The notes beneath the pieces were generated by a model. It saw only the letters and a program-made list of their open reading frames with translations. It was not told the origin of the DNA and searched no databases. From positions 1 through 64,000 of the forward strand of contig NZ_NMQZ01000003.1 in NCBI RefSeq assembly GCF_002864685.1: a DNA stretch of 64,000 nucleotides. The letters run 5' to 3'. This document shows, in pieces, positions 1-64,000 of the stretch. This stretch comes from Alloalcanivorax mobilis. GTDB taxonomy: Bacteria; Pseudomonadota; Gammaproteobacteria; Pseudomonadales; Alcanivoracaceae. The translations under genes were made by a program, and so were the position numbers. Each line of letters begins with the position of its first letter. Within the stretch, counting starts at the first letter, position 1.

Positions 1-31
1 CCCCGCAAGGCTCTAGTGAGCCTTGTCGGGG
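1..31. terminator. Hairpin at the window edge
   Basis: Inverted repeat: CCCCG-c-AAGGCTC, loop TAGT, GAGCCTT-gt-CGGGG. On the plus strand no T-run follows. The minus-strand downstream side is outside the window, so terminator function cannot be judged. No convincing gene lies between here and the end of lpxC at 354; the short ORFs in 23-384 look like chance. Confidence 0.35.
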
Positions 32-91
32 ACCATAGAATCTCCCACAAAAACATCCGCTCCGAATATCGGACCCGGCTACAGCGCCGCC

Positions 92-115
92 GTGGGAGCG
101 GTCCCTGACCGCGAA
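92..115 (+). repeat. Single REP-like palindromic unit
   Basis: The unit begins GTGGGAGC and ends GCGAA around a perfect hairpin, GCGGTC-CCT-GACCGC at 98-112. This is the usual layout of Pseudomonas-type REP units (GTRGGAGC...GCGA). A related inverted pair lies at 53142-53210. It sits in the gene-free stretch downstream of lpxC. Confidence 0.55.
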
Positions 116-296
116 ATCGTTTGGTCGGATGGCGGGATGGCGGCCCCGAAGCCTACCGAGATCGATACAGGGCTGAGGATGCAGCGCGTGCGAGGCCGGG
201 GCGGTTTTGGATCCGGCGTGTTGCGCCCAGCGCAAAGCGTGTAGCGTGCAAGCATGTGGCGATTTACAAAAGCGGGAGACACAGGCAGGGGGAGAA

Positions 297-322
297 CCCC
301 GGCCGTGGGAGAACGGCCGGGG
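297..322 (-). terminator. Probable lpxC terminator hairpin
   Basis: Perfect 10-bp stem, CCCCGGCCGT-gggaga-ACGGCCGGGG, about 30 nt beyond the lpxC stop. In the minus direction it is followed by TTCTCCCC, a weak T-tract. A second dyad, GGCGGAGT-gtcctt-ACTCCGCC at 342-363, straddles the lpxC stop codon itself. The two together probably end the dcw transcript. Confidence 0.5.
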
Positions 323-353
323 TAACAGGGAGGCTTTCCAGGGCGGAGTGTCC

Positions 354-1268
354 TTACTCCGCCGCCATCACCGGTTTCACGTAGGAAATGGGCGCGGCAT
401 CGGCGTCTTCGAAGGTGACCACTTCCCAGGCGTCCTCATGCTGGAGCAGTTCGCGCAGCAGGGCGTTGTTGAGAGCGTGGCCGGATTTGTGACCCACAAA
501 CTCGCCAATCAGGCTATAGCCGAGCTGATACAGGTCGCCGATGGCGTCCAGCATCTTGTGTTTCACGAATTCGTCTTCGTAGCGCAGGCCGTCCTCGTTG
601 AGGATGCGGAATTCGTCCACCACGATGGCGTTGTCGACACTGCCGCCCAGCGCCAGATTCTGGCTGCGCAGGAATTCGATATCGCGCATGAACCCGAAGG
701 TGCGCGCCCGCGCCACTTCCTTGACGAAGGAGGTGGACGAGAAATCGATGCTGGCCAGCTGGTTGCGGTCTTCGAACACCGGATGGTCGAACTCGATGGA
801 AAAAGTCACCTTGAAGCCATCAAACGGTACGAAGGTCGCGGTCTTGTCGCCCTCACGGACGGTCACTTCCTTCTTGATCCGAATGAACTTCTTGGCGGCT
901 TCCTGCTCCTTGATCCCCGCCGATTGCAGCAGGAACACAAAAGGCCCGGCACTGCCGTCCATGATCGGAACCTCCGGCGCCGACAACTCCACGTAGGCGT
1001 TATCGATGCCCAGGCCGGCCATGGCGGAAAGCAGATGCTCCACGGTGCCCACCTTGACGCCATTCTGGACCAGCGTGGTCGACAACGTGGTTTCACCCAC
1101 ATTCTCGGCGGCGGCTTTGATCTCCACCACCGGGTCAAGATCAACCCGACGGAAGACGATGCCGGCGTTCACGGGGGCCGGACGTACGGTCAGGTAGACC
1201 TTTTCACCGGTGTGCAGACCCACGCCTGTTGCGCGGATTACGTTCTTGAGAGTTCGTTGTCTGATCAT
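354..1268 (-). CDS. lpxC: UDP-3-O-acyl-N-acetylglucosamine deacetylase LpxC
   Basis: LpxC is the zinc amidase that removes the acetyl group from UDP-3-O-acyl-GlcNAc, the first committed step of lipid A synthesis in the cytoplasm. The 304-residue product has the normal length. The family zinc ligands are visible: H78 in VEHLLS, then H237 and D241 in KHKMLD. The catalytic H264 lies in GHKSGH. It is the last gene of the dcw cluster, 113 bp after ftsZ. It has its own promoter-like sequence and a 16-bp palindrome in its leader. E. coli LpxC is degraded by FtsH through its C-terminus; this protein ends VKPVMAAE, which is also hydrophobic, but proteolysis here is only inferred. Confidence 0.98.
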
Positions 1269-1289
1269 CGATCCGTCACAAATCTGCCG

Positions 1290-1305
1290 GTATCCTTAAG
1301 GATAC
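1290..1305 (-). promoter_or_regulatory. Perfect 16-bp palindrome in the lpxC leader
   Basis: GTATCCTTAAGGATAC is perfectly self-complementary. It lies 22-37 nt upstream of the lpxC ATG and downstream of the -10-like element at 1335-1340. It could be a protein operator or a small RNA hairpin near the ribosome-binding region. No family assignment is possible from the sequence. Confidence 0.5.
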
Positions 1306-1334
1306 AGCCATCCTCATCGCGAAATAAGGGGACG

Positions 1335-1343
1335 AGTGTAGCA
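1335..1343 (-). promoter_or_regulatory. Extended -10 promoter candidate for lpxC
   Basis: On the minus strand the sequence reads TGCTACACT, an extended -10 element (TGn plus TACACT). It is placed so that the transcript would start about 60 nt upstream of lpxC. No good -35 box is seen. It lies just after ftsZ, consistent with the separate lpxC promoter known in other gammaproteobacteria. Confidence 0.45.
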
Positions 1344-1381
1344 AAAATCACCCCTTGATCGCACCATTTCTCGCACCGGCG

Positions 1382-2542
1382 TCAGTCGGCCTGACGGCGG
1401 AGGAAGGTCGGGATATCGATAAAGTCCAGATCTTCCGCGGTATTCACGCCGCCCCGGGCACCGCGCGCCGCCTGTTGCTGAGCACGCTTGCGCTCCACGG
1501 CGGGCCGGTCCAGGTCATTGTAGTCCACCCGTCCGTCGCTACCCACCGGGGTTTGACGGCCGCGAACCACTTTCAGTTCCTGTTGGGCGCCCAAACCGGT
1601 GGCCACCACGGTGACGCTGATATTGTCACCCATATCCGGGTCGATGGCCGTGCCGATGATCACATTGGCGTCTTCACTGGCCAGTTCGCTGACGATGTCA
1701 CCCACTTCGGAGAACTCATCCAGCGCGATCGACTCGTTGGCGGTGATGTTGATCAGAATGCCACGGGCGCCGCGCAGGTCCACGTCTTCCAGCAGCGGGC
1801 TGGAAATCGCCGCCTGGGCCGCTTCAGAGGCCCGGTTCTCGCCGCTGGCGACGCCGGTGCCCATCATCGCGGTGCCCATTTCGCTCATCACCGTGCGCAC
1901 GTCGGCGAAGTCGACGTTGATCATGCCCGGACGCACGATCAGGTCGGCGATGCCTTTCACCGCGCCCTGCAGCACTTCGTTGGCCGCCTTGAAGGCGTCC
2001 AGCAGGGTGGTGGAGCCGCCCAGCACGGACTGCAGCTTCTCGTTGGGGATGGTGATCAGCGAGTGCACGTGCTCTTTGAGCGCTTCGATGCCTTCCTGGG
2101 CGGAACGCATGCGCTTACGGCCCTCGAACGGGAACGGTTTGGTGACCACCGCCACGGTGAGGATGCCCAGTTCCTTGGCGATCTCGGCCACCACCGGCGC
2201 CGCGCCGGTGCCGGTGCCGCCACCCATGCCCGCGGTGACAAACACCATGTCGGCGCCTTCCAGAAGCTCGGCGATGCGCTCGCGATCTTCAATCGCCGAT
2301 TGACGGCCGATTTCCGGATTGGCGCCGGCGCCCAGGCCCTTGGTGACCTGGCTGCCGAGCTGAATCACGGTTTTCGCCGAGGAGTTACGCAGTGCCTGAG
2401 CGTCCGTGTTGGCGCAGATGAAATCCACGCCTTCCACGTTGGAGCGCACCATGTGATCGACCGCGTTGCCGCCGCCGCCGCCAACGCCCACTACTTTGAT
2501 CACTGCGCCATGGGGTACGGAATCTTCCAGTTTGAATTGCAT
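1382..2542 (-). CDS. ftsZ: Cell division GTPase FtsZ
   Basis: FtsZ is the tubulin-like GTPase that polymerises into the Z ring at mid-cell. The 386-residue product carries the glycine-rich tubulin signature GGGTGTG at residues 107-113 and an N-terminal [13 protein letters not shown] nucleotide-binding loop. A variable linker follows, then the C-terminal peptide [14 protein letters not shown], which binds FtsA, ZipA and MinC. The ATG is preceded by a GGGAG ribosome-binding site. Unusually, an inverted heptad array (2631-2722) separates it from ftsA, its partner upstream, within an otherwise tight operon. Confidence 0.98.
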
Positions 2543-2630
2543 GTTGATCTCCCGTTAATGCTTCCCTGTTTACTGCTTTTCCCAATCCCGCCCGGACCAT
2601 CCGGACGGGGTTGAAACCTTTGAATCACGC

Positions 2631-2722
2631 TGGACGCCGGACGCCTGACGCTGGACGCGAAACACCGCGCGGCGAATGCCGTGCAAAGCGTCCGGCGTCT
2701 GGCGTCCAGCGTCCGGCGTTTT
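2631..2722. repeat. Inverted heptad element A (GACGC class), between ftsA and ftsZ
   Basis: The left arm holds four 7-nt units at 2631-2658: TGGACGC, CGGACGC, CTGACGC, TGGACGC. The spacer is 2659-2687. The right arm at 2688-2715 reads GCGTCCG, GCGTCTG, GCGTCCA, GCGTCCG, followed by GCGTTTT. The core GACGC/GCGTC is invariant while two positions per unit vary. The array ends 2 nt from the ftsA stop codon. A second hairpin (CCCGTCCGG-ATGGT-CCGGGCGGG on the minus strand) lies at about 2587-2609, ahead of ftsZ. Confidence 0.85.
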
Positions 2723-2724
2723 CA

Positions 2725-3960
2725 TCAAAAATTGCCCTGAAACCATTTCTTGAACCGTTCCATCCAGTTCACTTCGCCGCCACCGGCCTGGGCGCGGGGG
2801 CTGCGGCCTTCTTTCTCCATGCGCTGGCCGTACAGCAGCAGGCCCACGGAGGTGGAATAGATCGGGTTGCGTACCACGTCGGTGAGCCCGGCCACGCCCT
2901 GGGGGGTGCCCAGACGCACCGGCATGTGGAAAATCTCTTCCGCCAGTTCCACCGCGCCTTCGATCTTGGAAGAGCCACCGGTGAGCACGATGCCGCCGGG
3001 GATCATGTCCTCGAAGCCGGAGCGGCGGATTTCCGCTTGGATCAGGGTGAACAGCTCGTCGTAGCGCGGCTCCACCACCTCGGCCAGGTTCTGGCGGCTG
3101 AGGGTGCGCGGCGGCCGGTCGCCAACGCTGGGCACCTTGATGGTCTCGTCGGCGCCGGCCAGTTGCGTCAGCGCGCAGGCGTACTTGATCTTGATTTCGT
3201 CGGCGTGCTGCTTGGGGGTGCGCAGCGCCATGGCGATGTCGTTGGTGACCTGGTCGCCGGCGATGGGGATATTGGCGGTGTGGCGAATCGCCCCCTCGGT
3301 GAAAATGGCGATGTCGGTGGTGCCGCCGCCGATGTCGACGATGCACACGCCCAGCTCGCGCTCGTCTTCGGTGAGGGTGGAATGGGCGCTGGCCAGTTGC
3401 TCCAGGATCACGTCTTCCACTTCCAGGCCGCAACGGCGCACGCATTTCTCTATGTTCTGAACCGCGTTCACGGCGCAGGTCACCAGGTGCACCTTGGCTT
3501 CCAGGCGCACGCCGCTCATGCCCACCGGCTCGCGCACGCCCTCTTGGTTGTCGACCACGTATTCCTGGGGCAACACATGCAGGGTTTTCTGATCCGCAGG
3601 AATCGCCACCGCCTGGGCCGCGTCGATCACCCGGTCGATGTCCGCCTGGGTCACTTCCCGGTCGCGGATCGCGACGATGCCATGGGAATTAAGGCTGCGG
3701 ACGTGGGAGCCAGCGATGCCCGCGTAGACCGAATGGATCTGGCAGCCGGCCATCAGTTCCGCCTCTTCCACGGCGCGTTGAATCGAGCGCACGGTGGCTT
3801 CGATGTCCACCACCACGCCTTTCTTCATGCCCCGCGAGGGTTGGGAGCCCAGGCCGACCACCTCGACAACGCCCGCATCGGTGACCTGACCGACAATGGC
3901 CACCACCTTGGAGGTGCCGATGTCCAGTCCCACGATCATGTTGTCTATTGCATTCGCCAT
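2725..3960 (-). CDS. ftsA: Cell division protein FtsA
   Basis: FtsA is an actin-fold ATPase that tethers FtsZ filaments to the inner membrane and recruits later divisome proteins. The 411-residue product begins with the phosphate-1 motif IVGLDIGTSKVVAIVG and has the phosphate-2 motif CIVDIGGGTTDIAIF. It ends in the amphipathic membrane-targeting helix WMERFKKWFQGNF. It follows ftsQ by 22 bp in the dcw operon. Length and domain order are normal. Confidence 0.98.
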   Translation of the reverse strand: MANAIDNMIVGLDIGTSKVVAIVGQVTDAGVVEVVGLGSQPSRGMKKGVVVDIEATVRSIQRAVEEAELMAGCQIHSVYAGIAGSHVRSLNSHGIVAIRDREVTQADIDRVIDAAQAVAIPADQKTLHVLPQEYVVDNQEGVREPVGMSGVRLEAKVHLVTCAVNAVQNIEKCVRRCGLEVEDVILEQLASAHSTLTEDERELGVCIVDIGGGTTDIAIFTEGAIRHTANIPIAGDQVTNDIAMALRTPKQHADEIKIKYACALTQLAGADETIKVPSVGDRPPRTLSRQNLAEVVEPRYDELFTLIQAEIRRSGFEDMIPGGIVLTGGSSKIEGAVELAEEIFHMPVRLGTPQGVAGLTDVVRNPIYSTSVGLLLYGQRMEKEGRSPRAQAGGGEVNWMERFKKWFQGNF

Positions 3961-3982
3961 TAGAGGTCTGTCCTCTGTCTCG

Positions 3983-4804
3983 TTACGCGTTCTTTTCCGC
4001 TTTGGGATCGCGCCAGGTCACCGCCATGCCATCGGCATAGCGCAAATCGACCCGCGCCACGCCCCGGCTGTCGGCGCTCAACACACCGCGATACAGGCGC
4101 ACAAAGCGGCGCAGCTTACCCACATAGTTTTCCCGGTCGACCACCAGCTGCATGTTGTTGTCCAGACTCAGCCGGGCGGTCAGCCGGGCGTTCACTTCCA
4201 TCCGATCGATGTTCAGGCCCACTTCGCGCAGCAGCTTGCTCATGCTGTGATAAAAGCCCATCACCTCGTCGAGCCGCTGCTCAGGGCCGGTCAGCCGGGG
4301 CAAACCGCTCAGGTCGTACTGCTTGAGCCCCTTGAACGGCTCACCGTTGCTGGACACCAGCACCGCTTCGTTCCACACCGCCACCGGCTCGCGCTCGGTG
4401 ACCTGCAGTTTCACGGTGTCCGGCCATTGGCGGCGCACCGACACCTCCGCGACCCAGCTCAATCCGCGGGCGCGCTGGTAAATCTCATCCAGCGGCGCGG
4501 AGAAATAATTGGCGTCGCGCACCAGCGCGGCCAGCGCCGTCTGCACCTGCTGTTGCCGGCGCACGTCGGTGACGCCATCCACGCCGACCTTGCGGATCGG
4601 GTATTGATCCAGCACCCGTGGCAACCAGATCGCAGCGGCCATCACCACCACCGCCACCATGCTGACCAACAGCCAGGGCAACGCCGAGGCCAGGCGCTGG
4701 CGCAACGGCACGCCCGGCGCCTTGCGTCTGACGGTGGACGCCCTGGCGGACGCCCCGCGCGTGCGGCGCGCGGCGTCCGGGGCACGGCGGGGCGCTCTAG
4801 CCAC
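3983..4804 (-). CDS. ftsQ: Cell division protein FtsQ
   Basis: FtsQ is a bitopic inner-membrane divisome protein that bridges FtsBL and the early ring. The 273-residue product has a long basic N-terminal tail (about 37 residues, rich in Arg and Ala) and one membrane helix (about residues 42-62, LPWLLVSMVAVVVMAAAIWL). A POTRA domain follows (IRKVGVDGVTDV...), then the FtsQ beta domain. The 8-nt overlap with ddlB implies coupled translation. The basic tail is longer than in E. coli FtsQ, so a later start is possible. Confidence 0.95.
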   Translation of the reverse strand: MARAPRRAPDAARRTRGASARASTVRRKAPGVPLRQRLASALPWLLVSMVAVVVMAAAIWLPRVLDQYPIRKVGVDGVTDVRRQQQVQTALAALVRDANYFSAPLDEIYQRARGLSWVAEVSVRRQWPDTVKLQVTEREPVAVWNEAVLVSSNGEPFKGLKQYDLSGLPRLTGPEQRLDEVMGFYHSMSKLLREVGLNIDRMEVNARLTARLSLDNNMQLVVDRENYVGKLRRFVRLYRGVLSADSRGVARVDLRYADGMAVTWRDPKAEKNA

Positions 4805-5753
4805 GGGCCTTGCTCCCTTTTCGGGCGCGCCGGGGCGGGAAGCGGTCCACCGCTTCCAGCAGAATGCGCGCCACCAGCGTGGGAAAATCGTCGCCGTCCG
4901 CCTTGGCGGCCATCGGCACCAGGCTGTGATCGGTCATGCCGGGCACCGTGTTCACCTCCAGCAGTTGCCAATCGCCGTTCTGGTCGCGCATCACGTCAAC
5001 GCGCCCCCAGCCCTGGCAACCCACCGCCCGGAACGCCCGCAACGACAGCTCGCGCAGCGCCTGTTCGTCGCTGTCGCTGAGCCCGGCCGGGCACAGATAC
5101 TCGGTGGTGTTGGCCTGGTATTTGGCTTCGAAGTCGTAGAACGCATTGGGCGTTTTCAAACGGATCGCCGGCAGCGCCCGGCCATCGACAATGGCCACCG
5201 TGTATTCCGGGCCGTTCACCCAGGCCTCGACCAGCACTTCGCTGTCATAGCGGCGCGCGCTGTCCAGCGCCTTCGCCAGCTCCGATTCGCTGTCCACCTT
5301 GGCCATGCCAATCGACGAGCCCTCGTGGGAAGGCTTCACCATCAGCGGGTAGCCCATCGGGTGATCGTCGCGGCCGGCCACGTAGAAGTCCGGGGTCGGC
5401 AGGCCCGCGCCTTTCCACAGCTGTTTGGTGCGCACCTTGTCCATGCCGATCGCCGAGGCCATCACCCCGGAACCGGTATAGGGCAGCCCCAAATGCTCAA
5501 GCACGCCCTGGATCACGCCGTCTTCGCCGCCACGGCCGTGCAAGGCGATGAACGCCACCTCGAAGCCCTTGAGGGTGTCCACGTCCACTTCCGAGGGGTC
5601 GACCAGCTCGGCGATCAGGCCCAGTTTGCGCAGCCCCTGGTGCACCGCGGCGCCGCTCTTCAAGGACACCGAACGCTCCGCGGAGGCGCCGCCGGCCAGT
5701 ACCGCCACCCGGCCGATCCGTGACAGGCGCTGTTTCAGGTCGTTATCCAACAT
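4797..5753 (-). CDS. ddlB: D-alanine--D-alanine ligase DdlB
   Basis: This ATP-grasp ligase makes the D-Ala-D-Ala dipeptide used by MurF. The 318-residue start at 5753 ([10 protein letters not shown]) was chosen over an upstream ATG at 5780 because GGGAGG lies 5 nt before it. Visible motifs include [15 protein letters not shown] (N-terminal), [11 protein letters not shown] (ATP-grasp loop), GWGRVDVM and [17 protein letters not shown] (metal and substrate binding near the C-terminus). It overlaps murC by 11 nt and ftsQ by 8 nt. Confidence 0.97.
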
Positions 5754-7194
5754 GTTTGCCTCCCGGTTCACCGGTGACATGTTCCGCCAGATCCCGGGCG
5801 ATACCGCCCACGTTGCCGGCGCCCTGAGTGACCAGCAGATCGCCGTCTTCCAGCAGACCGCTCAGCAACTCCGGCAGCCGCGCCGGGTCATCCACGAACA
5901 CCGGCTCGACCTTGGCGCGCTTGCGGATGCTGCGCAGCAGCGCGCGCGCATCGGCGCCCGGAATCGGCGCCTCGCCGGCCGGGTAGACTTCCAGCATCAG
6001 CAGTTGATCGACGCCGCACAGCACGTCCACGAAGTCCTCGTAGAGATCCTGGGTGCGGGTATAGCGGTGCGGTTGGAACAGCATCACCAGACGCCGATCC
6101 GGCCAGCCCTCGCGGATCGCGGCGACGGTGGCGGCCACTTCGCGGGGGTGGTGGCCGTAGTCGTCCACCAGGGTGGCGGTGCCGGCGCCGAAGTTGTATT
6201 CGCCGAGCACATCGAAGCGCCGGCCCACGCCGGTAAAACCGTTCAAACCCCGCACGATGGCCTGGTCGTCGGCGCCCTCGTCGGCGGCCACGGCGATCGC
6301 CGCCAGCGCGTTGAGCACGTTGTGACGGCCTGGCATGTTGAGCGTGATGTGCAGCGGCTCGCCCTCGGTGCGCACCACTCGAAACGCCGTGCTCATACCG
6401 TTTTGCACTACCTGTTCAGCACGCAGATCGGCGTCTTCGCTGAAGCCATAGCGGATCACCTGGCGATTCACGCGCGGCAGCAGCTTGCGCACCACCGGGT
6501 CGTCCACGCACATCACCGCCACGCCGTAGAACGGCAGGTTGTGCAGAAATTCGATAAAGGTGTTTTCCAGGCGCGCGAAATCGCCGCCGTAGGTGTGCAT
6601 GTGGTCCGCGTCGATGTTGGTGACGATGGCACTCATCGGCTGCAGATGCAGGAAGCTGGCGTCGGATTCGTCCGCCTCGGCGACCAGATAGCGGCTTTGC
6701 CCCAGGCGCGCGTTGGCGCCGGCGCTGTTCAGGCGGCCACCGATCACGAAGGTCGGGTCCAGGCCCGCTTCGCCGAGGATCGCCGCCACCATCGAGGTGG
6801 TGGTGGTCTTGCCGTGGGTGCCAGCCACGGCGATGCCGTGGCGGAAGCGCATCAGCTCGGCCAGCATTTCCGCGCGCGGCACCACCGGCACCCGGCGCTG
6901 GTGGGCTTCGGCGACTTCCACGTTATCGCTGTCCACGGCGGTGGAGGTCACCACCACGTCGGCGTGTTCGATGTTCTCGGCGCGATGGCCGATTTCCACG
7001 CGCACGCCCAAGCCACGCAGGCGCTCCACCACCGCCGATTCCTTGATGTCGCTGCCGCTGATCGCGTAGCCCTGGTTGGCCAGCACCTCGGCGATGCCGC
7101 ACATACCGGCGCCACCGATGCCGACGAAATGAATGCCGCGAATGCGGCGCATTTCCGGCACCACGTGACTTTCCATTGCCGGCCTATTGCCCAT
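5743..7194 (-). CDS. murC: UDP-N-acetylmuramate--L-alanine ligase MurC
   Basis: MurC adds L-Ala to UDP-MurNAc, the first amino-acid step of peptidoglycan precursor synthesis. The 483-residue product has an N-terminal Rossmann motif ([19 protein letters not shown]) and the Mur ligase P-loop GTHGKTTTT near residue 130. The central ATPase and C-terminal domains follow. The start at 7194 is supported by AGGAGG about 6 nt upstream. It overlaps the murG stop by 11 nt. Confidence 0.98.
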
Positions 7195-8251
7195 TGGCCA
7201 CCTCCTGACAAATTCGCGCCACCCGTTGGGCGCTGTCGGCCACGGCGAGCTGGCGGGCGCGCTGGGCGATCTGCGCCAGCGCGTCGCGTTCGGTCATGCC
7301 GGCCAGGCTGCGCGCCAGGGCGCCGGCGTTCATTTCCTGCTGAGGCAGCATCAGCGCCGCGCCGCGATCCACCAGCCAACGCGCGTTGAGGGTCTGGTGA
7401 TCGTCCACCGCCGTGGGCAGCGGCACGAACAGCGCGGCGACGCCGGCGGCGGCCACTTCCGCCACCGTCAAGGCGCCGGCCCGGCACACCACCAGATCGG
7501 CCCAGCCGTAGGCTTCCGCCATGTCCTCGATGAATTCACTGACCCGTGCCTTGAGGCCCAGCGCCCGATACACCGGCGCCGCCTCGTCTTCACGGTGGGC
7601 GCCGCACTGGTGCCGCACTTCCAGATGGTTGCCCAGCGCCGCCAGCAGCAGTTCCGGCAGATCCTGATTCAGCGACAAGGCGCCCTGGCTGCCGCCCAGC
7701 ACCAGTACCCGCAAGGGACCCCGGCGGGCGGCGTAACGTTCCTCGGGAGACGGCAATTCCGTGATCGCGGTCCGCACCGGATTGCCCACCCAGACGCCGC
7801 CGGGCATGGCGCCTTCGAAACCGACCAGGGTTTCGGCGGCGAAGCGGCTCAACAGGCGATTGGTCAGCCCCGGCACCGCGTTCTGCTCGTGCACCACCAG
7901 CGGCACGCCGGAGAGCCGCGCGGCAAGCCCGCCCGGAGCGCTGACGAAACCACCAAAACCGACCGCCAGCACCGGCTGTTCGCGGCCGATCAGACGGCGT
8001 GCCTGCCACAGCGCACGCAGCAATTGCAGCGGCCCGAGGATCTTGCGTTTCAAGCCGCCACCGCGCAGCCGCCCCACGCCCAGGATCGCCATTTCAAAGC
8101 CGTAACGGGGCACCAGCCGGGTTTCCATGCCGTTTTCCGCACCCAGCCACAGCACCCGGTAACCGGCCGCCGCCAACTGCTCGGCCGCCGCCAGAGCGGG
8201 AAAAACGTGACCGCCGGTGCCACCGGCCATGATCAGAACCGTGGCGCTCAT
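7184..8251 (-). CDS. murG: Lipid II synthase MurG
   Basis: MurG is the membrane-associated GT-B glycosyltransferase that transfers GlcNAc from UDP-GlcNAc to lipid I, making lipid II. The 355-residue product starts [20 protein letters not shown], including the diphosphate-binding GGTGGH loop. The second domain has [14 protein letters not shown] and the donor-site region [15 protein letters not shown]. The start codon overlaps the ftsW stop (4 nt, 8248-8251), a typical coupled junction. Confidence 0.98.
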
Positions 8252-9408
8252 CGCGGATTCCTCCCACGTGCCTGCAGCTGGGTCTGTTCGGCGCCGGCGC
8301 GCAACACCAGCGCCACCATGACCGCGGAAATCACCAGCGAGGAACCGCCATAACTGACAAACGGCAGCGTCAGACCCTTGGTCGGCAGCACGCCCATGTT
8401 CACACCCACGTTGATAAACGCCTGGGCGCAGAACACCAGCGCGGTGCCGTACACCAGGTAGGCGTGATAGAGAAAGCCGCGCTCTTCCAGCGCCCGGCCA
8501 ATGCCGAACACCCGCCAGCCGAGCACGCCAAATCCGGCCACCATCGCCAGGGTGCCGAGCAGGCCCCACTCTTCGGCGAGCACCGCGAACACGAAGTCGG
8601 TGTGCGCTTCGGGCAGGTAGAACAGCTTCTGCACACTGTTGCCCAGGCCCACGCCCAGCCAGCCGCCACGGCCGAACGCGATCAGACTCTGGGTGAGCTG
8701 ATAGCCGGCGCCGTACTGGTCCGCCCAGGGGTTGGTGAAGCTCATCAGGCGCGCCACCCGATAGGGCTCGGCCATGGCCACCACGCCGGCCAGCGCCACC
8801 GCGCCCAGGCCGATCAACAGAAACCGCAGAGTCGGCACGCCGGCCAGGAACAACATGCCCATGGCGGTGATGCCCAAAACCACCACGGCGCCGAAATCCG
8901 GCTCCAGCAACAGCATGAAAGTGAGCACGCCCAGCACCCCCAGCGGCACCAGGAACGCTTTCCAGCGGCTCTCGAGAGCGGCTTTGTGTTGGGCGATGTA
9001 GCCGGCCAGGTACAGCACGAAGCACAGTTTGACGATCTCCGAGGCCTGGATGGTCACCCCGGGGATCGCGATCCAGCGGGTGGAGCCGTTGACCTCGCGA
9101 CCCAGGCCGGGCACGAACACCAGCACCAGTGCCACCAGCGCCACTGGCAACATGGCGAAGCGCAGCTTCTCAAGCAGCGCCATCGGCACGCAGCAATACA
9201 CCAGCGCGCCCACACCCACGCTGATCAGCAAATAGATGCCGTGGCGCAGGCCATAATAGAAGGGGTTGCCCAGTTCGGTTTCGGCGATTTGCAGCGACGC
9301 GGAAGTGACCATCACCAGACCAGCCAGCGCCAGCAGCAGCACCGTCCACAGAAGCGGCCGGTCGAACCGGGCGCCGGGAGCCAGCAACGCGCGTGGCACT
9401 CTAAACAT
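8248..9408 (-). CDS. ftsW: Lipid II polymerase FtsW (SEDS family)
   Basis: FtsW is the SEDS glycosyltransferase that polymerises septal glycan together with FtsI. The 386-residue product has about ten hydrophobic segments and the SEDS signatures EPDFGAVVVLGITAMGM and GVNMGVLPTKGLTLPFVSYG. The Asp in EPDFG corresponds to the putative catalytic residue of the family. It overlaps murD by 8 nt and murG by 4 nt. Confidence 0.97.
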   Translation of the reverse strand: MFRVPRALLAPGARFDRPLLWTVLLLALAGLVMVTSASLQIAETELGNPFYYGLRHGIYLLISVGVGALVYCCVPMALLEKLRFAMLPVALVALVLVFVPGLGREVNGSTRWIAIPGVTIQASEIVKLCFVLYLAGYIAQHKAALESRWKAFLVPLGVLGVLTFMLLLEPDFGAVVVLGITAMGMLFLAGVPTLRFLLIGLGAVALAGVVAMAEPYRVARLMSFTNPWADQYGAGYQLTQSLIAFGRGGWLGVGLGNSVQKLFYLPEAHTDFVFAVLAEEWGLLGTLAMVAGFGVLGWRVFGIGRALEERGFLYHAYLVYGTALVFCAQAFINVGVNMGVLPTKGLTLPFVSYGGSSLVISAVMVALVLRAGAEQTQLQARGRNPR

Positions 9409-10726
9409 GGCTCACCTCCCGGGCGCGGGCGGTGAAGTCGTCGCCACGTTCGGCGTAACCGCTGTACATGTCGAACGAAGCGCACGCCGGCGACAACAGC
9501 ACCGCGTCACCGGGCCGCGCCAGTTGCGCGGCGCGTTTGACCGCCGTGGCCATGTCGGCGACCCGCTCGCAGGGCACGCCATTGAGGCCGTCGGCGACTT
9601 TGTCGGCGTCTTCGCCAAGCAGCAGCGCGGCGCGCAGGTATTGTCGGGCCGGTTCCGCCAACGGCGAAAAGTCCTGGCCTTTGCCCTGGCCGCCGGCAAT
9701 CAGGATCACCTTGCCGTGCACCGCCTCGCCAATGCCGGTGAGTGCCGCCAGGGTGGCGCCCACGTTGGTGGCTTTGGAATCGTTGAACCAGCGGACGTCG
9801 CCGGCTTCGGCGATCTTCTGGCAGCGGTGCGGCAGGCCGGCGAAGCCTTTTACCGTGGCCAGCGCGGTGTCGCGATCAAAACCCAGAGCGTGGCTCATGG
9901 CCAACACCGCCAGCACATTCATGGCGTTGTGGTGGCCGGTGAGCGTGAGCTCGTCGAGATGCAGCAGACGCTCGCCGTTGTGCAGCAATTCATGGCGCTG
10001 CGGGTCCAGGCGGTAATCGGCCTGTGGATGAGTGCCAAAGGTAATTTCCCGGGGCGCCGGCGCCTGCGGGCGGGTGGCGAGATCGTCACGATTCCACACC
10101 GCCACCTGACAGCCGTCGTAGATGCGCTGCTTGGCGGCCAGGTAATCGCTGAATTTGCTGTAACGGTCCAGGTGGTCCTGGGACACGTTGAGAATGCTGG
10201 CGACCTGGGCATTCAGGCTGTAGGTGGTTTCCAGCTGAAAACTGGACAGCTCGAGAATGTACAGGCCGGCGTCCAGGCCCAGCAGGTCCAGGGCCGGCGT
10301 GCCCAGATTGCCGCCCACGCCAGGCTGCTTGCCACAGGCCTGGGCGACTTCACCCAGCAACGTCACCACCGTGCTCTTGGCGTTGGAACCGGTGATGCCC
10401 ACCAGCGGGCGGCTGGCGGCGCGGGCGAACAATTCGATGTCGCCGATCACTTCCTTGCCGGCGGCGATCTGCTCGGCGATGGCCGGCGTCGATACCGCCA
10501 CGCCCGGGCTGACGATCAACCGCTGGCTGCGCTGCATCCAACTTTTCTTGAAGCCGCCGGTATGCAGTTTGAGTTTCGGATACTGCAGACGCAGATGGTC
10601 AATCCCGGCCGGCTCGGCGCGGGTGTCCAGAGCGCGCACGGCCATGCCCTGCTCCGCCAGATAGCGGATCACGGAGCGGCCGGAGAGCCCTAAACCAATG
10701 ACCAGATCGAACGCGTCTTTCGGCAT
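9401..10726 (-). CDS. murD: UDP-N-acetylmuramoyl-L-alanine--D-glutamate ligase MurD
   Basis: MurD adds D-Glu to UDP-MurNAc-L-Ala. The 441-residue start (MPKDAFDLVIGLGLSGRS) was chosen because the Rossmann-like GLGLSGRS motif follows at the usual distance. The Shine-Dalgarno-like AAGGA is rather far upstream, so the exact start is less certain. The P-loop reads GITGSNAKSTVVTLLG, with Ala where many Mur ligases have Gly. The C-terminal domain contains LLSPACASFDMY, close to the family SPACASFDQF signature. It follows mraY by 17 bp. Confidence 0.95.
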   Translation of the reverse strand: MPKDAFDLVIGLGLSGRSVIRYLAEQGMAVRALDTRAEPAGIDHLRLQYPKLKLHTGGFKKSWMQRSQRLIVSPGVAVSTPAIAEQIAAGKEVIGDIELFARAASRPLVGITGSNAKSTVVTLLGEVAQACGKQPGVGGNLGTPALDLLGLDAGLYILELSSFQLETTYSLNAQVASILNVSQDHLDRYSKFSDYLAAKQRIYDGCQVAVWNRDDLATRPQAPAPREITFGTHPQADYRLDPQRHELLHNGERLLHLDELTLTGHHNAMNVLAVLAMSHALGFDRDTALATVKGFAGLPHRCQKIAEAGDVRWFNDSKATNVGATLAALTGIGEAVHGKVILIAGGQGKGQDFSPLAEPARQYLRAALLLGEDADKVADGLNGVPCERVADMATAVKRAAQLARPGDAVLLSPACASFDMYSGYAERGDDFTARAREVSHV

Positions 10727-10743
10727 ATACGTCTTATCGTCCT

Positions 10744-11826
10744 TCAGCGAATTTTCAGGGTCGCGAGACCCACCAGTACGAGAATCACGGTGATGATCCA
10801 GAACCGCACGATGATCTTCGGTTCCGGCCAGCCCTTGAGTTCGAAATGGTGGTGAATCGGCGCCATGCGAAAAATACGACGGCCGGTGAGCTTGAACGAC
10901 GCCACCTGCAGCATCACCGAGACGGTTTCCATCACGAACACGCCGCCCATGATGAACAGCACGATTTCCTGGCGGACGATCACCGCCATCACACCCAGCA
11001 CCGCGCCCAGCGACAGCGCGCCCACATCGCCCATGAACACCTGCGCCGGGTAGGCGTTGAACCACAAAAACCCGAGCCCGGCGCCACACAGGCCGGCGAC
11101 GATCACCACCAGCTCGCCGGCGCCAGCGATGTAGGGAATCTGCAGGTAGGTGGCGAATTCGGCGTGGCCGGTGGCGTAGGCGAAGATGCCCAGAGCCGCC
11201 GCCACCAGCACGGTGGGCATGATCGCCAGGCCATCCAGGCCGTCGGTCAGGTTGACCGCGTTGGAAGTGCCGTTGATCACGAAATAGGTCAGCACCACGT
11301 AGAACCAGCCCATGTTCAATGCCACGCTTTTGAAGAACGGCACGATCAGTTGCGTTTCCGCCGGGCTCTGCGCGCTCCAGAACAGCGCCAGCCCGGCGCC
11401 CAGCGCGCCCACCGATTGCCAGAAGTATTTCCAGCGCGCCGGCAGGCCGCGGGGATTTTTCTCGATCACCTTGCGCCAGTCATCGACCCAGCCGACCGCG
11501 CCGAACACCACCATCACGCCCAGGGTGATCCACACGAAGCGGTTGGAAAGGTCCGCCCACAGCAGGGTGGCGATCAGAATCGACACCAGAATCAGGCCAC
11601 CGCCCATGGTCGGCGTGCCGGCCTTGCTCAGATGGCTCTTCGGGCCGTCGTCGCGGATCGCCTGGCCGACCTGTTTTTCCTGAAGCTTGCGGATCATGAT
11701 CGGGCCGATCCAGAACGCCAGGAACAGCGCCGTCAGCACCGCCAGAATGGCGCGCAAGGTAATGTACTGGAACACCAGGAATCCGCTGTAAATCTCACCC
11801 AGTTGTTCCGCCAGAAACAGCAACAT
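10744..11826 (-). CDS. mraY: Phospho-MurNAc-pentapeptide transferase MraY
   Basis: MraY is an integral membrane enzyme that transfers phospho-MurNAc-pentapeptide to undecaprenyl phosphate, giving lipid I. The 360-residue product has ten predicted membrane helices. The family aspartate motifs are present: [16 protein letters not shown] and [11 protein letters not shown]. The [11 protein letters not shown] loop near the C-terminus is diagnostic. It shares one base with the murF stop. Confidence 0.98.
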
Positions 11827-13166
11827 CAGTGCCCCCTCCCCGTGTCGGTGAGCCGTTGCACCACTTGTTCCATGCGGGCACTGCGCGACCCTTTGATCAA
11901 TACGCTGCCGCCCCGGGCCAGTGTTTCGGCGGCCCGTTCGGCGGCGCTGTTATGGTTTTCCACCGTGTACGCGCCGGCGCCGAACCCCTCGGCGGCGGGC
12001 TCCGCGCCGGGCAGCGTCACCAGCGTTTCGATGCCGGCGGCGGCGGCCTCGGCCCCCAGGCCGCGCATCAGATCGGCGGCGTCCGGGCCCAGTTCGCCCA
12101 TGGCGCCCAGCACCAGCGCGCGCGGCGTCGGCCGGCAGGCCAGCCAGGTAATGGCGGCGCGCACCGAGCCCGGGTTGGCGTTGTAGGTGTCGTCCACCAG
12201 CGTGCCGCCCTGGCAGGGAATCACGTTCATGCGCCCGGGCACCGGCTTAAGCAGGGCCAGCCGGTCGGCGACGCTGCTCGGATCAAGGCCCAGCGCCTGT
12301 ACCGCGCCCAGCGCCAGCACCGCGTTGCCAACCTGGTGAGCGCCCGCCAGGGGCAGCCGCACGCGCACCCCCGAGGGGCTGAGCAGGAACTCGGCGCCAC
12401 GGTCGTCGAAACTGATGCGCTCGGCGCGCAGCTCACCGTCCTCACCGCCCACGCGCAGCACGCTCAGGCCGAGGGCGCGGGCTTCGCCGGCGAAGAAATC
12501 GGCGTAGCTGTCGTCGTTATTGATCACCGCGGTGGCACCGTCGCCGCAACCGCCGAAGATTTCGGCCTTGGCGCGGGCAATGCCGTCCATGGAACCGAAT
12601 CCTTCCAGGTGCGCGCCGGTGACGTTGGTGACCAGCGCCACCTGCGGCGTGACCAGGGCGCTGGTCCAGGCGATTTCACCGGGGGCGTTGGCGCCCAGTT
12701 CAATCACCGCGCGCCGGTGGCCGGCGTTGAGACGCAGCAGGGTCAGCGGCACGCCGATGTCGTTATTCAGGTTGCCACGGGTATAAAGCGTGTCTTCGCC
12801 GAGCATCACGGCGATCATTTCCTTCACCGTGGTCTTGCCGGCGTTGCCAGTCACCGCCACGCGTGGCACCGGAAACTGCCGGGCGTAACCGGCGGCCAGG
12901 CGGCCCAGCCCCTGGCGGGTATCGCTCACGCGCACCACCGGGAAATCGCTGTTCGGCGCGCCGGCCTGATCCACCAGCGCCGCCACGGCGCCGGCCTGGC
13001 GGGCCTGGGCAATAAAGTCGTGGCCATCGAAACGCTCGCCGCGCAGGGCCACGAACAGATCGCCCGGCGCCAGTGAGCGGGTGTCGGTGTTGACCGCGCT
13101 GATGGTCAGGTCGCCGCCGATCAGAGTGCCGCCGGTCCAGTCACGGATTTGCGAAAGACGCATCAT
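11826..13166 (-). CDS. murF: UDP-N-acetylmuramoyl-tripeptide--D-Ala-D-Ala ligase MurF
   Basis: MurF joins D-Ala-D-Ala, made by DdlB in the same cluster, to the UDP-MurNAc-tripeptide. The 446-residue product has the Mur ligase P-loop ([14 protein letters not shown], near residue 105). Also visible are the N-terminal [16 protein letters not shown] region and the [16 protein letters not shown] motif. It overlaps murE by 4 nt. Confidence 0.97.
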
Positions 13167-14650
13167 CGCGCACCTCCCGACGGGGCCGCGCGCCAGTGCT
13201 CCAGCGCCGCGCGGGCCAGCAGGCGGTCGTCCATGGGATAACGGTGGCCGGCCATGTCCTGATAATCCTCATGGCCCTTGCCGGCCAGCAGCACCACATC
13301 GCCGGGCTCGGCGGCCGCCACCGCGTGGCTGACCGCGCTGGCGCGGTCGGCGAGGCAGCGTACCCGCTCGGGGCGTTCGACGCCGGCCAGCATCTGATTG
13401 ATGATCTGCTCGGGCGCCTCGCCACGGGGATTGTCGCTGGTGAAGATCACCTGGTCGGCGCCGCGCTCGGCGACCGCCCCCATCAGCGGCCGCTTGCCGG
13501 TATCGCGCTCACCGCCGCAACCGATTACGCAATGCAAACGCCCCGGGAAGTGATCCCGCACTGCCGCCAACGCCTTCTCCAGGCCGTCGGGGGTGTGGGC
13601 ATAGTCGACCAGCACGGTGGGCTTGCCAGTGGCGCGCACCGGTTCCATGCGGCCAGGCACCGCGGTAAGCGCCCGTAGCGCCCGGCTCAGACGCTCGCTG
13701 TGCGGCTCCAGGCCATGCAGCACGCCGGCCACCGCCATCACGTTGCTGAGGTTGAACCGTCCGAACAGGGGCAGCGCCACCTCGACCCGCTCACCGCCCA
13801 CCGACAGCGTCACGTCCATGCCGTGCTGGTGGGGCGAGAACGCCAGGCAGCGCACCGTGGCGCCGCTCTGATCGCCAAACGTAATGCAACGCACGCCGTC
13901 GTTGAGCCGCGCCAGCAGAGCCGGCGCCGCCGGGTCATCGTTATTGATCACCGCCTGCTTGAGTTCGGCGCGGGTAAACAGCGCCGCCTTGGCCACCAGG
14001 TAGGTGTCCATGTCGCCGTGGTAGTCGAGATGGTCGCGGCTGAGATTGCTGAACACGGCGATCGTCACGGGCGTATCGCCGAGGCGATGCTGGTCCAGGG
14101 CGTGGGAAGAGACTTCCATGGCAACGCTGTCGGCGCCGGCGTCGCACAATGCGCGCAGCGCCCGTTGCAGGGTGATCGGATCGGGTGTGGTGTGGCCGGT
14201 GGTCAGTTCCTGGCCCTTAAGGCCGGCGCCCAGGGTGCCCATCAGCCCACACGAATGGCCCAGCGCATTGAGGGCATCACGCAGGAACCAGGTAATGCTG
14301 GTTTTGCCGTTGGTGCCGGTGACGCCAATCACCCGCAGGGCCTGCCCCGGCTGGTTAAAGAAACGGGCCGCCAACACGCCGAGCTGGCGACGCAAATCCG
14401 GCACCGCGATGCATTCGACACCGTCGCAACGGCGCACCGTGAAGCGCTCACCCTCTTCCAGCACCGCCGCCGCACCGGCCTGAATCGCCTGATCGATATA
14501 GCGCCGGCCATCGGCCTGGTGCCCGGGCACCGCCAGAAACAGATCGCCGGGCTGCACCGCGCGGCTGTCCAGCCGCAGCTCGGCAATCAGGCGCTCCCGC
14601 AGGGGCGCCGGCAGCGGGGAATCGGGCAGCAAATGCCGCAGCGCGATCAT
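13163..14650 (-). CDS. murE: UDP-MurNAc-tripeptide synthetase MurE
   Basis: MurE adds the third stem residue, meso-diaminopimelate in Gram-negative bacteria. The 495-residue product has the P-loop [15 protein letters not shown] and the substrate-specificity loop [12 protein letters not shown]. In the DNPR motif the Arg contacts meso-DAP, which supports DAP-type peptidoglycan. It overlaps both ftsI and murF by 4 nt. Confidence 0.97.
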
Positions 14651-16374
14651 GACGGACCTCCGCCATCCAAATTGCCGGCGATCAGGCCATCGGTCTGATC
14701 CGGTGGGATGTGCAGGGTGCGCAGCACGCCGCCGACCACGGCGGAGAACACCGGTGCCGCCACCAGGCCGCCGTAATAGGCGTCGCCTTGCGGGTCGTCA
14801 ATCACCACGGCGGCGGCGATGCGCGGGTTGGAGGCCGGCGCCACGCCGGCAAAAATGCCCGTGTAGCGATCGTCCGCGTAGCCGTGGGCGGTCACTTTGT
14901 GCACGGTGCCGGTCTTGCCGGCGACCATATAGCCGGGAATTTGCGCCCGGCGGGCGGTGCCTTCCAGGCTGACCACGGTTTCCAGCATATCAATGATTGA
15001 ATGGGCCACGTCGCGGCCGATCACGCGCTCGCCCTTCGGCGGCTTATCCACTTTGACCATCGACAGCGGCACGCGCTGGCCATCGTTGGCGAGAATCGCG
15101 TAAGCCTGGGCCAATTGCAGCGCCGACACGCTGACGCCGTACCCGTAGGACAACGCCGCCCGCTCCACGTCGCGCCAGCGCGCGCGTATCGGCAGCACGC
15201 CATCGCTCTCGCCGGGGAAGCGCACCCCGGTGACCTGGCCGAAACCGAAACGCTCCAGATACCCCGGCAGCACCGACGGGTCCATGGACAACGCCAGCTT
15301 GCTGGTGCCCACGTTGGAGCTCTTGGTGAGAATGGTGGTGACGTCGATGACACCGTAATCGCGGTGATCGTGAATGGTCTTGCTGCCCACCCGCAGGGAG
15401 CCGGGGTGGGTATTGACCATGGTGGTCGGTTCCACCAGGCCCTGCTCCAGGGCGGCGGCCACGGTGAACGGCTTCATCGTTGAACCCGGCTCGAACAAAT
15501 CGGTCACCGCCCGGTTGCGCAAGCTGCCACGGGTGATGCCGGAGCGGTTATTGGGGTTGTAGCCGGGCTGGTTGACCATCGCCAGCACTTCGCCGGTTTT
15601 TACGTCCAGCACCACCACCGACCCGCCTTTCGCCTTGAAACGGCGGGTGGCGGCCAGCAGCTCTTTATAGGCCAGGTACTGCAAACGCAGATCCAGGCTC
15701 AGGGTCACGTCCTTGCCCGGCGCGGCGGGCTGGATCACCTCGATGTCCTGGATCACCCGGCCAAGCAGGTCACGCACCACCTTCTTACGGCCCGCTTCAC
15801 CGGACAGAGTGTCCTGGAACGCCAGCTCGACGCCCTCCTGGCCTTTTTCATCGATGTTGGTGAAACCAACCACATGGCTGGTCACTTCACCGGCCGGGTA
15901 GTAGCGGCGGTATTCGGTGAGCGGATAGATGCCGGCCACTTTTTTGTCCAGCACGGTCTGCGCCTGTTCCGGCGCCAGCCCGCGGGCCAGATAAATGAAC
16001 TCTTTGCTCTCGTGCTTCCTGACCCGGGCGGCGAAGTCCTGGCTGTTGATGATCGGGTTGCTGCCCAGGCTCGACCACTGTTCCGGGTGTTCCAACGCTT
16101 CTTTCGGGTTGGCCCACAACGTAATCACTGGCGTGCTCACCGCCAGCGGCCGGCCGTCGCGGTCACGAATCACACCACGGTGGGCGGCCACCGGCTCCAC
16201 GCGCAGATTGCGAATGTCACCCTGGTGGGCGAGGAATTCGCGCTCCAACACCTGAAGATCCACCGCGCGAACCACCAACAAAGAGGCGCACACCGCCCAG
16301 AACGCCAGCACGAAGCGCCAGCGCAGGGTGGTGTTGGGTTTCCGTGTCGCCTTGCGGCGCGCTGCCCCTCTCAT
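14647..16374 (-). CDS. ftsI: Septal peptidoglycan transpeptidase FtsI (PBP3)
   Basis: FtsI cross-links septal peptidoglycan and is the partner of FtsW. The 575-residue product has one N-terminal membrane helix (about residues 17-38) and a pedestal domain. The penicillin-binding transpeptidase motifs are [10 protein letters not shown] (SxxK, nucleophile Ser), KSSNVGTSK (SxN) and AGKTGTVHK (KTG). It overlaps ftsL and murE by 4 nt each. Confidence 0.98.
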
Positions 16375-16637
16375 GGCTTTATCATCACTCTTTCGTCGGT
16401 GACCGGTAGTTTCATGCCCAGCTCTTCACGGGCCAGGCGCTCCACCCGGGCATAGCTGCCCCAGGTGCTGTGTTCCAATAACAACTGCCCCCAACGGGTC
16501 TCCAGCTGCGCCTGCTGGCGCTGCAACTGCTGAGAGCGGTCGGTGAGCCGGCGCGCTTCGTGCACGCTGTAGGCCACGCCCAAGGCGGACGCCACCATCA
16601 GTGCCAGCAGCACCACCGGCGCCCAACGGGCGGCCAT
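16371..16637 (-). CDS. ftsL: Cell division protein FtsL
   Basis: FtsL is a small bitopic protein that forms the FtsQLB complex and activates FtsWI. The 88-residue product has an N-terminal membrane helix (VVLLALMVASALGVAYSV). A coiled-coil-like segment rich in Gln and Arg follows (RLTDRSQQLQRQQAQLETRW), then a short C-terminal tail. Position between rsmH and ftsI is conserved in the dcw cluster. It overlaps rsmH by 1 nt and ftsI by 4 nt. Confidence 0.95.
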   Translation of the reverse strand: MAARWAPVVLLALMVASALGVAYSVHEARRLTDRSQQLQRQQAQLETRWGQLLLEHSTWGSYARVERLAREELGMKLPVTDERVMIKP

Positions 16638-17575
16638 CAGGCCACTTTCTCCGCTACCCGCAGCACCGCGCTGCGGCTGCGCGCATTGGCGCGCACTTCG
16701 TCTTTGCCGGCGCGCAGCGCCTTGCCCAGCGCCTGCAGCCGTACCGGCTTTTCAGTGCCCAGCGGCAAACCGCCACGCCCTTTCGGCGCTTGGCCCGAGT
16801 GATCACGGATAAACCGCTTCACCAGACGATCTTCCAGAGAATGGAAGCTGATAATGACGAGACGCCCGCCGATGGCGAGCGTCTCGAGGGTCTGGTCGAG
16901 CGCGTTTTCCAGCGCTTCCAGCTCCCCGTTTATATAGATGCGCAAGGCCTGGAAGCTGCGCGTGGCCGGGTGCTTGCCCGGCTCGCCGCGCCCCATCACC
17001 GCTTCGATCAATGTGGCCAACTCACCGGTGCTGCGAATCGCCTGCTCCTCGCGGCGCCGGCAGATGGCGCGGGCAATGCGCCGGGACTTGCGCTCATCGC
17101 CGTACTGGTAGAGCACATCGGCAATGCTTTTTTCATCGGCGCGCGCCAGCCAGTCGGCAACGCTCTCGCCGTGCTCCGGGTCCATGCGCATATCCAGCGG
17201 CCCGTCACGCAAAAAGCTGAAGCCGCGCGCCGGATCGTCCAGTTGCGGCGAGGACACGCCCAGGTCCAGCAGCAGGCCGTCAATGGCGCGGTCCTGCTCG
17301 GCCACCAGCGCCGGCAGGCAATCAAAACGGCTGCGGCAAATGCGAAAACGGCTGTCCTCGCGGGACAGCCGTTCACCCTCGGCCACCGCCTGTGGGTCGC
17401 GATCCACTCCGATCAGCGTGGCGCCGGCGTCGAGCCGGGCCAACAGCGCACGGCTGTGACCACCACGGCCGAAGGTGCCGTCCACGTATAATCCGTCCGA
17501 GCGGGTGGTCCACATTTCCAGTACCTCCTCCAGCATCACCGGCCGGTGTTCGTACTGCCCGTTGTTATCGCTCAT
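16637..17575 (-). CDS. rsmH: 16S rRNA m4C1402 methyltransferase RsmH
   Basis: RsmH (MraW) uses SAM to N4-methylate C1402 in the 16S rRNA decoding site. The 312-residue product starts with HRPVMLEEVLEMW and has the SAM-binding motif VDGTFGRGGHSRALL. Also present are DLGVSSPQLDDPARGFSF and the C-terminal ISFHSLEDRLVKRFI. These are diagnostic for the family. It shares single bases with mraZ and ftsL, so translation is coupled. Confidence 0.98.
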   Translation of the reverse strand: MSDNNGQYEHRPVMLEEVLEMWTTRSDGLYVDGTFGRGGHSRALLARLDAGATLIGVDRDPQAVAEGERLSREDSRFRICRSRFDCLPALVAEQDRAIDGLLLDLGVSSPQLDDPARGFSFLRDGPLDMRMDPEHGESVADWLARADEKSIADVLYQYGDERKSRRIARAICRRREEQAIRSTGELATLIEAVMGRGEPGKHPATRSFQALRIYINGELEALENALDQTLETLAIGGRLVIISFHSLEDRLVKRFIRDHSGQAPKGRGGLPLGTEKPVRLQALGKALRAGKDEVRANARSRSAVLRVAEKVA

Positions 17576-18018
17576 CAGAAGGACAGCGCCTGCACGCTCT
17601 CGGGCATGGCGTCCTGGTCCAGATTTTGTTGCTCGAGCTCGATCCAGGTTTCTTCGGCCCAGATCTCAAAGCGGTGCATCAGGCCGACCAGCATGGCTTT
17701 CTTATCCAGCCCCACCACCGAGCGCAGCTCCGGGGCGACCAGCAAACGGCCACTGCCGTCCATATCGACCTCCACCGCCTGACCCAGAAAGCGACGCTTC
17801 AAGGCACGCACCTGGGCGTGCGCGTCACTCTGAGCGGCCACCTGCCGGGCGATGTCCTTCCACTCGGGCAGCGGATACATCACCAGGCAGGCGTCATAGG
17901 GGTGCTGAGTGAGCACAACACGGCCACCGCAAGCGCCGTTCAGCGACTCGCGGTACCGCGTCGGCACAGTCAGCCGACCTTTCGCATCCAGATTGAGCGC
18001 CGTACGCCCGTTGAACAC
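17575..18018 (-). CDS. mraZ: Transcriptional regulator MraZ
   Basis: MraZ is an AbrB/SpoVT-like DNA-binding protein that represses its own operon in E. coli. The 147-residue product has two swapped-hairpin repeats: the first in ALNLDAKGRLTVPTRYRESL, the second in VEVDMDGSGRLLVAPELR. It is the first gene of the dcw operon. MraZ-type TGGG boxes lie about 65 nt upstream of its start, so autoregulation is likely but inferred. Confidence 0.96.
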   Translation of the reverse strand: MFNGRTALNLDAKGRLTVPTRYRESLNGACGGRVVLTQHPYDACLVMYPLPEWKDIARQVAAQSDAHAQVRALKRRFLGQAVEVDMDGSGRLLVAPELRSVVGLDKKAMLVGLMHRFEIWAEETWIELEQQNLDQDAMPESVQALSF

Positions 18019-18083
18019 TGGTCTTCCCCTCTCTTATAGGAAGCTGGGTCCATCCCACTTCCTGCCACGGGATAAGTGATTTT

Positions 18084-18098
18084 TCCCACTTCAACCCA
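18084..18098 (-). promoter_or_regulatory. MraZ-box repeat upstream of mraZ
   Basis: On the minus strand the sequence is TGGGT-TGAAG-TGGGA. These are two TGGGN boxes separated by exactly 5 nt, the spacing described for MraZ operators in E. coli. A further TGGGA lies closer to mraZ (plus-strand TCCCA at about 18053-18057), out of phase. The boxes lie between the candidate promoter and mraZ. Confidence 0.7.
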
Positions 18099-18117
18099 CT
18101 TCTAACCACAATGCGAC

Positions 18118-18147
18118 ACTCTATGGCCAGCCAAGAGAACAAGTCAA
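18118..18147 (-). promoter_or_regulatory. Candidate promoter of the mra/dcw operon
   Basis: On the minus strand: -35 TTGACT (18142-18147), 18-nt spacer, -10 TAGAGT (18118-18123). Transcription would begin near 18111, just upstream of the MraZ boxes. From here to the repeat array at 18450 I see no gene; the stretch is comparatively AT-rich and holds other weak -10-like sequences. Confidence 0.5.
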
Positions 18148-18449
18148 GCGGACGGAAACCGTTGAATGTAAAAGAAACTCTTTGAAAATCAGTTTGTTAG
18201 CTGAGTCACAAAGACAGGAGGAGGGGAATATCGCGAACACTTGTATAGAGAATCAGCCGCGTGCGGGTCGCAGCTCACAAGTTACTTTAAGTGTTAGATT
18301 CTTTTGGAATAAAAAACTGGAAAAATCGGCAAATATGGAAGAAAACGGGTGAGTACTGACTAACGCGGGAGAGGCTAGAAACAGGGGAGAGGATGAAGGG
18401 AACAGGATCGGTTGGGGGTGACGGGGCCCGCCGGGCTTCGTTGAAGGGG

Positions 18450-18554
18450 CTGCAAGCTACACGCTGCAAGTTACAAGGGCGGCTACGTAGCGGCCTTTGC
18501 AGCTTGCGGCTTGCAGCTTGCGGCTTGCAGCTTGCGGCTTGCAGCTTGCGGCTC
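18450..18554. repeat. Inverted heptad element B (AAGCTGC class), at the rnpB 3' end
   Basis: The left arm at 18450-18477 has four 7-nt units: CTGCAAG, CTACACG, CTGCAAG, TTACAAG. The spacer 18478-18498 carries the palindrome GCTACGTAGC. The right arm at 18499-18554 has eight units that strictly alternate GCAGCTT and GCGGCTT, the last being GCGGCTC. The array begins about 9 nt past the 3' end of RNase P RNA, which is transcribed toward it. No T-tract is present. Confidence 0.85.
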
Positions 18555-18559
18555 GAATA

Positions 18560-18922
18560 AAGTGGGTCGGTCGATAAGCCGGGTTCTGTCGTGGACAGCC
18601 ATTCATCTGGGACCCGCGTCGCCGCGAGCCTCTAGCGACCTACCCGAATCCAGCGCGGGCCGCGCCAATGGATTCCTATTTGGTCTTGCTCCGGGTGGGG
18701 TTTACCCTGCCACCGCTGTTGCCAGCGGCGCGGTGCGCTCTTACCGCACCTTTTCACCCTTACCCGATGATCCGAAAAACACCGGGCGGTACGTTTTCTG
18801 TGGCACTGCCGTAACCACGCCGTCACCAGCGCAGTCCCCAGGCGTTACCTGGCACCCTGCCCTATGGAGCCCGGACTTTCCTCCAGTGGTTCACACCACC
18901 AGCGGCTGCCTGACCGACCCGC
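18560..18922 (-). ncRNA. rnpB: RNase P RNA (class A)
   Basis: This is the catalytic RNA of RNase P, which matures tRNA 5' ends. On the minus strand the 5' domain contains GAGGAAAGTCCGGGCTC, and further on AGGTAACGCCTGGG and GAAAAGGTGCGGTAAGAGCGC-like segments. The 3' domain contains GACAGAACCCGGCTTATCG, all highly conserved in bacterial type A RNase P RNA. The P1 helix is visible: 18912-18920 pairs with 18564-18572 (GGGTCGGTC/GACCGACCC). End points are approximate. Proteins predicted across this region on either strand are artefacts. Confidence 0.95.
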
Positions 18923-18929
18923 CGCGGAG

Positions 18930-18938
18930 TGTATAGCA
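18930..18938 (-). promoter_or_regulatory. rnpB promoter (-10)
   Basis: On the minus strand TGCTATACA, an extended -10 element, ends about 8 nt before the inferred RNase P RNA 5' end. The -35 region is poor. The spacing fits a direct promoter for the RNA. Confidence 0.55.
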
Positions 18939-19001
18939 GCGCGGGGGAATGGGGAACAGGTTCAGGCCATGCCGACGGAGCGGCCGTGGTTTTCGGGATG
19001 C

Positions 19002-19098
19002 GGTTAAAAGTTGAAAGTTAAAAGTTGAAAACGAGACCGCTCAGCAAGCGCCATGCTGTCTGGAGCGTCTGTAACTTTTAACTTTTAACTTTCAACTG
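19002..19098. repeat. Inverted heptad element C (AAAGTTA class)
   Basis: The left arm at 19002-19029 reads GGTTAAA, AGTTGAA, AGTTAAA, AGTTGAA. The spacer is 19030-19070. The right arm at 19071-19098 reads GTAACTT, TTAACTT, TTAACTT, TCAACTG. Four units per arm, reverse complements apart from a few positions. It lies 55 nt beyond the rsmI stop, upstream of rnpB. Confidence 0.85.
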
Positions 19099-19153
19099 CT
19101 CACCACGGAGCCCACCGCTCGCCCAGCACACCAGGTCTTCGCCTGTGCGCTGG

Positions 19154-19984
19154 TTACTCCTGCAACCCCTCCAAATACCCATACAACGCCTGCCGTTTCA
19201 AACCCGTATGGCCGGCGAGGATGCGGGCGGCGCGGGAGAGGGGCAGTTCTTGCAGAAGGGCTCGGGCGAGAGCCTGGTCCTGGTCGCTGAGTTCGCTGCC
19301 ACGGGCCGCCGGCGAGAGCACCAGCACCAGTTCGCCACGTTGCTGGTCGCTGTCGCCGCGCACCCACTCCAGCAGTTCGGCGACGGGCGCGCGGCGCACG
19401 GTTTCAAACCGTTTGGTCAATTCCCGGCACAGTGTCAGCTCGCGCTCCGGCGCGACGTGCGCGGCCAGGCTTTCCAGCAGCGTCAGCACCCGGTGCGGTG
19501 CTTCGAAGATAATGCTGGTGATGTCCAGCCGCGCCAACCGCTCGATCGCCTTTTCGCGCACCGCCCCCTTGGCGGGCAAAAAACCCTCGAACAGAAACCG
19601 GTCACTGGGCTGCCCGGACACCGCCAGCGCCGCCAGCAGGGCCGAGGCGCCCGGTATCGGCACCACCGCCACACCGGCTTCCTGGCAAGCGCGCACCAGC
19701 CGGTAGCCGGGGTCACTGACCAACGGCGTGCCGGCGTCACTGATCAAGGCGCCGTTCTCACCGGCCACCAGACGCGCCACCAGCTCCGGGCTGCGCTGCT
19801 CTTCGTTGTGGTCATGGCAGCTGATCAGTCGCTGCTCCAGGCCCAGTTGCTGCATCAATTTGTGGCTGTGCCGGGTGTCCTCGGCGGCCACCCAGTCGAC
19901 CTCCGCGAGCACGCTTAACGCGCGGCGGGTGATGTCGTCCAGATGGCCGATCGGCGTGCTGACTACGTACAGGGAGCCGCTCAT
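19154..19984 (-). CDS. rsmI: 16S rRNA 2'-O-ribose C1402 methyltransferase RsmI
   Basis: RsmI is a tetrapyrrole-methylase-fold enzyme that 2'-O-methylates C1402. That is the nucleotide whose N4 position is modified by RsmH, encoded 1.6 kb away. The 276-residue product begins MSGSLYVVSTPIGHLDDIT and contains VAAEDTRHSHKLM, DAGTPLVSDPGYRLV and FLFEGFLPAKGAVR, all family signatures. The ATG at 19984 is preferred over the in-frame GTG at 19993, which sits too close to GAGG. Confidence 0.97.
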   Translation of the reverse strand: MSGSLYVVSTPIGHLDDITRRALSVLAEVDWVAAEDTRHSHKLMQQLGLEQRLISCHDHNEEQRSPELVARLVAGENGALISDAGTPLVSDPGYRLVRACQEAGVAVVPIPGASALLAALAVSGQPSDRFLFEGFLPAKGAVREKAIERLARLDITSIIFEAPHRVLTLLESLAAHVAPERELTLCRELTKRFETVRRAPVAELLEWVRGDSDQQRGELVLVLSPAARGSELSDQDQALARALLQELPLSRAARILAGHTGLKRQALYGYLEGLQE

Positions 19985-20052
19985 TTCGTGCACTGCCTCG
20001 CTGACTGGAACAAAGGCCTCCGGGGCGGGGGTGATTCGGAGGTTCCAAACCG

Positions 20053-20060
20053 CCTACAAT
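20053..20060 (+). promoter_or_regulatory. -10 candidate for lpoA
   Basis: TACAAT at 20055-20060, preceded by CC, lies 43 nt before the lpoA start. No convincing -35 box is visible 17 nt upstream. It would drive lpoA-yraN-diaA-dolP, divergent from rsmI. Confidence 0.45.
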
Positions 20061-20102
20061 AGCCGCTTCATTCGCGCAGTAGCAAAGGGTTGCACCAACG
20101 CC

Positions 20103-21930
20103 ATGGAACTTCGACAGGCTCGTCTGGCCATCCTGGCCATTGTTTTCGCCGTCGCCGGCTGTGCCCAATTGCCAGCCCAGCAAAACACCGCTTCCAGCAA
20201 GGAGGTGGTGCCCGCCCGGCAGGCTCCCAGCCAGCTCAGCAGCGCCACCAATCAGCTCGACCAGCTCAGCGGCGCGGCGCGCGCCGACACGGCGCTGGCC
20301 TGGGCCCAGTATTACCTCACCCATGAGCGTGTCGAGGACGCCGGCGAGTTACTGGACCGGGTCGGCAACGGCAACCTGGATCAGACCCAGCGCTACAATT
20401 GGCTGCGCTTGAGAGCCCAGGCCTGGCTGGCCAGCCAGCACCCGGACCGGGCACTGGCCCTGCTGGATCAGTACAGCGGCACCACCAGCGGCTTCGACGC
20501 CCAGCGCCGCGCCGGCCTCAATCTGCTGCGCGCCGACGCCCTCTATCTGGATGGCCAGATGATGGCGAGTCTGGAAGAGCGGGTCGCGGTGGACCCGCTG
20601 CTCGGCAGCGGCGACCAGAGCTACAACCGCAAGCTCACCTGGGAAACGCTGATGGCGCTGCCGCTGCAAACCCTGGAAGAAAACAGCGCCAATGCCTCCG
20701 GCGATCTGCGCGGCTGGCTGGAGCTGGCGCAACTGTACCGGGACCCGCAGGCCAACCTGGACGGCCAGATCAATCAGCTTCAGGACTGGCGTTCGCGCTG
20801 GCCCAACCACCCCGCCGCCGAGCAACTTCCTGGCATGGTCAACGCCATGCAGACCGCGGCCCGCGAGCGCCCCAGCCACGTCGCCGTGCTGCTGCCCGAA
20901 TCAGGCCCGCTGGCGGGCGCCGCCCAGGCGATTCGCGATGGCCTGATGACCGGTTATTACAGCGCCCGCGACGCCGGCAACTCGACACCGGAGCTGCGCT
21001 TTTACGATGTCAGCGGCGGCGATCCGCAGGCGGTCTATCAACGGGCCGTCACCGAAGGCGCCGAGTTCGTGATTGGCCCGCTGGCCAAGGACAACGTCGC
21101 CGCGCTGGCCGCCATGGGCACGCCGCCGGTGACCACCCTGGCGCTCAACTACCTGGACCAGAACAGCGAGAACGCACCGCTGTTCCAGTTCGGCCTGGCC
21201 CCGGAAGACGAAGCCCGCCAGGCGGCCCGCCAGGCGCTGCGCGAAGGCCACCGCTACGCGGGCGTGCTGTATCCGGAAACCGAGTGGGGCCTGCGCATCA
21301 GCCAGGCCTTCATGACCGAATGGCAACAGGGCGGTGGCCAGATCGCCGCGCAGAACACCTTCAGTGACGACAGCATCGGTGAATCGGTGAAGGCGCTGAT
21401 GGGCCAGGCCCGCTCCCACCAGAGCCAGCAAGGCTATGGCGGCGGTGGCGGCGAATACGAGCCGCACGTGGGCCAGGACATGAGCTTTGTGTTTCTGGTC
21501 GCCAACCCCAATGAAGGCCGCCAGATCAAACCGGCGCTGAACTTCCACTACGCCCGTTATTTGCCGGTTTACAGCACCTCCTATATTTACGACGGCACCC
21601 CCGCGCCCCGCCGCGACCAGGACCTGGACGGTGTGCGCTTCCTGGACATGCCCTGGGTGCTCTACACCGACAGCCGTCTGCATCAGCGCGCCGCCGAAAC
21701 CTGGCCGGAAGGCCACGGCCGCTATACCCGCCTGTTCGCCATGGGCGTGGACGCTTACCGGTTGCAAGCACGCCTGTCGATGCTGCGCCATCTTCCCGAC
21801 AGCCGCTTACCCGGCATCACCGGCAACCTGCATCTCAACGGTGCGCGGCTGGTGCGCGAGTCCAACTGGGCGGTATTCCGCCACGGTGAGCCGACGCCAT
21901 TGCCGCAAATCAGCGGCGCGTCGGGAACGG

Positions 21931-21944
<14 letters not shown>
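20103..21944 (+). CDS. lpoA: Penicillin-binding protein activator LpoA (LppC lipoprotein)
   Basis: LpoA is an outer-membrane lipoprotein that stimulates PBP1A from the periplasm. The 613-residue product begins MELRQARLAI with a lipobox VAGC (Cys20). A TPR-like N-terminal region follows (about residues 40-240). The C-terminal half has a periplasmic-binding-protein fold (HVAVLLPESGPLAGAAQAIRDGL, about residue 258 onward). A glycine-rich insert (GYGGGGGEYEP) is predicted in that domain. The ORF extends further upstream, but this ATG places the signal peptide correctly. The rsmI/lpoA divergence is conserved in gammaproteobacteria. Confidence 0.95.
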
Positions 21945-22909
<965 letters not shown>

Positions 22910-22911
22910 TA

Positions 22912-23481
22912 ATGCGCCACCCCTGGCTGATTCTCCTGCTTGGCGTTCTGCTATTGCCCGGCTGCGCGACCGTGTCGAAGAACATGGCCACCGATCCGGT
23001 TGCCAAGGACAGCGGCGCGCGCTCATTCGGTTTTTTTATTGAAGACGCCAACATCGAGCGCAAAGCCAAGCTGGCGCTGGCCCGCGCCAGCGTCGAACTG
23101 GACGACGCCCACATCGTGGTGGTCAGCTTCAACGGCAACCTGCTGTTGGCCGGCCAGGTGAGCAGCGATTCGCTGCGCACCCAGGCCGACAACATCGCCC
23201 GTGGCATTCGCCATGTGCGGCATGTGCACAATGAGCTCAAGGTCTCCGGCAATTCCGGGTTCCTGGCGCGCACCAACGACGCCTGGCTGACCAGCAAGGT
23301 GAAAAGCCGGCTGCTGGTTGATGGCAACACCCCCGGCGCGCGCACCAAGGTGGTCACGGAAAGCGGCGTGGTCTACCTGATGGGCCTGCTCACCCGCGCC
23401 GAAGCCGACGCGGTGGTCGCCCAGGTGCAGCAAGTCAGCGGCGTGCAGAAGATCGTCAAGATCATCGAATACATCGATTGA
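22912..23481 (+). CDS. dolP: BON-domain lipoprotein DolP (YraP)
   Basis: DolP is an outer-membrane lipoprotein with two BON domains. In E. coli it supports envelope integrity and localises to division sites. The 189-residue product has a lipobox LPGC (Cys18). BON1 spans about residues 46-110 and BON2 about 123-188, each with the conserved Gly/Val pattern (NLLLAGQVSS, GVVYLMGLLTRAEAD). It starts 3 nt after the diaA stop. Confidence 0.93.
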   Translation: MRHPWLILLLGVLLLPGCATVSKNMATDPVAKDSGARSFGFFIEDANIERKAKLALARASVELDDAHIVVVSFNGNLLLAGQVSSDSLRTQADNIARGIRHVRHVHNELKVSGNSGFLARTNDAWLTSKVKSRLLVDGNTPGARTKVVTESGVVYLMGLLTRAEADAVVAQVQQVSGVQKIVKIIEYID

Positions 23482-23487
23482 TAATTT

Positions 23488-23516
23488 CCGGCCGCCGCCC
23501 TTGGGCGGCGACCGGA
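23488..23516. terminator. GC-rich dyad between convergent genes
   Basis: CCGG...GCCGCCC-tt-GGGCGGC...CCGG forms a strong stem between dolP (plus) and the enolase gene (minus). There is no T-run, so intrinsic termination is uncertain. Confidence 0.4.
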
Positions 23517-23520
23517 CTCA

Positions 23521-24654
23521 TCAATGTTCGCCGACCCGATACTGGCTCAGGTTTTCCAGCCCATCCAGATCGCCGATGCCGGGCGCTTCACCCAGACAAG
23601 CGCTGCCCTGCTCCACCCGATTGAAACAATCGCACAACTCACTGCGTAACGGGTTCGGGTTGGCGTCGACTTCCAGCGCGCCGTCACCGCCCACCGCGGC
23701 CAGCAGATGCCCCGACGCCAACAGCCCGAGCCCGCCGCCAAGGTAGTGCGGGTAATAGTGCAGCCCGGCGTCGTTGATCGCCTTGGCCACCGGCAAGCAC
23801 TGGCTGATGCCGCCCCACTTGGCGATGTCGGGCTGAATAATCGACAGCGCACCGCTGTCGATCGCCTCTTGGAAACGTTCTTCGCCCAACAAATTTTCAC
23901 CGGCGGAAATCGGTATCTCCGACAACTCGCTGACTTCCCGCCAGTGCTGCCAAGGCGCCGTGCACAACAACGGTTCCTCGATCCACTTCAGGCCCAGGCC
24001 GGCGAACGCCGGCAGGTTGTCCCGCGCCTGTTCCAGGCTCCAGCCTTGATTGACGTCGATCATCAGTTCAGCGCTCTCGCCCAGGGTGTCGCGCAAGGTG
24101 CCCAGATTGCCGAGATCCCGTTCCATGCCGAACCCGACCTTCAGCTTAAAACGTGTGTAACCGCGTTGTTGCATGTCGCTGGCCAGGCGCTCCGGGTGCG
24201 TCGGGTTGAGACCGCTGGCGTACACCGGAATGCGGTCCGACTGACCGCCCAGGTAACGCCACAAAGGCTGCCCCGCGCGGCGCGCGCACAGATCCCAGAT
24301 CGCCAGATCAATGCCGGCCAGGCACTGGGCAAAAGGCCCTGGCTCCGCCGACTGCAGAGACAACACCCGGGTTTGCCGCGCCAGGGTGGCGTACGCCTGT
24401 TGCGGCGAATCGTAGCGGGTCCCGCGCACTAACGGCGCGAACACGCTGGCCACCAGCCGCGCCCGATGTTCGGCGCCGACCATGGGAAAATTGCACCAGA
24501 TTTCGCCCCACCCTTGATTGCCGTCCGTGTCCACCACCCGCACGGCGACCATCGGCCGGTCGGACATGGTGCCGAACGAGGTTTGCACCGGGCTGTCCAG
24601 TGGGCAGCGGTACACAAAGGCGGTGATGTCACGAAGGGCGACTGCGTCGTTCAT
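23521..24654 (-). CDS. Mandelate racemase/muconate lactonizing enzyme family protein
   Basis: An enolase-superfamily enzyme, probably an acid dehydratase, racemase or cycloisomerase acting on a carboxylate. The 377-residue product has the family catalytic set: KxK at K170/K172 (FKLKVG), and metal ligands D200 (IDVNQGW), E226 (IEEPL) and E253 (SAGEN). It also has a mandelate-racemase-type Asp/His pair, D276 in QPDIAKWGGI and H303 in YPHYLGGG. This dyad points to the mandelate racemase/sugar-acid subgroup; the substrate is unknown. Its ATG overlaps the stop of the GntR gene by 4 nt, and it faces away from the GMC/ALDH/TRAP operon. Confidence 0.85.
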   Translation of the reverse strand: MNDAVALRDITAFVYRCPLDSPVQTSFGTMSDRPMVAVRVVDTDGNQGWGEIWCNFPMVGAEHRARLVASVFAPLVRGTRYDSPQQAYATLARQTRVLSLQSAEPGPFAQCLAGIDLAIWDLCARRAGQPLWRYLGGQSDRIPVYASGLNPTHPERLASDMQQRGYTRFKLKVGFGMERDLGNLGTLRDTLGESAELMIDVNQGWSLEQARDNLPAFAGLGLKWIEEPLLCTAPWQHWREVSELSEIPISAGENLLGEERFQEAIDSGALSIIQPDIAKWGGISQCLPVAKAINDAGLHYYPHYLGGGLGLLASGHLLAAVGGDGALEVDANPNPLRSELCDCFNRVEQGSACLGEAPGIGDLDGLENLSQYRVGEH

Positions 24655-25391
24655 GCTTTCAAATCCATTTCAAGGTGTATGTAGTCGCCCCGGTACGTGG
24701 CTTCCGCCACATAGATGATGTTTTTGTCCGGGTCCACCAGCACCCGGCGCACGTTGGCGATGGGATCACCCAACGGCAGGTCGAGCAGGCGGGAAACTTC
24801 CAGATCCGCTTTCGAAATGGTGATGCTCTGCTTCGCCTGGGCCACCGTGATGTCCTGCGACATCAACACCGGAAGAATGATTTCGTTGCGGAAGCGTTTT
24901 TCCGCTTTCTTGAACAGCTTTTTCTCAAGGTAAATGGAGATCACGCAATACTTCACGCCATCGCGGGCGTGCACGCGCCGCAAATGATGATAAGACTGAG
25001 CGGGAATGCCATCGCTTTCGGTCAGGCACAACGGCGCGCTGGAGTCGGAGATATTGGTGACCACCGGCTTGTCGCCACGGTAGGCCTCCACCATGGCGTC
25101 CAGGGTGGTCTCCATCTTCACCGGGCTGTGCCGGGTGGTGCCTTTAAGAACAAGGGTGCCGATGCCCCGCTGCACTTGGATCAGCCCGGAACGGCTCAGC
25201 AATTGCAGCGCCTGGCGCACCGTGACCCGCGACACCGAGAACTCTTTCATGAGCACCTCGATGGAAGGCAGCATGCTGCCTTCGGCCCATATTTGCCGCT
25301 CTATGCGATAGCGGAAAATGTCCGCCAGTTGCAGGTACAGCGGGATCGGACTCGCGTTGAGCAGCCCTTTTTGTTCACCACGGTCAGCCAT
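24651..25391 (-). CDS. GntR family regulator, HutC subfamily
   Basis: A likely ligand-sensing repressor. The 246-residue product has an N-terminal winged helix (about residues 12-85, with MKEFSVSRVTVRQALQLLSRSGLI as recognition region). A C-terminal UTRA sensor domain follows (about 90-245). It is cotranscribed with the enolase gene (4-nt overlap) and divergent from the GMC oxidoreductase operon, so it probably controls both. The effector is probably the transported acid or a breakdown product; that is inference. Confidence 0.9.
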   Translation of the reverse strand: MADRGEQKGLLNASPIPLYLQLADIFRYRIERQIWAEGSMLPSIEVLMKEFSVSRVTVRQALQLLSRSGLIQVQRGIGTLVLKGTTRHSPVKMETTLDAMVEAYRGDKPVVTNISDSSAPLCLTESDGIPAQSYHHLRRVHARDGVKYCVISIYLEKKLFKKAEKRFRNEIILPVLMSQDITVAQAKQSITISKADLEVSRLLDLPLGDPIANVRRVLVDPDKNIIYVAEATYRGDYIHLEMDLKA

Positions 25392-25873
25392 TTAAAAATC
25401 CCGGGAGCCATCTGAAAAGGCGGTCGCGTATAGGCTGAAGCGTGGTCGCGCATCGCAATGCACTGCCCGCGCCAGACGTCAGCTTCCCTGAAAATAGCGT
25501 TATATCGTCGCGCTCCCCGGTGATGCGGTCCATGCCTGATCAGTCTCCCTGGCCAGCCCTGGTCGCCGCTCTCTCGCTTTCGATTCCAGCTCGCGATCCT
25601 GCTGTTCATGCCATGAGGTTTTCATGGCAATGGTCCCGGCGCCTTTTGAGCGCGAGGGCAGTGTCGTCTCCGGGAAACGCTTGACATCAACGCTAGCATA
25701 TGAAAACGTCCGCTTCAACACATGTCCTAACATTAGGACTTCATGACATTAAGCGCGAAAGGCCGCGCTATGGAATTGAGCCACGATCGGCGCTTTCGCC
25801 GGCCGGGCGCTTTGCTATTGCGCGCGGCGCATCGCGACCGGATTCAATGAAAAGAGAACCGAGGAGTAAAACG
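25392..25873. promoter_or_regulatory. Divergent control region with a 16-bp dyad operator candidate
   Basis: This 482-bp gene-free stretch lies between the regulator and the GMC oxidoreductase gene. The strongest signal is GTCCTAA-CA-TTAGGAC at 25724-25739, two perfect 7-nt arms. A TTGACA lies at 25681-25686, but no good -10 occurs 16-18 nt after it. The dyad is a candidate binding site for the divergent GntR protein. The rest shows no recognisable gene. Confidence 0.5.
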
Positions 25874-27481
25874 GTGTCGGAAAAAAAATACGATTACATC
25901 GTGGTGGGCGCGGGCTCCGCCGGGTGCATTGTCGCCAATCGCCTGTCGGCGGACAGCAACCACAACGTTTTACTGCTCGAAGCCGGCGGCTGGGACCGCA
26001 ACTTCTGGTTGCACTTCCCGGTGGGTTATTACCGCTCAATCTACAACACCCGGGTCTCGCGGCTGTTCGAAACGGAGCCGTCGGAAGGCACCGGCGGGCG
26101 CAAGATTGTCTGGCCACGGGGCAAGGTGATGGGCGGCTCCAGCTCCATCAACGGTCTGATTTTTATTCGCGGCCAGCAAGAGGATTTCGACGGCTGGGCC
26201 AAGCAGGGCGCCACCGGCTGGTCCTACAACGAGGTGCTGCCCTACTTCCGCAGCCTGGAACGCTACAGCGGCAAGGGCGATGACCACCGCGGCCACGACG
26301 GTACCCTGCATGTGTCGGACATGCGCACCGATCACCCTTACTGCCACGCCTGGCTGCGCGCCGCCGAGCAATATGGGCTGCCGATCAATCCGGACATGAA
26401 CGGCGCCGACACCCGTGGCGTGGGCGCCTATCAGCTCAGCTTGAAAGGCCGCTGGCGGTGCAGCTCGGCCACCGCTTTTATCAAACCGGTCAAGCATCGC
26501 GCCAACCTGAGCATCGCCACCCACGCGCCAGCCACGCGCATCCTGTTCGACGGCAAGCGCGCCATCGGCGTGGAGTGGCGGGAAAACGGCGTGCTCAAGA
26601 CCGCCTTCGCCAACAAGGAAGTGGTCCTCAGCGCCGGTGCGATCCAATCGCCTCATCTTTTGCAGCTTTCCGGCATCGGCCCCGCGGCGTTGCTGCGCGA
26701 GCACGGCATCGAGCCGATTCATGATGCACCGGAGGTGGGCGCCAATCTTCAGGATCATTACCAGGTGCGCATTATCTACCGTCTGAAGAAAAAACTGTCG
26801 CTCAACACCGATGTACGCAACCCGATAAAGCTGGCGCAGATGAGCCTGGAATGGCTGCTGCGCTCTTCCGGCTCGCTGACCGTGGGCGCCGGCCAGGTGG
26901 GTGGCAGCGCCCGCACCCGCTACGCCGAAGGCGAGCGCCCGGATGTTCAGTTCAACGTGCTGCCGCTGTCGGTGGACAAGCCCGGCACCCCGCTGCACCC
27001 CTACCCCGGTGTCACCGCCTCGGTGTGGCAATGCCACCCGCGCTCGCGGGGCACGGTGCGCCTGGCGTCATCCGACCCGATGGCGGCGCCGCTGATCGAG
27101 CCGCGCTACTTCTCCGACCCCTACGACCGCAAGGTGATCGTGGAAGGCGTGAAGATACTGCGCGAGATCGCCAGCCAGCCGGCGTTTCGTGAGCTGTGGG
27201 ATTGCGAGATGGAACCCGGCGACGACGTCAGCTCCGACGCGGCGCTGTGGGACGCGGCCCGCCATAAAGGCGGCACCGTGTTCCATTGTGTCGGCACCTG
27301 CCGGATGGGCAGCGATGAGAATTCAGTGGTCGATCCGCAACTCAGAGTGCGCGGCGTGCAGGGGCTTCGCGTGGTCGACGCCTCGGTGATGCCGACGGTG
27401 ACCTCCGCCAACACCAACGCGCCATCGCTGATGATTGGTGAAAAAGGCGCCGCCCTGATCCTCGAAGGCGGGCCGGCCTGA
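25874..27481 (+). CDS. GMC-family FAD-dependent alcohol dehydrogenase (choline dehydrogenase-like)
   Basis: A flavoprotein expected to oxidise an alcohol to an aldehyde and pass electrons to the respiratory chain. A GTG start at 25874 (535 residues) is chosen because GAGGAG lies 7 nt upstream; an ATG at 25847 is the alternative. The N-terminal FAD loop is YIVVGAGSAGCIVANRL and the GMC signature is GGSSSINGLIFIRGQ. The catalytic-His region is VFHCVGTCRMG, and the C-terminal motif is VVDASVMPTVTSANTNAP. It leads an apparent operon with an aldehyde dehydrogenase and a TRAP transporter. Confidence 0.88.
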   Translation: MSEKKYDYIVVGAGSAGCIVANRLSADSNHNVLLLEAGGWDRNFWLHFPVGYYRSIYNTRVSRLFETEPSEGTGGRKIVWPRGKVMGGSSSINGLIFIRGQQEDFDGWAKQGATGWSYNEVLPYFRSLERYSGKGDDHRGHDGTLHVSDMRTDHPYCHAWLRAAEQYGLPINPDMNGADTRGVGAYQLSLKGRWRCSSATAFIKPVKHRANLSIATHAPATRILFDGKRAIGVEWRENGVLKTAFANKEVVLSAGAIQSPHLLQLSGIGPAALLREHGIEPIHDAPEVGANLQDHYQVRIIYRLKKKLSLNTDVRNPIKLAQMSLEWLLRSSGSLTVGAGQVGGSARTRYAEGERPDVQFNVLPLSVDKPGTPLHPYPGVTASVWQCHPRSRGTVRLASSDPMAAPLIEPRYFSDPYDRKVIVEGVKILREIASQPAFRELWDCEMEPGDDVSSDAALWDAARHKGGTVFHCVGTCRMGSDENSVVDPQLRVRGVQGLRVVDASVMPTVTSANTNAPSLMIGEKGAALILEGGPA

Positions 27482-27529
27482 CGCCAGCGGAAGCACACAA
27501 CAACGAGAGACAACTCGGGAGCAAGCGCT

Positions 27530-28954
27530 ATGAAATTTGATTACAGAAACCGGCACGAAGGGGGCCAGCCCTTCGAAACCCGCAATCCGGCGCGACCCGC
27601 GGAGATCGTGGGCGCCTACTCGGACGTCACCGACCCGGCCAGCGTCGACGCCATCCTGGGCAAAGCCCGTCAGGCGCAAAGCGAATGGGCGCAGGTGCCG
27701 TCGGTGGAGCGAGGCGACCGCCTGGTGCGATTTCTCAGCGAAGTGGAGCGCCAGGTCGACGCGATCGCCGAGGCGATTACCCTTGAACAGGGCAAGGCCT
27801 TCAAGGAAGCCCGCAACGAGATTCTGAAAGGCTGCGCCGAGGGCAAGTTCATTGCCGGCGAGGCGGCGCGCCAGCAGATGCAGAGCGTGTCATCGGCGCG
27901 CCCGCAAGTGCGCAATTTGATTCTGCGCCGTCCGCGCGGCACCATTTTCGCCATCTGCCCCTGGAACTTCCCGGCGATGACGCCGCTGCGCAAACTCAGC
28001 CCGGCGATTGCCTTCGGCAACGCCATGGTGCTCAAACCTTCCCAGTTCACCCCCGCCGCCGCCTTCATGCTGGAACAGATCGCCGGCGAATTTTTCCCCG
28101 AGGGTCTGCTGCAGGTGATGCCCTGCCCGGGTGCCTTCGCCAGCGAGCTGACCGCGTCCGGCCGTTTCGACGGCGTCAGTTTCACAGGCTCGGTGGGCAT
28201 CGGCCGCAAAGTCTACCAGGCCGCCGCCACCAGCCTGATTCCCGCGCAACTGGAGCTGGGCGGCAAGAACGGCGTGATCATCAACGACACCTCTGATCTG
28301 GACCACTGTCTCGACCAGGTGTTCGCCGCCGCCTTCCAAACCGGGGGCCAGCGCTGCACCAGCATCAGCCGCGTGATCGTCAACCGCGCGTTGCACGCCG
28401 ATGTGGTGGCGGGCCTGGTGGCCCGTGCCAGCCAGGTACGCCTGGGCGATGGCATGGACCCGACCACGACCATGGGCCCATTGTGCAATCAGGCCCACTT
28501 CAAGACCGTGCAAGCGATGACCGACAAAGCCGTCGCCGAAGGTGCCCAAGTGGCGGCGGGCGGCAAGGTGAGCAACGTCGCCGGCTGCGAGCACGGCTAT
28601 TTCTATCAGCCCACCATTCTCGACAACGCCGACGCCTCACCCACCGCCAGCCAGGAAGAGATCTTCGGGCCGGTGCTGTCGGTAATGGCCTACGACCACG
28701 TCGATGACGCGATATCAATGTTGAACGATACCGAGTACGGGCTCACCTCCAGCTTGTTCTCCGATTCCCACGCGCTGGTTCAGCGTTTTCTGGACGAAAG
28801 CCGTAACGGCATGCTGCATGTGAACAACGGCACCGTGCCCGACGTGAACATGCCGTTTGGCGGTATGAAACATTCCGGCGTGGGCCCGTATTCCGTGGGT
28901 GCCTCGGTGGCGGCTTTCTACACCATCGAGCAATCGGCCTATCTGGCCTGGTGA
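27530..28954 (+). CDS. NAD(P)-dependent aldehyde dehydrogenase
   Basis: Probably oxidises the aldehyde produced by the GMC enzyme encoded 48 bp upstream. The 474-residue product has the complete ALDH set: N146 in CPWNFP, K169 in LKPSQFTP, E242 in LELGGKN and the nucleophile C276 in GGQRCTS. It is closest in style to succinate-semialdehyde or glycolaldehyde-type dehydrogenases; the true substrate is not readable from sequence. The ATG is preceded by GGGAGCAAGCGCT, an acceptable ribosome-binding site. Confidence 0.9.
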   Translation: MKFDYRNRHEGGQPFETRNPARPAEIVGAYSDVTDPASVDAILGKARQAQSEWAQVPSVERGDRLVRFLSEVERQVDAIAEAITLEQGKAFKEARNEILKGCAEGKFIAGEAARQQMQSVSSARPQVRNLILRRPRGTIFAICPWNFPAMTPLRKLSPAIAFGNAMVLKPSQFTPAAAFMLEQIAGEFFPEGLLQVMPCPGAFASELTASGRFDGVSFTGSVGIGRKVYQAAATSLIPAQLELGGKNGVIINDTSDLDHCLDQVFAAAFQTGGQRCTSISRVIVNRALHADVVAGLVARASQVRLGDGMDPTTTMGPLCNQAHFKTVQAMTDKAVAEGAQVAAGGKVSNVAGCEHGYFYQPTILDNADASPTASQEEIFGPVLSVMAYDHVDDAISMLNDTEYGLTSSLFSDSHALVQRFLDESRNGMLHVNNGTVPDVNMPFGGMKHSGVGPYSVGASVAAFYTIEQSAYLAW

Positions 28955-29033
28955 GCCAATAGCGATCAACAAAGACCGGCGCCGTCACCACTAGCGGGCC
29001 GGTCTTACGGAAACAACCACAGGATAATAAATC

Positions 29034-30101
29034 ATGAAAAAAATCATGAAAGCACTCATCAAACTGCCGGCTCTGGCGGTGCTTGTGATCGCCAGCGTCG
29101 GCAACGCGGCCACCCCCAACCCCTTTGACTGGCAAACCGTCCCCAAGAAAGACGACCAGATCACCATGCGCCTGGCGCACTCGCTGAACATGGAGTGGAG
29201 CTCGCAAACCGTGGCGCTGAAGCGCTTCGCGGAACTGGTGGCGATCTATTCGGACAACCGCATTCGCCCGGTGATTTTCCCCGGATCGCAATTGGGCGGC
29301 GAGAAGGAAATGTTGCAGCAGGCCCGCCAGGGGGTGATTCAAGTCACCATCCCGGCCACCAACAACATGGCCCAGGTGGCGCCCAGCCTCAATGTTCTGC
29401 TGTTGCCCTACCTGACCCAGAGCACCGAGGAATCCAACTACCTGTTGGATAAGATCACCCCCACGCTGGTGCCGCGGGTGATCAAGGAGTCGGGCGTGCG
29501 CATTGTTGGTTGGGAAAACACCGGCTGGCGGCACTTTTTCTACAACGCGCCCGAGGCGATTGAGAACCCCGCCGATCTGGCGCCGCTGAAGATGCGCGTT
29601 CCCCCCAACGCCATCATGCTGGGCACCTACAAATCGTGGAACGCCTCGCCAGCACCGATCGCCTGGAATGAATTGTACAGCGCCCTGCAACAGGGCGTGG
29701 TGGAAGGCGGTGACAGCCCGGTCAGCGATATCATCGGCATGAAGTTCGATGAAGTGATCAGCCGCATCACGCGCCTGCACTACACCATTCTGACCCATCC
29801 CATCGTGGTCTCCGAGCGCTGGTTCCAGAGTCTTGACGAAGATCTTCAGAAAGTGGTCTTGCGCGCCGGCCGCGAGACCACCGAATACGTGCGCTGGTGG
29901 CAGCCCCAGGATGAAGCTCGCTGGTGGGAAAAAGCCGAGGAAGCGGGCGTCGAGATCACCGACATCGAAGACGAAACCCCGTGGGCGGAAAAAGCCCGTG
30001 CATCCTGGCCGAACTATTACCACCTGATTGGCAAGGACGGCGAGCAACTGACCAAGACCGCCACCGATATCCTTGAGTCTTTCAAGGCCAGCCAACAATA
30101 A
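29034..30101 (+). CDS. TRAP transporter substrate-binding protein DctP
   Basis: A periplasmic solute receptor for a TRAP transporter. The 355-residue product has a signal peptide (about residues 1-26, KKIMKALIKLPALAVLVIASVGNAA). The DctP fold includes PGSQLGGEKEMLQQARQG and the segment PLKMRVPPNA. R188 in that segment aligns with the arginine that binds the substrate carboxylate in most DctP proteins. An acidic (carboxylate or sulfonate) ligand is therefore expected. Genes for both membrane subunits follow directly. Confidence 0.92.
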   Translation: MKKIMKALIKLPALAVLVIASVGNAATPNPFDWQTVPKKDDQITMRLAHSLNMEWSSQTVALKRFAELVAIYSDNRIRPVIFPGSQLGGEKEMLQQARQGVIQVTIPATNNMAQVAPSLNVLLLPYLTQSTEESNYLLDKITPTLVPRVIKESGVRIVGWENTGWRHFFYNAPEAIENPADLAPLKMRVPPNAIMLGTYKSWNASPAPIAWNELYSALQQGVVEGGDSPVSDIIGMKFDEVISRITRLHYTILTHPIVVSERWFQSLDEDLQKVVLRAGRETTEYVRWWQPQDEARWWEKAEEAGVEITDIEDETPWAEKARASWPNYYHLIGKDGEQLTKTATDILESFKASQQ

Positions 30102-30158
30102 AACAAACCAGCCCGGGATCAGGGCGCCTGACAGCGGCGCCACTGATGGGAGAAAGCT

Positions 30159-30632
30159 ATGTTGAACATACTGAAAAAAACACAATTGGCGCTGTGCCAT
30201 CTGCTGCTGGCATCGATGGTGCTGGTGCTGTTTCTTCAAGTGATCGGCCGAAGCTTCGGCATTGGCGTTTCCTGGACTGAAGAGCTGTCCCGCTTCGCGT
30301 TTATCTCCTTCGTTTTCATCAGCGCCAGCTATTCCTCGCTGATGAAATCGGACCTCAAGATCGGCGTCTTTTCCGACTGGCTGAGCCGGCGCATTGGCGC
30401 CCGGCCGGTGGAACTGATGATCACCGCGCTGCTGGTGTTGTTCGATTGCCTGATGATCGTTTACTGCTACAAGAACGTTCTCGACGGCCAACAATACCCG
30501 AGCGTGTCGCCGGTGCTGGGCTTTAACACCAATTACCTGTTCGTGGTGCTGGTGTTCGCCTTCGTGCTCTCCGCGCTGTCCCGTTTGCTGGGACGCAACG
30601 CCGCTGAGCATTCCGCGGAGGAACTGATATGA
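30159..30632 (+). CDS. TRAP transporter small membrane subunit DctQ
   Basis: The 157-residue product has four predicted membrane helices and the family pattern SWTEELSRFAFISFVFISASY. It pairs with the large subunit encoded by the next gene, with a 4-nt overlap (30629-30632). A GGGAG ribosome-binding site precedes the ATG. Confidence 0.9.
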   Translation: MLNILKKTQLALCHLLLASMVLVLFLQVIGRSFGIGVSWTEELSRFAFISFVFISASYSSLMKSDLKIGVFSDWLSRRIGARPVELMITALLVLFDCLMIVYCYKNVLDGQQYPSVSPVLGFNTNYLFVVLVFAFVLSALSRLLGRNAAEHSAEELI

Positions 30633-31927
30633 CCAATGTGCAACTGGCGTTGGCGATCCTGCTGCCGGTGCTGTTATTGCTGGGTGTGCCGATCTACGCC
30701 GCCCTCGGCCTGACCGGTTTCCTGGCCGCCTATTTCCTGGGCGCGGACCTGGTGTTCGCGGCGCAGAGCATCTTCAACGGCGTGGACAATTTTGCGCTGC
30801 TGGCGATTCCGGCGTTTATTCTGGCCGGCAACATCATGGAAAAAGGCGGGCTGACCCACGACATCATCCGTATTTTCCGGCGCATGTTCGGGCACATACC
30901 CGGCAGCCTGGGCATCGTCACGATTCTTTCGTGCATGTTCTTCGCCGCCATTTCCGGCTCCGGCCCGGGCACCGTGGCCGCGATCGGCTCGATCATGATC
31001 CCCTCCATGGTGCGCTACGGCTACCCGGCGCCCTACGCCGCCTCGGTGACCGCCACCGGCGGCACCCTGGGCATTCTGATCCCGCCCAGCAACCCGATGA
31101 TCATCTACGCGATCATAGCCAACGTGTCGATCGCCGATGTGTTCGCCGCTGGCCTGTTGCCTGGCCTGCTGATGGGCTCGGTGCTGGTGGGTACCGCGTA
31201 CTTCATGGCCAAGCGCTCCGGCGCGGTGGTCGCTCCGGTTCCGGAGCAGGAAGAAACCGAGAGCGTCTCGTGCCTGATCTGGAAAGCCAAGTTCGCCCTG
31301 TTTCTGCCAGTGCTGATTCTCGGTGGCATCTATTCCGGGCTGTTCACGCCAGTGGAAGCGTCGGTGGTGGCGGTGGTCTATGCCCTGGTGGTGGCCCGCT
31401 TCGTTTACCGCAAGCTGGATGCCCGCGCCATGCACGAGGCCTTCGAGCAAACCCATCGGATATCCGGCGCGCTGATGATCGTGGTGGCCTGCTCCGCCTT
31501 GCTCGCCAAGGTGATCACCCTGGAAACCATCCCGCAGCAGATCTCCGCGGCCCTGGCCGGTGTTTCCACCGACCCGCTGGTGATTCTGCTGCTGATCAAT
31601 ATTTTCCTGATCGTGGTCGGCACTTTTATGGAAACCATGTCGGCGATCATCATTCTGGCGCCGATCCTGGTGCCGCTGGTCACCGCCCTGGGCATCAACC
31701 CGGTGCACTTCGGCATCATCCTGGTCACCAACATCCAGATTGCCTTCCTGACGCCGCCACTGGGGGTCAACCTGTTCGTCGCCAGTCAGATATCCAATGT
31801 GCCGGTGGAGAAAATCGTTCGCTCGATCTGGCCGTTCCTGCTGGCCCTGCTCGCGGTCCTGGCGGTGGTGACCCTGGTCCCGCAACTCAGCCTGGCGCTG
31901 CCGGAGTTACTCAGATCCTTGCGTTGA
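30629..31927 (+). CDS. TRAP transporter large permease DctM
   Basis: The 432-residue sodium-coupled permease has eleven to twelve hydrophobic segments. DctM signatures include AIPAFILAGNIMEKGGLTHD, SGSGPGTVAAIGSIMIPSM and GILIPPSNPMIIYAI. It completes the DctPQM set and ends the operon, followed by a strong intrinsic terminator. Confidence 0.93.
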   Translation: MTNVQLALAILLPVLLLLGVPIYAALGLTGFLAAYFLGADLVFAAQSIFNGVDNFALLAIPAFILAGNIMEKGGLTHDIIRIFRRMFGHIPGSLGIVTILSCMFFAAISGSGPGTVAAIGSIMIPSMVRYGYPAPYAASVTATGGTLGILIPPSNPMIIYAIIANVSIADVFAAGLLPGLLMGSVLVGTAYFMAKRSGAVVAPVPEQEETESVSCLIWKAKFALFLPVLILGGIYSGLFTPVEASVVAVVYALVVARFVYRKLDARAMHEAFEQTHRISGALMIVVACSALLAKVITLETIPQQISAALAGVSTDPLVILLLINIFLIVVGTFMETMSAIIILAPILVPLVTALGINPVHFGIILVTNIQIAFLTPPLGVNLFVASQISNVPVEKIVRSIWPFLLALLAVLAVVTLVPQLSLALPELLRSLR

Positions 31928-31955
31928 TTTCCCTGCGTCGAACCTGACGACGACC

Positions 31956-31983
31956 CCGCCGGCCAACGCCGGCGGTTTTTTTT
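31956..31983 (+). terminator. Intrinsic terminator after dctM
   Basis: An 8-bp GC stem, CCGCCGGC-caac-GCCGGCGG, is followed by eight T. It is a textbook rho-independent terminator 28 nt after the dctM stop. Confidence 0.92.
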
Positions 31984-31995
31984 GGGGGGGGGGAA

Positions 31996-32103
31996 TTTTC
32001 AGTTTTCAGTTTTCAGTTTTCAGTTTTCAGTTTTCAGTTTTCAGTTTTCAGTTTTCAGTTTTCAGTTTTCAGTTACTGAACACTGAACACTGAAAACCGA
32101 ACA
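31996..32103. repeat. Inverted heptad element D (TTTTCAG class, 11 perfect copies)
   Basis: Eleven identical tandem TTTTCAG units occupy 31996-32072. After a 3-nt spacer (TTA) a shorter, diverged right arm runs 32076-32103: CTGAACA, CTGAACA, CTGAAAA, CCGAACA. It lies between convergent genes and ends 8 nt from the sulfatase stop. It is the longest perfect array in the window, preceded by a run of ten or so G. Confidence 0.95.
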
Positions 32104-32111
32104 CTGCTTTT

Positions 32112-34112
32112 TCAAGGTTTATTGTGATGAAACATATACCGCGCCGCCTGGTAGAGCCCTTCCAGCATGGCTTTGCGGTCGGCGGTGATGTCCGGGTGCT
32201 GGTCGTTGACCGGTGCTTCCAGGTCCGGGTGCTCAAGATCGTACAGGCGCGTGTTCTCGCCGTTGTAGTACATGCCCAGGTGGTAGTCCTTGCCGAGCAG
32301 GCCGATCAGCGGCCGCTGGCTGCGGTTGCCGCCAAAGGTGAGGGCGTAGAAGGGCTCCTCGGTGTTGAGCAGGTCGCGGCCCAGGGTACGGTTCTCGTAG
32401 GGCAGACCGGTGATGCCCAGCGCGGTGGGCATCAGATCCACCAGGCTGGCCGGGTGCTCGATCACCCGCGGTTCGCCGAGCACACCGGGGCCGTAGATGA
32501 TCATCGGCACGTGGTGCTTGTCCAGCTGCAGCGCTTCGCTGTAGCCCATGTGCTGTGAGGTGCTGGAGCGGTCGTTGTGGTCGCCGTACATAATGTAGAT
32601 GGTGTTGTCCGCGTAATGGGAATGAGCGGCCAACTGGTTGATGTAATAGCCCACGTTGTAATCGAGCAGGCGCACCGCGTTGTACTGGTCGTTGCCCAGG
32701 AAGCTGTGTTTCTGCACCTCGCCTTCCGGCGGGTTGTTCACTTCGAACTCGGAGTCATCTTCCGGGATGGTGAACGGCCGATGGTTGCCGGCGGTCTGGA
32801 TAAAGGCCACGAACGGCTTGTCCGGGTCGAGCGCGTCCAGGCGCCGGTGGGCGGCTTTGAACAGGTCACGGTCGGAGATGCCCCACACGTCCACGGCCGG
32901 CGCGTCGTAATCACCCGCCTCCCACAGTTCCAGGTCCTTGATGTTGTTCTTCAGCAGGCCACCGATGTTGGCCCAGCCCGCCGAACCGCCAATAAAGTAC
33001 AGGCGCTGATAATTTTTGAAGCTGTTGACCAGCGTGTACTGATCGACGATCTGCGGATTCCGTGATGCCGTTGAACCGCCCCAGGACACATCCGGAATAC
33101 CGGTGACCAACCCGAACACGGTGCGCGCGGTACCGCTGGCGGGCACCATGAAGTTGGGGAAGAAGTAACCGTGGCGGCCGAAATTGTCCACGTTGGGGGT
33201 GGCGTCCATGGGGTTGCCGAACAACCCGACCCGGTTGGCGCCGAGCGATTCGAGATGGATGAACACCACATTGGGCGGGCGGGTCCGGCCAGTGTCGTGG
33301 CCGGCCACTTTGCGAGAGAAGTCGAGCGTCTTCGGATCCGGATGGTCCACGCCCAGATAGTCAGCGACCCGCCGGTAGCGCTCCTCGAGCAGGCCTTCGT
33401 CGTGTTCACGGGTGCCGGCGATCAGGGTGTCGTAGAAGAACACCGCCGGGTTCAACCCCAGCGAGGCGATCTGCTGGTTGCTGGCGAAGTAAGCATCGCT
33501 CCAGCGCAACGGCACCTCGCCGAACTGGCCCATGATGCCCAGCGCGTACAAATACGTGCAGGCGACCACCGCCACCGTGCCACGCAGCCAGCCACGCCGG
33601 GGCCGGGGCCGCTGAACAAACATGCGCACCACCCGCGCGCCCAACCAGGCGCCAAACAGAGCGCCGGCGATCAGCACCAGCACCAGCGGGATCACCGGGT
33701 AGCTTTCCCACACCATGCGCAGGCTGTCGCCACTGTTTTGGAAAAAGCGCAGCACCGAAGCGTTGAGGCGTTCTTCCAGATAGCTGTAGTGGGCCCAGTC
33801 GGCCACGTAGGTGAGCGCCACCGCCATCCCCGCCAGGGCCATCCAGAGCACCGCCAGGGCGCGGCTGATGCGCCCGGTGCGCAGGCCGAAATGGCCCGGC
33901 AGCAGGCTCAACAGCACCACCGGCAGAGCGATCAACAAGGCAATGCGCAAATCGAAGCGCAAACCAATGCCGAACGCCTGCCAGGCCTCACCACTGTCCA
34001 GGCCCTGGCCAGCCAGAAACCACCAGAAGAAGGCGACGCGCAGAACAGCGAAAATCACGAACCAGGTGAGCGTGATACTTAATACCAGACGCAAACGGGG
34101 AGAAAGCAGCAT
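32112..34112 (-). CDS. LtaS-like membrane sulfatase/phosphoglycerol transferase
   Basis: An alkaline-phosphatase-superfamily enzyme anchored in the inner membrane with its catalytic domain in the periplasm. It may transfer phosphoglycerol or phosphoethanolamine to glycans or lipids. The start at 34112 (666 residues) has GGAG 7 nt upstream; an earlier ATG at 34166 exists. Five N-terminal membrane helices (about residues 10-190) are followed by the sulfatase domain. Visible are VVFIHLESLGANRVG (metal-binding Glu), the nucleophile region PASGTARTVFGLV (Thr) and MYGDHNDRSS (metal ligands). The acceptor is unknown. It is absent from the neighbouring conserved backbone as I recall it. Confidence 0.85.
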   Translation of the reverse strand: MLLSPRLRLVLSITLTWFVIFAVLRVAFFWWFLAGQGLDSGEAWQAFGIGLRFDLRIALLIALPVVLLSLLPGHFGLRTGRISRALAVLWMALAGMAVALTYVADWAHYSYLEERLNASVLRFFQNSGDSLRMVWESYPVIPLVLVLIAGALFGAWLGARVVRMFVQRPRPRRGWLRGTVAVVACTYLYALGIMGQFGEVPLRWSDAYFASNQQIASLGLNPAVFFYDTLIAGTREHDEGLLEERYRRVADYLGVDHPDPKTLDFSRKVAGHDTGRTRPPNVVFIHLESLGANRVGLFGNPMDATPNVDNFGRHGYFFPNFMVPASGTARTVFGLVTGIPDVSWGGSTASRNPQIVDQYTLVNSFKNYQRLYFIGGSAGWANIGGLLKNNIKDLELWEAGDYDAPAVDVWGISDRDLFKAAHRRLDALDPDKPFVAFIQTAGNHRPFTIPEDDSEFEVNNPPEGEVQKHSFLGNDQYNAVRLLDYNVGYYINQLAAHSHYADNTIYIMYGDHNDRSSTSQHMGYSEALQLDKHHVPMIIYGPGVLGEPRVIEHPASLVDLMPTALGITGLPYENRTLGRDLLNTEEPFYALTFGGNRSQRPLIGLLGKDYHLGMYYNGENTRLYDLEHPDLEAPVNDQHPDITADRKAMLEGLYQAARYMFHHNKP

Positions 34113-34191
34113 GCGGGCTCCAATGGCAAAAGGGGCGGCGCCGCCGGGGATGACCGTCAGCGACACAGCCCCGGCACGCTGCCTGTTGCGG

Positions 34192-34596
34192 CTATTTTAC
34201 GACTTTCAGATGACTGCCCCGGCTGGCCGCGTTGTCCTCGGGCTGATCCGGCGACGACGGTGGCTCCGGCGGCGGTTCCACCGCGTCAAACGCCATGCCC
34301 TGGCCGTTTTCCCGGGCGAACACCGCCATCACCGCGTCCACCGGGACACGAATCTGCCGGGGCACGCCGCCAAAGCGGGCGGAAAAGCAGATCTCGGTGT
34401 TGTCCGCTGAAAACGCGGTGACCGCGCGCGGCGCAATATTGAGCACGATCTGACCATCCTGCACGAACTCCTGGGGCACCTCGGTACCCGGGTAGCCGGC
34501 GTTCACCGCCAGGTGCGTGGTCAAACCGTTGTCGCAGATCCATTCGTGAATCGCCCGTATCAGATACGGGCGATTGGAGGTCATGGCATCACTCAT
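34192..34596 (-). CDS. sspB: ClpXP protease adaptor SspB
   Basis: SspB delivers ssrA-tagged proteins to ClpXP. The 134-residue product has the dimeric substrate-binding domain (PYLIRAIHEWICDNGLTTHL...ARFGGVPRQIRVPVDAV). A Pro-rich flexible linker follows, then the C-terminal ClpX-binding tail HLKVVK. It lies 3 nt after sspA, the usual sspAB pair. Confidence 0.96.
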   Translation of the reverse strand: MSDAMTSNRPYLIRAIHEWICDNGLTTHLAVNAGYPGTEVPQEFVQDGQIVLNIAPRAVTAFSADNTEICFSARFGGVPRQIRVPVDAVMAVFARENGQGMAFDAVEPPPEPPSSPDQPEDNAASRGSHLKVVK

Positions 34597-34599
34597 GGC

Positions 34600-35232
34600 T
34601 TACGGCAGGCGCATTTCGCGCTCGGCTTCGGTCAGGCTGGCCTGGAAGCTGTCGCGGTCGAACAGGCGGTCCGCGTAATCCAGCAACGGCTTGGCCTGCT
34701 TGGGCAGTTCCACGCCCAGCACCGGCAACCGCCACATGATCGGCGCCACCACGCAATCCACCAGGGTGAACTCCTCGCTCATGAAGAACGGCAGCTCACT
34801 GAAGATCGGCGCGGTGGTGATCAGGCCGTCGCGAAGCTCCTTGCGGCGCTTGTTGAGGGAGGCTTCTTTCTCTTCACCGGCCAGAATCGCGTCCACATGG
34901 GCGCACCAGTCACGCTCCACGCGGTGAATCAGCAGCCGGCTTTGCGCCCGGGCCACCGGGTACACCGGCAGCAACGGCGGGTGCGGAAAGCGTTCGTCCA
35001 GGTATTCCATGATCACCGTGGACTGGTACAGGGTCAGTTCCCGGTCCACCAGGGTGGGTACCTCGTTGTACGGGTTCAGCGACGCCAGATCTTCCGGCTT
35101 GTCGGCGCGGTCCACGTCGACGATGTCCACGGTCACGCCTTTTTCGGCCAGAACGATCCGCACCCGGTGGCTGTAATGGTCATCCGGGGAAGAGAAGAAA
35201 GTCATTGAGGAACGCTTGGTCACCACACCCAT
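34600..35232 (-). CDS. sspA: Stringent starvation protein A (SspA)
   Basis: SspA has a glutathione-S-transferase fold but acts as an RNA-polymerase-associated regulator in stress and stationary phase. The 210-residue start [21 protein letters not shown] at 35232 matches the family N-terminus; an upstream ATG at 35262 is less likely. [12 protein letters not shown] and the C-terminal helix region are typical. It is transcribed with sspB. Confidence 0.95.
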
Positions 35233-35312
35233 GGTCGAGATATCTCCAGCTCGAAACTTCACCAGTCCGTATCGGGCGCTCTGGCGCCCGGATTGCGCAC
35301 TAGCCTAACACA

Positions 35313-35343
35313 AACAGGGTAGCCGCTTGCGCGGTTACCCTGT
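35313..35343 (-). terminator. Terminator-like hairpin between petC and sspA
   Basis: A 13-bp stem, ACAGGGTAgCCGC-TTGC-GCGGtTACCCTGT, with one G-T pair. In the minus direction it is followed by TTTGTGTT. It lies 27 nt after the petC stop and probably ends the petABC transcript. Confidence 0.65.
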
Positions 35344-35370
35344 TCGCTCATGAAAAGGACGTTCCGATGG

Positions 35371-36027
35371 TCAGTGAACGTCTTTCCAATATTCCTTTTT
35401 CAGCAGATACGCCGGTATCAGCAGAATCGCCAGGAACAGCAGCACGTACACACCCAGGTGTTCGCGCTTGGCGGCGATCGGCTCGGCGGCGTAGGTCAGG
35501 AAGTTGGTGATGTCGCCCATGGCGGCATTGAACTCTTCCTCACCCAGCTCCTGCTTCAACGAGGCCATCACATTGGGCATGCCCACACTGGGGAACACCT
35601 TGTTGTTGTAGCCATAAGGGCGGGATTCGTCTTCATAGAAGCCGATCAGATAGGAATACACCCAATCCGACCCTTGATAACGCGCCTCCAGGCTCAAATC
35701 CGGCGGCGGGTTACCGAACCAGGCTTTGCCGTCTTCGGCGTGCATGGCGTTGCTCATCGGGTCGCCGATCTTGTCGGAGGCGAAGTTCAGATACTTCGCC
35801 ACCGCCTCTTCCGGCATATTCAGGTCTTCGGCCATGCGCCCGTAGCGCAGGTATTCCAGGCCGTGGCAACCCATGCAGTAATTAACGAACAGCTTGGCGC
35901 CGTTCTGCAGGCTCACTTTGTCCTGCAGATTGACCGGCGCCTTGTGCAGCTCCACGTCGTGGCCTTCGGCGGCCAGACCGAGCGCGGGCAGAACGCTGAT
36001 AAGAACAATGGCAACTAGCTTCTTCAT
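35371..36027 (-). CDS. petC: Cytochrome c1 of the bc1 complex
   Basis: Membrane-anchored c-type cytochrome that passes electrons from the Rieske centre to soluble cytochrome c. The 218-residue product has a signal peptide (LVAIVLISVLPALGLAAEG) and the heme motif CMGCH in NYCMGCHGLEYLRYGRM. A C-terminal anchor helix follows (YVLLFLAILLIPAYLL). Its first base overlaps the petB stop. Confidence 0.96.
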   Translation of the reverse strand: MKKLVAIVLISVLPALGLAAEGHDVELHKAPVNLQDKVSLQNGAKLFVNYCMGCHGLEYLRYGRMAEDLNMPEEAVAKYLNFASDKIGDPMSNAMHAEDGKAWFGNPPPDLSLEARYQGSDWVYSYLIGFYEDESRPYGYNNKVFPSVGMPNVMASLKQELGEEEFNAAMGDITNFLTYAAEPIAAKREHLGVYVLLFLAILLIPAYLLKKEYWKDVH

Positions 36028-37313
36028 CAGTGACCCCCCGTCACACGCTCAGGAACCGGCTTGGACTTCTCGAAACGATGGCCAAAGGGCAGCAATACGA
36101 TGAAGAAGAAGAAGTAATACACCGTACCAATCTGCGCCAGGGTCTTGGCCAGACCGGTGGCCGGCTGGGTACCGAAGTAACCGAGCATCAGGAAGTCGAG
36201 TACGAACAGCGTCAGGGCGATTTTGCTGACCAGGCCCTTATAGCGGATCGACTTGACCGGATGGCGGTCCAGCCACGGCACCAGGAACAGGATCACAATG
36301 GCACCGGCCATGGCGATCAGACCCCAGGCTTTCGAAGACATGCCCAGGAATTCCAGGGTGGTGGCGCGCAGCATCGCGTAGTACGGGCCGTAGTACCATA
36401 CCGGCGCAATGTGATCCGGGGTTTTCAGGGCGTTCGCCGGAATGAAGTTGGGCTTCTCGATCAGATAGCCGCCGCCGGTGGGGAAGAAGAAGATCACCGT
36501 CGCGAAGATCATCAGGAAGATAATCACCCCGGGCAGGTCTTTCACCGTGTAATACGGGTGGAACGGGATGCCATCGCGGGGAATGCCGTTCTCGTCCTTG
36601 TTCTGCTTGATCTCAACGCCATCCGGGTTGTTGGAACCCACTTCGTGCAGCGCCAGAATGTGCAGGAACACCAGCGCCAGCAGCACGATGGGAATCGCCA
36701 CCACGTGCAGAGCGAAGAACTTGTTGACCGTGGCGGTGGAGAGCATGAAATCGCCCCGCACCCAGGTGGTCAGCGCTTCACCGATTTCCTTGGCGTCCTT
36801 GGCGTCGATGAACGGCAGGACATCGAAGGGAATCGCACCGGCCAGGGAGATGATCACCTGCGCCCCCCAATAGGACATGTTGCCCCAGGGCAGCACGTAA
36901 CCCAGGAAGCCTTCGGCCATCAGCGCCACGTAGATCAGCATGCCGAAGATCCACACCAGCTCCCGCGGCGGCTTATAAGAGCCGTACATCAGGCCACGGA
37001 ACATATGGATGTAGACCACCGCGAAGAACGCGGACGCGCCCACCGCGTGCATGTAGCGAATCAGCCAGCCCCACTGCACATCACGCATGATGTACTCAAC
37101 GGAAGCGAAGCCGTCGCTGGGGGAATAGAACATGGTCAGCCAGACGCCGGTCAGCAACTGGTTGACCAGCACCACCATGGAGAGCACCCCAAAGTAGTAC
37201 CAGAAGTTGAAGTTTTTCGGAGCGTAGTACTCCGACATATGCTTCTTGTAGGTATTGACCACCGGCAGACGGGCGTCCACCCAGTCGATCAGACCATTCA
37301 CCATTCTCATCAT
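36027..37313 (-). CDS. petB: Cytochrome b of the bc1 complex
   Basis: The integral quinol-oxidising subunit with two b hemes. The 428-residue product has the full-length eight-helix form. The Qo-site PEWY-like motif is diverged here to [13 protein letters not shown]. Heme-ligating His pairs lie in helices B and D ([42 protein letters not shown]). It overlaps petA by 4 nt. Confidence 0.96.
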
Positions 37314-37897
37314 GCCTTGGTCTCCCCTTCTTCAGAGCCAACCACGATTACCGTTTCGCTCGTGTAGGAGTGCGGCGGGACCACCAGGTTGGTCGGTGCC
37401 GGAACGTTCTGGTACACCCGGCCCGCCAGATCAAAGCGGGAACCGTGGCAAGGGCAGAAGAAACCGCCCTCTTTCAACTGCACGGTGGGCTCCGGCTCAT
37501 ACAGGGGAGAACACCCCAGGTGGGTGCAGGTACCGATCAGTATCAGATATTCTTTCTTGATCGAGCGCCACGCGTTTTTTGCGTAAGGCGGCTGCTGATC
37601 CACGGAAGAATCCGGGTCTTTCAACTGATCGTCGTGCTTGGGCAGGCCGGCGAGCATATCGTCGGTCCGGCGAATCACCCAGATCGGCTGTCCGCGCCAC
37701 TCTTCTACCACGCGCTGGCCCATTTCCAGCTTGCTGGCGTCGACCGTGACCGGTGCGCCGGCATTTTGCGCCTTGGCGCTGGGTTCCCAGGACTTCACAA
37801 AAGGCACAGCCACGCCCACTGCACCTGCAGCGCCGATCGCCGACGTCAGGCCGATCAAAAAGGTGCGGCGGCTGGTGTTTACGCCGTCATTATTCAT
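37310..37897 (-). CDS. petA: Rieske iron-sulfur subunit of the bc1 complex
   Basis: The 195-residue product carries the [2Fe-2S] centre that accepts electrons from quinol. It has a twin-arginine-like N-terminus ([24 protein letters not shown]), acting as signal-anchor. The cluster motifs are CTHLGC and CPCHGS. It is the first gene of petABC, with a good promoter at 37987-38015. Confidence 0.97.
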
Positions 37898-37986
37898 TGA
37901 GATGTTCTCCCCTTAGATCCCACGCTCGGGGGTAATCCGAGACTCGAGGTCAGTCCTCGTGCTCCGGGCGGAGTCAGGCGGCGCAA

Positions 37987-38015
37987 ATGGTAATGAAAAA
38001 GCCCACATCTGACAA
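37987..38015 (-). promoter_or_regulatory. Promoter of petABC
   Basis: On the minus strand: -35 TTGTCA (38010-38015), 17-nt spacer, -10 TACCAT (37987-37992). It is about 90 nt upstream of the Rieske gene. Confidence 0.7.
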
Positions 38016-38061
38016 CCGGTTATTCCCGCTGGCGCGGTCGCTAACCCTCTGATTTGGACAC

Positions 38062-38092
38062 AAAAAAAGCCCGGCAAAGCCAGGCTTTTTTG
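38062..38092 (-). terminator. Terminator of the rplM-rpsI transcript
   Basis: Minus strand: A-rich run, AGCCTGGC-TTT-GCCGGGCT with one U-G pair, then seven T. A second dyad, GGCCCCGGC-aaa-GCCGGGCC at 38116-38135, precedes it. Both lie between rpsI and the petABC promoter. Confidence 0.85.
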
Positions 38093-38175
38093 AGGGATGG
38101 GCAGGCCACCGGAATGGCCCCGGCAAAGCCGGGCCTGGCAACGCTGAACATCCCTGGCGTTCCGGCGTGGCCGGA

Positions 38176-38571
38176 TTAACGCTTGGAGTACTGCGGACGC
38201 TTACGGGCTTTATGCAGACCGACTTTCTTACGCTCCACCTCACGGGCGTCGCGGGTCACATAACCGGCGCGGCGCAGCGCGCCCCGCAGCTCACCGTCGT
38301 ACTCCATCAGAGCACGGGTGATGCCGTGGCGGATGGCACCGGCCTGGCCGTTGTTGCCACCACCGCTGACGGTCACGTAGACGTCAAAGCGCTCGGTGGC
38401 ATCCACCAGCTCCAGCGGCTGACGCACGACCATGCGGTTGGTCTCGCGACCAAAAAACACATCCAGGGGACGGCCATTCACGGTAATGTTGCCGCTGCCC
38501 GGACGGAGAAAAACGCGTGCGGAAGCAGTCTTGCGGCGACCAGTCCCGTAGTCGGCGTTTGCTGTTGCCAT
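38176..38571 (-). CDS. rpsI: 30S ribosomal protein S9
   Basis: The 131-residue product matches S9, which contacts the P-site tRNA with its C-terminal tail. Visible are the [17 protein letters not shown] start, [19 protein letters not shown] in the middle, and the universally conserved tail ending YSKR. It follows rplM by 12 bp. Confidence 0.99.
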
Positions 38572-38583
38572 CGACTAAACCCC

Positions 38584-39012
38584 TTAAATTTCCAGCTGCT
38601 GCGGCTGCTGAGCAGTGTGCGGATGCTCGGTGCCGGCGTAGACTTTGAGTTTGCTGAACATGGCGCGGCCCAGCGGGGTGCGCGGCAACATGCCCTTCAC
38701 GGCCTTCTCAATCACCATGCTCGGCTTGGCGCTGATCAGGTTTTCGAAGTTCGTTTCCTTGATACCGCCCGGATAACCGGTGTGGCGGTAGTACATCTTA
38801 TCGGTGGCTTTTTTGCCGGTCACCGCCACTTTCTCGGCGTTGATCACCACGATGTAATCACCGGTATCCACGTGCGGCGTGAATTCCGGCTTATGCTTAC
38901 CGCGCAGACGGCTGGCAATCTCAGTAGCCAACCGACCCAGCGTTTTGCCGGAGGCGTCTACCACATACCAGTCGCGCTTTACGCTTTCCGGTTTGGCGCT
39001 GAAGGTCTTCAT
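38584..39012 (-). CDS. rplM: 50S ribosomal protein L13
   Basis: The 142-residue product matches L13: [19 protein letters not shown], the [18 protein letters not shown] segment, and [20 protein letters not shown]. It is the first gene of the rplM-rpsI operon, with a promoter 90 nt upstream. The leader is GC-rich with CCCGCCGG direct repeats (about 39065-39087), possibly an autoregulatory structure. Confidence 0.99.
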
Positions 39013-39100
39013 GGGTCTTCCCTAAATTTGTGCCCTGAATTCAACTCGTTACGGGTCTGAGCGACCCGCCGGCGTGAGCCCGCCGGGCAAGAGGGTGCGA

Positions 39101-39129
39101 ATTGTACTGAACGCCCCTGGCAAAGACAA
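39101..39129 (-). promoter_or_regulatory. Promoter of rplM-rpsI
   Basis: On the minus strand: -35 TTGTCT (39124-39129), 17-nt spacer, -10 TACAAT (39101-39106). It is a strong match. Heptad element E begins 18 nt upstream of the -35 box. Confidence 0.8.
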
Positions 39130-39146
39130 GCGGGAAAAGACGCCAC

Positions 39147-39316
39147 AAGCCAAAAGCTCCAAGCTCCAAGCTGCAAGCTGCAAGCTGCAAGCTGCAAGCT
39201 GCAAGCTGCAAGCTGCAAGCTGCAAGCCAGAAAAGGATCGCGACCCCGCAAAGCCTGTCAAACCTTCCTGGAGGTGTTTTTGAAGCTTGCGGCTTGAAGC
39301 TTGCAGCTCGAAGCCG
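39147..39316. repeat. Inverted heptad element E (AAGCTGC class)
   Basis: The left arm at 39154-39223 has ten 7-nt units: two AAGCTCC, then eight identical AAGCTGC, flanked by degenerate AAGCCAA and AAGCCAG. The spacer is 39231-39281. The right arm at 39282-39309 reads GAAGCTT, GCGGCTT, GAAGCTT, GCAGCTC, then GAAGCCG. It lies between the divergent rplM and tas promoters. It is the only element in the window not located at a gene 3' end. Confidence 0.92.
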
Positions 39317-39350
39317 GTGACCGCTGGCGTGTCGCCGCCGTCCGCGGCCC

Positions 39351-39359
39351 TGCTATAGT
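39351..39359 (+). promoter_or_regulatory. Extended -10 for the aldo/keto reductase
   Basis: TGCTATAGT (TGn plus TATAGT) lies about 49 nt upstream of the ATG. No good -35 box is seen. Confidence 0.45.
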
Positions 39360-39407
39360 TGCCCTTTCCGCCGGCCCGGGCCGGCATCTTCGAATCGGAG
39401 GGAGCAC

Positions 39408-40445
39408 ATGGAGTACCGTCCGCTGGGCGACACCGGCCTGAATGTCAGCGCAATCTGCCTGGGCACCATGACCTGGGGCAACCAGAACAGCGCCGAAGAG
39501 GGCTTCGCGCAAATGAGCATGGCGCTGGACCACGGCGTTAACTTTTTCGATACCGCCGAAATGTACGCCGTGCCCGCCAGCCCGGAGACCTCGTTCCGCA
39601 CCGAGGAGATCATCGGCCGCTGGTTCGCCGACACCGGCAACCGCGACAAAGTGGTGCTCGCCACCAAGGCCGCCGGCCCCGGCGATTACGTCAAACACAT
39701 CCGCGGCGGCCCGCGCCTTAACCGCGAAAGCCTGCAAAGCGCCGTGGAAGGCAGCCTCAAACGCCTGCAAACCGACGTCATTGATGTTTACCAACTGCAC
39801 TGGCCCGAGCGCACCACCAACTACTTCGGCAAACTCGGCTACCAGCACCGCGACGACGACCAGGCGGTGCCCATCGCCAAGACCGTGGCCGCCCTGAAAG
39901 CCCTGGTCGACGCCGGCAAAATCCGCCATTGGGGCCTCTCCAACGAAACCCCCTGGGGCGCCATGACCTTTATTCGCGAAGCCGAAAAGATCGGCCTGGC
40001 GCGGCCAGTGTCGATCCAGAACCCCTACTCGCTGCTCAACCGTACCTTCGAAATCGGCCTGGCGGAGATCGCCCACCGCGAGCAACTCGGCCTGCTGGCC
40101 TACTCGCCGCTCGCCTTCGGCATGCTCAGCGGCAAATACCGCCACGGCCAGCGGCCCAGCAACGCCCGACTCACCCTGTTCAAGCACTTCGCCCGCTACA
40201 ACAGCGAGCAGTCCATCGCCGCCACCGAGGCCTATTGCCAGCTCGCCGAGCAGCGCGGCGTCAGCCCCAGCCAACTGGCGCTGCAGTTCGTCACCACGCG
40301 GCCGTTCGTGACCAGCAACATCATTGGCGCCACCAACCTCAACCAGCTCCGCGAGAACCTGGCCAGCGCCGACCTGCCCTGGGACAAAGAGCTGGAGAAA
40401 GAGCTCGACGCCCTCCACGCCCGCTTTCCCAACCCGGCGCCCTGA
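39408..40445 (+). CDS. tas: Tas-like NADP(H)-dependent aldo/keto reductase
   Basis: The 345-residue product resembles E. coli Tas along its length: VSAICLGTMTWGNQNS, NFFDTAEMYAVPASPET, DVYQLHWPERTTNYFGKLGY, QNPYSLLNRTFEIGLAEIAHRE and LLAYSPLAFGMLSGKY. D48 and Y53 of FDTAEMY fit the AKR catalytic Asp/Tyr. Its physiological substrate is not known. A ribosome-binding GGAGGGAG precedes the ATG. Its place beside rplM is part of the conserved backbone. Confidence 0.88.
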   Translation: MEYRPLGDTGLNVSAICLGTMTWGNQNSAEEGFAQMSMALDHGVNFFDTAEMYAVPASPETSFRTEEIIGRWFADTGNRDKVVLATKAAGPGDYVKHIRGGPRLNRESLQSAVEGSLKRLQTDVIDVYQLHWPERTTNYFGKLGYQHRDDDQAVPIAKTVAALKALVDAGKIRHWGLSNETPWGAMTFIREAEKIGLARPVSIQNPYSLLNRTFEIGLAEIAHREQLGLLAYSPLAFGMLSGKYRHGQRPSNARLTLFKHFARYNSEQSIAATEAYCQLAEQRGVSPSQLALQFVTTRPFVTSNIIGATNLNQLRENLASADLPWDKELEKELDALHARFPNPAP

Positions 40446-40579
40446 ACCGCCACCCACGGCCCCTGCGCGCCCTCGGCACATCGCCCTGGGCGCGGCTTCC
40501 GCCACGCAGCCCCTCACCCTCTTGACGACGACCCATTCCCGGCGCAATGTTAACCCTGTTAACTTTGCCGGAGGCCGCC

Positions 40580-41200
40580 ATGGCCAACGCCTATCATCAC
40601 GGCGATCTGCGTCAGCAAGCCCAGCACCACGCCCTGGCCGTGCTCCATGAACACGGCGACGCCGCGCTCAGCCTGCGCGCCCTGGCCAAGCAGCTTGGCG
40701 TTACCACCCCCGCCCTGTACCGCCATTTTCGCAACCGCGACAGCCTGCTCGCCGCCCTCGCCACCGACGGCTTTCAACGGCTGCGCCAGGCCCTGCTGGC
40801 GGTGCCCGGCGGCCACCCCCGCGACATCCTGATCGGCATCGGCCTGGCCTACATCGGCTTCGCCCAGGCCCACCCCAACCTGTACCGGCTGATGTTCGGC
40901 GGCCAGCGCCTGCCGGCCGGCCAGCACCCCGAACTCGACGCCGCCGGCCTGGCCGCCTTCGCGGTACTCGAAGACGCCACCGCCGCCGGCCAGCGCAGCG
41001 GCTACCTGGGCGACACGCCGCTGAACACCCTCACCGCCGCCGCCTGGGCACTGGTGCACGGCTTCGCGCAACTGAGCATCGACGGCCACTTGCCGCCGCC
41101 CGAGCAAGCCCCGCACCTGGCCCGCGCCATCTCCGCCCTGCTGATCGACGGCACCCGCGCCCCAGCGCCCACCCAAAACAACAACAGCAACAACCTATAA
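40580..41200 (+). CDS. TetR family transcriptional regulator
   Basis: The 206-residue start (MANAYHHGDLRQQAQ) is chosen because CGGAGG lies about 6 nt before this ATG; an upstream ATG at 40547 lacks one. The N-terminal helix-turn-helix is ALAKQLGVTTPALYRHFRNRDSLLAAL. The C-terminal ligand domain resembles the WHG-type group. It is 16 bp from a flavoprotein gene and likely regulates that pair of genes. Confidence 0.9.
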   Translation: MANAYHHGDLRQQAQHHALAVLHEHGDAALSLRALAKQLGVTTPALYRHFRNRDSLLAALATDGFQRLRQALLAVPGGHPRDILIGIGLAYIGFAQAHPNLYRLMFGGQRLPAGQHPELDAAGLAAFAVLEDATAAGQRSGYLGDTPLNTLTAAAWALVHGFAQLSIDGHLPPPEQAPHLARAISALLIDGTRAPAPTQNNNSNNL

Positions 41201-41216
41201 AGGAAAGGAGAGCACC

Positions 41217-42845
41217 ATGAGCAGCCCCACCCCCAGCACCCTGCGCATCGGCCGGCGCTACCGCGCCAACCGCCTCGACGGCCCCTACGACGCCCTGGTG
41301 ATCGGCTCCGGCATCGGCGGCCTCAGCGCCGCCGCCTGCCTCAGCAAGCTGGGTAAAAAGGTGGCCGTGTTCGAGCAGCACTACACCGCCGGCGGCTTTA
41401 CCCACAGCTATGAGCGCAACGGCTACGAATGGGACGTGGGCGTGCACTACATCGGCGACGTGGGCCACGACACCACCCTGACCAAGAAGCTGTTCGACCA
41501 CATCACCGACGGCCAACTCAAGTGGGCGCCCATGGACCCCTGCTACGACCGCATCCACCTGGGCGAGCGCCAATACGACCTGCTCGCCGGCCCGGACGCC
41601 TTCGCCGCCAGCCTCAAGCAGGCCTTCCCCGACGAACACCGTGCCATCGACCGCTACATCACGCTCACCGGCAAAGCCGCCCGGGCGATCAAGGTGCACA
41701 CCAGCGCCAAACTGCTGCCCCGCCCGTTCGCCGCCGCGCTCACCAAGGGCTTCGCCCTCACCGGCGCCGGCAAACTCAACCGCCCCACCGCCGAAGTGCT
41801 CGGCGAGCTCACCGACAATAAAGAGCTGATCGCCGTGCTCACCGGCCAATGGGGCGACAACGGCCTGCCCCCCGAGCAATCCAGCTTTCTGATCCACGCC
41901 ATCATTGCCCGCCACTACCTGTATGGCGGCTACTACCCGGTCGGCGGCGCCTCCAGAATGGCCGCCACCATTATCCCCGTGATCCAGCAAAGTGGCGGCG
42001 ACGTGTTCACCTACGCCGACGTGCGCGAAATCCTCATCGAAAACGGCCGCGCCACCGGCCTGCGCCTCGCCGACGACCATGAAATGCGCGCGCCGCTGAT
42101 CATCAGCGACGCCGGCGTGTTCAACACCTTCGGTGAGCTGCTCCCCGAACACAGCCCGCACCGCCGCCACTACCAGCAAAAACTGGAAACCGTGGAGCGC
42201 TCCATGGCCAGCGCCTGCCTTTATATCGGCCTGAAAGGCGACGCCGCCGACCTGCGCCTGCCGAAAACCAACCTCTGGATCTACCCCGACAACCGCTACC
42301 AGCAACAGCTCGACCAGGCCCTCGCCGACCCGGACCACCACGACATCCCACTCACCTACATCTCGTTCCCCAGCGCCAAGGATCCGGACTTCGCCCGCCG
42401 CTACCCCGGCCGCGCCACCATCGAGATCGTCGCCGCCGCCCCCTACCACTGGTTCCAATCCTGGGCCGACACCCCCTGGGGCAAACGCGGCGACGACTAC
42501 GAAGCGCTCAAGGAAAAATTCGCCCAACGGCTGCTGGAAAAACTGTTCGAGAAAATGCCCCACCTGCGCGAACACCTGGACTACTACGAACTCTCCACGC
42601 CGCTCTCCACCGCCTATTTCTGCCGCTACCCGAGCGGCGAAATCTACGGCCTCAACCACGACCCCGCCCGCTTCGAACAACGCTGGCTGCGCCCCAAAAC
42701 CGAAATCCCCGGCCTCTACCTCACCGGCCAGGACATCCTCAGCTGCGGCGTCGCCGGCGCCATGGTCGCCGGCCTGCTCACCGCCGTCGCCGCCTCCGGC
42801 GCCCGCGGCCTACCCCTGGCCAAGCGAATGTTCGTCGACGCATGA
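41217..42845 (+). CDS. FAD/NAD(P)-dependent phytoene desaturase/RetSat-like oxidoreductase
   Basis: The 542-residue product has an N-terminal dinucleotide-binding motif (ALVIGSGIGGLSAAACLSKLGKKV) and the signature FEQHYTAGGFTHSYERNGYEW. The C-terminal PGLYLTGQDILSCGVAGAMV is shared by the phytoene desaturase and retinol-saturase clan. Bacterial members act on unsaturated lipids or isoprenoids; the substrate here is unknown. An AAGGAAAGGAG ribosome-binding site precedes the ATG. Its stop overlaps the next ATG (ATGA). Confidence 0.85.
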   Translation: MSSPTPSTLRIGRRYRANRLDGPYDALVIGSGIGGLSAAACLSKLGKKVAVFEQHYTAGGFTHSYERNGYEWDVGVHYIGDVGHDTTLTKKLFDHITDGQLKWAPMDPCYDRIHLGERQYDLLAGPDAFAASLKQAFPDEHRAIDRYITLTGKAARAIKVHTSAKLLPRPFAAALTKGFALTGAGKLNRPTAEVLGELTDNKELIAVLTGQWGDNGLPPEQSSFLIHAIIARHYLYGGYYPVGGASRMAATIIPVIQQSGGDVFTYADVREILIENGRATGLRLADDHEMRAPLIISDAGVFNTFGELLPEHSPHRRHYQQKLETVERSMASACLYIGLKGDAADLRLPKTNLWIYPDNRYQQQLDQALADPDHHDIPLTYISFPSAKDPDFARRYPGRATIEIVAAAPYHWFQSWADTPWGKRGDDYEALKEKFAQRLLEKLFEKMPHLREHLDYYELSTPLSTAYFCRYPSGEIYGLNHDPARFEQRWLRPKTEIPGLYLTGQDILSCGVAGAMVAGLLTAVAASGARGLPLAKRMFVDA

Positions 42846-43548
42846 AATTCTGGCTGGCCTTTATCCTGCTCTCCCCCCTGCTGCTCTGGCAGGCCCGGCG
42901 CACCCGCGCCACCACCCCACGCCTGCCCGAGGCCCAAGGCGACGCCTTTGGCCTCGCCCCGCCCACCAGGGCGCGCCCCTGCGTCTGTGGGTGATCGGTG
43001 AATCCACCGCCGCCGGCGTCGGCGTGCAACACCACCACCAGGGCCTCGCCGCCCACACCGCCCGCGCCCTCGCCACCCGCCTGCGCCGCCCGGTGCACTG
43101 GCACACCCTGGGCGTCAACGGCATCCGCGCCGCCGCCCTGCTCGAACACCTGCGCCAGCACCCTTTTCACGAACCGGCCGACCTGGCCATCATCAGCCTC
43201 GGCGTCAACGACACCACCGACCTCACCACAACCCGCCAATACCGCCGCGCCCTGAACCAACTGATCGACACCCTGCGCCAGCATCAACCCGGCCTGCCCG
43301 TTTACCTGCTCGCCCTTCCACCCATGCAACACTTCACCGCCCTGCCCGCCCCCCTGCGCCAACTGCTCGGCCACCGCGCCACCCGCCTCGACCGCGAACA
43401 ACACACGCTTGCCGCCCGGCTTAACGGCGTTTATCACCTGGCCTACCCGGCCGTCCAGGAAGCCGAATATCTAGCGGAAGACGGCTATCACCCGTCGGAG
43501 AAAGGGTATCGGTATATTGGGGAGCGGGTGGCGGCGCGGGTTGTTTAA
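42842..43548 (+). pseudogene. SGNH/GDSL hydrolase, apparent one-base frameshift
   Basis: An ATG overlapping the upstream stop opens a membrane-anchor-like start (MKFWLAFILLSPLLLWQ...). This frame runs GDAFGLAP and then terminates at 42992. From about 42964 the -1 frame continues smoothly as HQGAPLRLWVIGESTAAGVG to 43548. The hydrolase motifs are all in the second frame: block I GES, block III GVND and block V DGYHPS. One missing base near 42957-42963 (CCCCGCCC) would restore a protein of about 235 residues. This is a real frameshift mutation or a sequencing error in GC-rich DNA. A shorter product from the GTG at 42991 would lack the anchor. Confidence 0.75.
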
Positions 43549-43597
43549 AGGCCGCCCATCCGGCAAGAAAATTTGACCCGAGACGACAAAGGCCCAT

Positions 43598-43613
43598 GGT
43601 GATCTAGATCACC
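43598..43613. promoter_or_regulatory. Near-perfect CRP/Vfr-type palindrome
   Basis: GGTGATCTAGATCACC is a perfect 16-bp palindrome. Its inner 14 bases, GTGATCTAGATCAC, are identical to the core of the ideal CRP site (TGTGA-N6-TCACA); only the outermost T/A is replaced by G/C. FNR-type regulators recognise a similar TTGATnnnnATCAA. A -10-like TATAGT lies at 43628-43633, and AT-rich TAATAC at 43645-43650. Confidence 0.65.
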
Positions 43614-43663
43614 GAAGCAGCGGTCGCTATAGTAGCCGAGACAATAATACTAAAATCGGGAAA

Positions 43664-43903
43664 ATGATGATAAGAACCACGCTCTTAGCGGCCACCTATA
43701 TCTTTCTCACGGGATGCACGACAGCAGGCCCATACGTCACAAACATTTCCAGTGATGGTGATTATGGGCTAAACGGAGAAAAGTGCGCCGTTAAGCTGAA
43801 TGCCTTTATGGGTACGGTCTCGACAACCGACTGCACCTCCACCCACCTTCGGCTGACAAAAAGCAACAACAAATCACGCTACAACAACCCCTATAAAAAA
43901 TAA
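43664..43903 (+). CDS. Small predicted lipoprotein
   Basis: The 79-residue product has a signal peptide ending in lipobox FLTGC (Cys18), so a mature lipoprotein of about 62 residues is expected. Two cysteines (KCAVKL, TDCTST) could form a disulfide. I do not recognise the family. Two adjacent ATG codons exist. It is the first gene after the palindrome and begins an AT-richer stretch, suggesting horizontal transfer. Confidence 0.7.
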   Translation: MMIRTTLLAATYIFLTGCTTAGPYVTNISSDGDYGLNGEKCAVKLNAFMGTVSTTDCTSTHLRLTKSNNKSRYNNPYKK

Positions 43904-43941
43904 TAATACTTCATATCTATAGCGAAGAAGCGGAGGACAAC

Positions 43942-45066
43942 ATGGAATTCGAAGAAAAAATATCCTGGATCTCATCAAAAATCGAAAGCCAGAGCGCGAT
44001 CATCGAGACGGAAGAAGCCACAAAAACTGCTCTGGTAATGCCTTTTATAAAAGATATTCTCGGCTACGACATCTTCAATCCAGCAGAGGTTGTCCCCGAA
44101 TTCACGGCTGATGTAGGAACAAAAAGAGGCGAAAAAGTTGATTATGCCATTCTGAAGGACGGCGAAGTTCAGATTCTTATCGAAGCAAAAAAATATAACG
44201 ACCCTCTTAGCATTAACCACGCCTCACAGCTTTACAGATATTTCTCCGTAACGTCAGCAAGAATCGCCATTCTCACCAACGGTAAAGACTACAAGTTCTA
44301 CACTGATCTTGATGCCCCCAACAAAATGGACGACCGGCCATTCTTGGAATTCGACCTTACCAGCATTGACGATCACTCGGTGCCCGAGCTACGAAAACTC
44401 ACAAAGTCCTCGTTCGATTTACACTCAATCATTAATGCGGCGAGCGAACTTAGAGACGTGAGACTCATAAAAAGAGAAATTGACTCGCAATTCTCCAACC
44501 CGGACGAAGAGTTCGTACGATTTTTCGCTTCACGAATCCATAGTGGCACGATTACTCAGCGAGTTCGTGACCACTTTCAAAGCCTCACCAGGAAAGCACT
44601 CCGACAATACTTAAACGACAAAATCAATGAGCGCCTGAAATCGGCCATATCAAGCAATGTTTATATCGAGCAAGTCGACGAATCCATGGCCTTAGAAACC
44701 TCTTCCCCTGAAGAAATTCAGGACAATATTGACCGCGAAGATGGCGTAATTACCACCATGGAGGAAATAGAAGGCTTCAACATAGTTAAGGCGATCATCC
44801 GTTCAGAAGTCGACGTAAAGAGGATTGCAGCCAGGGACACAAAGAGTTATTTCGGCGTACTCCTCGACGACAATAACAGAAAACCAATATGCCGGCTTCA
44901 CTTCAATCGGACACAAAAATACATCGGATTATTCGACGCCGAAAAAAAGGAAACACGGCATCCCATTGAGTGCCTGGATGACATCTTTGGCCTCAGCGAT
45001 CACCTAAAGGACGCGGTAAAAAAATATGTAACCCCAACCACGGAAAGACAGGAAGCGACGCTCTAG
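43942..45066 (+). CDS. Stand-alone HsdR N-terminal-like (PD-(D/E)XK) nuclease-domain protein
   Basis: The 374-residue product matches the HSDR_N_2 type domain of type I restriction subunits. The putative nuclease core is D67 (KVDYAI), E81-x-K83 (LIEAKK) and a downstream QxxxY (Q96-Y100, HASQLYRYF), the motif of type I HsdR nucleases. There is no helicase domain and no neighbouring hsdM or hsdS. Residues 185-290 are charged and helical. The C-terminal 90 residues (FNIVKAIIRSEVDVKRIAARDTKSYFG...) look like a separate compact domain. A GGAGG ribosome-binding site precedes the ATG. Base composition is clearly lower in GC than the flanks. It is probably a defence-related nuclease. Confidence 0.85.
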   Translation: MEFEEKISWISSKIESQSAIIETEEATKTALVMPFIKDILGYDIFNPAEVVPEFTADVGTKRGEKVDYAILKDGEVQILIEAKKYNDPLSINHASQLYRYFSVTSARIAILTNGKDYKFYTDLDAPNKMDDRPFLEFDLTSIDDHSVPELRKLTKSSFDLHSIINAASELRDVRLIKREIDSQFSNPDEEFVRFFASRIHSGTITQRVRDHFQSLTRKALRQYLNDKINERLKSAISSNVYIEQVDESMALETSSPEEIQDNIDREDGVITTMEEIEGFNIVKAIIRSEVDVKRIAARDTKSYFGVLLDDNNRKPICRLHFNRTQKYIGLFDAEKKETRHPIECLDDIFGLSDHLKDAVKKYVTPTTERQEATL

Positions 45067-45186
45067 GGTGTTTCAGCCTACACGCGATCGGCCTCATTTC
45101 TCGGAAAAAAAGGCACAAGCTCCAATGGGTAAAAAAATCTCGTTGCAAAATGGGATGTGATTGAATGTCTGGGAATGGATGAGGGC

Positions 45187-45324
45187 ATGGTGCTTTATTT
45201 AAATGTCTGCATCCAGTAAGACCCCGGCGACGGCTCCCTGGTGCGCGCGGCGCTGAATGACATCACCCGCGCCAACGGCATCTCTCAAGCGCCGCCTGGT
45301 CCCGGCGCGGCCGGCACGAGATAA
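45187..45324 (+). pseudogene. Remnant of a HigA-type addiction-module antidote gene
   Basis: A decayed reading frame begins MVLYLNVCIQ, hits a TAA at 45217-45219, and continues in frame as DPGDGSL-VRAALNDITRANGISQ. It then loses similarity and stops at 45322. The pattern YLN.C...DP..(I/V)RAAL.DI.RA.G(M/I)SQ is the centre of the putative addiction-module antidote family (Xre-like). The helix-turn-helix C-terminal half is missing. Between 45067 and 45186 I see nothing recognisable. Confidence 0.6.
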
Positions 45325-45449
45325 CCATCCCGCCCTGACGTTAAGGTCCCCGGTTTGAAGGCCTCGGCGTGCGTCACCCACGGGAACCGGCCCGTGGGCG
45401 GCGCCTACCCGCGTCGGCGAACGTCTCACGAACAAGCAGGAGTCACCCC

Positions 45450-45782
45450 ATGAACGCAATGACCCACAAGGGCTATGCCGCCCGCATTGAATACAGCGAT
45501 GAAGATCGCCTGTTCGTTGGCCATATCGCCGGCATCCGTGATGTGGTGGGTTTCCACGGTGAGTCAGTCCAAGAGCTGCGCAGCGCCTTTGAGGAAGCGG
45601 TCGATGACTACCTCGACACCTGCGTCAAACTGGAGCGCCCGCAGCAAAAGCCCTACTCGGGAAAACTCAGCCTTCGCCTTGAGCCCGAGTTGCACGCTAC
45701 GGTGGCCATCAGAGCCGAAATCGCGCACAAGAGCATCAACCAGTGGGCTGCCGATGTCTTGAGTCGTGAGGCTCATATCTAA
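45450..45782 (+). CDS. HicB-family antitoxin, apparently orphan
   Basis: The 110-residue product has an N-terminal HicB-like domain (YAARIEYSDEDRLFVGHIAGI...ESVQELRSAFEEAVDDYLD). A C-terminal ribbon-helix-helix follows (GKLSLRLEPELHATVAIRAEI...SINQWAADVLSRE). AGGAG lies upstream of the chosen ATG. No HicA toxin is visible within 400 bp on either side. Confidence 0.85.
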   Translation: MNAMTHKGYAARIEYSDEDRLFVGHIAGIRDVVGFHGESVQELRSAFEEAVDDYLDTCVKLERPQQKPYSGKLSLRLEPELHATVAIRAEIAHKSINQWAADVLSREAHI

Positions 45783-45849
45783 ATGAAGAAAGCCCCAGCT
45801 TGCGGAGCTGGTGTGTTCCCGGGAGCCTCCTCCCCCCGGGGGCGGTCCA

Positions 45850-45951
45850 GAAGAGTTTTTTATCACCGGCAGCACCGCCGGCAACTGGCGGCTTACATTC
45901 TGTTTCGAGGGCGGCGATGCCGTCCTCGTGGATTACCAGGACTATCATTAG
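45850..45951 (+). pseudogene. C-terminal remnant of a HigB (RelE-like) toxin
   Basis: In the frame ending TAG at 45949-45951 the sequence reads GNWRLTFCFE...VLVDYQDYH. This matches the end of HigB toxins (GNWRLTF.FE.GDA..VDY.DYH). The N-terminal two thirds, including most of the catalytic fold, are missing. They are replaced by a GC-rich hairpin region after hicB (CCAGCT-tgcgg-AGCTGG near 45796-45812). It lies 11 bp before an intact higA. Confidence 0.65.
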
Positions 45952-45962
45952 GGGGTCGCCAA

Positions 45963-46258
45963 TGGAGAGGTTCAATCCGCCTCACCCCGGGGAAACCCTT
46001 CGCGAAGATGTGCTGCCCGCACTGGGCCTCAACGTCACGCAGGCCGCCCGGCAACTTGGCGTATCTCGCGTGGCGCTGTCTCGGGTCCTCAACGGCAAAG
46101 CTGCTATCTCTATTGATCTGGCCCGCCGCCTGGAGATCTGGCTTGGCGGCCCGGAGCGAGGGGCGCACGCCGAAACCTGGCTTCGCGAGCAGCTCCAGTA
46201 TGATCTGTGGCAGGCCCGACAACGTGGCGATATTAACGACATCCATACCGCCGTGTGA
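45963..46258 (+). CDS. HigA-family antitoxin (Xre-type)
   Basis: The 98-residue product has the HigA N-terminus MERFNPPHPGETLREDVLP and a helix-turn-helix (VTQAARQLGVSRVALSRVLNGKAAIS). The usual C-terminal helix region follows (WLGGPERGAHAETWLREQLQYDLW). The gene order toxin-then-antitoxin is typical, but the toxin is truncated here. It may persist as a free regulator. The following 46259-46427 shows no recognisable gene. Confidence 0.88.
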
Positions 46259-46427
46259 TCGATAAAGAACAGTGGCGAGCGTGGCCGGGAGCAAAAGACC
46301 GCAGGGACGGGCGCGGATATCCTCCGATACGCTTAACCACAGCGACAGTGGTTGGCGGCTGTTATTGAACGTGGTGAACTTCCGGGGAAACCCCGTCAAA
46401 AACAGGGCCCTAACCTCACTCAACAAC

Positions 46428-47051
46428 TTAATCGTCGAGCAGTGAGTCCGCGTAGAGGCAGTCAAACACCTTGTCGGACTGCCCCTTCATCGCCTCATAG
46501 GCAGCCATCGTTCCTGCCCCTATCCACGACCCGAGCGGACCAAATCCTGTATTTTTCACAACGCCGGTGGACTTCTGGGCTTGCTCAATGTCTTTGAATT
46601 GAAGCACTGTCTTATCTTCAAGAGGCGTCACCGACAATCTGTATCGAACCGCCTGCGCAAGGGGAATAAGTGGACCCGAGCGATACTCCGTGACGCCTCT
46701 CGCAATCACCACACCTGATTTGATATCGGCATACCGCAAGACTGACCCTCCGCCCACTGTTCGGATCGAGCCCCTGCTGTAATAAGTGCCCGTGACAGGA
46801 CCAACGAACGATCCTGCAGAATCACTCAACGTGACTTCGCTGTTTTCGACGGTAAGGGAGACGCAAGTGCTCGGGTTTTGCTTTACCTTTCCCGCCCGCT
46901 CAAAGGTGACTGCCTCAACCATTTGCACCTTTGAGCCGTAATGAGGCTGAGGCTTCGTTAAGGTCACATTTGATGGCAAATTTGAAATCGGCGCATTGGT
47001 ACAGCCCGCCAACATCGCTGCCCCCAGCAGCAAAAAAACACTCGTCTTCAT
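46428..47051 (-). CDS. Predicted lipoprotein (DUF3313-like)
   Basis: The start MKTSVFLLLGAAMLAGCTNA at 47051 gives 207 residues with lipobox LAGC (Cys17). The body is beta-rich with a Gly-rich C-terminal segment (GFGPLGSWIGAGTMAAYEAM). It weakly resembles small outer-membrane lipoproteins of the DUF3313 kind; I cannot assign a role. The codon and base use is less GC-rich than the backbone. 47052-47248 holds its presumed promoter region; I see nothing else there. Confidence 0.6.
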   Translation of the reverse strand: MKTSVFLLLGAAMLAGCTNAPISNLPSNVTLTKPQPHYGSKVQMVEAVTFERAGKVKQNPSTCVSLTVENSEVTLSDSAGSFVGPVTGTYYSRGSIRTVGGGSVLRYADIKSGVVIARGVTEYRSGPLIPLAQAVRYRLSVTPLEDKTVLQFKDIEQAQKSTGVVKNTGFGPLGSWIGAGTMAAYEAMKGQSDKVFDCLYADSLLDD

Positions 47052-47248
47052 AGGCTGTTCATCCTGGTTCATTATTATTTTTCGAGCCGGTTTTGTTACT
47101 GGCATCCCCATCAAGGTTGCGGGGCATCAACCTTCCGCAGCCAATGTTTTATAAGAAAACATACTTCGCCGCAAACTCCATTGGCCAGGGGGCAAAAAGC
47201 TGCCGCAATGGTGGCAGCCCTTTCCAGCCGCGAATGTCCCCGCCCTTT

Positions 47249-49183
47249 TCACGGCGCCGGCGGCGAATAGTATCGCCGGCGCGGGGCCTGCTCCGCGTCG
47301 ACGTTGAACGACCGCGCGGCGCTGACAACGGCGTCGTCGCAGTCCGGGCCGCGGGTGTCGTTGAACGGCAGCCCGGTGCACAGGGGTTCCGGGTCGAGGG
47401 CGGCGAGGTGGGCGCTGGCGTCGGCGGCGGCTTCGGGGAGCAGCCGGCTTACCAGGTAGTCGGCGAACGGGGCGATGGCGTCGTCGCCGACGCGGTTGCG
47501 CTGGCCTTGCACCACGGGGTAGCGGGTGTCGCCGTTGTTGGCGGCGGGGGCGCGCACCACGGCGAGGTCGGTGTCGAGTTGGTAGCGCAGGCCCATCATG
47601 GTTTCTTCGAAGAGCATGGCGACGTCTTCGTCGCGGGTGGAGTAGTTGTAGAAATCGTTGGCTTCGTCGTTGAAGAAGCGGTCGGCGAAGGTTTCCGGGG
47701 TGGTCGCTTGTTGGGCGTCGGTGGGGTCGAGGCCGGCGTAGAAGATTTGCGCCAGGGCGGTGATGTCCGCGTCGAGGTCACGGCCCTGGGTGGCGTAGAG
47801 CTCGCTGGAGACGGTGCGGTCACGGTCGATCTGCGAGTACAGCGGGCGCAGGGGGTCGAGTTGGTCCAGGGTGCCGGGGGGCAGGTCGTCGTTGGCGTGG
47901 GCGAGCTCGTGGTAGAGCAGTGCGCCGAGCGGGGCGATCAGGTCGTCTGGCTCACGGCTGGCGCGGGCCAGGCGATTGGCCGTGGGCGTGGCGAGGTGGG
48001 TGCCGCGCAGGTAGCGGACAAACACGTCGAACTGCATGGTGGTGCCGAAGTCGCCGCGCGCGTCGGGGCGTTCGTTGATCAGGTCGCGCTCGTCGGCGGT
48101 CAGCCAGAGTTTGTCCGGGTCGAGGTAGATGGCGCCGGTGAGCGACCAGTAGAACGAGGGGCGGATGTCGTCGGAGAGCACCACGGCGGTGGTGGCGCGC
48201 AGCAGCCTTCGAAAGTCACCGTGCGGGTCCTGTTCGGTGAGAAAATCGCGGAAACGTCGGCCCATCCAGTCCTGGGACACCAGCACCCGGCCCATCACCT
48301 GATCGACACTGGGCAGGTCCGTATCCAGCCCCAGCGGCGGCAGTGTCGCCACGCTGCACAGGGTGGCGGCGGTGAGGCGGTTGCTGAACACGCATTGCTG
48401 CAGCGCATTGGCGTAGGGACTGGCGGCCAGGTAGGGGTGCAGCGCGCCGAGGGAGCGGTTGGTGGCGCACAGGCGGCCGTTGGCGCCGTCGCAGAAATAA
48501 GGGCTGTTGCCCGCAGCCCGGTTTTGCACCACCAGATAGGCGCGGTCGCTGACCGGTCCGGCGTCGGTGTCGGCGCTGGCTTCGATCACCAGCACCCGGT
48601 CGCCGGGCACGGTGGGCGCGGTGAGGTAGAGCAGCCTGGGGTCGCTGCCGTAGGCGAAGTCGGCGGCGGGGCCTTGGATCTGACGGAAGCGGATATTGCG
48701 CGGGTTGAGCGCGCCGTCCACCCAAAAACGCAGCGAGGTCTGGCCTCGGGCGCTGAGCGCGCGGTCGCGGCGCAGGGCGCCGGCGGGCGGCGCGCCGTCG
48801 GAGACGGTGATTTCAAAGGTGTCGGAAAGGCCGGCACCGCCGTCGGTGCGCGCGGTGAGGCTGAAGCGGTACACGCCCTGTTCCGGTGCCTCGAAGCCAA
48901 TGGCGGCGCTGCGCGGTGTCAGCAGGGCAACATCCGGGCCGGCGAGCTGGGTCCATTGAAATCGGGTGTAGGCGTCGGGGACGGTGGCGACGATGCCAAC
49001 CGCCTGACCGGTGACCGCCTGCGGGTCGCCGTGCAGAGTCAGGCCGGTGATATCGTCAACGGGTTCTGGCGCCTTGCCATCACCGCCGCCGCCGCAGGCG
49101 GCCAGAGCCAGTGCCCACAGCAGCGCACCCAGCGCCGCCGCTGCGCGGACACTTGATCCGGCCCGCCGGCGTGCGTGTGCCAT
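47249..49183 (-). CDS. Large lipoprotein with Ig-like domain and HEXXH metallopeptidase motif
   Basis: The 644-residue product has an Arg-rich signal peptide ending in lipobox ALAAC (Cys30) followed by a GGGG linker. An N-terminal PKD/Ig-like beta domain (about residues 50-130, FQWTQLAGPDVALL...PEQGVYRFSLTARTDGG) precedes a large unrecognised region. Within it LLYHELAHANDDLP contains H425-E426-x-x-H429, a zinc metallopeptidase signature; the third ligand is not obvious. Four Cys pairs (e.g. YFCDGANGRLCATN, CTGLP...PDCDD) suggest disulfides and extracytoplasmic location. No close family is recognised. Confidence 0.7.
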   Translation of the reverse strand: MAHARRRAGSSVRAAAALGALLWALALAACGGGGDGKAPEPVDDITGLTLHGDPQAVTGQAVGIVATVPDAYTRFQWTQLAGPDVALLTPRSAAIGFEAPEQGVYRFSLTARTDGGAGLSDTFEITVSDGAPPAGALRRDRALSARGQTSLRFWVDGALNPRNIRFRQIQGPAADFAYGSDPRLLYLTAPTVPGDRVLVIEASADTDAGPVSDRAYLVVQNRAAGNSPYFCDGANGRLCATNRSLGALHPYLAASPYANALQQCVFSNRLTAATLCSVATLPPLGLDTDLPSVDQVMGRVLVSQDWMGRRFRDFLTEQDPHGDFRRLLRATTAVVLSDDIRPSFYWSLTGAIYLDPDKLWLTADERDLINERPDARGDFGTTMQFDVFVRYLRGTHLATPTANRLARASREPDDLIAPLGALLYHELAHANDDLPPGTLDQLDPLRPLYSQIDRDRTVSSELYATQGRDLDADITALAQIFYAGLDPTDAQQATTPETFADRFFNDEANDFYNYSTRDEDVAMLFEETMMGLRYQLDTDLAVVRAPAANNGDTRYPVVQGQRNRVGDDAIAPFADYLVSRLLPEAAADASAHLAALDPEPLCTGLPFNDTRGPDCDDAVVSAARSFNVDAEQAPRRRYYSPPAP

Positions 49184-49334
49184 CGTCCTTCCCCAAGGCG
49201 TTTTTAATAAGGCCTTTAGCGTCGGAGGATCGGGCTGTCAGCGCAAGCTTTTTTACCGCCGTCAATTTGCCGCCCGCCAACCGGGTTGGCCTGCCCACAC
49301 CGCCGGACGGCGCCCGACGGTGCGGGTCGCGGGG

Positions 49335-50477
49335 TCAGGCCAGCAGGGCGCGGCTGATGATGGTCTTCATGATCTCGTTGGTGCCGCCGTAGATGCGCTG
49401 CACCCGGGCGTCGGCGTACATGCGCGCGATCGGGTATTCCCACATGTAGCCGTAGCCGCCGTGCAGTTGCACGCACTCGTCGATGATCTCGCACTGCAGG
49501 TCGGTGACCCAGTATTTGGCGCCGGCGGCGGTGGGGATATCGAGCTCCTTTTTAAGATGCATTTCCAGGCAGCGGTCCACGTAGGCGCGGGCGACGTCGA
49601 GTTTGGTGCTCATTTCCGCCATTTTAAACTGGGTATTCTGGAAATCGGCGACGCGCTGGCCGAAGGCCTTGCGCTCTTTCACGTAGTCCAGGGTGTGCTG
49701 GAACGCGCTTTCGGCCATGGCCAGGCCGTTGATGGCGATGCCCAGGCGCTCCTGGGGCAGCTCCTGCATCAGGTAGACAAAGCCCATGCCCTCTTCGCCG
49801 ATCAGATTGCCGGCCGGCACTTTGACGTCCTGGAAGAACAGTTCGGAGGTGTCCTGGGCCTTCATGCCCACTTTCTTCAGGTTCTTGCCCTTCTCGAAGC
49901 CTTCCATGCCCGCTTCGACGATGATCAGGCTGGTGCCCTTGGCGCCCTTACTCGGGTCGGTCTTGGCCACCACGATCACGATGTCGGCGTTCTGGCCGTT
50001 GGTGATAAAGGTCTTGGAGCCGTTCAGAATGTAGTGGTCGCCGTCTTTCACGGCGGTGGTTTTCACGCCCTGCAGGTCGGAGCCAGCGCCGGGTTCACTC
50101 ATGGCGATGGCGCCGATCAGCTCGCCGGTGACCATTTTCGGCAGCAGCCGCTGTTTCATTTCCTCGGAGCCGTAGTGCTCAATGTAGGGCGCCACGATCT
50201 CGGTGTGCAGGCCCCAGCCGATGCCGGTGAGCCCGGCGCGGGACACCTCCTCGCTGATCACCACACTGTAGAGAAAATCCGCGTCGATGCCGCCGTAGGC
50301 CTCGCTCACCATCGGGCACAAAAAACCCTGCTCGCCGGCCTTGCGCCACAGTTCTTTGGGCACCTGCCCGGTCTGTTCCCACTCTTCATGGTGAGGCACG
50401 GCCTCGTTTTCCAGGAACTTACGCACGGTATCGCGAAAGGTTTCGTGGTCGGAATTGAACAGGGTACGGGGGATCAT
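49335..50477 (-). CDS. Long-chain-type acyl-CoA dehydrogenase
   Basis: FAD-dependent enzyme for the first step of beta-oxidation. The 380-residue start (MIPRTLFNSDHETFRD) has GGAG upstream. The C-terminal signature reads RIYGGTNEIMK, with Gly where medium-chain enzymes have the catalytic Glu. The Glu of QELPQERLGIA aligns with the catalytic residue of mammalian long-chain ACAD (LPQERL), whose C-terminal half (QLHGGYGYMWEYPIA) it resembles. FAD-binding segments are visible (AMSEPGAGSD, ILNGSKTFITNG). 49184-49334 is non-coding. Confidence 0.9.
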   Translation of the reverse strand: MIPRTLFNSDHETFRDTVRKFLENEAVPHHEEWEQTGQVPKELWRKAGEQGFLCPMVSEAYGGIDADFLYSVVISEEVSRAGLTGIGWGLHTEIVAPYIEHYGSEEMKQRLLPKMVTGELIGAIAMSEPGAGSDLQGVKTTAVKDGDHYILNGSKTFITNGQNADIVIVVAKTDPSKGAKGTSLIIVEAGMEGFEKGKNLKKVGMKAQDTSELFFQDVKVPAGNLIGEEGMGFVYLMQELPQERLGIAINGLAMAESAFQHTLDYVKERKAFGQRVADFQNTQFKMAEMSTKLDVARAYVDRCLEMHLKKELDIPTAAGAKYWVTDLQCEIIDECVQLHGGYGYMWEYPIARMYADARVQRIYGGTNEIMKTIISRALLA

Positions 50478-50572
50478 CGCAGTCTCCGGTTGTCTCAGGC
50501 AGGGATACAGAGTGTCCAAGCCAGGCGGGCGAGGCAATGACCAAAATGATCAACGCGGCTTCGCCGCGAGTG

Positions 50573-50665
50573 GCAAGCTTCAAGCGACAAGCTGGCCGTG
50601 CCGGCGGCCACCGCCCTCCGCCCCGACATGGCTTGCTTGTAGCTGTAGCTTGAAGCTTGAAGCTG
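50573..50665. repeat. Inverted heptad element F (AAGCTNN class)
   Basis: The left arm at 50573-50593 reads GCAAGCT, TCAAGCG, ACAAGCT. The right arm at 50638-50665 reads TGTAGCT, GTAGCTT, GAAGCTT, GAAGCTG. The spacer is about 44 nt and GC-rich. It is the most degenerate member. It ends 8 nt from the zapE stop codon, upstream of the acyl-CoA dehydrogenase. Confidence 0.7.
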
Positions 50666-50673
50666 CACCTAGC

Positions 50674-51765
50674 CTAGGCGAGGTGCTCCCGCGCCAGGTA
50701 TTCCTGCGATTGCATCTCCAGCAAGCGCGAGCGGGTGCGTTCGAATTCGAAGTCCAGGCGGCCGCCGGCGTAGAGGTCTTCGATCGGGGTTTCGGCGGTG
50801 ATCACCAGCTTCACGGCGCGGTCGTAGAACTCGTCGACCAGGTTGATAAAGCGCCGCGCGCGGTCATCGCTGCCAACGCCCATGCGCTCCACGTTGGAGA
50901 CCAGCACGGTCTGGAATTCGCGGGCGATTTCGATGTAATCGCTCTGGCTGCGCGGGCCGTCGCAGATCGCCTCGAAATCGAACCAGACCACGTCGTCGGC
51001 GGATTTCACGGTGGCGATTTTGCGGCCCTCCACCAGCAGGTTGCCCTGCTCGCGGTGGCGGCCGTGTTCGCTGGCAAGCGCCGCGAAGCGATCGCTCATA
51101 AAGCGGTCCGCATCGGGGCCGAGCGGGCAGTGAAACAATTCCGCCTGCTCGAGCAAGCGCAGGCGGTGGTCCTTGCCGCCGTCCACGTTGAGCACCCGGG
51201 TGTGCTGTTTGAGCAGCTCGATGGCGGGCAGGAAGCGGGCGCGCTGCAGGCCGTCTTTATAGAGGCCGTCCGGTTCGATGTTGGAGGTGGCCACCAGGGT
51301 CACGCCCTGCTCGAACAGAGTCTGCATCAGGGTGGCAAGAATCATCGCGTCGGTGATGTCGGTGACGAAGAACTCGTCGAAACACAGCACCCGGTAGCGG
51401 CCCGCGAATTCCCGGGCGATGCTCTCCAGCGGGTTTTTCTCGCCCTGGCGCTCGCGCATCTGGCGGTGCACTTTCTGCATGAAACGGTGGAAATGCATGC
51501 GCCGCTTTTGCTCGAACGGCAGGCAGGCGAAGAACACGTCCATCAGGTAGGTTTTACCCCGGCCGACGCCGCCCCACATGTACAGGCCGGTGAGCGGCTT
51601 CGGTTTCGCCTTGCGCAACCGCGCCAGCAGACCGCTGGGGGCCGGCGGCGCGTCCACCAACCGGTGATAGAGATCATCCAGCGCGCGCACCGCCTGTTCC
51701 TGCGCGGCGTCCTGCACGAACTCCGGGCGGGCCAGATCGGCCCGGTACTTCTCAAGGGGCGTCAT
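50674..51765 (-). CDS. zapE: Cell division ATPase ZapE
   Basis: ZapE is an AFG1-type P-loop ATPase that acts at the Z ring in E. coli. The 363-residue product has Walker A GGVGRGKTYLMD (about residue 71), Walker B VLCFDEFFVTDITDA and the conserved VTLVATSNIEPDGLYKDGLQR sensor region. C-terminal FEFERTRSRLLEMQSQEY is typical. Confidence 0.95.
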   Translation of the reverse strand: MTPLEKYRADLARPEFVQDAAQEQAVRALDDLYHRLVDAPPAPSGLLARLRKAKPKPLTGLYMWGGVGRGKTYLMDVFFACLPFEQKRRMHFHRFMQKVHRQMRERQGEKNPLESIAREFAGRYRVLCFDEFFVTDITDAMILATLMQTLFEQGVTLVATSNIEPDGLYKDGLQRARFLPAIELLKQHTRVLNVDGGKDHRLRLLEQAELFHCPLGPDADRFMSDRFAALASEHGRHREQGNLLVEGRKIATVKSADDVVWFDFEAICDGPRSQSDYIEIAREFQTVLVSNVERMGVGSDDRARRFINLVDEFYDRAVKLVITAETPIEDLYAGGRLDFEFERTRSRLLEMQSQEYLAREHLA

Positions 51766-51853
51766 GATTCACGGGCGTGGCAAAAGAAAGGGGCGCTCAA
51801 TGTAGCGTTGAGCGCGCGGGGTTACAACAAGGCTGGCGCCGACGCTGTGCCGA

Positions 51854-52492
51854 TCAGGACGATCCCGGCAGCCGCGAGGCGGCCACTTCCTTGAGATCGG
51901 GAAGGTTGCCGTGAAAGAAATGGCCGCTGTCCGGAAAGCGGATCAGATCCGGCGCCAACGGCGTTTGTTCCACCCAGCGGAACACCTGTTCGGCGGGCAC
52001 CACTTCGTCGTCTTCGCCCTGCACCACGGTCACCGGGCAGCCGACCCGTTCGATGCCGTTAAAGTCGAAGTGATGCACCGGTGGCGCCACCAGCATCAGC
52101 GCCGCCGGCGCATCGCCATTGGCGGCCAACACCTCGGCGCCATGGGCGGCCACGTAACTGCCAAAGGAAAAGCCGGCCAGCCACAGCGGCAGGCCCGGGT
52201 AGCGCCGCGTCAGCCAGTGGTGCACGGCGATCAGATCCTCGGCTTCGCCGGCGCCTTCGCTGTACGCGCCCTGGCTGTTGCCCACGCCCCGAAAGTTAAA
52301 GCGCACCACCGCGGCGCCGGCATCGCGGGCCGCGCGGCTGAGGGTGGTGACGACTTTGTTGTCCATGGTGCCCCCGAACAGAGGGTGCGGATGGCAAACG
52401 ATGGCCAGCAGCGAAGGCGTGTCGGTTTCACCTTCGAGAACCGCCTCAAGATTGCCCGAGGGCCCTTCCAGGGCCAGTCGTTCTCGGCTCAT
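51854..52492 (-). CDS. Alpha/beta hydrolase (dienelactone hydrolase-like)
   Basis: The start at 52492 (MSRERLALEG, 212 residues) has GGGAG about 6 nt upstream. The nucleophile elbow is GFSFGS (Ser in GxSxG). The oxyanion-side motif is CHPHPLFGGTMDNKVV. The acid is likely in GEDDEVVP and the catalytic His in DSGHFFHG. It belongs to the short alpha/beta hydrolases conserved next to zapE in related bacteria; the substrate is unknown. Confidence 0.85.
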   Translation of the reverse strand: MSRERLALEGPSGNLEAVLEGETDTPSLLAIVCHPHPLFGGTMDNKVVTTLSRAARDAGAAVVRFNFRGVGNSQGAYSEGAGEAEDLIAVHHWLTRRYPGLPLWLAGFSFGSYVAAHGAEVLAANGDAPAALMLVAPPVHHFDFNGIERVGCPVTVVQGEDDEVVPAEQVFRWVEQTPLAPDLIRFPDSGHFFHGNLPDLKEVAASRLPGSS

Positions 52493-52578
52493 GGTTTTCT
52501 CCCGATACAATTTCCGTCGCGTCGTGCTTGGCGCGGCGATGGCGACTGTGCTGCAATGAGCAGGCTAAGGAGTATGAC

Positions 52579-53100
52579 ATGGATATGCTGACAACCAATG
52601 TGATCTGTTTTCTCGCCGGCCTGGTGGTCGGCGCCGGCCTGCTGTATTGGTTCCTGCCCGCTCGCCGCCAGTCCAGCGCGGTGATGCGCGAACGCGACGA
52701 TGCCCGCAACGCGCTCAATCATTACCGCGATCAGGTCGACCATCACTTTCTGCACACCGCCGAACTGGTTAACGACATGACCCAGGCTTATCGGGCGGTG
52801 CATCAGCATCTCTCCCAGGGCGCCCAGGCGCTGTGCAGCGAGGGCGGCCGCAAGCGCGCCGCCGCCAAGAGCCTGGACAGCGCCTACGACGAACCGGAAG
52901 CGCCGCTGTCCCAACCGCTCGATTACGCCCCTAAGGCCCAGGGCACGCTGTCCGAGGATTTCGGGCTGCGCCAGAAAGCGGATGGGCCGTTCAGCCCGCT
53001 GGAAGTGGACGAGGAAGGCCCGGAGATCGTGATCGAGCCGCCGCGTGACTACGCCGACGCCGGTGATGAGGAGAACACGGACAGCAAACGCCGGGCGTAA
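52579..53100 (+). CDS. zapG: ZapG/YhcB family inner-membrane protein (DUF1043)
   Basis: The 173-residue product has an N-terminal membrane helix (VICFLAGLVVGAGLLYWFLP). A coiled-coil segment follows (RERDDARNALNHYRDQVDHHFLHTAELVNDMTQAYRAVHQHL), then an acidic low-complexity tail. In E. coli YhcB links division and envelope growth. The start at 52579 has AAGGAG 6 nt upstream. Confidence 0.9.
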   Translation: MDMLTTNVICFLAGLVVGAGLLYWFLPARRQSSAVMRERDDARNALNHYRDQVDHHFLHTAELVNDMTQAYRAVHQHLSQGAQALCSEGGRKRAAAKSLDSAYDEPEAPLSQPLDYAPKAQGTLSEDFGLRQKADGPFSPLEVDEEGPEIVIEPPRDYADAGDEENTDSKRRA

Positions 53101-53103
53101 CGC

Positions 53104-53124
53104 CGGACGCCGGACGCCGGACGC
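53104..53124. repeat. Half heptad element G (GACGC class)
   Basis: Three tandem CGGACGC units begin 3 nt after the zapG stop. No matching right arm is seen; a REP doublet and a terminator follow instead. The unit is the same as in element A. Confidence 0.75.
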
Positions 53125-53141
53125 TAAAGATAAAAAAACCT

Positions 53142-53210
53142 GTCGCTGGCTGGGCCTGCTCCTACGTGGCCCTATGCAAGGGTCGCGCAGGAGCAGGCCC
53201 AGCCAGCGAC
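53142..53210. repeat. REP doublet (BIME-like) with 22-bp perfect arms
   Basis: Bases 53142-53163 (starting GTCGCTGGCTGGGCC) are the perfect reverse complement of 53189-53210. They are separated by 25 nt with a small inner stem (GGCCCT...AGGGTC). Read outward from the centre, each unit has the Pseudomonas-type REP form (GTAGGAGC...GCGAC on the minus strand; the plus-strand copy begins CGCAGGAGC). Confidence 0.8.
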
Positions 53211-53287
53211 GCCCCGGCGCGCCGCCAACGCCACCTCGCGGCACGGCCACCCGTCACATGGGGGCTCTTCCCTCCCTGTTCCCCCAT

Positions 53288-53316
53288 AAAAAAACCGGCG
53301 CGAGGCCGGTTTTTTT
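53288..53316. terminator. Bidirectional intrinsic terminator between zapG and sat
   Basis: Seven A, CCGGC, loop GCGAG, GCCGG, seven T. The stem works in both directions between convergent zapG and sat. Confidence 0.92.
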
Positions 53317-53331
53317 ATGGCTTGGCGACGA

Positions 53332-54546
53332 TCAACGCGCCGAGTGGCCTTTCAGTTCCACTTTCACTTTCTCGTGCTCCTGCAGGCCCTGGTAGTAGGC
53401 ACGCAGTACGCTGAGCACCTCGGGCCGGCTGAAGTTGTCGGGCACTTCGCCGCCTTCGCTGAGCAGTTTGCGCAGCTTGGTGCCGGACACCAGCACGCGG
53501 TCTTCGGCGTCGTGCGGGCAGGTGCGCAGGCTGGACATGGTGCCGCACTTGTCGCACCAGAACGTCCAGTCGATTTTCAGCGGCTGGGTGATCAGCGCGT
53601 TCTCGGGGATCTCATCGAAAATGTGGTGGGCGTCGAACGGGCCGTAGTAGTCACCCACGCCGGCGTGGTCACGGCCCACGATCAGGTGCGAGCAACCGTA
53701 GTTCTGGCGGAACAGGGCGTGCAGCAGCGCCTCGCGGGGGCCGGCGTAGCGCATGTCCAGCGGGTAGCCCGATTGCACCACGGTGTTTTCCACGAAGTAG
53801 TTGTCGATCAGCGTTTTGATCGCTTCCTGGCGCACTTCCGCCGGGATATCGCCGGGCTTCAGGTTGCCCAGCAGCGAGTGCACCATTACGCCGTCGCAGA
53901 TTTCGATGGCGATCTTGGCCAGATGCTCATGGGAGCGGTGCATCGGGTTACGGGTCTGGAACGCCACCACCGTTTTCCAGCCGCGCTGCTCGAACATGGC
54001 GCGGGTTTCGGTGGGGGTCATGTAGATGCCGGCGTATTTCTCCGGGAATTCGCCCTGGCTGAACACCTTCACCGGGCCGGCCAGGTTGACGTCGCCCTGG
54101 GCCAGCACCATTTTCACGCCGGGGTGCTCTTCGTCGGTGGTTTTGAACACCTGCTGGCACTCATGGGCCTTGTCGATGGTGTACTTCTCATCGAGGCGCA
54201 TGGAACCCATGATTTCGCCGCTGTCGTCCACCAGCGCCACTTCGCTGCCTTCGGAAAGGCCGTCGGCGGTAGCCTGGTCGGTGGACAGGGTAATCGGAAT
54301 CGGCCAGAACACGCCATTGGCAAGAGCCATGTTGTCGCACACGCTCTGCCAGTCGGCTTTGCCCATGAAACCATCCAGGGGGGTGAAGCCGCCGATGCCG
54401 AACATGATCAGGTCACCGCGCTCCCGGGAGCTGAGGGTGATTTTCGGCAAGGACCGCGCCGCGGCCAGCGCCTGCTCACGCTCCGCGCCTTCCAGCAGCA
54501 GAATGTTCAGCGTTTCGCTGCCATGGGGTTGCACCAGTTGCGACAT
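53332..54546 (-). CDS. sat: ATP sulfurylase, single-chain (Sat)
   Basis: Sat makes adenosine-5'-phosphosulfate from ATP and sulfate. The 404-residue product has the nucleotide-binding motifs [12 protein letters not shown] and GRDHAGVG. It also has a CxxC...CPH zinc-like motif (WCDKCGTM...TCPHDAED) seen in single-subunit bacterial Sat proteins. The ATG at 54546 has GGGAG 5 nt upstream; a GTG at 54552 is an alternative. I expected the two-subunit CysDN enzyme here from the P. aeruginosa order. No APS kinase or APS reductase gene is in the window. Confidence 0.95.
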
Positions 54547-54654
54547 GTTCACTCCCTAGAATTAATCGTCGATGGATTGGGCGGCGCATTATACCGGGGC
54601 CACCTGCCCCGGCTCCACCGCTGCTAAGATCGTTCGGTTTGGGGCTTATGCTTT

Positions 54655-54815
54655 GGGACGTCGGACGTCTGATGTCGGACGTCTGGACGCTTAACATTCA
54701 TCTTCCAGGCCATGGCGTGTTTCCTGCCAGGCTGTTCCGGTCTGGCAGGAAATATTGCCAACTTCTCAGGCCCGGGCTTAGCGTCGGACGTCCGACATCA
54801 GACGTCCGACGTTAC
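54655..54815. repeat. Inverted heptad element H (GACGT class) with inner hairpin
   Basis: The left arm at 54655-54691 reads GGGACGT, CGGACGT, CTGATGT, CGGACGT, CTGGACG. The right arm at 54780-54815 contains GCGTCGG, ACGTCCG, ACATCAG, ACGTCCG, ACG. The odd unit CTGATGT is matched by ACATCAG at the corresponding place, so the arms are true reverse complements over more than 30 nt. The 88-nt spacer holds a second inverted repeat, TTTCCTGCCAG at 54720-54730 and CTGGCAGGAAA at 54742-54752. It ends 5 nt from the lipid kinase stop. Confidence 0.92.
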
Positions 54816-54820
54816 AACCC

Positions 54821-55684
54821 TCATGCCCACGGCACCCGCATCAGCACCGGCTGCTCTTCCATGGCGATGTCCGCGGGCAGGAAACCGGTCGGGTCGCCGT
54901 CGGTTTGCACCGGTTCCAGCCCCGGCGCGCTGACGGTGACCCGTTCGGCACTCAGCGAGGCGACGCCGGGCACCCGCTCCATGCGGCCCAGCGGCAGTGC
55001 CGCCAGGCAGCGCAGCAGAAAGGTGATGCCCGGGCGCTGGAACATCAGCACCTGCAAGCTGGGCCGGGACAGGCTCGCCTTGCGGCTGAGCAGAAAGCTG
55101 CCGCCATAATAACGGCCATGGGTGATCACCGCTGAGAAGCAGTCGAGGGGCCGGCCATCCACGGTGATCCGATACCGCACCTGGCCGTAGCGAAACAACT
55201 GCCGGATCATACTGATCACATAGGCGAGCTTGCCGACCCGGCGTTTGAGAATCAGATCCACCTGATCCACCACCCAGGCGTCATAGCCGATGCCACACAT
55301 CACCATGAAGCGGCGCCCGTTAAGGCGCGCCGGCGTCACCGGCAGGGTGCGCCCTTCAAGAATCACCCGGGCGGCGGCGTCCGGGCGTTTCGGCATATTC
55401 ACCTCGCGCGCCAATACGTTGGCGGTGCCGATCGGAAACAAGCCCAGCATGACCCCGGGGTTCAGACCGTTGATGACGTCGTTGGTGGTGCCATCGCCGC
55501 CGGCGGCGACCACGCATTCGCCCTGCTCCTCCAGCGCCCGCAGATAACGCGTGGCGTCGCCGGGGGCCTTGGTGTAATACAGGCGCACCCGCGCGCCGCC
55601 CGCTTCCAGGGCACGCACGAAGTGGCGCAAGCGCCGCACCCTGCCGCCGCCGGCGGTGGGGTTATAGATCACGGTGATGTTCAT
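54821..55684 (-). CDS. Diacylglycerol kinase family lipid kinase (YegS-like)
   Basis: The start MNITVIYNPTAGGG at 55684 (287 residues) has AAGGA upstream. Catalytic-domain signatures: NPTAGGGRVRRL, VAAGGDGTTNDVINGL and LFPIGTANVLARE. Such enzymes phosphorylate diacylglycerol, phosphatidylglycerol or sphingoid-like lipids; the lipid here is unknown. Confidence 0.9.
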   Translation of the reverse strand: MNITVIYNPTAGGGRVRRLRHFVRALEAGGARVRLYYTKAPGDATRYLRALEEQGECVVAAGGDGTTNDVINGLNPGVMLGLFPIGTANVLAREVNMPKRPDAAARVILEGRTLPVTPARLNGRRFMVMCGIGYDAWVVDQVDLILKRRVGKLAYVISMIRQLFRYGQVRYRITVDGRPLDCFSAVITHGRYYGGSFLLSRKASLSRPSLQVLMFQRPGITFLLRCLAALPLGRMERVPGVASLSAERVTVSAPGLEPVQTDGDPTGFLPADIAMEEQPVLMRVPWA

Positions 55685-55766
55685 TGAATTCCTTGAGGCC
55701 GCGCCGTGCGTCAGCACGGATCGCGGTTAAATCCCGACCGTTTCCACCCGCCTTGGAGCCCTCGGC

Positions 55767-56525
55767 TCAGACCGGGTTATCGATATCGATGAAGATGTGC
55801 TCCAGCCCGTATTCGTTGGCCAGCCATTCGCCCACCGCCTGCACGCCGTAACGTTCGGTGGCGTGGTGGCCACAGGCGAAATAGTGGATGCCGGTTTCGC
55901 GGGCGAAATGAGTGGTGGGCTCGGAAATTTCACCGCTCAGATAGGCGTCCACGCCCAGCGCCTGGGCCTGCTCGATAAAGCCCTGGGCGGCGCCGGTGCA
56001 CCAGGCCAGGGTCTCGATTTCATCCTCGGTGTCGCCAATGTGCAGCGCTTCGCGGCCCAGTACCGCTTCCACATGGGCAGCGAAATCCCCGGCGCTCATC
56101 GGCTCTTCGAGGCGGCCGATGTTGCCCACCGACAGCGGGTTGTCCGGCTCGAGACCACCTTCTACCCGCAACCCCAAGCGGCGGGCGAGCTGGGCATTGT
56201 TACCCAGGCGCGGGTGCGCATCCAGCGGCAAATGATAGGCGAACAGGCTGATGTCGTGGCGCAACAGACTTTGCAGGCGCTGCTTTTTCATGCCGCGCAC
56301 GCGGGCGTCTTCGTTTTTCCAGAAATAGCCGTGGTGCACCAGAATGGCGTCCGCTTCTTCGACCACCGCCGCGTCAATCAGCGCTTGGCAGGCGGTAACG
56401 CCGGTCACCAGCCGCCGCACCTGGTCGCGCCCTTCCACCTGCAAGCCGTTGGGGCAGTAATCGCGAAAGCGCGGCGTCTGCAGCTCGCCGTCGAGCACGG
56501 TGAGCAGATGGTCTCGTTTTAACAT
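55767..56525 (-). CDS. Nif3-like dinuclear-metal protein (YbgI family)
   Basis: The 252-residue product matches the NIF3/YbgI family: DYCPNGLQVEGRDQVRRLVTGVTA, LVHHGYFWKNEDAR, SLFAYHLPLDAHPRLGNNAQLA and YFACGHHATERYGVQAVGEWL. The His residues are metal ligands in homologues. Annotated elsewhere as GTP cyclohydrolase I type 2, but the physiological role is unsettled. Divergent from degS. Confidence 0.93.
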   Translation of the reverse strand: MLKRDHLLTVLDGELQTPRFRDYCPNGLQVEGRDQVRRLVTGVTACQALIDAAVVEEADAILVHHGYFWKNEDARVRGMKKQRLQSLLRHDISLFAYHLPLDAHPRLGNNAQLARRLGLRVEGGLEPDNPLSVGNIGRLEEPMSAGDFAAHVEAVLGREALHIGDTEDEIETLAWCTGAAQGFIEQAQALGVDAYLSGEISEPTTHFARETGIHYFACGHHATERYGVQAVGEWLANEYGLEHIFIDIDNPV

Positions 56526-56630
56526 GGGTGCCCCCTGCCAGTGAGTCCGTGGCGAAAGCGGCGCTCGGCGCGGGTGGCCGGTACGCCGTTTTCAGGATCG
56601 CGCTGCGGCAGCCCCAAGCCGCCGCCGATC

Positions 56631-56639
56631 TGCTAATAT
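56631..56639 (+). promoter_or_regulatory. Extended -10 for degS
   Basis: TGCTAATAT lies 37 nt before the GTG start of degS. The -35 region is not recognisable. Confidence 0.5.
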
Positions 56640-56675
56640 TGCGCGCAGTTTACATGATTCTTGGGGGCAAACTCA

Positions 56676-57779
56676 GTGGTGAAGCTGTTCCGGTTTCTGG
56701 CCTTGCCGGTTCTGGCCGGGCTGATTGTGGGTCTGGCGGTGCTGTGGTGGTTTCAACAGGGGCCCGGCGCGCACGATGCGCGGGGTGTCCGGGCACCCAC
56801 CGCGGACAGCTACGCCGACGCGGTGTCGCTGGCGGCGCCGGCGGTGGTGAACATCTACACCACCCAGATCGTCACCAATAACGACAGCCTTTCCGACAAC
56901 CCCATGTTCGACCGTTTCATGGAACGCCCGCGCCGCGAGCGCGCGCTGGGCAGCCTGGGCTCGGGGGTGATTGTCTCTTCCGAGGGTTACATTCTCACCA
57001 GCTATCACGTGATTCGCGAGGCCGACGAGATTCTGGTGGCGCTGCGCGACGGCCGCGACGCACCGGCACGGGTGGTCGGCACCGACCCGGAAACCGACCT
57101 GGCGCTGCTGCAGATCGCCCTGGAAAACCTGCCGGAGGTGAAACTCAACGGCCCCAAACCGGTGCGCGTGGGCGACGTGGTGCTGGCCATCGGCAACCCG
57201 CTGGGCATCGGCCAGACCGTGTCCATGGGCATTGTCAGCGCCACCGGCCGCAGTCATCTTGGCATCGCCACCTTCGAGAATTTCATCCAGACCGACGCCG
57301 CCATTAATCGCGGCAACTCCGGCGGCGCGCTGATCGACACCCGCGGCCACTTGATCGGCATCAACACCGCCATTCTCTCTTCGGACGGCAACTGGCAAGG
57401 CATCGGCTTCGCCACGCCGGCCTCCATCGCCGCCGAGGTGATGTCCGATCTGATCGAGCACGGCCGGGTGATTCGCGGCTATCTGGGCGTCACCGTGCAG
57501 GACATGAACCCCAATCTGGCGGAAAGCTTTGGTCTGGAGGAAGTGCACGGCGGCGTGGTCACCGAGGTGGTCGCCGGCAGCCCGGCGCAAAAAGCCGGCC
57601 TGCAGGCCGGCGATGTGCTGGTGGGTGTAAACGGTGAGGCGATGCCCGACGGCTACGCGGCGATGAACCTGATCGCCGGTACCGAACCGGGCACCAAGAT
57701 CATTCTCAACGTGCTGCGCAACCGTCAGGAGCTGGGACTGGCGGTGACCGTCGGCACCCGCCCGCCGGCGAAGGAATAA
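56676..57779 (+). CDS. degS: Periplasmic serine protease DegS/AlgW
   Basis: This membrane-anchored HtrA-type protease starts the sigma-E/AlgU envelope stress cascade by cutting the anti-sigma factor. A GTG start at 56676 has GGGGG about 9 nt upstream; a TTG at 56661 is the ORF limit. It gives 367 residues. One N-terminal anchor helix (about residues 4-26), the trypsin-like domain with H111, D141 and S215 (GNSGG), and a single PDZ domain (about 265-355, GYLGVTVQDMNP). One PDZ domain separates it from DegP. Confidence 0.93.
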   Translation: MVKLFRFLALPVLAGLIVGLAVLWWFQQGPGAHDARGVRAPTADSYADAVSLAAPAVVNIYTTQIVTNNDSLSDNPMFDRFMERPRRERALGSLGSGVIVSSEGYILTSYHVIREADEILVALRDGRDAPARVVGTDPETDLALLQIALENLPEVKLNGPKPVRVGDVVLAIGNPLGIGQTVSMGIVSATGRSHLGIATFENFIQTDAAINRGNSGGALIDTRGHLIGINTAILSSDGNWQGIGFATPASIAAEVMSDLIEHGRVIRGYLGVTVQDMNPNLAESFGLEEVHGGVVTEVVAGSPAQKAGLQAGDVLVGVNGEAMPDGYAAMNLIAGTEPGTKIILNVLRNRQELGLAVTVGTRPPAKE

Positions 57780-57943
57780 AAAGTTAAAAGTTAAAAGTTA
57801 AAAGTTAAAAGCACGATCGAAGGGCCTGCCGTGCGAAAAGGCCGTGCACGCGAACCGGGCTTGCCGTGCATCGCTGCCAGCCTCCGCGCCCTATCAACGA
57901 AGCCGCCTTTAACTTTTAACTTTCAACTTTCAACTTTCAACTC
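57780..57943. repeat. Inverted heptad element J (AAAGTTA class), overlapping the hisC stop
   Basis: The left arm is four perfect AAAGTTA units at 57780-57807, starting directly after the degS stop codon. The right arm at 57909-57943 reads TTAACTT, TTAACTT, TCAACTT, TCAACTT, TCAACTC. Its last unit contains the hisC stop codon (57937-57939). The spacer of about 100 nt is GC-rich. Genes on both sides converge on it; there is no other terminator. Confidence 0.92.
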
Positions 57944-58998
57944 AAAATATCCCCCAACGCCTGCACCAGTTCCCGGTTCTGCTCCGGGCGGCCAATGGTG
58001 ATGCGCAGGTAATCCTGGATGCGTTCGGGTTTGCCGAAGTGGCGCACGATGATGCCGCGTTCGCGCAGGGCCAGGGCCAGGTCGGCGCCGCTGTGATCGG
58101 GGTGGCGGGCGAACAGGAAATTGGCGGCCGAGGGCAGCACCTGAAAACCCAGGCCGTTGAGAACAGCGCTCAGGCTTTCGCGCTCGTCGATCACCAGCTT
58201 GCGGCCCTGCTGGAACCAGGCTTCGTCTTCGAAGGCGGCGCGGCCGGCGGCAATGGCGAGGCGGTCCAGAGGGTAGGAGTTGAAGCTGTTTTTGACCCGC
58301 TCCAGCCCTTCGATCAGGCCTTCGTGGCCAATCGCGAACCCCACCCGGATGCCCGCCAGGGCACGGGATTTGGACAACGTCTGCACCACCAACAAATTGG
58401 CGTACCGGTCCACCAGGGCGATGGCGGTGTCGGCGCCGAAATCCACATAGGCTTCGTCCACCACCACCACCGAATCCGGGTTTGCTTCGGCCACCCGGGC
58501 GATCGCGTCCAGCGACAACGGCTGTCCGGTGGGGGCGTTGGGGTTGGGGAAAATCAGGCCGCCGTTGGGGCGCTGATAATCGGCCAGATCGATGGCCAGA
58601 TCGTCGTTGAGCGGCACCGTCTGATAGTCGATGCCATAAAGACCGCAATAGACTTTATAAAAACTGTAAGTGATGTCCGGGAACAGAATTGGCCGATCCT
58701 GCTTGAACAAGCCCAGAAACAGATGCGCCAACACTTCGTCGGAGCCATTGCCGAGAAATACCTGGCTCGGCTTGAGCCGATAGTAGGCGGCGATGGCGTC
58801 TTTCAGCTCGCTGGCGTCCGGGTCCGGGTACAAGCGCAAACGCTCATCCGCGGCGTCACGGATCGCCTCGATCACCCGCGGCGACGGCCCCAGCGGATGC
58901 TCATTGGTATTGAGCTTCACCAGCCGGCTCATCTTCGGCTGCTCGCCGGGCACGTAAGGCTCCAGATCGCGAACGAACGGACTCCAGAATTTGCTCAT
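57937..58998 (-). CDS. hisC: Histidinol-phosphate aminotransferase HisC
   Basis: PLP enzyme of histidine synthesis converting imidazole-acetol phosphate to histidinol phosphate. The 353-residue product has [45 protein letters not shown] and the PLP-lysine region [18 protein letters not shown] (SKS lysine). Its last codons and stop lie inside heptad element J. Confidence 0.96.
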
Positions 58999-59012
58999 GA
59001 GTACTCCTGGGT

Positions 59013-59105
59013 CGGACGTCTGACGTCGGACGTCGGACGCGAAAACCTAAACCACGACTCGACGACCGGATGGGCTAGCGTCCGACTTCAGACGTCCGAC
59101 GTCAG
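59013..59105. repeat. Inverted heptad element I (GACGT class)
   Basis: The left arm at 59013-59040 reads CGGACGT, CTGACGT, CGGACGT, CGGACGC, then GAAAAC. The right arm at 59078-59105 reads GCGTCCG, ACTTCAG, ACGTCCG, ACGTCAG. The 37-nt spacer begins GAAAAC, much as the spacer of element A begins GAAACAC. It lies between hisD (59 nt) and hisC, only 14 nt upstream of the hisC start. Confidence 0.88.
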
Positions 59106-59164
59106 ACCAACACCCGGCCGGAAGCGTACCAACATCGGTTCCGGTCGCACGGACACCGGTGCGT

Positions 59165-60466
59165 TTATTCCTTCTTTATGCGCAACTCAGCGCTGCGGGC
59201 GTGGGCGGTGAGGCTTTCGGCGCGGGCCAGTACCGAGGCGGTTTTGCCCAGTTCGCTGGCGCCTTGCGGTGAACAGCCGATCAGCGAGCTGCGCTTTTGG
59301 AAATCGTACACCCCCAGCGGCGAGGAGAACCGCGCCGTGGCGCTGGTCGGCAGCACGTGGTTGGGGCCGGCGCAGTAATCGCCCAGGGCTTCGGGGGTGT
59401 GGCGGCCGAGGAAGATGGCGCCGGCGTGGCGCACCCGTGGCGCCCAGGCCTCGGCGTCGTCCATGGACAATTCCAGGTGCTCGGGGCTGATCAGGTTGAT
59501 CACCTCGAACGCCTGCTCCATGTCCGCCACTTCAATAAAGGCACCCCGGTTGGCGATGGCGGTGCGAATGATGTGTTCGCGCTCCAGGCTCGGCGCCAGA
59601 CGCTCCATGGCCTCGGCCACCCGCTCGATAAAGGCGCCGTCCGGGCTGACCAGAATCGACTGCGCTTCTTCGTCGTGTTCGGCCTGGGAGAACAGATCCA
59701 TGGCGATCCAGTCGGGATCGGTTTTGCCGTCGCAAACCACCAGGATTTCGGAGGGCCCGGCGATCATGTCGATGCCCACCTTGCCGAACACCTGGCGCTT
59801 GGCCTCGGCCACATAGATGTTGCCCGGGCCAACGATCTTGTCCACGCCGGGCACCGTGTCGGTGCCGTAGGCAAGCGCCGCCACCGCCTGGGCGCCACCG
59901 ACGGTGAACACCCGGTCGATGCCGGCGATGGCGGCGGCCGCCAGCACCATGTCATTGACTTCGCCATCCGGCGCCGGGCTGACCATGACGATTTCGCCGA
60001 CACCGGCGACTCGTGCCGGCAGAGCATTCATCAGCACCGAACTGGGGTAGGCGGCCTTGCCGCCGGGCACATAAATGCCGGCCCGGTCGAGCGCCGTAAC
60101 CTGCTGACCCAACAGCGTGCCGTCGGCGTCGCGGTAGCTCCAGGAGTCCTGCTTCTGGCGCTGGTGATAATCGGTGACGCGCTCGGCGGCAGCTTCCAGG
60201 GCGCGGCGCTGATCGGCGGGCAACCGCGCCAGGGCCGCCAGCAGCTGCTCCCGGCCCACGGTGAGGTCGGCCATGGAGGTGGCGTCGCGGCGGTCAAAGC
60301 GATTGGTGTATTCCACCACCGCGGCGTCGCCACGGCGGGCCACGTCGCGCACGATGCCGCGCACGCGCTCGGCCACTTCCTCGTCGCGTTCTTCGCTCCA
60401 GGCGGTCAGTGCCGTCAGGCGCTGCCGGAAGTCCGCGTCGTTGGCATTGAGACGGGTGGTTTTCAT
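59165..60466 (-). CDS. hisD: Histidinol dehydrogenase HisD
   Basis: Zinc and NAD-dependent enzyme for the last two steps of histidine synthesis. The 433-residue product has [51 protein letters not shown] and the zinc and substrate region [26 protein letters not shown] is also conserved. It overlaps hisG by 4 nt. Confidence 0.97.
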
Positions 60467-61113
60467 TGCTGCGTCCGCTTCTCGATCACCGCTTGTTCCA
60501 GTTTATCCAGAATGGTCTGAATTTCCCCGTGGCGGGTTTTCATGCTGGCCCGGCTGACCACGATTCTCGACGACACCTGGGCGATCACCTCGGTGGGTTC
60601 CAGGCCGTTGGCGCGCAACGTGTTGCCGGTGTCGACGATGTCGACGATGCGGTCCGCCAGCCCCACCAGCGGCGCCAATTCCATGGCGCCGTAGAGCTTG
60701 ATGATCTCCACCTGTTTGCCCTGCTGGGCAAAATAGCGGCGCGCCACGTTGACGAACTTGGAGGCCACGCGCAGCCGGCCACTCACCGGCGGCGCGTCTT
60801 TCAGGCCCGCCACCATCAGCTTGCAGCGGGCGATTTCCAGATCGAGCGGCTCGAACAACCCCTCGGCGCCGTGCTCCATCAGCACATCCTTGCCGGCCAC
60901 GCCCAGATCGGCGCCGCCATGCTGCACGAAAGGCGGCACGTCGGTGGCGCGAATGATCACGATCTTCACGTTCGGATGGCTGGTGTCGAAGATCAGCTTG
61001 CGCGAGGCGGCCGGGTCTTCCAGCATCTCGATGCCCGCGTGCTTGAGCAGCGGCAGCGTCTCTTTCAGGATTCGCCCTTTGGAAAGCGCGATGATCAGGG
61101 GTTTCTCGGACAT
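60463..61113 (-). CDS. hisG: ATP phosphoribosyltransferase HisG, short form
   Basis: First enzyme of histidine synthesis. The 216-residue product (start [21 protein letters not shown]) lacks the C-terminal ACT-like regulatory domain of the long form. It should therefore need HisZ, which is not in this window. [14 protein letters not shown] and [20 protein letters not shown] (PRPP-binding) are visible. It begins 11 nt after the murA stop. Confidence 0.96.
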
Positions 61114-61124
61114 GGTTTTTCCGT

Positions 61125-62405
<1,281 letters not shown>

Positions 62406-62432
62406 TCACGGTGAGCCGATGGCGCGCACGCC

Positions 62433-62687
62433 TCAGGCGAGGCCCATCTTCTGGGCTTTGTCCCACTCGGCGCGGGTAAAGGTCTTGATGGAGACGGCGT
62501 GAATCGAATTGTCGGCGATCCGCGGATTAATGCAGCTGTACACCAATTGCTGCTTCTTCACCGGCATCAAGCCTTCGAAGGCATCGGATATCACGCGGAT
62601 CAGAAAGCGATCGCCTTCCCCTTCCACGGCCACATCGGCATCCTCGAAACCGGCTTCCACCAGCGCCTTCACGTCTTCCGACTTCAT
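62433..62687 (-). CDS. ibaG: BolA-family protein IbaG
   Basis: The 84-residue start (MKSEDVKALVEAGF at 62687) has GAGGAG upstream and equals the E. coli IbaG length; an ATG at 62705 is less likely. BolA-fold signatures: FLIRVISDAFEGLMPVKKQQLVYSCI and IHAVSIKTFTRAEWD. IbaG works with monothiol glutaredoxins in Fe-S handling and acid stress. Confidence 0.95.
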   Translation of the reverse strand: MKSEDVKALVEAGFEDADVAVEGEGDRFLIRVISDAFEGLMPVKKQQLVYSCINPRIADNSIHAVSIKTFTRAEWDKAQKMGLA

Positions 62688-62890
62688 GATCACTCCTCGT
62701 TCCAATGAACGGGCAATGATACGCGAGGGCGCGGTGGCTTGTCATTGCGGCCCGCAACCGTGACCCCGGAATCAAGCAGGCTCTTATGACAGCCCGGCTC
62801 GCCCGGCCGGGCGGCACGTTCCGCTGTCGCCGCCGCCCACGGACCGTATGCCCGCCAGACCGGCCAGCACATTGCTATCGAGTCAGTGCT

Positions 62891-62901
62891 AATTTAAAAT
62901 T
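62891..62901. promoter_or_regulatory. AT-rich palindrome upstream of the HxlR gene
   Basis: AATTTAAAATT is an 11-bp dyad in otherwise GC-rich DNA, flanked by AGTCA (62881-62885) and TGACT (62901-62905). It lies 44 nt upstream of the HxlR start, a usual place for an autoregulatory operator. The remainder of 62688-62944 has a GCCCGGCCGGGC palindrome (62801-62812) and no gene. Confidence 0.4.
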
Positions 62902-62944
62902 GACTCCAGGCCAACCGCGTGCCCCGAGGCGAAGGAGAAGATCA

Positions 62945-63466
62945 ATGCAGTGGAGCGAGCTGGGTCAGCAATCTTGCTCAATGGCGCGAACCCTATCGGT
63001 CATTGGTGACCGTTGGACGCTGCTCATCCTTCGCGACTGCTTTCTGAAAGTGCGCCGCTTCGACCACTTTCAGGATCGCCTCGGAATTGGCCGTCCTATT
63101 CTGGCGGATCGCCTTCAGAAGCTGGTCGACAACTTCATCCTGACTAAGGTTGCCTATCAGGAGCGGCCGACGCGCTATGAATATCGGCTGACGCAAAAAG
63201 GTCTCGACCTCTATCCCGTGATAATATCCATCGTTCATTGGGGCGATGTGCATATGGCCGGCAAGAAAGGTCCACCCGTTTTGCACCGTCACAAGAGCTG
63301 TGGCCAGCTCTTTTATCCCGTGCAGGTCTGCTCCGAGTGCCAGGAGCCGCTCGACCCTCGCCATGTACATGTGGAGATCGGCCCCGGCGCCCGCAGTCCG
63401 TCGCACCTGCCTATCGATGAACCTGCCGGGAAGGCGGCGCCGGAGAAAAACAAGGCGGCAAAGTAG
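62945..63466 (+). CDS. HxlR family winged-helix regulator
   Basis: The start MQWSELGQQSCSMARTLSVI at 62945 gives 173 residues, with AAGGAG about 7 nt upstream. The HxlR winged helix is clear: VIGDRWTLLILRDCFLKVRRFDHFQDRLGIGRPILADRL, then the wing YQERPTRYEYRLTQKG. A C-terminal extension has a CGQLFYPVQVCSEC zinc-ribbon-like pair. The gene opposes its neighbours and interrupts the mlaC-(mlaB)-ibaG order. The target is unknown. Confidence 0.9.
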   Translation: MQWSELGQQSCSMARTLSVIGDRWTLLILRDCFLKVRRFDHFQDRLGIGRPILADRLQKLVDNFILTKVAYQERPTRYEYRLTQKGLDLYPVIISIVHWGDVHMAGKKGPPVLHRHKSCGQLFYPVQVCSECQEPLDPRHVHVEIGPGARSPSHLPIDEPAGKAAPEKNKAAK

Positions 63467-63536
63467 CCAGGCCAGGCCGACCCGAAGCGCCACCGGCGCC
63501 AGAATCGACCCGCTCTGCCCGGGCCATGATTGGCAT
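63411..63536 (-). pseudogene. Possible truncated mlaB start
   Basis: An ATG overlaps the mlaC stop (TGATG), as expected for mlaB. The reading frame (MPIMARAERVDSGAGG, then ASGRPGLATLPP) vaguely recalls the first strand of a STAS domain. It ends after 41 codons, antisense to the HxlR 3' end. No STAS-domain gene is found between mlaC and ibaG. Similarity is too short to be sure. Confidence 0.3.
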
Positions 63537-64000
63537 CAGGAGCCTTGACCGGATTCCACGTCGACCTTCTCTTCCACATCGGCGTTTTTGGCGGACCAGT
63601 TATCGATCACCTTATCCAGGTCGCCGTACTGCTGCATGGACTGGGCGAACTGCAGCTGATAGACGTTGCGCAGATCCAGACCATTGACGTAGACGTTGAT
63701 GACCTTCCACTGGTCGTTGTCCAAAAACAGGGTGAAGAACACCGGCACGGTCTTGCCGGTATTGGTGTTCATCTCCACGCGCACCCGGGCGTAATTGCCC
63801 TTGCGGTCCTCCTCGCGCATCGGCAACACCTTGATCTTCTGCCCCTCGTAGAGGGTCACCCCGGAGGCATAGGTGTTGATCAGGCTTTCCTTGAAGATAT
63901 CCAGGAAACGGTACTTCTGCTCTTTACTGGCCTGATCGAAATACTCGCCCATCACCATGCGGGTGATGCGCTTGAAATCCACCAGATCCACCAGTTCCTC
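63536..64000 (-). CDS. mlaC: Phospholipid transport periplasmic protein MlaC, C-terminal part
   Basis: Partial gene; the N-terminus lies beyond the right edge. MlaC ferries phospholipids between the outer-membrane MlaA complex and the MlaFEDB transporter. The 154 visible residues include FKRITRMVMGEYFDQASKEQKYRFLDIF, the VRVEMNTNTGKTVPVFFTLF strand pair, and WKVINVYVNGLDLRNVYQLQF, all typical of the Ttg2D/MlaC family. Confidence 0.93.
   Translation of the reverse strand, partial: EELVDLVDFKRITRMVMGEYFDQASKEQKYRFLDIFKESLINTYASGVTLYEGQKIKVLPMREEDRKGNYARVRVEMNTNTGKTVPVFFTLFLDNDQWKVINVYVNGLDLRNVYQLQFAQSMQQYGDLDKVIDNWSAKNADVEEKVDVESGQGS

Follow-up and report, generated by a model that had tools for sequence, protein, structure and literature searches.

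The window, the whole 64,000-nt stretch of Alloalcanivorax mobilis DNA analysed here, carries ten elements (A–J) built from arrays with a period of 7 nt, all of which had been listed in a sequence-only reading and all of which are present (Table 1). Nine consist of two arms in inverted orientation, as that reading stated, and G is one arm. For seven elements (A, B, D, F, G, H and J), a predicted stop codon or the 3′ end of rnpB is no more than about 10 nt away, again as proposed. At a threshold of 14, the window contains 9 period-7 arrays, whereas none of 30 dinucleotide shuffles has any; at a threshold of 11 it contains 13, against a shuffle mean of 0.07 and a maximum of 1.

Table 1. Heptad elements and rnpB in the window. 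Gene positions are gene-caller predictions, rnpB is assigned from Rfam, and the names ftsA, ftsZ, hisC and rsmI are those that we take the genes to carry.
Feature	Coordinates	Strand	Composition	Setting
Element A	2627..2719		class 1 (GGACGCC); arms 2627-2658 and 2688-2719, 29-nt spacer	flanked by two minus-strand genes (ftsZ, ftsA); 5 nt beyond ftsA stop
Element B	18449..18553		class 2 (CAAGCYN); right arm 18497-18553	5 nt beyond rnpB 3′ end (18559, minus strand)
rnpB (RNase P RNA)	18559..18921	-		elements B and C on either side
Element C	19003..19097		class 3 (AAGTTRA) arms, 41-nt core	rnpB on one side, rsmI on the other; 56 nt from a stop codon
Element D	31996..32106		class 4; TTTTCAG x11, then immediately inverted arm (ACTGAAC); no core	convergent genes; stop codon 10 nt away
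Element E	39148..39314		class 2; arms 39154-39227 and 39280-39314	divergent genes on both sides
Element F	50573..50664		class 2, degenerate arms	stop codon 9 nt away
Element G	53100..53124		lone class 1 arm	starts at stop codon (53098-53100)
Element H	54655..54812		class 1 (GGACGTC) arms; core of TGTTTCCTG type	
Element J	57779..57942		class 3 arms, 96-nt core	overlaps ends of two convergent genes
Element I	59011..59107		class 1 (GGACGTC) arms	hisC on one side, its upstream gene on the other; 12 nt before hisC start, 57 nt beyond next stop

Heptad-armed inverted elements are a genome-wide feature in Alloalcanivorax/Alcanivorax, with hundreds of copies in one genome, most of them directly after genes. 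Across 557 kb, 116 of 118 period-7 arrays belong to four heptad classes, and neighbouring arrays of the same class are convergent (+-) in 46 pairs and divergent (-+) in none; 7-nt arrays with inverted partners recur outside the window. Screening of 417,926 bp of the genome at threshold 14 yields 54 arrays of period 7, 37 of period 14 and 17 of period 21, and 0–3 arrays for each other period from 4 to 20. The typical layout is arm–core–arm, the arms forming two inverted ladders of one heptad. A core of 41–109 nt lies between the arms in 34 of the 46 pairs, and fewer than 35 nt separate them in 10. The initial description of arms around a spacer holds for the layout; the spacers are mostly conserved cores rather than filler.

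Conservation of the core is clear for classes 1 and 3. Class 1 has a core that forms an imperfect palindrome and occurs in many dispersed copies; the model of this core, R1, gives at least 136 matches in the genome of the window (G000, both strands counted), 39 in G012 and 10 in G003. Among the matches to class 1 ends that were listed, paired ends lie approximately 75–120 nt apart, and many matches have no listed partner. Terminal inverted repeats of the kind that define a MITE are present in class 1 (ACGCTAAACCCG...CGGGTTTAGCGT). Class 3 cores are likewise common to several elements, and J has 78%-identical copies at G000:C49:21137 and C56:86227. By eye, the core of E resembles that of an element at L019:2971-3606.

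Each arm unit comprises a near-invariant tetra- or pentamer (GACG[C], CACGC, CAAGC, AAGTT, CAGT) and a variable linker of 2–3 nt, a structure that the sequence-only reading overlooked together with the conserved core. In class 1, positions 1–4 vary in 6 of 1040 cells, and positions 6–7 in about a third; the linkers include CCG (110), CTA (35), CTG (32) and CCA (23). Decay of methylated CCGG could fit these class 1 linkers, but not those of the other classes. Neighbouring class 1 units are the same in a fraction of 0.536, against 0.379 when units are shuffled within arrays, and local tandem duplication therefore occurs; the excess is slight in classes 2 and 4 and absent in class 3. Linker matching from arm to arm within class 1 elements is close to the shuffled value (0.328 against 0.314), and mirror copying of the arms was rejected on within-element identities near those of shuffles for classes 1, 2 and 3 (n=37, 7 and 11 elements). 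In one element upstream of rnpB (G005), the arms do match by eye. Within the class 1 core family, some elements carry arms of GACGC plus 2 nt and others arms of CACGC plus 2 or 3 nt, and the CACGC arms of relatives mix 7-nt and 8-nt units in a single array. Because of this mixing, an array of proteins along one helix face with a 21-bp repeat, as had been suggested, was rejected. Telomerase-like addition at break ends, prompted by the fixed polarity, was abandoned once the cores were found to be conserved.

Comparison with relatives indicates that arm–core–arm behaves as a single insertion unit, which is often wholly absent in the relatives compared. The site of F measures 15–38 nt in 10 of 11 relatives; in G002 it spans 302 nt and contains separate arrays. 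For I, 5 of 12 relatives have a site of 0–7 nt. At G, H and J the relatives give a mixed picture, with site lengths of 59–316 nt or inserts of 1.7–5 kb, and REPs occupy sites G, H, I and J in A. gelatiniphagus; further loci provide more empty or REP-filled sites. At the spot after rnpB, compared across 12 genomes, three species hold three different element classes. Insertions shared by G011/G012, G003/G012 and G005/G008 have unequal arm lengths, and the one in G011/G012 retains a core of 78.4% identity with intact inner arm units. No target-site duplication was resolved, the relatives being too diverged for the junctions to be placed. The proposal of one inverted design that spread by copying rather than by independent slippage, with placement at gene 3′ ends, is supported.

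Six shared insertions are clear; two of these show in situ inversion of the core between sister species. Both cases come from one species pair, G005/G008, with identities of 94.9% inverted against 66.7% direct at one locus and 83.0% against 52.9% at the other. A survey of 50 orthologous gaps contained no inversion besides one already known.

A search for the mobiliser found no mobilising enzyme and no gene co-located with the elements. Y1 genes give 2–5 matches in each of 13 genomes of the genus, a number that does not track heptad abundance; one class 4 array adjoins one of the three Y1 genes of the host genome. RAYT was rejected as mobiliser on this copy-number mismatch and on the lack of a class 1 core close to Y1 genes (R1 has 0 matches across 20 loci that surround Y1 genes, which are of the RAYT type), so the linkage of REPINs to a flanked RAYT gene is not seen for this core. 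Among the class 1 matches listed, no autonomous copy or parent transposon is seen. In a plasmid collection, the class 1 element is unmatched, and J matches 2 records over 35 nt only.

REPINs and BIMEs, including those of GTAG and CGTC REPs, are described in the available text as extragenic inverted doublets with a spacer that can form a long hairpin, located downstream of genes in tandem or convergent intergenic regions (PMC3116915, PMC3733652). The heptad elements are likewise inverted, spaced hairpin doublets (polarity 46 to 0; two elements folded), and REPs hold the same sites in sister species, but their ends are arrays of 7- or 8-nt units of variable length. The same sources give CGTC-REPs a CGTC tag, an 8–9 bp stem, a 4–5 nt loop and a CCA tail (PMC3733652). 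Class 1 right arms repeat CGTC, yet the class 1 alignment shows no small palindrome of that type, and the core alignments (16 and 10 sequences) contain no conserved GTAG of a tagged 20–40 bp palindrome. MITEs are short, dispersed elements with inverted ends and no coding capacity. The heptad elements share all of these properties; they differ in ends of no fixed length, no parent transposon is seen among the class 1 ends listed, and no target duplication could be resolved.

Taken together, the elements are probably short mobile palindromes, non-autonomous and similar in kind to REPINs and MITEs, whose ends are variable microsatellites. Copies would spread through a single-stranded hairpin intermediate with a transposase acting in trans; the arms would afterwards lengthen and shorten by slippage, and, being inverted, could let the core flip through recombination within the element or through template switching. 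A preference for the 3′ ends of genes may arise since insertion there would be harmless or useful. Counting against this reading, neutral slippage does not explain why the pentamer stays near-invariant in elements that have diverged.

Placement relative to genes is not random, as anticipated. Of the 96 gene 3′ ends that adjoin elements, 46 are within 10 nt, against 1 of 60 gene starts, and elements often abut a stop codon directly; in tandem intergenic regions, 37 of 48 cases have the element nearer to the 3′ end (p 0.0002). This bias, the folding energies (predicted at -44.2 kcal/mol, z -7.5, for A as single-stranded DNA and -106.7 kcal/mol, z -14.2, for the RNA hairpin of H) and the rnpB site are consistent with a selected RNA 3′-end module, in which the hairpin of either strand would end or protect a transcript, for example after rnpB, where G000 has element B and G012 an intrinsic-terminator-like sequence. 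As an account of the elements this is possible, though rather doubtful: linkers are unmatched between the arms, RNAalifold finds 8 core pairs with none changed on both sides, sites are empty in relatives, and divergent intergenic regions hold 6 of 78 elements. Moreover, G001 and G011 have, by eye, neither an element nor a terminator after rnpB. An intrinsic-terminator scan of positions 44001-64000 (elements F–I) gives 29 terminator-like sites, where shuffles give 18.2, and no element is among these sites. A host role, if any, is possibly that of predicted long two-way RNA hairpins at transcript 3′ ends, where they might act as stabilisers, terminators or read-through buffers.

The near-invariant tetra- or pentamer with a freer linker in every class, the 7- or 8-nt spacing of related units and the inverted core at two loci would also suit a sequence-specific system of recombination or DNA binding, in which the ladder of pentamers would offer a putative protein many landing sites for copying and flipping the core. 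Such a system is unlikely, as no co-located gene was found and each class would require a separate specificity; DNA between inverted repeats of approximately 30 nt can, besides, flip without a dedicated enzyme. Still less probable is neutral slippage of heptads in intergenic DNA that tolerates it, the inverted partners being due to chance or to replication errors that form palindromes. Identical neighbouring class 1 units and interspecies variation in arm length agree with it. Dispersed conserved cores, the one-sided polarity, the confinement of nearly all arrays to four classes and the lack, in relatives, of the whole unit at F and I do not, and slippage would propagate mutated pentamers too, against the near constancy of class 1 positions 1–4. 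Slippage is therefore disfavoured for the origin of the elements, but is likely as the mode of arm growth after insertion.

An inverted heptad design, which the sequence-only reading believed undescribed, had already been reported in Xanthomonas in 2015, where intergenic convergent GGGAATC pairs are dispersed genome-wide, preferentially near gene ends, as the arrays are here (PMC4692102). According to the available text of that account, there are 70 and 75 such pairs in two species, few of them between divergent genes; heptad positions 1–4 and 6 are conserved and two are variable; and sister species usually have repeats of unequal length in the same gene context (PMC4692102). That text describes a single G-rich class, interpreted as G-quadruplexes, and in it there is no mention of a conserved core, of insertion or switching of whole units, respectively of units in an array, or of inversion (PMC4692102). 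Despite the shared layout and similar placement, a quadruplex role is extremely improbable in Alloalcanivorax, whose units GACGCCG, CAAGCTG, AAAGTTA and TTTTCAG lack a run of three G, class 1 having GG pairs only (a two-layer form is conceivable) and classes 2–4 none.

Other heptad repeats are more distant. TAACTGA heptamers form many intergenic arrays in Beggiatoaceae, but in the text available these are direct, mostly just upstream of start codons, with a single indirect repeat (PMC4679880); three heptanucleotides are mentioned for Calothrix (PMC4692102). Several classes per genome are common to cyanobacteria and the present case. Cyanobacterial heptanucleotide repeats are named STRRs, and we know of no inverted arm–core design among them. 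No paper on Alcanivorax heptads appeared among those listed. The CAAGCYN arrays of G325, a genome from another family, and the AGGCGTR-armed elements of G371, from yet another, with a core sequence for which a literature search returned no paper, may tentatively be placed with Xanthomonas GGGAATC in a widespread gammaproteobacterial superfamily of mobile palindromes. In this speculative scheme, a putative recombinase would read a near-invariant pentamer every 7–8 nt at both ends, copy the unit to 3′ ends and flip the core, and lineages would change the pentamer.

If the heptads are the arms of mobile palindromes, the G-quadruplex reading of Xanthomonas is not general, and the noted excess of heptanucleotides in bacteria gains a testable account as the arms of small mobile palindromes. 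Intergenic 3′-end sites are occupied by REPs or by heptad elements depending on the species, one core family has arms that change their unit, and cores flip in place. The arms may serve as fast strain-typing markers.

Analysis reveals that the heptad elements are real and genome-wide. All ten intergenic elements (A–J) claimed by the sequence-only reading are recovered in the window (C23:1-64000 of the source genome, G000) by Tandem Repeats Finder and by inspection of the sequence, and at threshold 14 the window holds 9 period-7 arrays versus none in any of 30 dinucleotide shuffles. The 7-nt period is also seen outside it: a 417,926-bp genome sample contains 54 such arrays, compared with 0–3 for each period from 4 to 20 other than 7 and 14, while period 14 gives 37 and period 21, again a multiple of 7, follows the heptad signal with 17. 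A larger sample of the source genome (30 loci, 557,349 bp) comprises the window, twelve fixed-offset stretches and 17 loci; because these 17 were picked for holding the pattern or a similarity match, density is taken from the twelve stretches, where 21 arrays in 219,936 bp correspond to about 390 per genome.

Four classes, with units GACGYYN (class 1), CAAGCYN (class 2), AAGTTRA (class 3) and CAGT plus variable positions (class 4), take in 116 of 118 arrays, both strands alike (threshold 11, 557,349-bp sample); one of the two set aside matches a fifth unit, GATRCAG, present in the genomes G003 and G001. Same-class neighbours less than 350 bp apart (threshold 9) are arranged +- in 46 pairs and -+ in none, with three ++, three -- and one unclear; five further pairs join different classes. 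In the class 1 unit (n = 260), 6 of 1040 cells deviate at positions 1–4 and about a third at positions 6–7, with C (232) or T (28) at position 5; the first five positions of class 2 (n = 176) show 3 deviating cells out of 880, class 3 (n = 74) changes mainly at position 6 and class 4 numbers 28 units; assignment and phasing rely on the conserved motif and so favour unit invariance, yet only 2 of 118 arrays are left out. Identical adjacent units occur at 0.536 in class 1 versus 0.379 in within-array shuffles, 0.844 versus 0.825 in class 2, 0.435 versus 0.435 in class 3 and 0.682 versus 0.631 in class 4. Between arms, unit identity is 0.328 versus 0.314 shuffled in class 1 (37 elements, some from relatives), 0.111 versus 0.071 in class 2 (7 elements) and 0.429 versus 0.448 in class 3 (11), so neither arm of an element is a copy of its partner.

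The distance between arms is 41–109 nt in 34 of 46 pairs, under 35 nt in 10 and longer in 2. Class 1 cores are alignable from ACGC-TAAACCCG through an inner palindrome (GTGTTTCCTG...CAGGAAACAC or TTGCGGCTACGCA...) to CGGGTTTA-GCGT; class 3 cores measure about 41 or 100 nt and begin with GCGCG, and most spacers of class 2 are short and unlike one another, except for one that, by eye, E and the locus L019 have in common. Copies of element J, 78% identical, lie on contigs C49 and C56. Folding, computed for A and H alone, gives −44.2 kcal/mol for A as DNA (z −7.5) and −106.7 kcal/mol for H as RNA (z −14.2). For an alignment of 16 class 1 cores, the structure given by RNAalifold is limited to an inner stem of 8 pairs, none of them changed on both sides. 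Reading the elements as G-quadruplexes is extremely improbable.

A sequence-only model of the class 1 core (TGTTTCCTG type, both strands counted, at most 150 candidates taken) finds at least 136 matches in the source genome, 39 in G012, 10 in G003, 5 in G008, 2 each in G005 and G011, and none in the remaining seven genus members; among 33 genomes of the family beyond the genus, a single one yields an element. The arms around this core vary. Of four elements read in G003, three carry CACGC followed by 2 or 3 nt and the fourth carries GACGC, the G005 element has CACGC arms, and G012 has both types; one of two G008 elements has CACGC arms, where AACACGC occurs together with TTGCACGC within a single array, and the second has degenerate GACGC-like arms. 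At one orthologous site G012 has arms of GACGC and G003 arms of CACGC, while G011 and G002 hold REPs (short extragenic palindromes) and G001 the remnant of one; with just 65.5% identity between their cores (69.9% inverted), G012 and G003 may have acquired their elements in separate insertions. An insertion common to G011 and G012 shows 78.4% core identity, its arms counting 2 and 2 units versus 3 and 9, and at one G003/G012 site the core is 100% identical within flanks 83–89% identical, one arm having 4+5 units versus 1+1.

Core orientation also differs, against a baseline of 64–66% identity between a core and its own reverse complement. In a G005/G008 insertion with the same flanks, the core is 94.9% identical inverted versus 66.7% direct, and in their element before rnpB 83.0% versus 52.9%. 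Orientation is kept in G011/G012 (78.4% direct versus 56.0%), at two G003/G012 sites (97.4% versus 60.7%; 100% direct) and, by eye, in the identical G006/G007 elements before rnpB. The core is thus inverted in two of six clear common insertions, both of them between G005 and G008. Before rnpB, G004/G010 (67.0% versus 50.8%) and the remaining pairs are too diverged to count among the six. Of 50 orthologous gaps in 29 pairwise comparisons, four show a match over 45 bits, three direct and one inverted, the latter being the rnpB locus again.

Among 11 relatives that have both flanks, site F spans 15–38 nt in 10, versus 137 in the window, and in G002 it reaches 302 nt and contains separate arrays; site I spans 0–7 nt in 5 of 12 relatives and 30–131 in the rest, versus 167. 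Sites G (59–200 nt), H (112–316) and J (74–138, or 1.7–5 kb inserts) are mixed, the genes flanking H lie about 12 nt apart in the ALOHA MAG, and A. gelatiniphagus carries GTAGGAGCGGC-type REPs at G, H, I and J. One and the same place 3' of rnpB holds a class 2 element in the source genome, class 3 in G002 and class 5 in G003. G012 there carries a hairpin followed by a run of T, resembling an intrinsic terminator, and G004 and G010 carry REP-like repeats; by eye, G001 and G011 have neither element nor terminator-like hairpin there. Before rnpB, heptad arms in seven relatives start, by eye, at one codon of putative rsmI and provide its stop codon, with AYAGTTG units in three (G004, G005, G008) and AYAGTKA in four (G010, G006, G007, collapsed in G011). 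Gene names except rnpB (hisC, rsmI and others) are presumed from recognition; the HisC-recognised protein is 82% identical to an Alcanivorax MAG protein and 80% to Alloalcanivorax gelatiniphagus, which puts the source genome in Alloalcanivorax/Alcanivorax.

Side observations by position
Coordinates	Observation	Reading
L125:4527-4947 (G000:C22)	class 1 core three times in tandem, 121-nt spacing; two copies identical	
L019:3047-3606 (G000:C27:8051-8603)	single 560-nt class 2 arm with some 80 TTGCAGC units	extreme expansion or assembly effect
L130:7290-7868; L131:6121-6882 (G008)	dispersed repeat blocks, 96–97% identity, each with an equally long (71 nt) class 1 array at its end	may explain part of the 111+258 pattern matches of G008
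L152:2694-2716 (G000:C14)	class 4 array just upstream of one of three Y1 (RAYT-like) transposase genes of G000	
L229 (G006:C66:172550-173400)	by eye, REP-type palindrome in place of armed element's core and left arm; right arm left	
L230 (G007:C4:28600-30660)	same site as L229, insert about 1.5 kb	may resemble an IS200/IS605-type element
window:53125-53300	adjoining element G, inverted repeat about 20 bp (CGCTGGCTGGGCCTGCTCCT...AGGAGCAGGCCCAGCCAGCG) and, by eye, intrinsic terminator	
L266:17731-19974; L268:3158-8119 (G371)	more matches to CCACGGAARCACACGGAA palindrome	apparently another abundant repeat

Placement relative to genes, called with a home-made gene caller, favours gene 3' ends. None of 78 elements lies within a gene; 46 of 96 adjoining 3' ends fall within 10 nt of an element (24 inside or touching an array), compared with 1 of 60 gene starts. 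In tandem intergenics the element is closer to the 3' end in 37 of 48 (p 0.0002). Six of 78 elements sit between divergent genes, compared with 55 of the 306 intergenic regions longer than 40 nt.

Runs of four consecutive CAAGC units occur in 5 of 369 gammaproteobacterial genomes, own included: 39+111 in the source genome, 27+19 in G325 of another family and one match in each of three; the reversed control scores in two other genomes (5 and 6), so stray matches occur. GGGAWTC runs occur in three of the 369 (G371 31+72, G404 2+6, G202 1) and are absent from the own genome, the reversed control scoring in one (6). Chosen stretches of G371 contain two elements with AGGCGTR-type arms and similar 192–202 nt cores (GCCACGGAARCACACGGAA...). 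Eighty hisC loci totalling 1.58 Mb, mostly from Pseudomonas and Marinobacter, contain four period-7 arrays, three of them in A. gelatiniphagus.

Rehm et al. 2015 (PMC4692102) describe 186 and 183 GGGAATC repeats in two Xanthomonas species, with 70 and 75 convergent pairs and positions 1–4 and 6 conserved; the repeats lie on average 28 nt from the ORF on their 5' side, and that study found no function for them. As described there, the pairs have the same design as the present elements, but a single class. REPs and their inverted doublets, REPINs, are described by Di Nocera et al. 2013 (PMC3733652) and by Bertels and Rainey 2011 (PMC3116915). No report on Alcanivorax heptads was found in a literature search covering mainly journals outside subscription. 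The heptad elements are most likely mobile in origin: REPIN/MITE-like palindromes in a new form, with pentamer ladders as their ends.
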